A DNA stretch of 38,342 bases, taken from NCBI GenBank assembly GCA_002842145.1, contig PHCF01000063.1, forward strand, positions 1-38,342, in the 5' to 3' direction. Below are positions 1-38,342 of this stretch, piece after piece. The notes beneath the pieces were generated by a model, which worked only from the letters and a program-made list of their open reading frames with translations, had not been told where the DNA came from and ran no database searches. The DNA comes from Betaproteobacteria bacterium HGW-Betaproteobacteria-6. Its GTDB lineage: Bacteria; Pseudomonadota; Gammaproteobacteria; Burkholderiales; Rhodocyclaceae. Position 1 is the stretch's first letter; every line of letters begins with the position of its first letter. A program made the position numbers and the translations under genes.

Positions 1-44
1 TGTCACGCCGGGGGTCGCGGGTTCGAGTCCCGTCCACTCCGCCA
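1..44 (+). tRNA. tRNA-Asp(GUC), 3' part only
   Basis: The window opens inside the anticodon loop: the GTC anticodon is at 2-4. A GC-rich variable/T-arm region with the GTTCGAGTC T-loop follows, then the 3' acceptor strand CCACTCC, discriminator G and encoded CCA at 42-44. The pattern matches bacterial tRNA-Asp. The 5' half lies outside the window. Confidence 0.93.
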
Positions 45-50
45 ACATTC

Positions 51-78
51 AAAAGACCAGCCCAGGCTGGTCTTTTTA
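51..78 (+). terminator. Rho-independent terminator after tRNA-Asp
   Basis: A perfect 9-bp stem, AGACCAGCC (54-62) with GGCTGGTCT (65-73), is flanked by an A-run and followed by TTTTT. It lies a few bases after the tRNA CCA end, so it should end the tRNA transcript before mltD. Confidence 0.9.
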
Positions 79-158
79 CTTTTCCCCTGAAAAGTGGACC
101 TCCCGCAGCGGGTATAATCGACGACTTTGTTGACTCGTCAGTGCCAGGAGCCCCATTC

Positions 159-1571
159 ATGCAGCACCGTAGCGTCCTGTCGCCTGTTCGCCGCATTTTT
201 GCCGCAATTCTTGGCATAGCGCTGTTGACGCTTTCCGCGCCTTCGCTGGCCGAAGAGCAGGACGGGACGAGTTTCCCCTCGCTGAGCATGCCATCGCTGG
301 CCGAACCCGGCCTGGTTGCCGACGATGTGCTGACAGTCCATGAAATACATATGGCGCCGCAATTGCCGGGCACCATCGACCTCACGGTCAACTCGACCAA
401 TCTGTGGGAGCGGATCCGCAACGGGTTCGCGATGACCGATCTCAACGACGACCTGGTCCTCTATTACCAGCAGTGGTACCAGAACCGTCCCGACGCGCTG
501 CGTCGCATGGTCGAGCGCAGCCGCCCCTACCTTTATTACATCGTCGAAGAGCTGGAGGCGCGCGGCATGCCGACGGAACTTGCGCTATTGCCGATGGTTG
601 AAAGCGCTTTCAACCCGAACGCCTATTCTTCTGCCCATGCAGCCGGCCTATGGCAGTTCATTCCGGCCACCGGCCGGCGCTTCAATCTCGAACAGAACTG
701 GTGGCGTGACGAGCGGCGCGACGTTGTTTCGTCGACCAATGCGGCGCTTGACTACCTGCAGGCCATCTACGAAATGCATGGCGACTGGCATCTGGCGCTG
801 GCTTCGTACAACTGGGGGGAAGGCTCGGTCAAGCGTGCTGTCGACAAGAACGAATCACGCGGCCTGCCGACGGACTATCCCAATTTGAAAATGCCGAATG
901 AAACCCGGCACTACGTACCCAAGCTGCAGGCGCTCAAGAACATTCTCGGCAACCCGGAACTGATTGCCCATCTCGATCTGCCGGCGATTCCCAACGAACC
1001 CTATTTTGCAACGCTGGAAACGCGGCGGCCGATGGACATCAAGACGGCGGCCCGTCTGGCCAACATGACGCTGGAGGAGTTTCGGCGCCTCAACCCGTCG
1101 CATAATCGTCCCGTCATCAAGGCGGCGACGCCGGTTATCGTTCCGGCCGACAAGCTGGATGCCTTCCGCCGCAACCTGCAGAACACCCAGGCACCGTTGA
1201 CGCAATGGCAGGCCTACACGCTGAAGAAGACCGAGCGCCTGGACCGGATTGCCGAGAACTTCGATACAACAGCCGGCGAGCTGGCTCGCGCCAACGGTCT
1301 TTCAGAACGAGCCCGCCTTGGTGCCGGTTCAACCCTGCTCGTCCCGGGTAGCGGCAACATGATCAGTCTGAACAATCTGCTCAACACATCGACGCCGCGC
1401 CTCATCGTTCAGTCTGAGCGGACCGAGCGTTGCGGCAAGGGCAAGCGGGCAAAAAAGTGTGCGAAAGCCACTTCGACCAGCAGAGTCAAGCGAAGCGCGA
1501 CGCGCAAATCGGCGACCAAGTCGTCGGGCAAGACCAGCCGTGCCAAACCAGCGAAAGGCAAGCGCCGCTGA
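159..1571 (+). CDS. mltD: Membrane-bound lytic murein transglycosylase D (MltD) with LysM
   Basis: This enzyme cleaves peptidoglycan glycan strands to 1,6-anhydro-muropeptides in the periplasm. The ATG at 159 is chosen because AGGAG at 146-150 sits at proper spacing; a GTG at 141 also lies in frame. The N-terminus (residues 11-31) is a signal peptide with no clear lipobox. The SLT fold spans about residues 120-260. The catalytic Glu is E148 in LLPMVESAFNP, followed by the family motif AAGLWQFIPATG. A LysM domain lies near residues 355-400 (LDRIAENFDTT...LLVPG), with a possible degenerate one before it. The last ~45 residues are an unusually Lys/Arg/Ser-rich tail. The gene ends 1 nt from the convergent yejF stop. 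The family assignment is secure. Confidence 0.95.
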   Translation: MQHRSVLSPVRRIFAAILGIALLTLSAPSLAEEQDGTSFPSLSMPSLAEPGLVADDVLTVHEIHMAPQLPGTIDLTVNSTNLWERIRNGFAMTDLNDDLVLYYQQWYQNRPDALRRMVERSRPYLYYIVEELEARGMPTELALLPMVESAFNPNAYSSAHAAGLWQFIPATGRRFNLEQNWWRDERRDVVSSTNAALDYLQAIYEMHGDWHLALASYNWGEGSVKRAVDKNESRGLPTDYPNLKMPNETRHYVPKLQALKNILGNPELIAHLDLPAIPNEPYFATLETRRPMDIKTAARLANMTLEEFRRLNPSHNRPVIKAATPVIVPADKLDAFRRNLQNTQAPLTQWQAYTLKKTERLDRIAENFDTTAGELARANGLSERARLGAGSTLLVPGSGNMISLNNLLNTSTPRLIVQSERTERCGKGKRAKKCAKATSTSRVKRSATRKSATKSSGKTSRAKPAKGKRR

Positions 1572-1572
1572 T

Positions 1573-3549
<1,977 letters not shown>

Positions 3550-4932
3550 TTACGCGGCCCTCGGGTCGAATGCGTCGCGCACGGCGTCGGCGAACAGGTT
3601 GGCAGCGAGGACGAGAATGAACATGGCCGCGAAGGCGGCGACCAGCGACCACCAGACGACCGGTTCGCGGCCGAGTTCCATGCGGGCGTTGTTGATCATG
3701 GTGCCGAAGCTGGTCATCGTCGGATCGACGCCGATGCCGACATAGGACAGCACGGCTTCGGCCAGGACCAGACCGGAGAAATCCATGACCAGCGCGATGA
3801 TGACGATGTGCATGAGGTTGGGCAGGATGTGACGGACGATGATGCGCCAGCTCGACACGCCGAAGGCCTGCGCCGCCTGGATGTATTCGAGTTCGCGCAG
3901 CTTGAGCGTTTCGCCGCGCAGTAGGCGGCACAGCCCGGTCCAGCTCGTGATGCCGAGGATGAAGCAAAGCGCCAGCAGACGCAGGTCGGCGCGCTCGGCG
4001 GCGGTCGAGAACCACTCGGGATGGGTGTCGATGACAACCTGCATCATGAGCACGGCGGCGGCAATGAGCAGCACACCGGGGATCGAGTTGAGGACGGTGT
4101 AGAGGTACTGAATCAGGTCATCGACCCAGCCGCGGAAATAGCCGGCGACGATGCCGAGCAGCACGGCCATGGGCAGCATGACCAGCGTCGTGACAAGGCC
4201 GATGATCAGCCCGGTGCGCACGCTTTTGAGAATCTGGTATAGCACGTCCTGGCCGACCTTGTCGGTGCCGAAGACGTGGTAATGGCCGGACAGCCAGAAC
4301 AGCGGCACGGCAATCAGCAGGATAAGCAGCAGCGTGAGCAGCACGGCATCCCAAGCAAAAGCCGCTTCGCGCAATTTCATTTTTGGGCTTTTTTTCCGGT
4401 TGACCGTAGCAACCGCAGCAAACACGCCCAGCCACGCCACAAAGCTCAGCACGCCGGCCTTGAAGGCCGTGAAAGCGGCATCTTCGGCCACTTCGTCCTC
4501 GCGCTCGCCAAGATGCTTGCCGCCATGCTTGAGGCGCGGGTAGTCACGCACCGCCCCCTGCCCCGGCAGGTCGATGGTTTCCTTGGCGTAGAGCCGCGTG
4601 GCAAACGGCGCCGAGTAGGTCTTTTCGTTGCGCGAACGCAGCGGCGCAGCCAACGCATCAAGGACCGACAACACCTCGATCGCATACACCGCCTTCTGGC
4701 CTGCCTTGCTCTCCAGCTGCGCCCGGTAATGCAGCGAATCGAGCAGGCCGATCAGGACGAAGACGAGCAGCACGGTCGCCGAAGCCATGCCGACCCGGTT
4801 GGCGCCAACCCGGCGCCAAGCGGCGAGCAGCGGCGGGGTTTTCGCGATCAGCACGCCAACGCCCAACCCGGCCGCGACCAGCAACCAGATCAGCACATCG
4901 GACCAGAGCACGACGATCTGGAAGCCCATCAT
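3550..4932 (-). CDS. yejE: Peptide ABC transporter permease (YejE-like)
   Basis: This inner-membrane permease pairs with YejB and YejF for peptide uptake. The C-terminal half carries the binding-protein-dependent transport fold ([22 protein letters not shown], then an EAA loop near [22 protein letters not shown]). At 460 residues it is clearly longer than the roughly 340-residue E. coli protein as I recall it. The extra N-terminal ~120 residues hold two membrane segments and a charged loop. The start overlaps the yejB stop by 4 nt (ATGA), which implies translational coupling. Residues ~174-185 ([11 protein letters not shown]) are encoded by the antisense strand of a dispersed ~36-bp repeat (4375-4412), so the repeat has been tolerated in frame in a cytoplasmic linker. 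Confidence 0.92.
4375..4412 (+). repeat. Dispersed TTCCGGTTGACCG repeat, copy 1 (inside yejE, antisense)
   Basis: The block TTTTTGGGC then TTTTTTTCCGGTTGACCG and TAGCAA matches the other six copies in this window. It lies on the strand opposite to yejE and contributes coding sequence to it in reverse. It is the only copy clearly internal to a gene. Confidence 0.8.
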
Positions 4933-5906
4933 TCGAAACGTATCCGCGGATCGACCAGCGTGTAGGAAATATCGGTCAGGATCAGGCCGACGATGTAAAG
5001 CACCGAGCCGATGAAGACCATGGAGCGGACCACCGAGAAATCCTGCGCGTTGATCGCGTCGATGGTGTAACTGCCCAGGCCGGGGATGCCGAAAAACGAT
5101 TCAGTCAGCAGCGAGCCCATGAAGAGCATGGGAATGACGACAACGATACCGGTCAGGATGGGAATCAGCGCGTTGCGCAGGATGTGGCGGAAGAAGACCA
5201 GCGTCTCGGGCAGGCCCTTGGCGCGGGCGGTGCGCACGTAGTCCTTGCTGACTTCCTCGAGAAATATGGTCCGGTACCAGCGCGTCGATGAGCCAATGCC
5301 GGAAACGACACCAATCAACACGGGCAGAATCAGGAAACGCCACGCCTCCAGCCCGTCGCCGAACCCGGAAATCGGCACCAGCCGCCACACCTTGCTGATC
5401 AGGTATTGCCCGCCGATGATGTAGAACAGCCCGGAAATCGACATCGCCGCCACACAGAGCACGATACCCCAGAAATCGAAAGCCGTGGCGCGGAAGAAGG
5501 CCAGCGTCAGGGCAAACGTGATGGTCACGAACAGGCCGAGGATGAAGGTCGGCAAGGCGATGGCCAGCGACGGCAGCATTCGGTTGCCGATTTCGCGGGC
5601 GATGTCGCGGCCATCCTCGGCCCGGCCAAAATCGCCAACGAACATGCGCGCCGACTTCTCGAAGAAGATCGTGTCGGTCACGGTCGACACGCCATTTGCC
5701 GCGGAATTGAACATCAGCGGCTTGTCGTAACCACGCTCGACCTTCCACTTTTCGATGGCCTCCGGCGTCACCCGCTTGACCCCGAGCTGCATGCGCGCCA
5801 TGTCGTCCGGCGTATTGACGACGAAAAACAACGCAAAAGTAACGAGGTTCACCCCAATCAGGATGGGCAGCGCGTACAGCAGGCGGCGGACGATGTAGGC
5901 AAGCAT
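4929..5906 (-). CDS. yejB: Peptide ABC transporter permease (YejB-like)
   Basis: This is an inner-membrane permease of the DppB/OppB family, 325 residues. It begins with the typical MLAYIVRRLLYALPILIGVN membrane entry. A periplasmic region follows (FVGDFGRAEDGRDIAREI), then several membrane helices and the EAA loop near RTARAKGLPETLVFFRH. It starts the operon yejB-yejE-yejF. The solute-binding protein gene yejA, which usually precedes yejB, is not in the window: the next gene upstream is divergent and begins 155 bp away. A binding protein must therefore be encoded elsewhere. Confidence 0.93.
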   Translation of the reverse strand: MLAYIVRRLLYALPILIGVNLVTFALFFVVNTPDDMARMQLGVKRVTPEAIEKWKVERGYDKPLMFNSAANGVSTVTDTIFFEKSARMFVGDFGRAEDGRDIAREIGNRMLPSLAIALPTFILGLFVTITFALTLAFFRATAFDFWGIVLCVAAMSISGLFYIIGGQYLISKVWRLVPISGFGDGLEAWRFLILPVLIGVVSGIGSSTRWYRTIFLEEVSKDYVRTARAKGLPETLVFFRHILRNALIPILTGIVVVIPMLFMGSLLTESFFGIPGLGSYTIDAINAQDFSVVRSMVFIGSVLYIVGLILTDISYTLVDPRIRFE

Positions 5907-6060
5907 TGGCCCGATTATGCCAAGAGCCGGGAGACTTGTCCTTGCCGCGCCGGCTCCGCCAAGGAAAAGCCGCCAAGCTGGCCGCCCGCCGGCAGCCGAT
6001 ATGGCATCATCCGATCATGAAATTCCCACACTCGATTCCCGCCAGCAACGGAGCGGCACC

Positions 6061-7644
6061 ATGAGCGGCTGGGCGCTGCTCGGCGGTCTGGCCGGCGGCG
6101 TCGGCCTCTTCCTGCTCGGCATGGGGATGATGACCGACGGCCTGAAACTCGCCGCCGGACCGGCCCTTGAACGCGTCCTTGCCGAGTCGACAAAAACCCG
6201 CTGGCGCGGCCTCGCCTCCGGCATCATGGTCACTGCGCTGGTCCAATCGTCGAGCGCCGTGACCGTCGCCACCATCGGATTCATCAATGCCGGCCTGCTC
6301 AACCTGGCGCAGGCACTGTGGGTGCTGTTTGGCGCCAATGTCGGCACCACCATGACCGGCTGGCTGGTGGCCCTGGTTGGCCTCAAATTCAAGATCGAGG
6401 TACTCGCCCTGCCGCTCATCGGCGTCGGCATGATCCTCCGCCTGTCCGGTGCCGGCGCGCGGCGCGGCGCACTGGGCACGGCGCTGGCCGGCTTCGGCGT
6501 ACTCTTCCTCGGCATCGACATGCTCAAGGAAACCTTCTCCGGCCTGTCCACCGATTTCACGCTCCCGGCCGGGGACGGCATCGGCGACATCACCCTGCAA
6601 GTCGGCATCGGCATCCTGCTCACCATCCTCATGCAAAGCTCCAGCGCTTCGCTGGTCATCGCCCTGACCGCCGCCCAGGGCGGCCTGCTCACCACGCAGG
6701 GCGCTGCCGCCGTGGTCATCGGAGCCAACATCGGCACGACCGTAACGGCGCTCATCGCCGCCATCGGGGCCACACCCAATGCCAAACGGGCCGCCGCCGC
6801 CCACATCCTGTTCAATCTGATCACCGGCTTCGTCGCGCTGCTGCTGCTCCCCTGGCTGATCGACTTCCTTTCCGTGCTGCGCCAGTGGCTCGGCCTGGAC
6901 GAAGCACCAGCCGCCAAGCTGGCGCTCTTTCATAGCGTTTTCAACGTGCTCGGGGTCGTCCTTATCTGGCCTGTCGCCAACCGCATGACGCACTTCCTCG
7001 AAGCCCGCTTCAAGAGCGCCGAGGAAGACGAAGGGCGTCCGCGCCATCTCGACCGGAACGTACTGGCCGTACCGGCCCTGGCGCTCGACGCACTGAAGCG
7101 CGAAGTGCACCACCTCGGCGGACTCGCCATCTCGACCGTGCGGGCCGCCATCGAAGCGCCGCAAGGCCTGGCCCTGCCCTATCACAAGGAAGCGGTGGCC
7201 AGCCTCAACCTGGCCATCGCCGAATTCGTTACCCAGTTGCACCGCGTCGGTGCCGGCGACAGTGCCCGCCGTCTCCCGGTCATCCTGCGCCTGGCCCGTT
7301 ACTACGAAACCGCCACCGAACTGGCTGTTGAAGCATCGGCGGCAACCGGCGAATTCGTGGACCAAGTGCCGGACTCGCCAACCGCCGCCTTCGCCGGTGC
7401 GGCCAAGGCATTGCTCGACCAGGCCCAACCGAAGGCCAGCGAAACCAGCGGTCTGGAGCCAGCCATCACCGAAATGGAACGCGCCTATCAGGCCCTCAAG
7501 GCACATCTGCTGGCCGCCGGCGCGGCCGGCCAATTGCCGGTCACCGGGATGGATGCCCGGCTGCGCGCCGCCAGTTCGCTACGCCGCGCGCTCGAGCAAA
7601 CCGCCAAGGCGGCGCGCTTGCTCAACGAGGTTCAAGCCGACTGA
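6061..7644 (+). CDS. Na+/phosphate symporter family protein (NptA/PNaS, with PhoU-like tail)
   Basis: This is an inner-membrane sodium-coupled phosphate transporter or exporter. ATG 6061 is chosen because the protein then begins directly with a membrane segment (MSGWALLGGLAGGVGLFLLG) and has GGAG 8 nt upstream; the frame is open further upstream but without conserved character. The two inverted PNaS repeats are visible by their QSSS signatures, QSSSAVTVATIGF near residue 61 and QSSSASLVIALTAAQ near residue 195, each followed by GANVGTT/GANIGTT. The C-terminal ~190 residues are helical and soluble, resembling PhoU-like domains. It is divergent from yejB. The direction of phosphate transport cannot be read from sequence. 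Confidence 0.9.
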   Translation: MSGWALLGGLAGGVGLFLLGMGMMTDGLKLAAGPALERVLAESTKTRWRGLASGIMVTALVQSSSAVTVATIGFINAGLLNLAQALWVLFGANVGTTMTGWLVALVGLKFKIEVLALPLIGVGMILRLSGAGARRGALGTALAGFGVLFLGIDMLKETFSGLSTDFTLPAGDGIGDITLQVGIGILLTILMQSSSASLVIALTAAQGGLLTTQGAAAVVIGANIGTTVTALIAAIGATPNAKRAAAAHILFNLITGFVALLLLPWLIDFLSVLRQWLGLDEAPAAKLALFHSVFNVLGVVLIWPVANRMTHFLEARFKSAEEDEGRPRHLDRNVLAVPALALDALKREVHHLGGLAISTVRAAIEAPQGLALPYHKEAVASLNLAIAEFVTQLHRVGAGDSARRLPVILRLARYYETATELAVEASAATGEFVDQVPDSPTAAFAGAAKALLDQAQPKASETSGLEPAITEMERAYQALKAHLLAAGAAGQLPVTGMDARLRAASSLRRALEQTAKAARLLNEVQAD

Positions 7645-7659
7645 GTTGCGACCGCCGGG

Positions 7660-7866
7660 CTACTGCCCCCCACCCTCGTCGTCCGTCCCCCGCAGACGGC
7701 GGTCGAGCCGCTCATCGGGATTGGCGAAGTAGCAATTGAGTGCTTCCTTGAGATTGTCGACAGCTTCGGCCTTGGTCAGGCCGTCGGTGGTAATGTCCAG
7801 TTCGATGCAGCGGGCGATGAAAACACCGTCCTCGAAATCGACAGTAAAATTCAGTTTTTCAGCCAT
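7660..7866 (-). CDS. HicB-like antitoxin-fold protein, solitary
   Basis: This 68-residue protein matches the partial RNase H fold of HicB-type antitoxins: LNFTVDFEDGVFIARCIELDITTDGLTKAEAVDNLKEAL (given here only as its halves LNFTVDFEDGVFIARCIELD and GLTKAEAVDNLKEAL). HicB proteins neutralise the HicA mRNA interferase and often autoregulate. No HicA-like frame lies on either side: the upstream flank is a non-coding palindrome and tRNA-Ser, and the downstream flank is the phosphate transporter, convergent. The usual C-terminal DNA-binding domain is also absent. It could be an orphan antitoxin or a regulator of unrelated function. Confidence 0.75.
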   Translation of the reverse strand: MAEKLNFTVDFEDGVFIARCIELDITTDGLTKAEAVDNLKEALNCYFANPDERLDRRLRGTDDEGGGQ

Positions 7867-7891
7867 GAGTCAGATTCTGCAATGGTTTCCG

Positions 7892-7922
7892 AATGCATGC
7901 GCCGTTCGATACGGCATGCATT
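7892..7922. promoter_or_regulatory. Palindrome upstream of the HicB-like gene
   Basis: AATGCATGC (7892-7900) and GCATGCATT (7914-7922) form a perfect 9-bp inverted repeat. The stem extends by CGT/ACG if a 2-nt bulge is allowed. It ends 26 nt before the HicB-like start codon on the minus strand, where an autoregulatory operator would sit. On the plus strand it is followed by TTTTACATTTTTT, so a terminator is the alternative. Confidence 0.45.
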
Positions 7923-8011
7923 TTACATTTTTTAATGCTTCAAACTGCCACACACGGGTAAAGTGCGCGGCGACGAATTCAAGCAGGCGCATGTCGAAAG
8001 TCGCGCACAAC

Positions 8012-8034
8012 AAAAAAGCGCCCCGAAAGGCGCT
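8012..8034 (-). terminator. Rho-independent terminator of tRNA-Ser
   Basis: Read on the minus strand, AGCGCC pairs with GGCGCT around a CGAAA-type loop and is followed by TTTTTT. It lies 14 nt past the CCA end of tRNA-Ser. Confidence 0.85.
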
Positions 8035-8046
8035 TGATTTTAGGTG

Positions 8047-8135
<89 letters not shown>

Positions 8136-8157
8136 GCAGCGGCGCGACGTCGGCTCA

Positions 8158-9603
8158 TTGCCTTTTCCGACACCGGCCCAACACGAACTGGTCGTCCTGA
8201 TCCGTCCCGGCCTGCTGACCTACGCGACTGACGACAACGGCAATCCGAGCGGGCTCGAATACGACCTGACCCAGGCCTTTGCCCAGGAACTCGGCGTCGA
8301 CGTGAAGTACCTCGTCGTTGAGCCCGAGGAACTCGAAGACCACCTCGTCGGCGGTCGCTACCACCTTGCCGCCGCCTGGCTTTCGCCGAGCGCCGACGAG
8401 ACCATGCAGGCGACGCCCGCCATTACCCTGACGCGGGATGTTCTCGTCCAGAACGAGGCTTCGCTCCCGCTCTCCGAACGCGCCCAGCTGTCGGGCAAGA
8501 CCGTTCATGCCATGGCCGGCTCGCGCCAGGCCGAAACGCTGAGCAGGCTGGCCCGCGAGATACCTGGCCTGAGTGTGGTCACCGTTGGCCAGGGGACCAG
8601 CCTCGATTTGCTCGAAAAACTCGGCGAACGGGAAATCGAATACGTTGCCATCGACGAAAGTTTCGAGGAAATCGCCAACCAGTATGTTCCCAACATGCGC
8701 GCGACGCTGACGCTGAGCGAGACGGCGCCGGTTGTCTGGCAACTGGGCCGGCACCCCAATCCGGAACTGCGCGTCAAGCTCGACGCCTTTATCGAGCGCG
8801 TCGGGCACGACGGTACGCTGGCCAGACTGGAGGATCGCTATCTCGGCCATGTCCGGCGACTCCGGCAGGCCGACGTGGTCAAGTTCCTTGGTGAAGTCGA
8901 GACCACGCTGCCCCGGTTCCGCAAGTTCTTCGAGGCGGCGCAGGCGCTGACCGGAATCGACTGGAGGCTGCTCGCCGCCGTCTCCTACCACGAGTCGCAT
9001 TGGGACCCGAACGCGACCAGTTACACCAATGTGCGCGGCATCATGATGCTTACCGAGGATACAGCCGACCACCTGCAGGTCGGCAATCGTCTCGATCCGA
9101 GCGAAAGCATTCTGGCCGGGGCGCGCTACATCAACATGCTCAAGGAATTGCTGCCGGAAGAGGTCGAGGAGCCGGATCGGACCTGGCTGGCGCTCGCCGC
9201 CTACAACATCGGCCCCGGCCATTTCAACGGCGCGCGGACGCTGGCCAAACAGCTCAAAGCCGACCCCAATTCGTGGTACGACATGAAACGCGTGCTGCCC
9301 AAGCTGGCCCAGCCGAGGTATTTCAGCATGGTCAAGACTGGCCGCGCCCGCGGTGGCGAAGCGGTCATTCTGGTCGAGAATATCCGCAGCTATTACGACA
9401 TCCTGCTGCGCAACGCGCCCCCCTTTGCGCCAACGCCGTCAGCCGCCGCCAGCCTGACCCGGCTGGTGCTCGAAATCGAAGAGCGGCGCAAGGCCTACGT
9501 CAAGCGCGAGACCATCGCCAAGACGATCGCGGCAACGGAAAAGGATGAAGCCGATGTCGCTACGCTGCGCTTGCCGACCATCGGCCCGGAGGTCAAGGAA
9601 TAA
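8158..9603 (+). CDS. mltF: Lytic transglycosylase MltF-like, N-terminus (signal peptide) missing
   Basis: The protein has the MltF layout: an N-terminal periplasmic-binding-like domain ([20 protein letters not shown], then about 220 residues) and a C-terminal SLT transglycosylase domain. The catalytic Glu is about residue 279 in [12 protein letters not shown], with [12 protein letters not shown] and [10 protein letters not shown] following. Known MltF enzymes carry a signal peptide before the binding-like domain. Here the frame upstream of 8136 runs through antisense tRNA-Ser, and no ATG or GTG lies between the tRNA and the domain. TTG 8158 is only the least bad start and has no visible ribosome-binding site. 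The gene may be 5'-truncated, or expressed without export. The family is certain; the start is not. Confidence 0.85.
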
Positions 9604-9635
9604 CCCCCCCTCCCCTTGTCAAGGGAGGGGGGGTT
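9602..9635. terminator. Stable hairpin between convergent mltF and serS
   Basis: AACCCCCCCTCCCCTT pairs with AAGGGAGGGGGGGTT around a short loop, with one bulged C. It starts at the mltF stop codon. There is no U-tract, so it may be a bidirectional barrier or an mRNA 3'-end stabiliser rather than a classical terminator. Confidence 0.5.
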
Positions 9636-9662
9636 GATGGTGGGTTATGCTGCCCCGTCTGC

Positions 9663-10997
<1,335 letters not shown>

Positions 10998-11129
10998 TTA
11001 TACGCGAGGGACCGGGCAAGCCGGGCTGGGCCGGCCGGCGCATTTGATCCCCTGGCCAGCCAAAATTAGGTACCATCGACGGCACAAGAAAACACATCCG
11101 ACCTTGCCCGCGCATTTTCGGAGACTGCA

Positions 11130-13298
11130 ATGGAAATCGACTTTCCCGTTGCACGGCATTTGCCCAGCAGAGCCGTTTCGTTCTTTTGCCGACTCGCTGC
11201 AGTCGGCCTGATTGCCGCTGCCGGCCTCTTCCCGGCTGCCCACGCCGGCGACCTCAGCAAGGCCGATATCGAACGTCGCTTCGAGCCGCCGCTGCACGTC
11301 CAGGACAAGCTGAGCCAGATTCCCGCCTGGCCGCTGACCAGCGAACTGGAGCCGGATGCCGGCCCGGTCGGCTACGTTTTCGAATCCATCGATCTGGCGC
11401 CGGTCCCCGGTTTCGAGGGCACGCCCATGAATTTCCTGGTCTCCATCGACCGCAAGGGCAATTTCATGAACGTCGAACTGCTGCGCCAGCACGAGCCGGT
11501 CTTTCTCGGCGGCCTCGGCGAAGCGCCGCTGCGCGAATTCATCACCCAGTATGCCGGCCGCAACATCAAGCAGCAGTTCCTGATCGCCCTCAACGCCGCC
11601 CGCAATCGCACCGGCCCGGCCGACACGCGCAGCAGCCAGACGACGCTGGACGGCGTGTCGAAAGCCACCGCCTCGGTGCGCATCGTCAATCAGACCGTGC
11701 TTGGCGCCGCCCTCGAGGTCGCCCGCGCCAAGCTGGGTTTTGCCGACCGCAGCAAGCATGGCCCGGCGGCGCAGGTGCGTGCCGATATTGACGACCCGGT
11801 CGCTTTCGACGAAATGCTCAAAAACGGCATGGTCGGCCGCCTGCGCCTGACCAATGCCGAGGTCGAAAAGCTGTTCGTCGGCACCGATGGCGCCGAGGTC
11901 GATGAAGAAGGCCTGGCCCAGCCCGAGGCCGTGTTCACCGACATCTACATCGCCTACCTCAACACCCCGAGCATCGGCCGCGCCATCCTCGGCGACGCGC
12001 AGTACCAGGAGGCCATGGCGCGCAATTTCGAGAACCGCCACCTGTGGTGGATCGGCTCGGCCGGGCGCTACCCGATCGTTGACGACAACTTCGTCCCGGG
12101 CGGCCAGTCGTCGCGCCTGAGCATGGCCCAGGACGGCCTCTTTCTCGAATTGCGCGACCAGGGTTTTGAGCCCAAAGACATCACCGGGCCGCCGCCCCTC
12201 AACACCTCGCTGCTCTTCGGCGTCTATGCCGAAGCCGGCCTCGACCCCGGACGCCCGCTCGACCTGACGCTGACCATCACGCGCGCCAAGGGCATGATCC
12301 TGCCTTCCCTCACCCACAAGACGGTCACGCTGAAATACGCCCCGCCCGGCCGCCTGTTCATCTACCCGCCCGAGCCGCTGCCGGAATGGGTGCTGGCCTG
12401 GCAACAACGCTGGCTCGACCTGAGCATCCTGAGCGCCGCGCTGATCGTCCTCAGCATCGCCCTCGCCCGGCCGCGCTGGATTTCGGTCGATGCCCGTCGT
12501 CTGAAGATTTTCCGCCTCGGCTTTCTGGCCTTCACGCTGCTCTACATCGGCTGGTATGTTCAGGGGCAACTGTCCATCGTCCAGGTCACCGGCGCCCTCA
12601 AATCGCTGAAATCCGGCCAGGGCTTGTCGAGCTTCCTCTACGACCCGATTTCGCTGCTGCTCATCGCCTTCACCCTCGTCAGTTTCGTGATCTGGGGGCG
12701 TGGCACCTTCTGCGGCTGGCTGTGCCCGTTCGGCGCCCTGCAGGAGTTTGTCGGGCTGCTCGGCCGCAAGCTGCGTCTGCCGCGCCTGCACATTCCGCTG
12801 GCCGTTGCCAAACGGCTTGAGTGGGGCCGCTACATCGCCCTTGCCGTGCTGGTTGGCGCCGCCGTCTTCGTGCCGCGTCAGGGCGAAAGCCTCAACGAAC
12901 TCGAACCGTTCAAGACGGCGATCACCGTCGGTTTCGACCGCAGCTGGCCGTTTGTCGCCTATGCCGTCGCCCTGCTCGTCGCCGGCGCCTTCTATTACAA
13001 GTTTTTCTGCCGCTTCATCTGCCCGCTCGGCGCGGTCATGTCGCTCGGCGGGCGGCTGCGCCGTTTCGACTGGCTGACCCGCCGCATCGAATGCGGCAAG
13101 CCCTGCCAGAGTTGCAAGGCCAAATGCGCCTACGACGCCATCGAACCCGCCGGCGAAATCCGCTACGACGCCTGCTTCCAGTGCCTGGACTGCGTCGGCA
13201 TCTACCACGACGCCAGGCGCTGCCCGGTGCTGCTCTACGAAAAGAAAGGCCTCGTGCTCACGCCGAAGGGCGTGATGGTCGCCGGATCAGCCGACTGA
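11130..13298 (+). CDS. nosR: NosR/NirI-type membrane flavoprotein with 4Fe-4S domains
   Basis: NosR feeds electrons to, and is needed for expression of, nitrous-oxide reductase. A signal peptide occupies residues ~17-39. The periplasmic FMN-binding domain holds the flavinylation-type motif LDGVSKATAS, with T180 as the candidate FMN-linked Thr; the Lys in place of Gly in the usual SGAT is a variation. Membrane segments follow from about residue 430. Two cytoplasmic CX3CP motifs are seen (CGWLCPFGALQE near 527, CRFICPLGA near 626). Two Cys clusters typical of 4Fe-4S ferredoxin domains follow (CGKPCQSCKAKC; CFQCLDCVGIYH). The length of 722 is typical. No nosZ, nosD or other nos gene is in the window. 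The 3' end overlaps the convergent DUF4126 gene by 41 bp. Confidence 0.88.
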   Translation: MEIDFPVARHLPSRAVSFFCRLAAVGLIAAAGLFPAAHAGDLSKADIERRFEPPLHVQDKLSQIPAWPLTSELEPDAGPVGYVFESIDLAPVPGFEGTPMNFLVSIDRKGNFMNVELLRQHEPVFLGGLGEAPLREFITQYAGRNIKQQFLIALNAARNRTGPADTRSSQTTLDGVSKATASVRIVNQTVLGAALEVARAKLGFADRSKHGPAAQVRADIDDPVAFDEMLKNGMVGRLRLTNAEVEKLFVGTDGAEVDEEGLAQPEAVFTDIYIAYLNTPSIGRAILGDAQYQEAMARNFENRHLWWIGSAGRYPIVDDNFVPGGQSSRLSMAQDGLFLELRDQGFEPKDITGPPPLNTSLLFGVYAEAGLDPGRPLDLTLTITRAKGMILPSLTHKTVTLKYAPPGRLFIYPPEPLPEWVLAWQQRWLDLSILSAALIVLSIALARPRWISVDARRLKIFRLGFLAFTLLYIGWYVQGQLSIVQVTGALKSLKSGQGLSSFLYDPISLLLIAFTLVSFVIWGRGTFCGWLCPFGALQEFVGLLGRKLRLPRLHIPLAVAKRLEWGRYIALAVLVGAAVFVPRQGESLNELEPFKTAITVGFDRSWPFVAYAVALLVAGAFYYKFFCRFICPLGAVMSLGGRLRRFDWLTRRIECGKPCQSCKAKCAYDAIEPAGEIRYDACFQCLDCVGIYHDARRCPVLLYEKKGLVLTPKGVMVAGSAD

Positions 13299-13848
13299 TC
13301 AGCGACCAGAATCGCCTCAGCAACCAGCCGACGAGCACCAGAAAAACAACGAGCAGCCCGAGAAAGACCAGCGGCGAAGCGAGCATGGCCCACAGCCCGC
13401 CGAGCACCATGCCCTCCTCGCCGAACGAGGCGACCCAGTTCGAGAACGGCTCGGGCGAGGTGTTGATGGCCAGCCGGCTGCCGGCCTTGGCGAAATGCGT
13501 ACCGGCCGTGATCGTGCCGCCGATCAGCCCTGCCGCCACCGCCCACGCCGGATCGACCTCGCCCATGGCAAACGCCGCGAGCAAGGCACCGGCCGGGATG
13601 CGGATGAAGGTCTGGAAGCTATCCCAGAGCGAATCGAAAGCGGGAATCTTGTCGGCGATCAATTCGGCAAAAGCCATCAGCCCGGCAACCCCGATGACCA
13701 GCGGGTTCTGCAACACAGACAGCGTTTCCGGCAGTTGCAGGTAGCCGAGGGTGCTCAACAGGCCGGCCAGAAAAACCACCAGATACAGCCGCAGGCCGCT
13801 GGCCCAAGCCAGGCCGGCAGACAGGGCGATGGTCTGGAGCATGTCCAT
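13258..13848 (-). CDS. DUF4126 family membrane protein
   Basis: This 196-residue inner-membrane protein has about five hydrophobic segments. The family motif region SGLRLYLVVFLAGLLS lies near the N-terminus and LIGGTITAGTHFAKAGSRLA in the middle. The function of DUF4126 is not known. Its start codon overlaps the rarA stop by 1 nt, so it is probably co-transcribed and translationally coupled with rarA. Its 3' end overlaps the convergent nosR end by 41 bp. Confidence 0.82.
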   Translation of the reverse strand: MDMLQTIALSAGLAWASGLRLYLVVFLAGLLSTLGYLQLPETLSVLQNPLVIGVAGLMAFAELIADKIPAFDSLWDSFQTFIRIPAGALLAAFAMGEVDPAWAVAAGLIGGTITAGTHFAKAGSRLAINTSPEPFSNWVASFGEEGMVLGGLWAMLASPLVFLGLLVVFLVLVGWLLRRFWSLISRLIRRPSRPSA

Positions 13849-15167
13849 TATTTCTTGCCGGCCTTGCGATCCAGTTCCCGCAAGTGCGCCAGCTTCTGGC
13901 CGATCTGGCCTTCCAGCCCGCGCGGCGTCGGTGCGTACCAGCCCGGCTCGGGCATGCCGTCCGGCAGGTAGGTTTCGCCGGCGGCGTAGGCTTCCGGCTC
14001 GTCGTGGGCGTAGCGGTAAGCGTGGCCGTGGCCCAGTTCCTTCATGAGCTTGGTCGGCGCGTTGCGCAGGTGGTTGGGCACCGGCCGCGAGCCGTCCTGC
14101 TTCACGTAGGCGCGGGCGGCGTTGTAGGCCATGTAGCCAGCGTTCGATTTGGCCGCGACGGCGAGATAGATCACCGCCTGGGCGAGCGCCAGTTCGCCCT
14201 CCGGCGAGCCGAGGCGTTCGTAGGTTTCAGCCGCATCGTTGGCGATCTGCATGGCGCGCGGATCGGCCAGGCCGATGTCTTCCCAGGCCATGCGGACGAT
14301 GCGCCGGGCGAGGTAGCGGGCATCGGCGCCGCCGTCGAGCATGCGGGTCAGCCAGTAGAGCGCGCCGTCCGGATTCGAGCCGCGCACCGATTTATGCAGG
14401 GCCGAGATCTGGTCGTAGAAAGCGTCGCCGCCCTTGTCGAAACGGCGCAGGCTTTGCGCCATCGTTTTTTCGATAAATTCGCCGTCGACCGTAGCAAGGC
14501 CGGCCGTGCGGGCTGCCGTGCGGACTTGTTCAAGGAGGTTGAGCAAACGCCGCGCATCGCCGTCGGCCAGGCCAATCAGACGTTCGCGGGCGGCTGGCTC
14601 AAAGCTCAGGTCGGCCAGCGCCTGGACACAGGCACGGTCGAAAAGCTGGCCCATCTCGGCTTCGTCGAGCGACTTGAGGACATAGACCGAAGCGCGCGAC
14701 AGCAAGGCGGAATTGAGTTCGAACGAGGGGTTCTCGGTGGTCGCACCGATGAAGGTGAGCAAGCCGGATTCGACGAAAGGCAGGAAACCGTCCTGCTGCG
14801 CCTTGTTGAAACGGTGAATTTCATCGACGAAGAGGATGGTCCGTTTGCCCTGCGCCCGCCACATTTCCGCCTGCGCCACGGCTTCGCGCACCTCCTTGAT
14901 GCCGGAAAACACCGCCGACAGGGCGATGAACTCGCATTTGAACTGCGTCGCCATCATCCGCGCCAGCGTCGTCTTGCCCACCCCCGGCGGCCCCCAGAGG
15001 ATCATCGAATGCGGCTGGCCGGATTCAAAAGCCAGGCGCAGCGGCTTGCCCGGCCCGAGCAGGTGCTGCTGGCCGATCACGTCATCGGGCGTTTGCGGGC
15101 GCAATTGCTCGGCCAGCGGGGCGTGCCGGGCTTGCGCCCCAGCATTTGAAAACAGGTCTTCGGACAT
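13848..15167 (-). CDS. rarA: Replication-associated recombination protein A (RarA/MgsA)
   Basis: This AAA+ ATPase of the clamp-loader clade acts at stalled replication forks, where it displaces or loads proteins at DNA ends. It has 439 residues. Walker A is [15 protein letters not shown] near residue 58 and Walker B is [16 protein letters not shown] near 110. A sensor 1 region [18 protein letters not shown] and the C-terminal tetramerisation region ([22 protein letters not shown], seen as its halves) follow. Only 3 nt separate its start codon from the intI stop codon upstream, so the native rarA promoter may have been replaced or may lie within intI. Confidence 0.95.
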
Positions 15168-15170
15168 CTT

Positions 15171-16154
15171 TTACATTGCATCCAGCGGAGAAGTCACGCC
15201 GCGCCCACCCTTGTTGAGCACATGCGTGTAGATCATGGTCGTCGCCACATCGGCGTGGCCGAGCAGTTCCTGCACGGTACGAATATCGTAACCGGACTGC
15301 AGCAGGTGCGTTGCGAAAGAATGGCGGAAGGTGTGGGGCGTTGCCAGCTTGGCGATGCCGCTGGCCTGCACCGCCTTCTTGACCGCCCGCTGCAAGGCCT
15401 TTTCATCGACGTGATGCCGCCGTTCCGCGCCGCTACGCGGATCAATCGAGAAACCGGCCGCCGGAAAAACATATTGCCAGGCCCAGTCGGTCTCGGCGTT
15501 CGGATACTTTCTATCCAGCGCATTGGGCGGATAGACCGCCGCCCGGCCCTGGGCCTTGTCGTCTTCAAACAGCTGACGGCGCCAGCGCAAATGATCCTGC
15601 AAGGACCCCACCAAGGACTGCGGCAACATCGTCACCCGATCCTTCGCCCCCTTGCCATCGCGCACCACGATCTCCCCACGCGTGAACTCGACATCCTTGA
15701 CGCGCAGCCGAACGCACTCCATCAAGCGCATACCCCTACCGTAAAGCAAACGCGCCATCATGCCATGCAGCCCGTTCATCCGATCCAGCAAGCCGCTTAC
15801 CTCCTGCCGCGTCAACACCACCGGCAAACGCTGCGGCAACTTGGCTCGAACCACACCATCCAGCCAGGGCAGATCGATCCCCAGCACCTCACGATAAAGA
15901 AAAAGCAAAGCCGACAAAGCCTGATTCTGCGTCGACGCCGCCACCCGGCCCTCTACGGCAAGGTGGGTCAAAAAAGCCTCGACCTCCGCTGCCCCCATGT
16001 CACGCGGGTGCCGTTTGTCATGAAACAGAATGAAACGCCTTATCCATTGCAAATATTGCGTTTCAGTTCGGATGCTGTAATGCTTCACCCGAACACGATC
16101 CCGCACCTGATCCAACAGCTTCGGCGGCGGTGTAGAAAACGCTTCGTCAGGCAT
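15171..16154 (-). CDS. intI: Integron integrase IntI (tyrosine recombinase)
   Basis: IntI inserts and excises cassettes by recombining attI with folded single-stranded attC. ATG 16154 gives 327 residues; a TTG at 16184 would add 10. The catalytic set is complete: R143, K171, H274, R277 ([13 protein letters not shown]), H300 and Y309 (MIYTHVL). The IntI-specific extra patch is present at residues ~212-245 ([20 protein letters not shown]), which separates integron integrases from XerC/D. The N-terminal SAM-like DNA-binding domain is intact. No defect is visible, so the enzyme should be active. The stop lies 3 nt from the rarA start. Confidence 0.96.
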
Positions 16155-16271
16155 GACCGATTCCAGCGATGGATTAAAAATCAATATGTTATCAGTATAT
16201 TTTTATTTTTATTCACCACCCTTGCAGGAAGTAGACACCTGCCAAGGTGTCTACTAAACGTTAGAGCTCGC
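16155..16271. other. attI region with perfect hairpin at the recombination point
   Basis: This is the spacer between intI and the first cassette. The insertion point is read as G16260|T16261 in AAACGTTAGAGC. Six nt upstream is a perfect 10-bp inverted repeat, GTAGACACCT (16231-16240) and AGGTGTCTAC (16245-16254), with a 4-nt loop. The left part is AT-rich (TATGTTATCAGTATATTTTT) and probably holds the intI promoter. I see no convincing LexA box and cannot place the cassette promoter Pc. Confidence 0.75.
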
Positions 16272-16592
16272 ATGACGAAGAACCAACTCATCGTTCAATT
16301 ACCGGCAGCGGAATCGTCAGATTTCGACACACTTATCCATGTCGAGGAAACCTTGATTCAGGCTTTCTCGCAAAACAATCTTGCCGTGGTCGACGGTCAT
16401 GACATTGGCGAGGGGAAATTCAATATCTTCATTTTCCCAAAGGGATCGTGGGGGCCTGTCATCGAGCGAGTTCAAGCATTTCTCAAACTGAGAGGGGTAT
16501 TGAATAAGGCGCTCATTGTTAAGCGCCTGAAATCCAGTGAGCGTTATGTCGTGGTCTGGCCAGACAAATACAGTGGCGAGTTCAAGCTCTAA
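16272..16592 (+). CDS. Cassette 1 protein, unknown function (106 aa)
   Basis: The first cassette encodes an unrecognised soluble protein of 106 residues. ATG 16272 is the first start after attI, and the frame ends inside the attC R'' region. The sequence is mixed alpha/beta: a helical stretch (DTLIHVEETLIQAFSQNN), then strands (KFNIFIFPKGSWG), a helix (VIERVQAFLK) and a final strand (SERYVVVWPDKYSG). There is no signal peptide or membrane segment. The spacing (about 11 nt from the recombination point, no strong Shine-Dalgarno sequence) suggests expression from an integron promoter. As first cassette it should be the most strongly expressed. Confidence 0.85.
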   Translation: MTKNQLIVQLPAAESSDFDTLIHVEETLIQAFSQNNLAVVDGHDIGEGKFNIFIFPKGSWGPVIERVQAFLKLRGVLNKALIVKRLKSSERYVVVWPDKYSGEFKL

Positions 16593-16673
16593 CATGGCGC
16601 TCAACCTCGCTCCCTTCGGTCGCTGGACGCTGCGCGATAAAGCCGCGCAGCGCCGGTTAGCTCTACGTTATGC
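16587..16673 (+). repeat. attC site of cassette 1
   Basis: R'' is GCTCTAAC (16587-16594) and R' is GTTATGC (16667-16673), with recombination after G16667. The central stem is GCTGCGCG with CGCGCAGC around ATAAAGC. About 70 bp are the same as attC of cassette 2 except one base. Confidence 0.92.
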
Positions 16674-16694
16674 AGCATTTCACGAAGGTGCAAA

Positions 16695-17078
16695 TTGAGT
16701 CCTACTGATATTCGCGCACTCATCGACCACTACATCGACGCCTACAACCGCAAGGACATTGAGGACATGCTCAAGGGCGTTCATCCGCAGGTGGAGTTCA
16801 AGAACATTTCTGCTGGGGTGGTGAACGCAAGCACAAATGGAGTCGCGGAACTTAGAACACTTGCTCAGCAGTCGTTATCGCTGTTTTCGGAACGGCATCA
16901 GAAAATTGAGTCCTTCGAGCTTCAAGACCATGTGGCGGTCGCCACTATCGCTTTTCGTGCCGTCGTTGCCGCCGATCTGCCAAACGGCCTGAAAAAGGGG
17001 CAAGTCTTAAACCTCTCTGGCCGCTCCGAGTTCGAGTTCCAAGACGGAACTATCTCCAAAATCACAGACATTAGTTGA
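16695..17078 (+). CDS. Cassette 2: SnoaL/NTF2-like protein
   Basis: This 127-residue protein has the cone-shaped NTF2-like fold signature: the N-terminal helix IRALIDHYIDAYNRKDIEDM followed by LKGVHPQVEFKNIS, and a final strand pair SEFEFQDGTISKITDIS. Families of this fold include polyketide cyclases, isomerases and binding proteins, so no activity can be named. The start is TTG 16695, supported by GAAGGTG at 16684-16690. The reading frame lies entirely inside cassette 2. Confidence 0.85.
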   Translation: MSPTDIRALIDHYIDAYNRKDIEDMLKGVHPQVEFKNISAGVVNASTNGVAELRTLAQQSLSLFSERHQKIESFELQDHVAVATIAFRAVVAADLPNGLKKGQVLNLSGRSEFEFQDGTISKITDIS

Positions 17079-17091
17079 GCGAACCCATGCT

Positions 17092-17178
17092 GCATAACCC
17101 TGCGCTCAACCTCGCTCCCTTCGGTCGCTGGACGCTGCGCGATAAAGCCGCGCAGCGCCGGTTAGCTCCACGTTAGCC
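17092..17178 (+). repeat. attC site of cassette 2
   Basis: R'' is GCATAAC (17092-17098) and R' is GTTAGCC (17172-17178), with recombination after G17172. Its body is nearly the same as attC of cassette 1, which suggests a common recent origin. Confidence 0.92.
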
Positions 17179-17192
17179 ATCAGGAGTCCGTC

Positions 17193-17666
17193 GTGCGCAT
17201 TGACGTAACACATTGCCGAACCGTCATCGTTTGCTGCCTGCTATTCCTAGCGGGCAGCGTTAGTCACATCGCAGGAGCCGAGCAAATGCAGATTGAGCAA
17301 GTCATTCGCCAACACGCAAAGGATCCAGTCGCAAAATCAATTAAGCCGGTTGCTTCCGCCCTGGTGAGTCGCTCTCTGCTTGTTGCTACCGATCCGAATG
17401 CGCCTCCTGGAAAGCTGCGCCTGAGGACAGCTCTCGACAATCAGGGGAATGTTTGGGCTTATGCATACACCAGTGCCGCTGAGTTATCGAAGGCATTTCC
17501 CACTGGGGCTAGCTACGCCGAACTAACATTCCCCGTCTTCTTCGGCATCATCGAAGCTAGCCCGCAGTTTCGAGGCATCTACCTCAACTCCGCTTCGGAT
17601 TCGCTCTACCCAATTCCCAGAGAGGTATTCCCGGCAGTCAAAACACTTCTTCCGGGAAGCAACTGA
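17193..17666 (+). CDS. Cassette 3: exported protein, SseB-like fold possible
   Basis: This 157-residue protein starts at GTG 17193, with CAGGAG 6 nt upstream. Residues ~10-30 form a signal peptide (VIVCCLLFLAGSVSHIAGAE), so the mature protein is periplasmic or outer. The body (VWAYAYTSAAELSKAFP, FFGIIEASPQFRGIYLNSAS, PIPREVFPAVKTLL) resembles the SseB N-terminal domain pattern by eye, but SseB proteins are normally cytosolic. That resemblance is weak and needs a profile comparison. The function is unknown. Confidence 0.8.
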   Translation: MRIDVTHCRTVIVCCLLFLAGSVSHIAGAEQMQIEQVIRQHAKDPVAKSIKPVASALVSRSLLVATDPNAPPGKLRLRTALDNQGNVWAYAYTSAAELSKAFPTGASYAELTFPVFFGIIEASPQFRGIYLNSASDSLYPIPREVFPAVKTLLPGSN

Positions 17667-17667
17667 T

Positions 17668-17736
17668 GGCTAACCCTGCGGTCCACCGGACGCTGCGCGA
17701 TAAAGCCGCGCAGCGCCGGTGACCTCCACGTTGGGC
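17668..17736 (+). repeat. attC site of cassette 3
   Basis: R'' is GGCTAAC (17668-17674) and R' is GTTGGGC (17730-17736), with recombination after G17730. It is shorter than attC 1 and 2 but shares the GCTGCGCG/CGCGCAGC stem. Confidence 0.9.
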
Positions 17737-17742
17737 CTCTCT

Positions 17743-18159
17743 GTGAATGCGCTACTAATCAGCGTTGAAGACGATGAAGGCGGTGCTGCCGTAATTGAAA
17801 TCGGCGGCATCGAAGTTACGGTTATGGATTGCCTCGGCTATGGAACATCAAAACAGCCCTATCCGAAGGTCGGTGCAGTCTTTGAAGCGCGCTTCACGTG
17901 CCTCTTCGATGATGGCACGCCAACTGACTGGCTAACAGTGTTCGGTGGCAATCCACAACAACAGCAAAGACTCGAACCCACAGGAATCTGGTCTTACCGC
18001 GCCTATGGCAAGCTCGTATCGGGCAGCAACCCCGATGACGGTTTGCTTGCTGACTGTGGTGGGCCGCTCATTCCTCTTCCTATCGATGTCAATGGAGGTG
18101 AAAACATAGGCTCCTTCGTCGCGTTCAATATCATGCGACTTAGCGTATGGCGCGCCTAA
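17743..18159 (+). CDS. Cassette 4 protein, unknown function (138 aa)
   Basis: This is an unrecognised protein of about 138 residues, predicted soluble and beta-rich (LLISVEDDEGGAAVIEIGG, TWLTVFGG-like strand WLTVFGGNPQQQQRLEPTG). It is notable for many Gly, Pro and Asp turns and a QQQQ run. GTG 17743 is the preferred start because it is the first inside the cassette body. TTG 17731, exactly at the cassette boundary, is the alternative; a start in the previous attC would cross the recombination point. No Shine-Dalgarno sequence is evident. Confidence 0.72.
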   Translation: MNALLISVEDDEGGAAVIEIGGIEVTVMDCLGYGTSKQPYPKVGAVFEARFTCLFDDGTPTDWLTVFGGNPQQQQRLEPTGIWSYRAYGKLVSGSNPDDGLLADCGGPLIPLPIDVNGGENIGSFVAFNIMRLSVWRA

Positions 18160-18166
18160 GCTTGCC

Positions 18167-18239
18167 GCCCAACATTCCAATCCACCGGACCTCCGGCAAG
18201 CTACGCTTGCCTGCGTCCGGTGATTTACAACGTTAGACC
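18167..18239 (+). repeat. attC site of cassette 4
   Basis: R'' is GCCCAAC (18167-18173) and R' is GTTAGACC (18232-18239), with recombination after G18232. The arms CCACCGGAC/GTCCGGTG and GGCAAGC/GCTTGCC form the stem. This sequence is of a different attC type from 1-3. Confidence 0.9.
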
Positions 18240-18250
18240 TATATTTCATC

Positions 18251-18499
18251 GTGCTATCGAACCGAACAATTGGTAACGGCTCTCTCGCTTTAGGCTCTGC
18301 GTTGTTTGCCTTAGCAGTAGCAAAGTTCTTTGCTGAAAAATCAGCGCGCGAGCCCTGCAACCGCTTTTGCTTCGGTCACGATTTACTCGTGCACTTCTTC
18401 GGTGTGCAGTTCGCCAATTCGGCATCAGGTGCACTCTGGTTGCTGATTGCAGCGCTCTTCATCAGCTTTGGCATTCGTATAAGGCGTTCCAATGGCTAG
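18251..18499 (+). CDS. Cassette 5: small two-helix membrane protein
   Basis: This 82-residue protein starts at GTG 18251. Two hydrophobic segments are seen, residues ~10-27 (GSLALGSALFALAVAKFF) and ~58-74 (SGALWLLIAALFISFGIRI). Between them is a Cys/His-containing loop (EPCNRFCFGHDLLVHFFG) with two Cys that could be disulfide-linked or bind metal. Small membrane proteins of this kind are common in integron cassettes. No function is recognised. Confidence 0.7.
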   Translation: MLSNRTIGNGSLALGSALFALAVAKFFAEKSAREPCNRFCFGHDLLVHFFGVQFANSASGALWLLIAALFISFGIRIRRSNG

Positions 18500-18517
18500 T
18501 TTCCCCAACCACCGTCG

Positions 18518-18590
18518 GTCTAACACTCCGCTCCAGCCGACCGTCAAAAAGCTGCGCTTTTTTGCCGTCGGCTGAGCTTGCACGTTAGCC
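18518..18590 (+). repeat. attC site of cassette 5
   Basis: R'' is GTCTAAC (18518-18524), R' is GTTAGCC (18584-18590), with recombination after G18584. The stem pairs CAGCCGAC with GTCGGCTG, with an inner AAAAAGC/GCTTTTTT pairing. The T-run could also act as a terminator. Confidence 0.9.
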
Positions 18591-18593
18591 GTC

Positions 18594-19220
18594 ATGAAGA
18601 ACTATCGCGTTGAATTTCCGCTTGAGTATTGCGCCCTGCGATTCTTGCTTCAGTGGCTGCGAAGCGAAGAGGCGCTGTATCAGGCCATCTCTTCCGCCCC
18701 ATCCGACAAAGACATCCGCAGTGCCTTGGCATACTTTCAGGTCTCCCGCAATTTCAAGGGCCTCAGCAAAGAGCCTGGGAAGGTCGCTTTCATCCGTAAA
18801 GCGCTCATCAGTGTGCGCTCGAAGAAAGCACTTTCCCCGGAAAAGAAGGTTGAGAAGCTTACGCAGTGCCTTGAAAGTGAATTCAAGCAATTCAATCTCT
18901 CTGCCGCTTCAAAGCTTCTTTGGCTTTCTTTTCGTGAGCCTTTTGTCATCTACGATAACCGAGCGGTAGAGGCACTGTCGAAGAAACTGCGGCGCGAATT
19001 TAGCCGCAGAGACTACGCAGAATATTCAGCGGCTTGGCGTTCCGAATATGCTGCGGTTGAGTCAGAAATTGAATACGCAGCGAGTCAATTACCAAAGGGG
19101 CGGATATTCATGCCCTCCTGCCGCCTCACGGATCGAGAACTGCTCCAACTAGCAAAAATGCCTTGGTTCAAGGAGCGTGTATTTGACATATATCTTTGGG
19201 AGGTTGGCGGTGACGGCTAA
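18594..19220 (+). CDS. Cassette 6 protein, unknown (208 aa), possible HhH-glycosylase-like
   Basis: This 208-residue, mostly helical soluble protein starts at ATG 18594, just 9 nt after the recombination point. The segment SAASKLLWLSFREPFVIYDN near residues 103-122 resembles the motif of OGG/HhH-type or related defence-associated proteins, in which a helix ends with an invariant YD pair. This is a visual resemblance only. Further features are an Arg/Lys-rich region (KKLRREFSRRDYAEY) and C-terminal TDRELLQLAKMPWFKERVFD. Candidate roles include DNA binding or a phage-defence component; neither is shown. Confidence 0.78.
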   Translation: MKNYRVEFPLEYCALRFLLQWLRSEEALYQAISSAPSDKDIRSALAYFQVSRNFKGLSKEPGKVAFIRKALISVRSKKALSPEKKVEKLTQCLESEFKQFNLSAASKLLWLSFREPFVIYDNRAVEALSKKLRREFSRRDYAEYSAAWRSEYAAVESEIEYAASQLPKGRIFMPSCRLTDRELLQLAKMPWFKERVFDIYLWEVGGDG

Positions 19221-19284
19221 CCCATCAATCCACAGGACGCTGCGCGATGAAGCCGCGCAGCGCCTGTGATTTCAAACGTTAGTC
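19215..19284 (+). repeat. attC site of cassette 6
   Basis: R'' is GGCTAAC (19215-19221) and R' is GTTAGTC (19278-19284), with recombination after G19278. The GCTGCGCG/CGCGCAGC stem is as in attC 1-3, but the loop reads ATGAAGC. Immediately after R' the sequence continues CGCTAAC, forming GTTAG-TCG-CTAAC. Confidence 0.9.
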
Positions 19285-19323
19285 GCTAACCAAATCCACT
19301 CTCCAGCAAGGAGGCTTTTCAAA

Positions 19324-20070
19324 ATGGACATTCCCCGAATATTCAACATCTCCGAAAGTGCTCACCGCATCCACAACCCGTTCACACCCGATAAGTTAGC
19401 CACTCTCGGCACGGCGTTGCATCTGGAATCTGGAGCACGAGTCCTCGATCTCGGTAGTGGTTCGGGGGAAATGCTTTGCACCTGGGCACGTGATCACGGC
19501 ATTGTCGGTACTGGCATCGACATGAGCCAGTTGTTTACCGAGCAAGCGAAACTTCGTACTGAGGAACTTGGTGTTACCCATCAAGTCAATTTCATTCATG
19601 GCGATGCCGCTGGTTACGTCTCTGATGAAAAGGTCGACGTGGCGGCCTGCCTTGGTGCAACCTGGATCGCCGGAGGAGCCACCGGCACTATCGAGCTTCT
19701 GGCACAAAGCCTGCGCGCCGGAGGAGTCATCCTCATCGGCGAGCCCTACTGGCGGCTATTGCCGCCAACAGAAGATATTGCCAAGGGATGTCTTGCCAAC
19801 TCAATCTCTGACTTCCTCCTGCTTCCAGAACTTATTTCGTCTTTCGGCCACCTCGGCTACGACGTTGTCGAAATGGTTCTGGCCAACCAAGATAGTTGGG
19901 ACAGATACGAAGCGGCCAAATGGCTCACCATGCGCCGATGGCTTGAAGCCAATCCCGACGATGAGTTAGCCAATGAGGTTCGAGCCCAACTGACCTCGGA
20001 ACCGGAGCGCCACGTTACTTACACGCGTGAATACCTGGGTTGGGGGGTGTTTGCGCTGATGCCGCGGTGA
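19324..20070 (+). CDS. Cassette 7: class I SAM-dependent methyltransferase
   Basis: This is a 248-residue cytosolic methyltransferase of unknown substrate. The start ATG 19324 has a strong AAGGAGG at 19308-19314. The Rossmann fold is clear: motif I VLDLGSGSGEMLCTWA near residue 40, motif II GTGIDMSQLFTEQA near 62, the acidic post-II strand FIHGDAAGY, and motif IV VDVAACLGATWI. The C-terminal part contains a helical cap (YEAAKWLTMRRWLEANPDDE). It is the last gene of the array and lacks a recognisable attC downstream, so it may be fixed in place. Confidence 0.9.
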   Translation: MDIPRIFNISESAHRIHNPFTPDKLATLGTALHLESGARVLDLGSGSGEMLCTWARDHGIVGTGIDMSQLFTEQAKLRTEELGVTHQVNFIHGDAAGYVSDEKVDVAACLGATWIAGGATGTIELLAQSLRAGGVILIGEPYWRLLPPTEDIAKGCLANSISDFLLLPELISSFGHLGYDVVEMVLANQDSWDRYEAAKWLTMRRWLEANPDDELANEVRAQLTSEPERHVTYTREYLGWGVFALMPR

Positions 20071-20103
20071 GCGTAGGTGTCTTGGTCGCGGCATCCTACG
20101 CTC
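20069..20103. repeat. Inverted repeat at the end of the integron array
   Basis: GAGCGTAGG (20069-20077) and CCTACGCTC (20095-20103) form a perfect 9-bp stem with a 17-nt loop, starting inside the methyltransferase stop codon. It stands where attC 7 would be expected but has no R'/R'' boxes. It may be a terminator-like hairpin or a decayed attC. Confidence 0.5.
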
Positions 20104-20327
20104 GCACTGCGCAGAAAGGCAAAACCAGTGCGTCAATGGCGTCTCGCCAGCGCCGGCTTTTGCGCTTTGAGCCGACGGCGCCGTGCTTTATCGTTTGATT
20201 CGTCCGTGCCATCGGTGCAGTTGGCACTGAAGTCCGCAATGCCTGAACCATTCGTCCCTCCGGAAGTTAAGCGAACGACACCGGATACTGTCCGTTGCCC
20301 TGCAATTCCGGTTACTCGGAGATAGCC

Positions 20328-20846
20328 ATGCCCAAACCAATCCTCAACATTGACGACCTTGTTCTTGAATCGCGCCCGGCGGCCATGGCGCCGACCGGTT
20401 CCGCGGCTGAGCGCTTTGACGCCAAGATGGGATTCATCGGCCCTCGTATTGGCGCACAGAAACTGGGGTACAACGTCACGGCGGTGCCTCCAGGCAAGGC
20501 CGCATTTCCGTTCCACAACCATCGGGTCAACGAAGAAATGGTCTTCGTTCTGCAGGGTTCCGGGCAAATCCGGATCGGTGACAACACTTATCCGCTTGGC
20601 GTCGGAGACGTCGTTGCCTTGCCCCCCGGAGGAAGGGAAGCGGCACACCAAATCATCAACACCGGGACCAATGAGTTGCGTTATCTGGCGGTAAGTACAA
20701 GGCTGTCTCCGGAGCTTGCCGAGTATCCCGATTCGGGAAAGTTTGGCGTCATTGCCGAACTCCCTGCTGGGGCCGACGGCAAACCGCAGCGGTTCATGTT
20801 CGTCGGTCGCGAGGGGCTGTCGCTCAATTACTGGGAGGGGGAGTGA
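20328..20846 (+). CDS. Cupin-domain protein
   Basis: This 172-residue protein has a single conserved beta-barrel cupin domain. ATG 20328 is chosen for the CGGAGA upstream; the frame is open further left without conserved character. Cupin motif 1 is seen in PFHNHRVNEEMVFVLQGSG (residues ~64-82, metal ligands H, H and E) and motif 2 in PPGGREAAHQIINTG near 104-118. The protein binds a metal and may be an isomerase, a sugar-binding protein or a regulator. It lies 257 bp after the integron array, outside it, and precedes two small membrane-protein genes. Confidence 0.85.
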   Translation: MPKPILNIDDLVLESRPAAMAPTGSAAERFDAKMGFIGPRIGAQKLGYNVTAVPPGKAAFPFHNHRVNEEMVFVLQGSGQIRIGDNTYPLGVGDVVALPPGGREAAHQIINTGTNELRYLAVSTRLSPELAEYPDSGKFGVIAELPAGADGKPQRFMFVGREGLSLNYWEGE

Positions 20847-20907
20847 CCACATTGATGCGCCATGCCGGGCCTGTAGTTTTGTTGAGCGAGAAGGAGGCTG
20901 GCTGCCG

Positions 20908-21339
20908 ATGAATTCCGTTGCCGTTTCTGCGCTGCATCTTGCCGCCTTTCTCACCTTCGTTGCCGCCCTGCTGCACTACGCGTGCATTGCCTGGGGGGCG
21001 CCCGGCTTCCGCTTTCTTGGCGCGGGCGAACCGATCGCGCAAATGGCCGAACGCGGGCACTGGTATCCGACCTTCATTTCCATCGCGATCGGCACGGTGC
21101 TCCTGGTTTCGGCGGCGTATGCCCTGTCCGCCGCCGGCGCAATCGCTCGGTTGCCGCTGCAAAGGCTGATACTGCCTGCCATCGCTGCCGTTTTTCTGCT
21201 TCGCGCCGTCGCCTTTCCATGGCTGAAGCCGATTTTCCCCGACAACAGTCGATTGTTCTGGCTGCTCACCTCGGGCATTTGCCTGCTCATCGGCAGCCTC
21301 TACGCCTTCGGCATCCATGCAGTCTGGGAACAGCTGTGA
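20908..21339 (+). CDS. Small four-helix membrane protein, unknown
   Basis: This 143-residue inner-membrane protein starts at ATG 20908 with AAGGAGG 10 nt upstream. Four hydrophobic segments are seen (near residues 8-28, 56-78, 86-104, 115-135). A conserved-looking loop between the first two reads GFRFLGAGEPIAQMAERGHW. Its family is not recognised with certainty; DUF-type inner-membrane proteins of this layout are common. The stop codon overlaps the start of the next gene, so the two are coupled. Confidence 0.75.
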   Translation: MNSVAVSALHLAAFLTFVAALLHYACIAWGAPGFRFLGAGEPIAQMAERGHWYPTFISIAIGTVLLVSAAYALSAAGAIARLPLQRLILPAIAAVFLLRAVAFPWLKPIFPDNSRLFWLLTSGICLLIGSLYAFGIHAVWEQL

Positions 21340-21743
21340 AACCCATGGCCGGAATCTGGAAATACCTTGCCGCCTGGCTGGCAATGCTGCTCGTTTCAGT
21401 CGCCAATGGCGCCCTGCGTGATCTGACGTATGGCAAGCTGATGAGCGAACTGGCGGCTCATCAGCTGTCTACGCTGATCGGCATTCTGTTGCTGGGTGCG
21501 GTGATCCGAGGCTTTGTCCGCAGGTATCCGCCGGCTTCCGGGCGTCACGCGCTTGCCATCGGGCTGGGCTGGACGGCGATGACCGTGGCCTTCGAGTTTC
21601 TCTTCTTTCACTATCTCGGCGGCCATTCGTGGTCCGCGTTGCTGGCGAACTACAACGTCGCCGAGGGCCGCGTCTGGGTTTTTGTCCTGCTCTGGGTCGC
21701 CATCGCGCCGTATCTCTTCTTTCGCTGCCGCCGCGCCGCCTGA
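21336..21743 (+). CDS. Small four-helix membrane protein, unknown (coupled to the previous gene)
   Basis: This inner-membrane protein has about 135 residues. GTG 21336 overlaps the previous stop codon; ATG 21345 is an equally plausible start three codons later. It has four hydrophobic segments (near 8-25, 45-60, 75-92, 112-128), a short Arg-containing loop (IRGFVRRYPPASGRHA) and a basic C-terminus (FFRCRRAA). Together with the gene before it, it probably forms a small membrane complex. No function is known. Confidence 0.72.
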   Translation: MKPMAGIWKYLAAWLAMLLVSVANGALRDLTYGKLMSELAAHQLSTLIGILLLGAVIRGFVRRYPPASGRHALAIGLGWTAMTVAFEFLFFHYLGGHSWSALLANYNVAEGRVWVFVLLWVAIAPYLFFRCRRAA

Positions 21744-21790
21744 GCCTTGCTCAAACGGCTATTCGGCCGGGTAGATCAGCCGTGGTCGCA

Positions 21791-21829
21791 TTGCTACGGT
21801 CAACCGGAAAAAATGGCCAATTTTGAAAT
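21791..21829 (-). repeat. Dispersed repeat, copy 3 (21743-21898 gap)
   Basis: On the minus strand it reads ATTTCAAAATTGGCCA, TTTTTTCCGGTTGACCG and TAGCAA. It lies between the membrane-protein gene and the SRPBCC gene, antisense to both. Read in its own frame it would code for the same FFRLTV string as copies 5 and 6. Confidence 0.82.
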
Positions 21830-21897
21830 CGGCTTTGGCGCAACCTTCTGAAACTACCGCGGTCCATGCCTGATCACCAATAAGAAGGAGAAGGGAC

Positions 21898-22344
21898 ATG
21901 AGCACAGGAACGGTCACGCTACACCGCATTCTGCGGGCAGACCCGGAGCGCATCTATCGGGCTTTCCTGAACGCCGACGCCATGGCCAAATGGCTGCCGC
22001 CCTATGGGTTTACCTGCCGGGTCGAGCATCTGGATGCGGTGGTCGGCGGCTCTTTCCGGATGTCGTTCACCAACTTTACGACGGGCAACGGCCATTCGTT
22101 TGGCGGCGAATACCTTGAACTGCTACCCAACGAAAAGATTCGCTACACCGACAAATTCGACGACCCGAACCTGCCCGGCGAAATGCAGACGACGGTGAGC
22201 CTCAAAGCTGTCGCCTGCGGCAGCGAGTTGAGCATCGTGCAGGAAGGCATCCCGGCGGTCATCCCGACCGAGATGTGCTACCTCGGCTGGCAGGAATCGC
22301 TCGAGCAGTTGGCCAGGCTGGTCGAGCCGAATATTCCGGACTGA
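21898..22344 (+). CDS. SRPBCC / AHSA1-type protein
   Basis: This 148-residue cytosolic protein has the START-like helix-grip fold, which binds hydrophobic ligands in a deep cavity. The N-terminus TVTLHRILRADPERIYRAF and the following DAMAKWLPPYGFTCRVEHLD are typical of the AHSA1 (activator of Hsp90 homologue) clade. The C-terminal helix is GWQESLEQLARLVEP. AAGGAGAAGGG precedes the start. In bacteria such genes often sit beside ArsR-type regulators. It lies end-to-end with the ars operon here (22344/22345) but convergent, so a direct link is not shown. Confidence 0.88.
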   Translation: MSTGTVTLHRILRADPERIYRAFLNADAMAKWLPPYGFTCRVEHLDAVVGGSFRMSFTNFTTGNGHSFGGEYLELLPNEKIRYTDKFDDPNLPGEMQTTVSLKAVACGSELSIVQEGIPAVIPTEMCYLGWQESLEQLARLVEPNIPD

Positions 22345-22581
22345 TCAGCCTGTTTTCAGCCAGCCGAGCAGTTCATCCTTGCTCGGCATGCGGCCGGAGA
22401 CCTTGACCGCTTCATCGACGACGAGCGCCGGGGTGGTCATGATTGGATAGGCCATGATCTTGTCCATTTCCTTGACGTGTTCGAAGGTGGCGTCGATGCC
22501 GAGTTCAGCCACGGCTTCACGGGTCAGTTGTTCGAGGCGATTGCACTTGGCGCAACCGCTGCCCAGTATCTTGATCAGCAT
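22345..22581 (-). CDS. Small thioredoxin-like redox-active disulfide protein
   Basis: This 78-residue cytosolic thioredoxin fold of the MTH895/TM0996 type has active-site GCAKC (C10, C13) and a cis-Pro strand IMTTPALVVDEAV. In ars gene sets such proteins accompany the permease and may reduce it or ArsC. It is the last gene of the minus-strand ars operon. In the undamaged reading frame the permease would end at 22575, overlapping this start by 7 nt, so translational coupling was probably the original arrangement. Confidence 0.88.
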   Translation of the reverse strand: MLIKILGSGCAKCNRLEQLTREAVAELGIDATFEHVKEMDKIMAYPIMTTPALVVDEAVKVSGRMPSKDELLGWLKTG

Positions 22582-23931
22582 GATTCACTCCTCAGTCCGG
22601 CCTTGCGGCCACGTTCGATCAGGTGCAGCGTGGTCACGATCAGCGCGACGAAACCGACCACACCCGGCCCCAATACCAGCAACGATACGCCGTCGACCCA
22701 GGCGCCGTAAGTCAGCCCGGCCAGCGTCGAGAACAGCGCGACCAGGCCAACGTAAGTCCATGCCTTGAGCTTGCCGATGATGGCGGCGGTGATCAGGATG
22801 CTTTGCAGCGACAGCTCGGGGTCGGCCATCAGGTAGGCGATCAGCGGCCCGGGGTGCATGCCGAGCGACAGGAACATCTTGGCGATGGGCACTTCGACCA
22901 GGGAAGACCCGGATGATGCCGACGAGAAAGACGCCAACGATGAGCAGCGGGAAAATCTGCTTCACGAAGCGCCAGGTTTCCCACAGCCATTGCTGCACGT
23001 CCCAGGCGTCGAAACGCCGGGCCAGCGGCCAGAGAGCCAGACAGAGGGCTGACACGGCGAGCGTTCGGCCGGTCACGGTGAGCAGCACGCCGGTGTCGGT
23101 AACGCGCATGCCGAGTGCGGCGAAGGCCAGGGTCAGCGCGGTGAGGCCGAGGGCGATCGGGGTCAGGCGGTTGAATCCGTTGTCGATCTGGCCCAGCCCT
23201 TTCCAGGCGAAGGCGCCGATGGCGCCGAGCAAGCCGATCAGGATCAGGCCCTGCAGGCTCAACCCTTCGGCCCCTGCCGCCTCGTTGACCGGCACCAGTA
23301 GGTCGAGCCCGGCCTGTACCGTGGCGGCGCCGGCCAAGGGCAGTTCCATCTGGACCAAGCCGGCGGTCAGGAAATCGAGTTTGAGTGTGCCGGCAATGAG
23401 CAGGGCGACAAGAAGGCCAAGAAAGAGCAACGTGCGTTTTGGAATGCCTTCACCAGCCGAGAAAGTCTCGACTTCGGCCAACCGGGCGACGTCGCCGACA
23501 CGGAACAGGGCCGCCATGATCATCCCGACACCGATGCCGAAGGACAGCGCCAGCACGATGCGGGCAATGGCAAAGTCGGCGCCGAGCGCCACGCCGGTGT
23601 AGGCCAGCGCCAGGATGTTGGCAGCCGGCGCGAAGAACAGGAAGGTAATCGCCGGCCCGAGCCCGGCGCCCTTTTTGTAGATGCCGGCGAACAGCGGCTG
23701 GATGGTGCACGAGCAGACGGCGAGCAGACTGCCGGCCCCGGCTGCGGCGGGATAAGAGACCCATTTCGAGGCATCCGGGCCGAGGAAACGAATGATCGAT
23801 TGTTGCGGCACCAGTGCGGACAGGGCGCCGGCGATGAAGAAGGCCGGCACCAGGCAAAGCAGGACGTGGGCCGCCAGATAGGAGGCCAGACTGGCCAATC
23901 CACCCTGCAAGGCTGTAATCATCCATTCCAT
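22575..23931 (-). pseudogene. Broken permease of the ArsP/YraQ type (DUF318), internal deletion with frameshift
   Basis: The N-terminal ~340 residues form an inner-membrane permease (CSCTIQPLFAGIYKKGAGLG and FFAPAANILALAYTG are typical) up to IFPLLIVGVFLVGIIRV. Near 22905-22912 the sequence jumps directly to SSLVEVPIAKMFLSLGMHPG in another frame. The family normally has a further ~35 residues with a membrane helix between these two points (recalled, not checked). The frame that continues from the N-terminus turns into Arg-rich non-family sequence to 22585. The second frame ends properly at 22575. The gene is therefore a pseudogene, or the assembly has an error there. The neighbours arsR, arsC and acr3 are intact. 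Confidence 0.82.
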
Positions 23932-23985
23932 TTTGTGTCCCTCTTGTTCAGTGCTTTCCCTGATTCGCCTCGCGGCGAAGACGCC

Positions 23986-25053
23986 CTAGCCTGCTTCGTA
24001 CCACTCCTTCGACGAATTGACGACCTTGACGACGAGCAGCATGGCCGGCACCTCGATCAGCACGCCGACCACGGTTGCCAGCGCCGCCCCCGACTCGAAG
24101 CCGAACAGGCTGATCGCCGCGGCGACGGCCAGTTCGAAGAAATTGGAGGCGCCGATTAGCGCCGACGGGCAGGCGACATTGTGTTTCTCGCCAACCTTGC
24201 GGTTGAGCCAGTAGGCCAGCGCCGAGTTGAAGAAAACCTGGATCAGGATGGGCACGGCGAGCAGGCCGATGATCAGCGGCTGGCGCAGGATGGCTTCGCC
24301 CTGGAAGGCGAAAAGCAGCACCAGCGTGGCGAGCAAGGCGCCAATCGACCACGGGCCGATTTTCGCCATGGCGTCGTCAAAGGCGCCCTGCCCCTTGGCG
24401 AGCAGACTTTTGCGCCAGAGTTGGGCAATCACGACCGGAATGACGATATAGAGCACGACCGAGGTCAGCAAGGTGTCCCAGGGCACGGTAATCGCCGAGA
24501 TGCCGAGCAGGAAGGCGACGAGCGGCGCGAAGGCGAAGACCATGATGGTGTCGTTGAGCGCCACTTGCGAGAGCGTGAACAGCGGATGACCGTTGGTCAG
24601 CCGGCTCCAGACGAAGACCATGGCCGTGCATGGCGCCGCGGCGAGCAGGATGAGGCCGGCGATGTAGCTGTCGAGCTGGTCGGCCGGCAGCATCGGGGCA
24701 AATAGCTGGCGAATGAACAGCCAGCCGAGGAAGGCCATCGAGAACGGCTTGACCAGCCAGTTCACGAACAGCGTGACGCCGATGCCGCGGACGTGCTGCT
24801 TCATTTCGGCCAAGGCGCCGAAATCGACCTTGACCAGCATCGGGATGATCATCACCCAGATAAGCAGCCCGACCGGCAGATTGACCTGGGCGACTTCCAT
24901 GCGGCCGATGGTCTGGAACAGGGTCGGCGCAAACTGGCCGAAAACGATGCCGGTGACGATGCAGAGAAAGACCCAGATGGTCAGGTAACGCTCGAAAAAG
25001 CTCATCGGCACGCCAGCGGCGGCCTTGGCAGTGATTTCACATTGGGCAGACAT
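23986..25053 (-). CDS. acr3: Arsenite efflux transporter ACR3
   Basis: This inner-membrane arsenite exporter of the ACR3 (BART superfamily) type has about ten membrane helices in 355 residues. It includes the conserved Cys of helix 4 (C142 in LLAAAPCTAMVFVWS) and the helix 9 region GASNFFELAVAAAISLFG. A short N-terminal extension (MSAQCEITAKAAAGVP) precedes the canonical MSFFERYLT start; the internal Met17 is another possible start. It expels As(III) made by ArsC. It follows arsC by 10 nt. Confidence 0.95.
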   Translation of the reverse strand: MSAQCEITAKAAAGVPMSFFERYLTIWVFLCIVTGIVFGQFAPTLFQTIGRMEVAQVNLPVGLLIWVMIIPMLVKVDFGALAEMKQHVRGIGVTLFVNWLVKPFSMAFLGWLFIRQLFAPMLPADQLDSYIAGLILLAAAPCTAMVFVWSRLTNGHPLFTLSQVALNDTIMVFAFAPLVAFLLGISAITVPWDTLLTSVVLYIVIPVVIAQLWRKSLLAKGQGAFDDAMAKIGPWSIGALLATLVLLFAFQGEAILRQPLIIGLLAVPILIQVFFNSALAYWLNRKVGEKHNVACPSALIGASNFFELAVAAAISLFGFESGAALATVVGVLIEVPAMLLVVKVVNSSKEWYEAG

Positions 25054-25063
25054 GAATGGCTCC

Positions 25064-25477
25064 TTACAGGCCCAGTGCGGCTCGTACGGCAGGGATCAGG
25101 CGGGCGCGAATATCGTCCCGAACGGCAATAAAACTGTCCAGCGGCTCGCCGTGCGGGTCGTGGAACGGCAGGTGAATGCGCGGCACCGGGCGCGGGAAGA
25201 CCGGGCAGGTTTCGCGCGCGTTGTCGCAAACGCTGACCACGAGGTCGATGGGCTCGCCCATCACGGCTTCGACATCCTTCGGGTACAGCCCCTCGGTCGG
25301 CAAGCCGGCCAGCTTCAAGGCTTCGATGGCGCCATCGGCCACCTTGGGTTGCGGCCGGGTGCCGGCCGACATGGCGCGCACCAGGCCGGCCAAGTCATGA
25401 TTGAGAATGGCCTCGCCCATCTGCGAGCGACAGGAGTTGCCGGTGCACAGCACGAGGACGGTCTTGAGTGTCGACAT
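25064..25477 (-). CDS. arsC: Arsenate reductase ArsC (thioredoxin-coupled, LMW-phosphatase type)
   Basis: This cytosolic enzyme reduces arsenate to arsenite for export by ACR3. ATG 25477 overlaps the arsR stop by 1 nt and gives 137 residues; upstream in-frame sequence is the arsR coding strand. The CX5R phosphatase loop is CTGNSCRSQ (C11, R17). C84 and C91 (VVSVCDNARETCPVFP) match the disulfide cascade of the thioredoxin-dependent enzymes as in Staphylococcus. The DPHGEPLDSF region near the C-terminus carries the catalytic Asp. Confidence 0.95.
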   Translation of the reverse strand: MSTLKTVLVLCTGNSCRSQMGEAILNHDLAGLVRAMSAGTRPQPKVADGAIEALKLAGLPTEGLYPKDVEAVMGEPIDLVVSVCDNARETCPVFPRPVPRIHLPFHDPHGEPLDSFIAVRDDIRARLIPAVRAALGL

Positions 25478-25833
25478 CAGGCGGTCTTTCGAATTTTGGC
25501 GCGACGCTTTTCGGTGGTGTCGCAGCACGTGGTTTTCGGCAGGCAGGCTTCGCCTTGGCAGCAGTTGCTGGTCAGGAAGGCGATCAGTTCATCCATCGTG
25601 GCGAAATTGGCCGAGTAGTGGATGAAGCGGCTTTCCCGTTCGCCGGCAATCAGCCCGACCCGGCTCAAATGGGCCAGGTGGAAGGACAGTGTAGCCGGCG
25701 CCATGCCCAGTTGTTCGCCTATGGCGCTGGCGTTGATGCCGGCCGGCCCGGCCTCGACCAGCAGGCGGAAAATGGCCAATCGGGATTCATGACCGAGGGC
25801 AGCAAGAAGTTCAGCGGCATTTAACGTTTCCAT
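25477..25833 (-). CDS. arsR: ArsR family arsenite-responsive repressor
   Basis: This 118-residue winged-helix repressor has recognition helix ALGHESRLAIFRLL, then APATLSFHLAHLSRVGLI. There is no CVC motif in the helix. Instead the C-terminus carries C91, C92, C97, C103 and C104 (NCCQGEACLPKTTCCDTT), fitting the ArsR type whose As(III) site uses C-terminal cysteines. First gene of arsR-arsC-acr3-permease-thioredoxin. No Shine-Dalgarno sequence precedes its ATG; the -10-like TATAAT is only about 18 nt upstream. Confidence 0.94.
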   Translation of the reverse strand: METLNAAELLAALGHESRLAIFRLLVEAGPAGINASAIGEQLGMAPATLSFHLAHLSRVGLIAGERESRFIHYSANFATMDELIAFLTSNCCQGEACLPKTTCCDTTEKRRAKIRKTA

Positions 25834-25835
25834 AG

Positions 25836-25856
25836 TTCGAGTATCGTCGAATTATA
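25836..25856 (-). promoter_or_regulatory. Candidate ars promoter/operator
   Basis: On the minus strand TATAAT (25851-25856) overlaps the start of an inverted repeat, TTCGA-N6-TCGAA (25836-25851), just before the arsR start. A repressor bound here would block the transcription start. No clear -35 is visible. The leader would be about ten nt. Confidence 0.5.
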
Positions 25857-25891
25857 AAGCGAAGTCCACACCCGATTTCGGGCGAAAGCCA

Positions 25892-25926
25892 TTGCTACGG
25901 TCGACCGTAAAATATAGCAAATTCGT
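25892..25926 (-). repeat. Dispersed repeat, copy 4 (upstream of arsR, sense)
   Basis: This is the most diverged copy. On the minus strand it reads TTTGCTATATTTTACGG, TCGACCG and TAGCAAT. The core TACGGTCGACCGTA is a 14-bp perfect palindrome. It precedes arsR by about 60 nt in the same orientation. Confidence 0.7.
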
Positions 25927-26036
25927 CAATTATAAAATTCCATTTTCATAACAAGCAAAAACCAAGCTGATAATCGACATCAATATGAAATATTCCAACG
26001 CTAATCTGCGGTCATTCCTGTACTCGGGGCTCCCCA

Positions 26037-27701
26037 ATGATCCTGTTCGACAAACTGTCCATCCGCCTGAGATTGCTCGTCATGGTTGGTATCGGCGCCG
26101 TTTTTGGCGTGATTTTGCTGGCCACCGCGCTCTATTCGCTGAATGCCTTTCGTAGCGACACCCGGTCTGTAGCCGACGACGTCGAGCGCGCAACCCATGC
26201 CCTGACCCTCGTCAGCGGTGCCCAGAACGCCTTTCAGGCCCAGTTGCGCGGGCTGAAGAACATGATCATCCGGAATTTCATGCCCGCCGAATTCGACAAG
26301 GCCCGCGACGAGTTTCTCGCCGAGCGCGTCAAATTCTGGCAACACATCGAGGCACTGGAAAAGATGGACGGAAAGGGAACGATCAAGGGAACCGGAAAGC
26401 TGGCCGAAATCCGCCAGCAGGCAGAGGAGCTGAACAAGCTCTACGACGACGTGATCGCCGAGAACGAGGCTGGCATGCCCAAATACACGGTGATGGTGGA
26501 CGCCGCCCTGCGCGGTACCGAGCAACCGCTGACCGATGAACTGGCCAATGCCTACCAGGCGATCAGTGCGGCAACGAGCGAGCTGGCCAGCGAAGCCTCG
26601 CAGCTTGCTGACCGGCGCTTCATGGCCAGCCTGATCCTCGTCCTCATTGTCGGCCTTGGCGGTTCGGCCGCCTCGCTGGTCCTCGCCGCCACGCTGGGCG
26701 GCCGTATCCTGGCCCGCCTCGGCGGCGATCTCGAGCCGGTCGTCGCCGCCACCCGTCGGGTTTCCGAAGGCGACCTGACCGGCACCATCCAGTCCGGCAA
26801 GGCGGCCGCCGACTCGCTGGTCGCCTCCGTCGAGGCCATGCAGATACGCCTGCGCAGCCTGATCGGGCAAGTCAAGCAAGGCGCCGAAAAGACCTCGGGC
26901 AACGCCCAGGCGCTCAGTACGTCGGCCGACGATGTCGCCCAAGCGGCCAGCGCCCAAAGCGATGCCGCGGCCCTGATTGCAGCCGCTATCCAGGAACTCA
27001 CCGTGGCCATCACGGTCATGGCCGAAAGTGCCGGCGCTGCTGCCGATGCGGGACGCCTGACGCGCGACAAGGCGAGCGAAAGCGGCAGCATCATTCTTGA
27101 AGCGATCAGCGAAATCGGCAACATCGCCGTCCAGGCCAAGTTATCGACCCGGATGATCGGCGACCTCAACCAGCACACCCAGGAAATCGCCCGATTCGCC
27201 CAGGAAATCAAGGACATTTCCGACCAGACCAACCTTCTCTCGCTCAATGCCGCCATCGAGGCAGCACGGGCCGGCGAGGCTGGCCGCGGCTTTGCGGTGG
27301 TTGCCGACGAAGTTCGCAAACTGGCCAACCACACCGCCGGGACCACCCACAAGATCGAAAATCTGGTCAAGCTGCTGGATGGCGCGGCCCGCCAAACCGG
27401 CGAAGCGGTAGCCACCACGGCCTACCTCGCCGAGCACGGCACCCAGCTCGCGTCGAACGCCAGCGATGCGATTTCCGACATCAAAGACAATTGCGAGCGG
27501 ACCATGCACGCCACCAACGACATCGTTGATGTCCTCGCCGAGCAGCGCCAAGCCGCCGAACAGATCGCCCGCAACACCGAGCGCGTCGCCCAAATGATCG
27601 AGCAAGGGGCCGGTGCGGCCGTCAAATCGTCGGCCACGGCCCGGGAAGTTGCCTCGCTGGCCGAAGGCCTGCGTCTGGCGACACTGCAGTTCAGTGTCTG
27701 A
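26037..27701 (+). CDS. Methyl-accepting chemotaxis protein
   Basis: This is a 554-residue inner-membrane chemoreceptor. TM1 lies near residues 13-35 and TM2 near 200-222, enclosing a four-helix-bundle-type periplasmic sensor domain. A HAMP domain follows ([20 protein letters not shown]). The signalling tip is [20 protein letters not shown] followed by [17 protein letters not shown] near 398-432, which contacts CheA/CheW. It has no C-terminal NWETF-type pentapeptide, so no CheR tether. The ligand is unknown. A GCTGATAA hexamer-type element at 25966-25973 resembles a sigma-28 -10 region, but no good -35 is seen. Confidence 0.94.
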
Positions 27702-27836
27702 ACCCGCACGGTCGTCGGCCGCTGCAAGATTTTTTTGGCGCGACAACGCGGCGAACTAAAATGGCCCGTTCTCCGGGCGGCGCACATTTTCGTCGTATCC
27801 TGCCCGGCCAGCCCTCACTCCGGACAACCCAACCGA

Positions 27837-28199
27837 ATGACCGACCGTGCCACGCTGAAAGCCCTTCGCAAGCTGCTCGCCCTGGCTGCCCTCGCCGGCA
27901 GCCTGGTTGGCTGCGCCGCGCTCGACGAGAAGAAGGACAGCCCGGACGACAGCGCCCCGATGGTTGATACCACCCCCGATCGGACGGCCAGCGACATCCG
28001 GAAAATTGCCGAACTTGAGCGCCAATTGATCAAGGAGCAACGTCAGTGCCACGCCGAAAGACGCCGGCTGGACCTGTCGCTCAAGGAATCGCAGAAACAG
28101 AACGAAGAGCTGCAGAAAAAATTCGACGACCTGCAAAATAAGCTCGACGCCCTGCTCGCCATCGACCGCGACCTGCGCAGCCGCCGACGGAATCGCTGA
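27837..28199 (+). CDS. Small coiled-coil lipoprotein
   Basis: This protein of about 120 residues starts at ATG 27837. The signal sequence LLALAALAGSLVGC ends in a lipobox, LVGC. A charged, Pro/Asp-rich linker follows, then a long coiled coil (SDIRKIAELERQLIKEQRQC and the region around LKESQKQNEELQKKFDDL) with heptads to the C-terminus, which is Arg-rich. It is probably an outer-membrane-anchored scaffold or periplasmic spacer. The family is not recognised. It lies 135 bp after the chemoreceptor gene. Confidence 0.78.
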   Translation: MTDRATLKALRKLLALAALAGSLVGCAALDEKKDSPDDSAPMVDTTPDRTASDIRKIAELERQLIKEQRQCHAERRRLDLSLKESQKQNEELQKKFDDLQNKLDALLAIDRDLRSRRRNR

Positions 28200-28530
28200 T
28201 TTCGGCCCGCAGCTTGCTCAGTCACTGGTGAGCCACAGCAGCAACCTTTTCAGTTTCAGGACCACCACCGACCAGCCGGGCAGAACCGGCGGATAGCCTG
28301 ACATCCACAACGGAGCTTTGCCGCAAGCCAGACTATGGGCGAGGCCGAGGAAGGCGCCACGGATACGACAGGCCGGGCCAACTGTTCCGGCAACGAAGGC
28401 CAGACCACGCGATAAACAAAAAAATGCCGCTCGCTGATCAGGTGTTGATCACGCGAGCGGCACTGAAACGACAACCGCCAACAGGGCGGCAGCCCGTGCC
28501 GGGAGAGCGTCGTGCCCTCCCGGTCAGCGC
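28200..28530. other. 331-bp gap: terminator plus an open minus-strand stretch
   Basis: No gene is called. The right part holds the terminator of the PEP-CTERM gene. On the minus strand a frame ending at the stop 28218-28220 stays open for about 190 nt and reads like hydrophobic protein, but it has only a late ATG and no recognised homology. It may be a gene remnant or chance. Confidence 0.4.
28418..28462 (-). terminator. Rho-independent terminator of the PhoX-like gene
   Basis: On the minus strand GCCGCTCGCG pairs with a mirrored CGAGCGGC, with TGATCA inner arms, followed by ATTTTTTT. It lies about 70 nt after the stop codon at 28531. Confidence 0.85.
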
Positions 28531-29982
28531 TTACTTGGCGGCGCGGCGGCGGGCGGCGAAGCCAACCAGACCGAGGCCGGCCAGGAACATGGCGTAGCTT
28601 TCCGGCTCCGGAACAGCGGAGATCTGGATCAGGCGATCGACACCGTCAGCCGGGTGCTGGATGTTCAGGTAAGCAACGTTGGCATTGAACTTGTCGAAGT
28701 ACAGGCCGGTGATTTCCGAACCCGGGGTACCGTTGGAAACCCAGCGAGCCAGGCCTTCGCCAGCGTCGGTCAGGTCACCGTCGTGGTTCAGGTCGAGCGC
28801 GAGCCAGACGTCGTCATCGCTTGCACCGTTGCGGTCTTCGATGATGTAGATGTTGCCGGCAGCATCGATGGCCAGGTTGTCGGCATTGCGCAGACCGCCG
28901 CCGACGGCCTCACCGGTAGCCAGGTCGATGGTGCTTGAGTCGGCGAACAGCTTGACTTCGCTGGACACGGTGTCGAACAGATAGACGCGGCTGCGGCCAT
29001 CGGTCGTGTTGGCGTTGGTGTCGGAGTCGGTGGTGGCAAAGAAAATGGCTTCGTTGCCGTTGGCCAGGGTCTTGCTCTCCAGGTCCTCCGGACGGTTGTA
29101 GCCAGTGGCCGCAACCGAAGAGACGTCGGCCGTGGCGCGACCGTCGATGGTGCCGTCAGCGGCCAGAACGGACACGCCGGCAATGGCACCGCCGTTGGCA
29201 TCGCTGATGGCTACCCAGGTGGCGCCGCCGGTGATGGCCGGGCCGTTGTTGCCTTCGAACTGACCACCTGCACCGACCTTCAGTGCGAAGGTCTGGCCGG
29301 CGGCGAAGTAGTCGTTGCCGGTGGTGGCGTTCGGGTTGGCCGAGACGTACTTGTAGATCGAGCCGCCGTTCAGTTCGTCGACAAAGTACAGCGACTTCTG
29401 CTGGTCGAAGGCCAGGCCTTCATGGGAAACACGCGGGATCACGCTGCGCTGGACGAAGTCGCCGCCATTGGCAGCAGCCGTCGTGGCGTTGGTGACTTCG
29501 AACAGACGGCCCTTGGTGCTGTTCGTACCCCAGGACTCTTCGGCGGTCAGGTAGCTGCCCCACGGCGTCCAGCGCGAAGCGTCGCCCGAGGTGAAGCCCT
29601 GGGTGCCCGGCGCGACGATGGTCACGGTACGGGTGTTGTAGTTGCTGTCCTGCAGGTCGACGCGCTGGACACCACCGGTGCTCGTTTCAAACGGCATGAA
29701 CAGGTAACGGCCGGCATTCGGACCGGTTTCGTTGGCGGTGATCATGTCCCAGTTGCCGGAGGTGCTGCCCGGAACCAGCGTGTTCTGGGTCAATTTGTCG
29801 GCGATGGTGGCCTGGGTGAAGTTCGGGCTGGACAGCGTCAGCGGCGTTGCCGGTGTAGCGGTCGCGCCGGCCGAGGCGGTCAACGGGGTGATGTTGTCGA
29901 AATAGGTGTCAGCAGCGTGAGCGCCGACCGACATGGCGGCAAGGGCGCCGGCGACGGCAATGGTGAGAACCTTCTTTTGCAT
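28531..29982 (-). CDS. PhoX-like (DUF839) protein with PEP-CTERM sorting tail
   Basis: This exported protein of about 483 residues starts at ATG 29982 with CCAGGAG upstream. The signal peptide is QKKVLTIAVAGALAAMSVGA. The body has PhoX-type marks: TPWGSYLTAEESWG, HEGLAFDQQKSLYFVDE, GYNRPEDLES, NADNLAIDAAGNIYIIED and NVAYLNIQHPADG. PhoX enzymes are metal-dependent phosphatases, but activity here is unproven. The C-terminus is a classic PEP-CTERM motif (VPEPESYAMFLAGLGLVGFA, then ARRRAAK), which exosortase EpsH/XrtA recognises for surface or exopolysaccharide sorting. No exosortase is in the window. It is divergent from the efflux operon. Confidence 0.9.
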   Translation of the reverse strand: MQKKVLTIAVAGALAAMSVGAHAADTYFDNITPLTASAGATATPATPLTLSSPNFTQATIADKLTQNTLVPGSTSGNWDMITANETGPNAGRYLFMPFETSTGGVQRVDLQDSNYNTRTVTIVAPGTQGFTSGDASRWTPWGSYLTAEESWGTNSTKGRLFEVTNATTAAANGGDFVQRSVIPRVSHEGLAFDQQKSLYFVDELNGGSIYKYVSANPNATTGNDYFAAGQTFALKVGAGGQFEGNNGPAITGGATWVAISDANGGAIAGVSVLAADGTIDGRATADVSSVAATGYNRPEDLESKTLANGNEAIFFATTDSDTNANTTDGRSRVYLFDTVSSEVKLFADSSTIDLATGEAVGGGLRNADNLAIDAAGNIYIIEDRNGASDDDVWLALDLNHDGDLTDAGEGLARWVSNGTPGSEITGLYFDKFNANVAYLNIQHPADGVDRLIQISAVPEPESYAMFLAGLGLVGFAARRRAAK

Positions 29983-30300
29983 TATGTGATGCTCCTGGCT
30001 GGCGAGAGTACGAGTTAGGGTCAATTTTCAAGGGGACAGCATCCGGAGACCGGCCGGCTACGCCATACACAACCCGCGCATGCCGGCCAGGACAACCAGA
30101 TCGCTTTCCCCCTGCCCGCCCATGATGACGGTCGTTTATTACAGATAGATGTGTGTCAGGCCGGCCGACAACTAGTACTTTCGGACTAGCGGCAGGCCGG
30201 CATGACCGATTTTTGCTCTCTGTTTGGACATCCGGCAGAACTTAAGAAAGGTTTAAGCTACGTTGAATACACTGCCAACAACCTGTTACGGATGAACCCC
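29983..30300. other. 318-bp divergent intergenic region (PhoX-like / efflux)
   Basis: It holds the promoters of two divergent transcripts and a symmetric dyad (see next feature). No clear pho box or -24/-12 site could be read on either strand. CTTAAGAAAGGTTTAAGC near 30241-30258 may be part of the efflux promoter. Confidence 0.5.
30160..30201. promoter_or_regulatory. 42-bp symmetric dyad, possible operator
   Basis: Outer arms GCCGGCC (30160-30166) and GGCCGGC (30195-30201) and inner arms CTAGT (30172-30176) and ACTAG (30185-30189) share the same centre at 30180.5, with equal 5-nt spacers. Two nested inverted repeats suggest a dimer-of-dimers operator or a hairpin. Confidence 0.5.
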
Positions 30301-31383
30301 ATGTCGCGTCGATATTCCATTTTTGGCCTTTTTTTCCTGTTGACCGTAGTACCCCATCTCCAGGCTCAGGAAAGCCAGTTGACGCTGCAGCCGGCACAAC
30401 TCAAGGCGCTGGGCATCGAAACAGGCGTCGCCGGCGAGATGGCGGGCGGCCGCGCTGGCAGCTACCCGGCGCAGGTGCGCGTCCCGAACGAACAGATGCG
30501 CGTCGTTGCCGCGCCGGTTGGCGGCATGGTCGAGATGCTCGCCGTGGCGCCAGGCTCGACGGTGAAGCGTGGCCAGGTCGTCGCCCATCTGAGCAGCCAG
30601 CAGGCGCTTGAACTCCAGCGCGATGCGCTGCAAGCCGGTAGCCAGTCCGCCCTCATGCAACAAAATCTGAAACGCGACGAACAGTTGTTCGCCGAAGGCC
30701 TCATTGCCGAAAGCCGGCTGCAGGCTACCCGCGCCGCCGCCGCGCAAGCCAGCGCACAAGCCAGTGAGCGGCGTCAGGGCCTGGCTCTGGCCGGTGGCAC
30801 GGCAGGCAAGCTCGGCGGAAAATTGGCGCTGACCGCGCCGATCGACGGCGTCGTCCTCGAACAGGGCGCCCAGCTCGGCCAGCGCGTCGAAACCTCGGCG
30901 CTGATTTACCGCATCGCCAAACTCAGCCCGTTGTGGCTGGAAATCCAGGCGCCGGTCACCATCGCCGCCACGCTGCGCGAAGGCAGCCCGGTGAAGATCG
31001 CCAACAGCGAGGTGACGGGCAAGCTGATCGCCATCGGCCGCGCGGTCGATCCGGCCAGCCAGACCGTCCTGCTCCGCGCAGCGGTGGTCAAGGGGGCCGA
31101 AACGCTGCGCCCCGGCCAGGTCATCGAAGTCGAAGTCGCCACCCCGCCCGGCCAGCAGCAACAACTGCCCGCCACGGCGCTGGCCCGCAACGAGGGCAAG
31201 ACCCTGGCCTTCATCCAGACTTCCAGCGACGCCAAGGGTGTCGTCTTTACCGTCCGCCCGGTCCGCATTGTCAGCCAGGGCGGCGACAGCGTTACGGTCG
31301 ACGGCGTCAAGGCCGGTGAGCGGGTCGCCATCAAGGGCGTGTCCGGCCTCAAGGCCATGCTGACCGGTGTTGGTGCAGAATAA
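30301..31383 (+). CDS. RND efflux periplasmic adaptor (CzcB/CusB-type)
   Basis: This is the membrane-fusion subunit joining the RND pump to the outer-membrane channel. ATG 30301 gives 360 residues with a signal peptide; ATG 30292 is an alternative. The signal peptide core FGLFFLLTV is encoded by repeat copy 5. The mature protein shows the lipoyl-like half VVAAPVGGMVEMLAVAPGST, an alpha-hairpin (LELQRDALQAGSQSALMQQN) and the matching half LTAPIDGVVLEQGAQLG, then a beta-barrel. No Met-rich or His-rich metal-binding N-terminus is seen. It is the first gene of a four-gene operon; its stop overlaps the pump start by 1 nt. Confidence 0.92.
   Translation: MSRRYSIFGLFFLLTVVPHLQAQESQLTLQPAQLKALGIETGVAGEMAGGRAGSYPAQVRVPNEQMRVVAAPVGGMVEMLAVAPGSTVKRGQVVAHLSSQQALELQRDALQAGSQSALMQQNLKRDEQLFAEGLIAESRLQATRAAAAQASAQASERRQGLALAGGTAGKLGGKLALTAPIDGVVLEQGAQLGQRVETSALIYRIAKLSPLWLEIQAPVTIAATLREGSPVKIANSEVTGKLIAIGRAVDPASQTVLLRAAVVKGAETLRPGQVIEVEVATPPGQQQQLPATALARNEGKTLAFIQTSSDAKGVVFTVRPVRIVSQGGDSVTVDGVKAGERVAIKGVSGLKAMLTGVGAE
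30315..30350 (+). repeat. Dispersed repeat, copy 5 (signal peptide of the efflux adaptor)
   Basis: It reads TTCCATTTTTGGCC, TTTTTTTCCTGTTGACCG and TAGTA. It lies in the coding strand and frame, giving the residues SIFGLFFLLTVV of the signal peptide. Confidence 0.82.
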
Positions 31384-34300
31384 TGCTTGACGCCCTGATC
31401 CGTTTTTCGCTGACCCAGCGCCTGCTCGTCCTGGTCCTCACCGTCATGCTCGTCGGCGCCGGCGTCCAGGCCTTCCTCGGCCTGCCCATCGACGCCTTTC
31501 CGGATGTCTCGACGACGCAGGTCAAGATCATCCTGAAAGCCCCCGGCATGACGCCGGAAGAGGTTGAAACGCGCCTCGCCGTGCCGGTCGAGCAGGAGTT
31601 GCTCGGCATCCCGCACCAGAAGCTGCTGCGCTCGGTGTCGAAGTACGCGCTGACCGACATCACCCTCGACTTCGAGGATGGCACCGACATCTACTGGGCC
31701 CGCCAGCAGGTCGGCGAACGCCTCGCCGCGGCGATGGGCAACCTGCCGCCTGGGGCTACCGGCGGCATGGCGCCGATCACCACGCCGCTCGGCGAAATGT
31801 TCATGTTCACCATCGAGGGCGACCTGTCGCTGGCCGAAAAGCGCAATCTGCTCGACTGGGTGATCCGCCCGCAACTGCGCACCGTGCCCGGCGTCGCCGA
31901 CGTCAATAGCCTGGGTGGCGAAGTACGCACCTTCGAGGTGGTGCCCAACCCACAAAGCCTGGCCGCCCGCGGCCTGGCCCTCAAGGATCTGCAGACTGTC
32001 CTCGAAGCCAACAACCGCAACGACGGCGCCGGCCGCCTCAACGACGGCGAGGAATCGTTGCTGGTCCGCGCCGAAGGGGCGATTGCCACGGTCGACGACG
32101 TCAAAGCCATCGTTTTGCAGGCGAAAGACGGCACCGTCGTGCGCGTTGCCGACGTCGCCGATGTCCACCTCGGCGCCCTCACCCGCTACGGCGCGGTCAC
32201 CAAGAGCGGCCAGGGCGAGGCGGTGCAAGGTCTGGTTCTCGGCCTGCGTGGCGCCAATGCGCAGAGCGTGGTGGCCGGCGTCAAGGCGCGGCTGGCCGAA
32301 GTGGCGACGACCCTGCCGCCCGGCGTCACCATCGAGCCTTTCTACGACCGCAGCAATCTGGTCGGCCGCGCTGTCGGCACCGTCTCCAAGGCGCTGCTCG
32401 AAGCCATCGTCCTCGTCGTCCTGCTCCTGCTGGCCTTCCTCGGCAACCTGCGCGCCGCGCTGGTCGTCGCCCTCATGCTGCCGCTTTCGGCGCTCGCCAC
32501 CTTCATCCTGATGCGCATGTACGGACTGTCGGCCAACCTGATGAGTCTCGGCGGTCTGGCCATCGCCATCGGCATGCTGGTCGACGCCGCCGTCGTCGTC
32601 GTCGAAAACGTCGAGAGCCAGCTGGCCGACGCCCAGGAAAACCTGCCGACGCTGCACCTGATCTACCGGGCGGCGCGCGAAGTCGCCTCGCCGGTGACCT
32701 CGGGCATCATCATCATCATCATCGTCTTCCTGCCGCTGCTCACGCTGCAAGGGCTGGAGGGCAAGATGTTCGGGCCGGTGGCGCTGACCATCGTCTTCGC
32801 GCTGGCCTCGTCCCTGCTGCTGTCGCTGACCGTAGTGCCGGTGCTCGCCTCCTACCTGATCAAGCGCGGCATGCACCACGAACCATGGCTGGTCAGAAAG
32901 CTGGCAGCGATCTACGACAAGACCCTGAGCACTGCACTGGCCAACAGCCGCACCTTCATGATCGCCGCGACCATTGCGCTGGCTGCGGCGGCCGGCGCCT
33001 TCCTGCTGCTCGGCAAGAGCTTCATGCCGACCATGGATGAAGGCGACATGATCATGCAGCTCGAAAAACTGCCGTCCATCGGCCTCGACCAGACCATCGC
33101 CATCGACAGCCGCGTCCAGCAGGCCGTCCTGGCGCAGGTTCCGGAAATCAAGGCGATCGTCGCCCGCGCCGGTTCCGACGAACTCGGCCTCGATCCGATG
33201 GGCCTGAACCAGACCGATACCTTCATGGTGCTGCAGCCACGCGAAACCTGGCGTAATCCCGACCCGGCCTGGCTGGCCGACCAGTTGCGCGCCGTGATGG
33301 CCGATTTCCCCGGCATCGGCTACGCCTTCACGCAGCCGATCGACATGCGCGTCTCGGAAATGCTGACGGGCGTGCGCGGCGATCTGGCCATCAAGATTTT
33401 CGGCCCGGACCTCGCCACGCTGAACCGCCTGTCGAATGAAATCGTCGCCGCCGTCAAGAAGGTGCCGGGCGCCGAAGATACGTTCACGCTCAAGAACGAT
33501 GGCGTGCAGTACCTCAAGATCGCCGTCGACCGGCTGGCCGCCGGCCGCATGGGGCTCAACGTCGATGACATCCAGAACGATCTGAAAGCCCTGCTCGAAG
33601 GCCGTAATGTCGGCGTCGTCATCGAACAGGGGCGGCGTGTGCCGGTCATCCTGCGCGGCCCGGTCAGCCTGCTCAACTCGCCGGCCGATTTCGAAGCCCT
33701 GCGCCTCTCCGTGCCGGGCGGCGGCAGCGTGCCGCTGGCCAGCGTCGCCAGGATCGAGCGCATCGACGGGCCGGTCAAGGTCGACCGCGAAAATGCCCAG
33801 CGTTACGTCGTCGTCCAGTCCAATGTCCGCGACCGCGATCTGGTCGGCTTCGTCGACGATGCCAAGGCCGCTGTCGGCCGCGACGTCAAGCTGCCCGATG
33901 GCTACCGGCTGGCCTGGGGCGGCCAGTTCGAAAACCAGCAACGGGCAGCAGCCCGCCTCATGGTCGTCGTCCCGGTCGCGCTGGCATTGATCTTCTTCCT
34001 GCTTTTCTCGACCTTCCGCTCGGTGCGCCAGGCCTTGCTCGTCCTTTCCAACATTCCCTTTGCCATGATCGGCGGCGTGTTCGGGCTGCTTATTTCCGGC
34101 GAATACCTGTCGGTGCCCGCCTCGGTCGGATTCATCGCCCTGCTCGGCATTGCCGTTCTCAACGGCGTCGTCATGGTCACCTATTTCAACCAGTTGCTGG
34201 CCCGCGGCATGGCGGTCGGCGAAGTCGTCGTCGAAGGCGCCAAGCGCCGCCTGCGGCCGGTCATGATGACCGCCAGCATTGCCGCCTTCGGTCTCGTGCC

Positions 34301-34472
34301 CATGCTCTTCGCCACCGGCCCCGGCTCGGAAGTACAGCGCCCGCTGGCCATCGTCGTCATCGGCGGCCTGCTCACCTCGACGGCGCTGACCCTCGTCCTG
34401 CTGCCCATCCTGTTCCGCCGCTTCGGTGTCAAACCGACCGTCTCCTTTACCGAGGTCCGCCACCATGGCTGA
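31383..34472 (+). CDS. Heavy-metal efflux RND pump (CusA/CzcA family)
   Basis: This 1029-residue inner-membrane proton antiporter has twelve predicted helices and two large periplasmic loops. It opens with MLDALIRFSLTQRLLVLVL and has PIDAFPDVSTTQVKI, typical of the HME class. TM4 is GGLAIAIGMLVDAAVVVVEN, with Asp ~401 and Glu ~408 in the proton relay. The first Asp of the CzcA-type relay is Ala here, as in CusA-like pumps, so monovalent or broad metal specificity is possible. The metal cannot be named. Start overlaps the adaptor stop; end overlaps the next gene by 8 nt. Confidence 0.94.
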   Translation: MLDALIRFSLTQRLLVLVLTVMLVGAGVQAFLGLPIDAFPDVSTTQVKIILKAPGMTPEEVETRLAVPVEQELLGIPHQKLLRSVSKYALTDITLDFEDGTDIYWARQQVGERLAAAMGNLPPGATGGMAPITTPLGEMFMFTIEGDLSLAEKRNLLDWVIRPQLRTVPGVADVNSLGGEVRTFEVVPNPQSLAARGLALKDLQTVLEANNRNDGAGRLNDGEESLLVRAEGAIATVDDVKAIVLQAKDGTVVRVADVADVHLGALTRYGAVTKSGQGEAVQGLVLGLRGANAQSVVAGVKARLAEVATTLPPGVTIEPFYDRSNLVGRAVGTVSKALLEAIVLVVLLLLAFLGNLRAALVVALMLPLSALATFILMRMYGLSANLMSLGGLAIAIGMLVDAAVVVVENVESQLADAQENLPTLHLIYRAAREVASPVTSGIIIIIIVFLPLLTLQGLEGKMFGPVALTIVFALASSLLLSLTVVPVLASYLIKRGMHHEPWLVRKLAAIYDKTLSTALANSRTFMIAATIALAAAAGAFLLLGKSFMPTMDEGDMIMQLEKLPSIGLDQTIAIDSRVQQAVLAQVPEIKAIVARAGSDELGLDPMGLNQTDTFMVLQPRETWRNPDPAWLADQLRAVMADFPGIGYAFTQPIDMRVSEMLTGVRGDLAIKIFGPDLATLNRLSNEIVAAVKKVPGAEDTFTLKNDGVQYLKIAVDRLAAGRMGLNVDDIQNDLKALLEGRNVGVVIEQGRRVPVILRGPVSLLNSPADFEALRLSVPGGGSVPLASVARIERIDGPVKVDRENAQRYVVVQSNVRDRDLVGFVDDAKAAVGRDVKLPDGYRLAWGGQFENQQRAAARLMVVVPVALALIFFLLFSTFRSVRQALLVLSNIPFAMIGGVFGLLISGEYLSVPASVGFIALLGIAVLNGVVMVTYFNQLLARGMAVGEVVVEGAKRRLRPVMMTASIAAFGLVPMLFATGPGSEVQRPLAIVVIGGLLTSTALTLVLLPILFRRFGVKPTVSFTEVRHHG

Positions 34473-34767
34473 TGTCCTGCTTTCCCTGACCATGCCCAAC
34501 GACGTTGCCCAGCACGTCGAAGACCTGCTGCTCTCCCGCCCCGATCTCGTGCGCGGTTTCACGGCCAGCCTGGCCGAAGGCCATGGCGCCGTCGTCCCGC
34601 TGGTCGAACCGGCGGAACTGGTCAGCGGCCACTCGCCGCGCCAGCAGATTCGCCTGGCCGGAACGGAAGAAGCGATGCGTGCCGTGCTCGAGCTGATCAA
34701 GGCCGATCTACCCAAAGCCAATATTTTCTACTGGCTGGTGCCAATCATCGAGATGGGGCGTTTATGA
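34465..34767 (+). CDS. DUF3240 family protein
   Basis: This 100-residue cytosolic protein has ferredoxin-like beta-alpha-beta character (DVLLSLTMPNDVAQHVEDLL ... QQIRLAGTEEAMRAVLELIK ... IFYWLVPIIEMGRL). DUF3240 genes occur regularly in heavy-metal RND operons, and a PII-like sensing role has been suggested from the fold; none is established here. It overlaps both neighbours (8 nt with the pump, 4 nt ATGA with the channel), which implies tightly coupled translation. Confidence 0.88.
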   Translation: MADVLLSLTMPNDVAQHVEDLLLSRPDLVRGFTASLAEGHGAVVPLVEPAELVSGHSPRQQIRLAGTEEAMRAVLELIKADLPKANIFYWLVPIIEMGRL

Positions 34768-36041
34768 AATTTGGCCTTCTTTTCCGGTTGACCGTGGGAT
34801 TGTCCCTCGGCGGTATTGGCGGCACCGGTTTTGCTGCCGACGCCCTCGCCAACCTGCCGCCGACCGAAGTCGTCACCCGCGTTCTCCAGTCCAACCTCTC
34901 GGTGCAGGCCGCTGCGGGCCAGATTCGTGTCGAGGAAGCCAACCGCAGCCGTCTCGAAGCCGGCCATTACGAATGGAACGTCCGCCTTGGCGGCCAGCAG
35001 CGCCGGAGCAAACCGGCAGCCGGCCCGGACGAGCGTTTCAACGAATGGAATGCGGCCATCGAGCGCCCGCTGCGCCTGCCCGGCAAGGCCGGCGTCGACA
35101 GCGAAATCGGTGCTGCCGGCGTCTCGCTGGCCGAAACTGCACGTGGCGATGCGCTGCACGAAACCAGCCGCAACCTGCTCAAATCCTGGTTCGTCTGGCT
35201 CAAGGAAAGCGCCAGCGCCACCCAATGGACCGAGCAACTCGCCCTGCTCGACAAGCAGGCGAAAGCCATTGCGCGTCGCCAGCAACTCGGCGATGCGGCG
35301 CGGGTTGAGGCCATCCAGGCCGAAGCTGCCCTGGCCCAGGCCGAAGCCGCCCTGGCCCAAGCCCGGGTCCGCCAGCAAACCGCCGGCGAAGACCTGCGCC
35401 GCCGCTACCCCGGCCTGCCGGTCGTTGCCCAGAACACGATTGCCGAGCCGACGCCGATCGACGGCAACGAAGCCGAGTGGATCAACACCATCCTCGAACA
35501 CAGCCACGAACTCGAGCTCGCCCGCGGCGAAACCCGGAGGGCGCAACTTCTGGCCGGCCGCGCCAGCCGCGACCGCCTGCCCGACCCGACCTTCGGCCTG
35601 CACGTTTCCAACGAACGGGCCGGCGAGGACCAGGTGTTCGGCGCCTACATCAGCATCCCGCTGCCCGGCGGCGCCCGCCGTGCCGGCTCCGACGCGGCGC
35701 TGGCCCAGGCCGACGTGGCCGGTCGGCGCGAAGCATTGACCACGCAAAAGATCACCGCCGAAGCGGCCATGCTCTACCAGTCTGCGACGGCCGCCTTATC
35801 GACCTGGCAGGCCAGCCGCAGCGCCGCCGAACGCCTCGACCGGGCTGCCGAGATGACGGCGCGCGCCTACCAGCTCGGCGAAGGCAGCCTCAACGACCTG
35901 CTTGCCGCCCGCCGTCTGGCCAACGACGCCCGGCTGGCCGCCCGCCTGAGCCAGCTTGACGCACTGGAACTGCGCTACCGCCTGCTGCTCGACGCCCACC
36001 AATTGTGGGTCATGGACGAAGAAAAGCACCCCGGCGATTGA
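34764..36041 (+). CDS. RND efflux outer-membrane channel (TolC/CzcC family)
   Basis: This 425-residue outer-membrane factor forms the trimeric exit duct of the pump. It has long coiled-coil hairpins in two repeats (VEAIQAEAALAQAEAALAQA; ERLDRAAEMTARAYQLGEGS), as in CzcC/CusC. ATG 34764 overlaps the DUF3240 stop. The first 11 residues (MKFGLLFRLTVG) are encoded by repeat copy 6, which thus supplies the basic-hydrophobic start of the signal peptide. Cleavage is expected near GGTGFAADA. Last gene of the operon. Confidence 0.93.
   Translation: MKFGLLFRLTVGLSLGGIGGTGFAADALANLPPTEVVTRVLQSNLSVQAAAGQIRVEEANRSRLEAGHYEWNVRLGGQQRRSKPAAGPDERFNEWNAAIERPLRLPGKAGVDSEIGAAGVSLAETARGDALHETSRNLLKSWFVWLKESASATQWTEQLALLDKQAKAIARRQQLGDAARVEAIQAEAALAQAEAALAQARVRQQTAGEDLRRRYPGLPVVAQNTIAEPTPIDGNEAEWINTILEHSHELELARGETRRAQLLAGRASRDRLPDPTFGLHVSNERAGEDQVFGAYISIPLPGGARRAGSDAALAQADVAGRREALTTQKITAEAAMLYQSATAALSTWQASRSAAERLDRAAEMTARAYQLGEGSLNDLLAARRLANDARLAARLSQLDALELRYRLLLDAHQLWVMDEEKHPGD
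34766..34799 (+). repeat. Dispersed repeat, copy 6 (signal peptide of the efflux channel)
   Basis: It reads GAAATTTGGCC, TTCTTTTCCGGTTGACCG and TGGGA. It is in the coding strand and in the same reading frame as copy 5, giving KFGLLFRLTVG. Confidence 0.85.
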
Positions 36042-36099
36042 CGCTTTCCCGGCGCAGCGACGTATCATGGTCAGACTCCACACCGGATGAGGCCACACC

Positions 36100-36666
36100 A
36101 TGACACTGCATCTGCGTCCGCTCGTCAGCCTGCTCAGCGGGCTTTTCGCCATCGCTGCGGCGATGCCGGCGACGGCCTGGGAACTGGCCGGCAGCAAGCT
36201 CATCACGGTGCACACCCGGGACGGCCAGTCGATTGCCATTGGCCATGTAGACTTCACGCCCAAGGGTGAGCACAGCAGCTTCAAACTCAATCTCGATCAC
36301 GCCAAATTGAAGGATTTCTTCCTTTCCATGAAGGAATTCAAGTGTCTCGAAGGCGAGGAAATCCATTGCCACGTGCCCTACCCCTACGCCAATCCGGGCA
36401 CGGTGAGCCGCACCGACCTGCGCTGGCTGGAGCATTCGTTGCTGTTTCTCTACAAGCAGCCCAAGGATTTCGGGGCCCGGCTGTGGAATGGCCTTTACTA
36501 CGAGATGGCGCTGACTGAAAAAGGTCTCGTCGGCACGCCGCAAGCCGTCGATCTCGCCCTGATCGGCGCACCGCCGGCCGATACCTCGATCCCGCCCTAC
36601 GGCCCCGCTGAGCGCAGCGAAATTTCGCCCGGCTCGCGCTGGATTCGCAGCTTGAGCATCGAGTAG
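36100..36666 (+). CDS. Conserved exported protein, unknown (188 aa)
   Basis: This 188-residue protein has a signal peptide (residues ~8-26, SLLSGLFAIAAAMPATAWE). The mature part starts with strands (SKLITVHTRDGQSIAIGHVD), then a segment with three acidic/Cys features (KEFKCLEGEEIHCHVPYPY), whose two Cys may form a disulfide. It lies 58 bp after the efflux channel and could belong to the same transcript. No family is recognised. Confidence 0.8.
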   Translation: MTLHLRPLVSLLSGLFAIAAAMPATAWELAGSKLITVHTRDGQSIAIGHVDFTPKGEHSSFKLNLDHAKLKDFFLSMKEFKCLEGEEIHCHVPYPYANPGTVSRTDLRWLEHSLLFLYKQPKDFGARLWNGLYYEMALTEKGLVGTPQAVDLALIGAPPADTSIPPYGPAERSEISPGSRWIRSLSIE

Positions 36667-36693
36667 GCGAGGGTCAATCCGGAGCAGAAACGC

Positions 36694-36906
36694 TCAGTTT
36701 TCGACCTTCTGCCAGCCCTTCGCCTGCATGCAGGCGTGCATCCGGCGCACGCTGGCCTTGGTGACCACCCCGTCGGCTGTGGTGTAAACCTGCTGCTTGC
36801 AGAATATCTCGTCACGCGTGTACTCACCGTCGAGCGCCCCGCGTTTCTCCCAGTGCCACGACGAACAGCCTGCCAGGCCAATGAAGGCGATCATCAGTAA
36901 TTTCAT
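36694..36906 (-). CDS. Small lipoprotein, unknown (70 aa)
   Basis: ATG 36906 gives a 70-residue protein with a short signal sequence ending in lipobox LAGC. The mature part has three further Cys/aromatic features (SWHWEKRGALDGEY, RDEIFCKQQVYTT, HACMQAKGWQKVE). It is convergent with the previous gene, 27 nt apart. Function unknown. Earlier in-frame codons exist but would place the lipobox internally. Confidence 0.75.
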   Translation of the reverse strand: MKLLMIAFIGLAGCSSWHWEKRGALDGEYTRDEIFCKQQVYTTADGVVTKASVRRMHACMQAKGWQKVEN

Positions 36907-37160
36907 GGCGCAAATTCTACGCTGCTCGTCGCCGAACACGCCATCTGGCTGCGCGAACTGACAACAGATAGCCGCGCTTTTCGTTTCTCCTGAACAACGG
37001 ATTGGTTGCCAGATATTTGTCCAATAATCTCTCCGGACATGGAACCAGCTGACCGCCACACACTCAAAACCTTGCCGGTATATGCCATTAGACTTTTCCT
37101 GCCCGGCACTCTGGCATTTATTGACGAATGGCTGGCATTCTTGAATAGGGGATGACATCG

Positions 37161-37508
37161 ATGATCTACAAAGGAAGTTGTCACTGCGGCAAGGTAGCGT
37201 TCGAACTGGAAGGTGAGATCGAGGGTGCCGTTGCCTGCAATTGCTCGATCTGTTCGCGCAAGGGTTCACTGCTCTGGTTCCTGCCGCGCGAGAAACTGAC
37301 CTTGCTGACACCGGAAGACGCAGCCAGCACCTACACATTCAACAAGCACGTCATCCAGCACCGCTTCTGCCCGAGCTGCGGCATTCATCCCTACGCAGAA
37401 GGCGTCGATCCCAAGGGGAGGAACATGGCAGCGATCAATCTGCGCTGTATCGAAGGTCTCGATCTGACATCCATTCCGGTCGCTGAATTCGATGGTCGAT
37501 CCATCTAA
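37161..37508 (+). CDS. GFA / CENP-V-type zinc-binding protein
   Basis: This 115-residue protein belongs to the glutathione-dependent formaldehyde-activating (GFA) fold, with zinc ligands in KGSCHCGKVAFELEG, ACNCSICSRKG and RFCPSCGIHPYAEG. Members bind structural and catalytic zinc, but many are not formaldehyde-activating, so the substrate is open. ATG 37161 is chosen because GGGG lies at good spacing; ATG 37152 is an alternative three codons earlier. The VOC gene follows 14 bp downstream, probably in one transcript. Confidence 0.88.
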   Translation: MIYKGSCHCGKVAFELEGEIEGAVACNCSICSRKGSLLWFLPREKLTLLTPEDAASTYTFNKHVIQHRFCPSCGIHPYAEGVDPKGRNMAAINLRCIEGLDLTSIPVAEFDGRSI

Positions 37509-37522
37509 ACACGGAGGTAATC

Positions 37523-37894
37523 ATGAACAATCCGGTAGGCTGGTTTGAAATTTACATCCAGGAAATGGAGCGTGCGAAAGCTTTCTATCAGGCAGTTTTC
37601 GACGTCGAACTGACCCGGCTGGAAACGCCGCCAGACATCGAGATGTGGGCCTTCCCGATGCTGCCTGATGGCAAAGGGGCGTCAGGCTCCTTGGTCAAAC
37701 TGGCCGGCTGCGGTTCAGGTGACAACAGCGTTCTGGTCTATTTCAGTTGTGCCGATTGCGCCGTGCAGGCGGCCAAAGCCGTCAAGGCCGGGGGCAAGAT
37801 TCACAAGCAAAAAATGGCCATCGGACAGTACGGCTTTATCGCGCTGGTCGTGGACACCGAAGGAACGATGATCGGCCTGCATTCAATGCAGTAG
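37523..37894 (+). CDS. VOC (glyoxalase/dioxygenase-fold) family protein
   Basis: This 123-residue protein has a single VOC unit with paired beta-alpha-beta-beta-beta modules: VGWFEIYIQEMERAKAFYQA at the N-terminus and ALVVDTEGTMIGLHSMQ at the end. VOC proteins bind a metal and catalyse diverse reactions; related single-unit proteins are of unknown substrate. AGGTAATC-type sequence (GGAGGTAATC) precedes the ATG. It is paired with the GFA gene. Confidence 0.88.
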   Translation: MNNPVGWFEIYIQEMERAKAFYQAVFDVELTRLETPPDIEMWAFPMLPDGKGASGSLVKLAGCGSGDNSVLVYFSCADCAVQAAKAVKAGGKIHKQKMAIGQYGFIALVVDTEGTMIGLHSMQ

Positions 37895-37910
37895 GCGAGC
37901 CTCCGCGACC

Positions 37911-37948
37911 TTTCAATTTTGGCTGTTTTTCCCGGTTGACCGTGGGAA
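37911..37948 (+). repeat. Dispersed repeat, copy 7 (between VOC and lolA)
   Basis: It reads TTTCAATTTTGGC, TGTTTTTCCCGGTTGACCG and TGGGAA. It lies between two convergent genes, in no coding frame of either. Confidence 0.82.
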
Positions 37949-37966
37949 CCGGGAGGCCGGAGGGGC

Positions 37967-38342
37967 TTATTCGCCCACAACGTCGGTGCCGGCAGGCGGG
38001 ACAAACTTGAAGGTAGCGGCTGGCAAGGCGGGGTTGCGTTCGATCCTGGTGAAGCGGATGAGCGTCGTCTGGCCGAAGCTGTCCTGCAGCTCCATGGCTT
38101 TCAGATCCTTGCCGGCAAAACCGAGGCGAACCGCCTCGAACCCGCTGTCGCCAGCCTTCGAAGTGGCTTCGACCCAGGCCATGCCTTCTGCCTCGCCGGC
38201 TTCCTTGAGCGTGAAGTTCTTTTCCAGCTCGTTGCTGCCGGAAAGCAGCGCCGCCGGCGAACCGCCGATGGCCTGGCCGACCTTGCGCACGGTGACCTGC
38301 TGCAGATCGGGATCGTGAATCCAGACTTTCTCACCGTCGCTG
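37967..38342 (-). CDS. lolA: Outer-membrane lipoprotein chaperone LolA, 3' part only
   Basis: LolA carries lipoproteins from LolCDE to LolB across the periplasm. Only the C-terminal ~125 residues are in the window; the 5' part, with the signal peptide, lies beyond the right edge. Visible family marks are SDGEKVWIHDPDLQQVTVRK at the window edge, then IGGSPAALLSG and the C-terminal strand LIRFTRIERNPALPAATFKF with FVPPAGTDVVGE. The gene runs toward rarA, its usual neighbour, which is displaced by about 22.8 kb here. Confidence 0.92.
   Translation of the reverse strand, partial: SDGEKVWIHDPDLQQVTVRKVGQAIGGSPAALLSGSNELEKNFTLKEAGEAEGMAWVEATSKAGDSGFEAVRLGFAGKDLKAMELQDSFGQTTLIRFTRIERNPALPAATFKFVPPAGTDVVGE

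Follow-up and report, generated by a model that had tools for sequence, protein, structure and literature searches.

Uptake sequences are tags for the preferential uptake of own-kind DNA, and the two families known to carry them consist mainly of animal-associated bacteria. The Neisseriaceae tag (DUS) is read by the minor pilin ComP, and ComN has been proposed as the reader in the Pasteurellaceae. The section of a 2025 paper cited here states that the Pasteurellaceae and Neisseriaceae are the sole families in which uptake sequences are known (PMC12616744). The Pasteurellaceae sequence (USS) comes in two types, Hin, AAGTGCGGT, and Apl, ACAAGCGGT. The window analyzed here, the whole stretch of 38,342 nucleotides, contains a dispersed motif that, judging from sequence, is very probably a DNA uptake sequence too, and that most likely represents a third, independent uptake-sequence system, its architecture being nearest to the Pasteurellaceae USS. 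The sequence-level tests fit this assignment, with reservations that concern spacing and machinery: high copy number in both orientations, sites built by substitution, large inserts free of the motif and dialects about a constant inner core are all characteristic of such sequences. In the open-licence PMC literature we found no uptake sequence for Dechloromonas, Azonexus or Rhodocyclales and, judging by titles, no paper on Dechloromonas being naturally transformed.

Comparison of the motif with the USS shows the same arrangement of a core and two A/T segments on one side, which lie 3′ of the core when our motif is reverse-complemented. As described in the sections of PMC1626085 and PMC12616744 used here, the first A/T segment of the USS begins with A and finishes with T, as it does in many of our copies; copies lie inside genes while non-coding DNA is preferred; sites arise via mutation and not insertion; and dialects surround a constant inner core. 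Both motifs also contain CGGT, which may be chance. However, the core of the present motif, CYACGGTCRAC in the reverse-complement reading, is partly palindromic, the motif is longer (41 bp), its density is about one per 3–4 kb rather than about one per kb, and its host is Betaproteobacterial. Moreover, according to the relevant section of PMC7811141, 17% of H. influenzae USS10 have a neighboring copy no more than 30 bp away, whereas close inverted pairs hardly occur here. The motif shares with the Neisseriaceae DUS an occurrence in Betaproteobacteria, copy numbers of hundreds to thousands and, as far as the cited part of PMC3630211 describes them, dialects with an invariant inner core. In contrast to our motif, the DUS is continuous, reaches about 13 bases and lacks A/T tracts, as given in the cited section of PMC12616744; the two cores are unrelated, and only the present one is partly palindromic.

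The 41-bp unit and its copies in the window

The initial annotation of the window reported seven copies of a repeat of about 36 bp, all of which are located at the coordinates and on the strands it gave. The repeat is real, and a weight matrix derived from 435.5 kb of own-genome DNA extends it to a sharply delimited unit of 41 bp, ATTTCAATTTTGGCCTTTTTTTCCGGTTGACCGTAGCAATC, while adding two weaker copies, which brings the total in the window to nine. The training set comprised the window and 20 stretches from contigs with listed matches, and densities taken from it are slightly biased because these contigs were picked for those matches. The core of the unit is GTYGACCG(Y)RG. Information peaks at GTYGACCG, at the T/C, R, G, N, A that come next and at two A/T tracts, which are located on one side of the core with their centers 10 bp apart; on the 5′ side the tracts tolerate A for T, and on the 3′ side T is kept. 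The motif has a strength of about 42 bits across 41 bp. Site scores are graded from the full consensus to the core only, with the core retained longest, and the core is partly palindromic and, in some copies, fully so. The matrix detected 113 sites above 18 bits in the 435.5 kb, and third-order Markov and reversed-sequence controls scored with the same matrix contained no site above 3 bits, so the copies exceed what composition would produce by chance.

The first copy of the window (4374..4414, + strand, 63.2 bits) lies in an ABC-permease gene (3550–4932), antisense to it. The second (10958..10998, − strand, 59.4 bits) occupies the 5′ untranslated stretch of serS (9663–10946, − strand) and has the palindromic core CGGTCGACCG; the third (21789..21829, − strand, 62.2 bits) is found ahead of an AHSA1-domain gene (21898–22344); and the fourth (25890..25930, − strand, 36.5 bits), upstream of an ArsR-like HTH gene (25477–25833, − strand), contains the palindrome TACGGTCGACCGTA. 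The perfect palindromic cores described for the second and fourth copies are thus borne out. The fifth copy (30314..30354, + strand, 53.5 bits) is read in frame with an HlyD-type adaptor gene (30202–31383), close to the 5′ end of that gene, the sixth (34762..34802, + strand, 49.6 bits) extends across the start codon of an OEP channel gene (34764–36041), and the seventh (37910..37950, + strand, 55.8 bits) is placed directly past a glyoxalase-like gene (37523–37894). The two weaker copies are both located in coding DNA, one (2940..2980, − strand, 30.7 bits) within a conserved gene (1573–3549, − strand) and the other (14459..14499, + strand, 32.7 bits) in a gene on the opposite strand (13848–15167, − strand); the first aligns without gaps to motif-poor relatives, and the second to several of them.

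Distribution, placement and spacing

A search of the 4.3-Mb draft of the window's own genome (G000) with a 19-bp form, TTTTTCCGGTYGACCGTRG, allowing up to two mismatches, returned 534 matches, and the reversed control returned none. The extrapolation to hundreds of copies per genome was therefore right; 261 matches are on the plus and 273 on the minus strand. The family extends to other genomes of the genus, which appears to be Dechloromonas/Azonexus: the strict pattern, WWWTTNNNNGTYGACCGYRGNA, is present in 69 of its 76 genomes, at 0 to 527 matches per genome, and the reversed pattern gave none in these genomes except for one match in one genome. Among 399 genomes drawn from the order, six belonged to the same genus; nine of the other 393 contained the strict pattern, with one match apiece, and it was absent from all seven genomes that represented further genera of its family. 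Reversed-pattern controls gave 0 or 1 match per genome across the order survey and the genus. A longer pattern identified 90 stretches in named genomes, and the best 80 of the 90 were all from metagenome-assembled genomes labeled Dechloromonas, Azonexus, Azonexaceae, Rhodocyclaceae or broader; the NCBI taxonomy places Dechloromonas in the Azonexaceae, Rhodocyclales. In 400 kb of the complete genome G073, 101 sites score more than 14 bits, which extrapolates to about a thousand in a motif-rich genome, and samples of motif-rich species have about one site per 3–4 kb. Three IMG/VR viral contigs also contain the pattern, which would be informative only in combination with their hosts.

Coding and intergenic classes were assigned with our own simple gene caller. 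By this measure G000, whose DNA is 85% coding, has 68 of its 113 sites in coding DNA, 35 between genes and 10 across the boundary of a gene. The preference for non-coding DNA resides in the strong sites: 25 of the 51 sites of at least 50 bits are intergenic (15% of the DNA being non-coding), compared with none of the 15 sites below 30 bits, and the corresponding numbers in G073, of which 87% is coding and 13% non-coding, are 25 of 45 and, for weak sites, 1 of 22. Yet in both genomes many copies lie within genes. The placement at or just before gene starts reported for four copies of the window is correct for those copies (serS, arsR, efflux adaptor, efflux channel) but is not general, as only 12 of the 68 coding sites in G000 are at most 90 bp away from the start of a called gene. 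Sites inside genes run with the gene in 31 cases and against it in 37 (23 and 32 in G073), and the positions of these 31 and 37 sites within genes do not differ significantly (p = 0.14). Intergenic copies are found between convergent, divergent and co-directional genes alike, without a sense preference (nine sense and eight antisense between co-directional genes). This use of every gene arrangement and of both orientations led us to drop a promoter or regulatory element as the main reading. Within genes the motif translates, for example, to FGLFFRLTV, in signal-peptide-like stretches, or to a 12-residue peptide when it lies on the other strand.

Close neighbors are avoided. Over six samples, 21 spacings below 700 bp were observed compared with about 61 expected; G000 has 6 compared with 21.6 ± 3.9 by random placement, and the five other stretches have 4, 2, 1, 4 and 4 compared with 16.3, 5.5, 1.2, 8.2 and 8.7. 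Inverted pairs at close range hardly occur. In G000 the coefficient of variation of spacing is also lower than random (0.68 compared with 0.95 ± 0.08), while in the first 400 kb of G073 it is 1.16, which is not below random because of two motif deserts of 39.9 and 17.8 kb (GC 0.57). Low-GC DNA has fewer sites, with 11 in 36 bins of GC below 0.58 and 114 in 181 other bins. For 52 of the 54 sites in G065, those listed, there are 30 strand runs compared with 26.4 expected. Among five stretches of three genomes, strand balance deviates only in G073 0–400 kb (65 plus, 36 minus; p = 0.005), with the 3.84–3.94 Mb stretch of the same genome leaning likewise (19/11). A KOPS-like replication-polar motif was rejected, as strand polarity is not consistent and both strands are represented in G073.

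Uptake sequences are scarce or lacking in newly acquired DNA, and the motif is absent from DNA inserted into comEC. Two large inserts contain no site in 76.9 kb, whereas their flanks contain 25 in 85.1 kb: the 33.6-kb insert of G002 has none compared with 12 in a similar length of flank, and the 43.3-kb insert of G086 has none compared with 13. Five other comEC inserts likewise have no sites, with flanks too short or sites too few for a comparison. All seven were scanned with the G000 dialect.

Dialects and the origin of sites

Models for six genomes (G000, G098, G065, G068, G034 and G002) all contain the constant GTYGACCG; they differ in the outer TTTC, near positions −1 to +1 and at +4, +10 and +11. 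These models describe composition and not density, because all the sequence used for G065 and G068, and some of that used for G034, was taken near listed matches. In G065 the consensus core is fully palindromic, CACGGTCGACCGTG. Among the 34 genomes that have 20 or more strict sites, core position +10 is near-fixed in 29, T accounting for at most 25% in 18 genomes and at least 75% in 11, with five intermediate. As hundreds of scattered sites have shifted jointly, the dialects imply, we infer, a single trans-acting reader.

To compare orthologous loci, we used the stretches of 15 relatives, the region of the window being present in 40 genomes of the genus. In 146 alignment rows the motif is crossed without a gap, and the ortholog scores below 10 bits in 75 of these, 10–22 bits in 15 and at least 22 bits in 56. 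The remaining rows include 85 with small gaps inside the motif, one with a 25-base gap (G002 compared with G016) and 162 that do not span it. The 75 ungapped low-scoring rows derive from 14 source sites, which we grouped into six loci. At these loci the motif was built by substitution, the motif-poor orthologs being gap-free, although this evidence comes mostly from weak coding sites, as strong intergenic copies mostly have flanks that do not align. At window position 2940, the relatives encode the peptide LDLLAKLQAERGMG, while the motif-bearing species read a 14-residue peptide in its place (translated by eye), and both synonymous and non-synonymous changes have assembled the motif in place. 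At G003_L173:10618, the motif is missing, again without a gap, in five relatives (flank identity 0.80–0.90) and was therefore gained in G003. Strong copies are represented by one locus, at which both G002_L172:3843 (59.8 bits) and the fifth copy of the window (30314, 53.5 bits) align ungapped to G035. The cited part of PMC1626085 describes the same gap test, by which Redfield and colleagues concluded that USSs are not insertions.

Proposed role in uptake, competence genes and alternative explanations

If the motif is an uptake sequence, it would serve as a chromosome-wide tag for a receptor that the species carries on its pili, and naturally competent cells would preferentially import and recombine DNA of their own kind. 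The receptor, presumably at the cell surface, would read the core, and the A/T tracts may allow the DNA to bend or melt on reaching the pore. Fragments with a better match would be imported and recombined more often, spreading the motif, and a shift in receptor preference could draw hundreds of copies toward a different dialect. We think it likely, with slightly less assurance than for the uptake assignment itself, that self-recognition by an uptake sequence has a third origin in environmental Azonexaceae, where the motif is long, its core is partly palindromic and its dialects would partition gene exchange among Dechloromonas-like bacteria; the mobile elements that repeatedly split comEC in this genus would then form the other side of the conflict. 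Should this be true, bacteria living free in water and soil would carry an unrelated third motif, which would mean that uptake tagging evolves repeatedly and would supply an independent case for studying why uptake sequences evolve. A genus with more than 30 genomes, graded copy number and clear dialects would also allow receptor and motif to be matched by co-variation. Natural competence would be predicted for organisms of wastewater and perchlorate reduction, and the motif would provide a ready-made DNA tag for transforming them.

Some components of the transformation machinery are present in the genomes searched. A ComEA-type HHH domain was found in all 24 genomes searched, 75 of 76 genomes gave a match to comEC, and a GspH/FimT-type minor pilin of the type IV pilus was found in 10 of 10, with minor-pilin operons around the gene in the loci read. 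However, comEC is split on one contig by inserts of 2 to 64 kb in ten genomes, among them the motif-rich G002 and G086, and carries a frameshift in the G000 and G035 draft assemblies, while G016, G080, G094, G013 and G004 combine a whole comEC with zero motif. Strict counts did not differ with the state of comEC (split, n = 10, median 3; full-length, n = 54, median 14.5; p = 0.53; 12 genomes with partial or frameshifted genes dropped). A recent loss of competence would reconcile a broken comEC with motif richness, and for the Pasteurellaceae the cited part of PMC1626085 describes recent losses with the USS still there; such a loss would not count as support for the uptake reading.

Three other explanations were weighed. 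Of these, a site for an intracellular protein that organizes or marks the chromosome (nucleoid-associated, nucleoid-occlusion-like or a global regulator), with the near-palindromic core binding a dimer and the A/T tracts bending DNA, is the least improbable, though still unlikely. The core is fully palindromic in some copies and in the G065 consensus, close neighbors are avoided, and such a protein could equally be the reader of the species-wide dialects. However, a signal of 42 bits across 41 bp, maintained in hundreds of copies both within genes and outside them, would seem above what is usual for sites of this kind, and the lack of sites in 77 kb of two inserts, the occupation of every class of intergenic place, the inconsistent strand polarity and a copy number that ranges from more than 500 down to 0 among congeners all argue against it. 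The regulator, nucleoid-protein or chromosome-structuring site offered in the initial annotation thus retains the palindrome in its favor but fits poorly with the inserts, polarity, sense at gene starts and dialects. A signal for recombination or repair, either of the Chi type or favored by biased gene conversion, would be read after DNA entry and not at the cell surface, and it likewise predicts spread by substitution, a core-genome bias and species-wide dialects. The Chi-type signals known are short and polar with respect to strand, whereas the present motif is long and without consistent polarity, and we regard this explanation as very improbable.

The REP/MITE-like mobility suggested initially, in which a small mobile or transposase-copied element spreads the motif, fares worst and is scarcely credible. 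Short length and high copy number are shared with REP/BIME elements, the edges of the unit are sharp, and the single 25-base-gap row would suit an insertion. However, the motif arose in place and ungapped at six loci, it occurs in many partial, graded copies, including coding ones, and none are present in the inserts. A REP hairpin element was rejected, since in six of the seven initially reported copies folding was no better than in shuffles and the seventh was only weakly better (z −1.86 to +0.59). A link to RAYT/Y1 transposases, a sign of mobility in REP/BIME systems, was rejected as well: Y1-type (RAYT family) transposases were found in 15 of 30 genomes, yet of the 13 searched genomes that have 100 or more strict sites 7 lack them, and four of the five searched genomes without any strict site have them. 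The GTAG or GTGG that adjoins the palindrome is reminiscent of the REP tetranucleotide.

Interruption of comEC

In 10 of the 76 genomes of the genus, inserts of ~2 to 64 kb interrupt the DNA-uptake channel gene comEC, with insertion points mostly around residues 245-270 or ~685. Two of these inserts occupy G002:C33:109612-143253 and G086:C1:2720419-2763722 (genome, contig and positions), and comEC is also split in genomes G090, G005, G070, G018, G099, G060, G029 and G064, with that of G018 harboring two inserts. A gene for a large serine recombinase opens the G002 insert, and the insert in G060 carries one for a TniB-type protein; comEC seems to be a common target of different elements. In the window's own genome, G000, comEC (G000:C145:64223-66483) is spread over two frames with a short gap between them, reflecting either a frameshift or an assembly error.

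Local motif clusters and gaps

In the motif-poor genome G067, six of the seven copies matching the strict motif pattern are located within one 76-kb stretch (G067:C1:1477439-1553908), all on the same strand; this segment was perhaps imported from a motif-rich species. The motif-rich genome G073 contains a 40-kb stretch without the motif (G073:C1:338147-378038; GC 0.57), which is probably an island.

Palindromic matches and the serS leader

TTTTTACGGTCGACCGTAA matches both strands at two sites in genome G031, G031:C2:245436-245454 and G031:C7:89408-89426. This sequence is a nearly full palindrome and may be a site for another protein.

Inspection by eye of window positions 10958-11002, upstream of serS, revealed a TATAAT-like box overlapping the 5' edge of motif copy 2, which would place the motif in the serS transcript leader.
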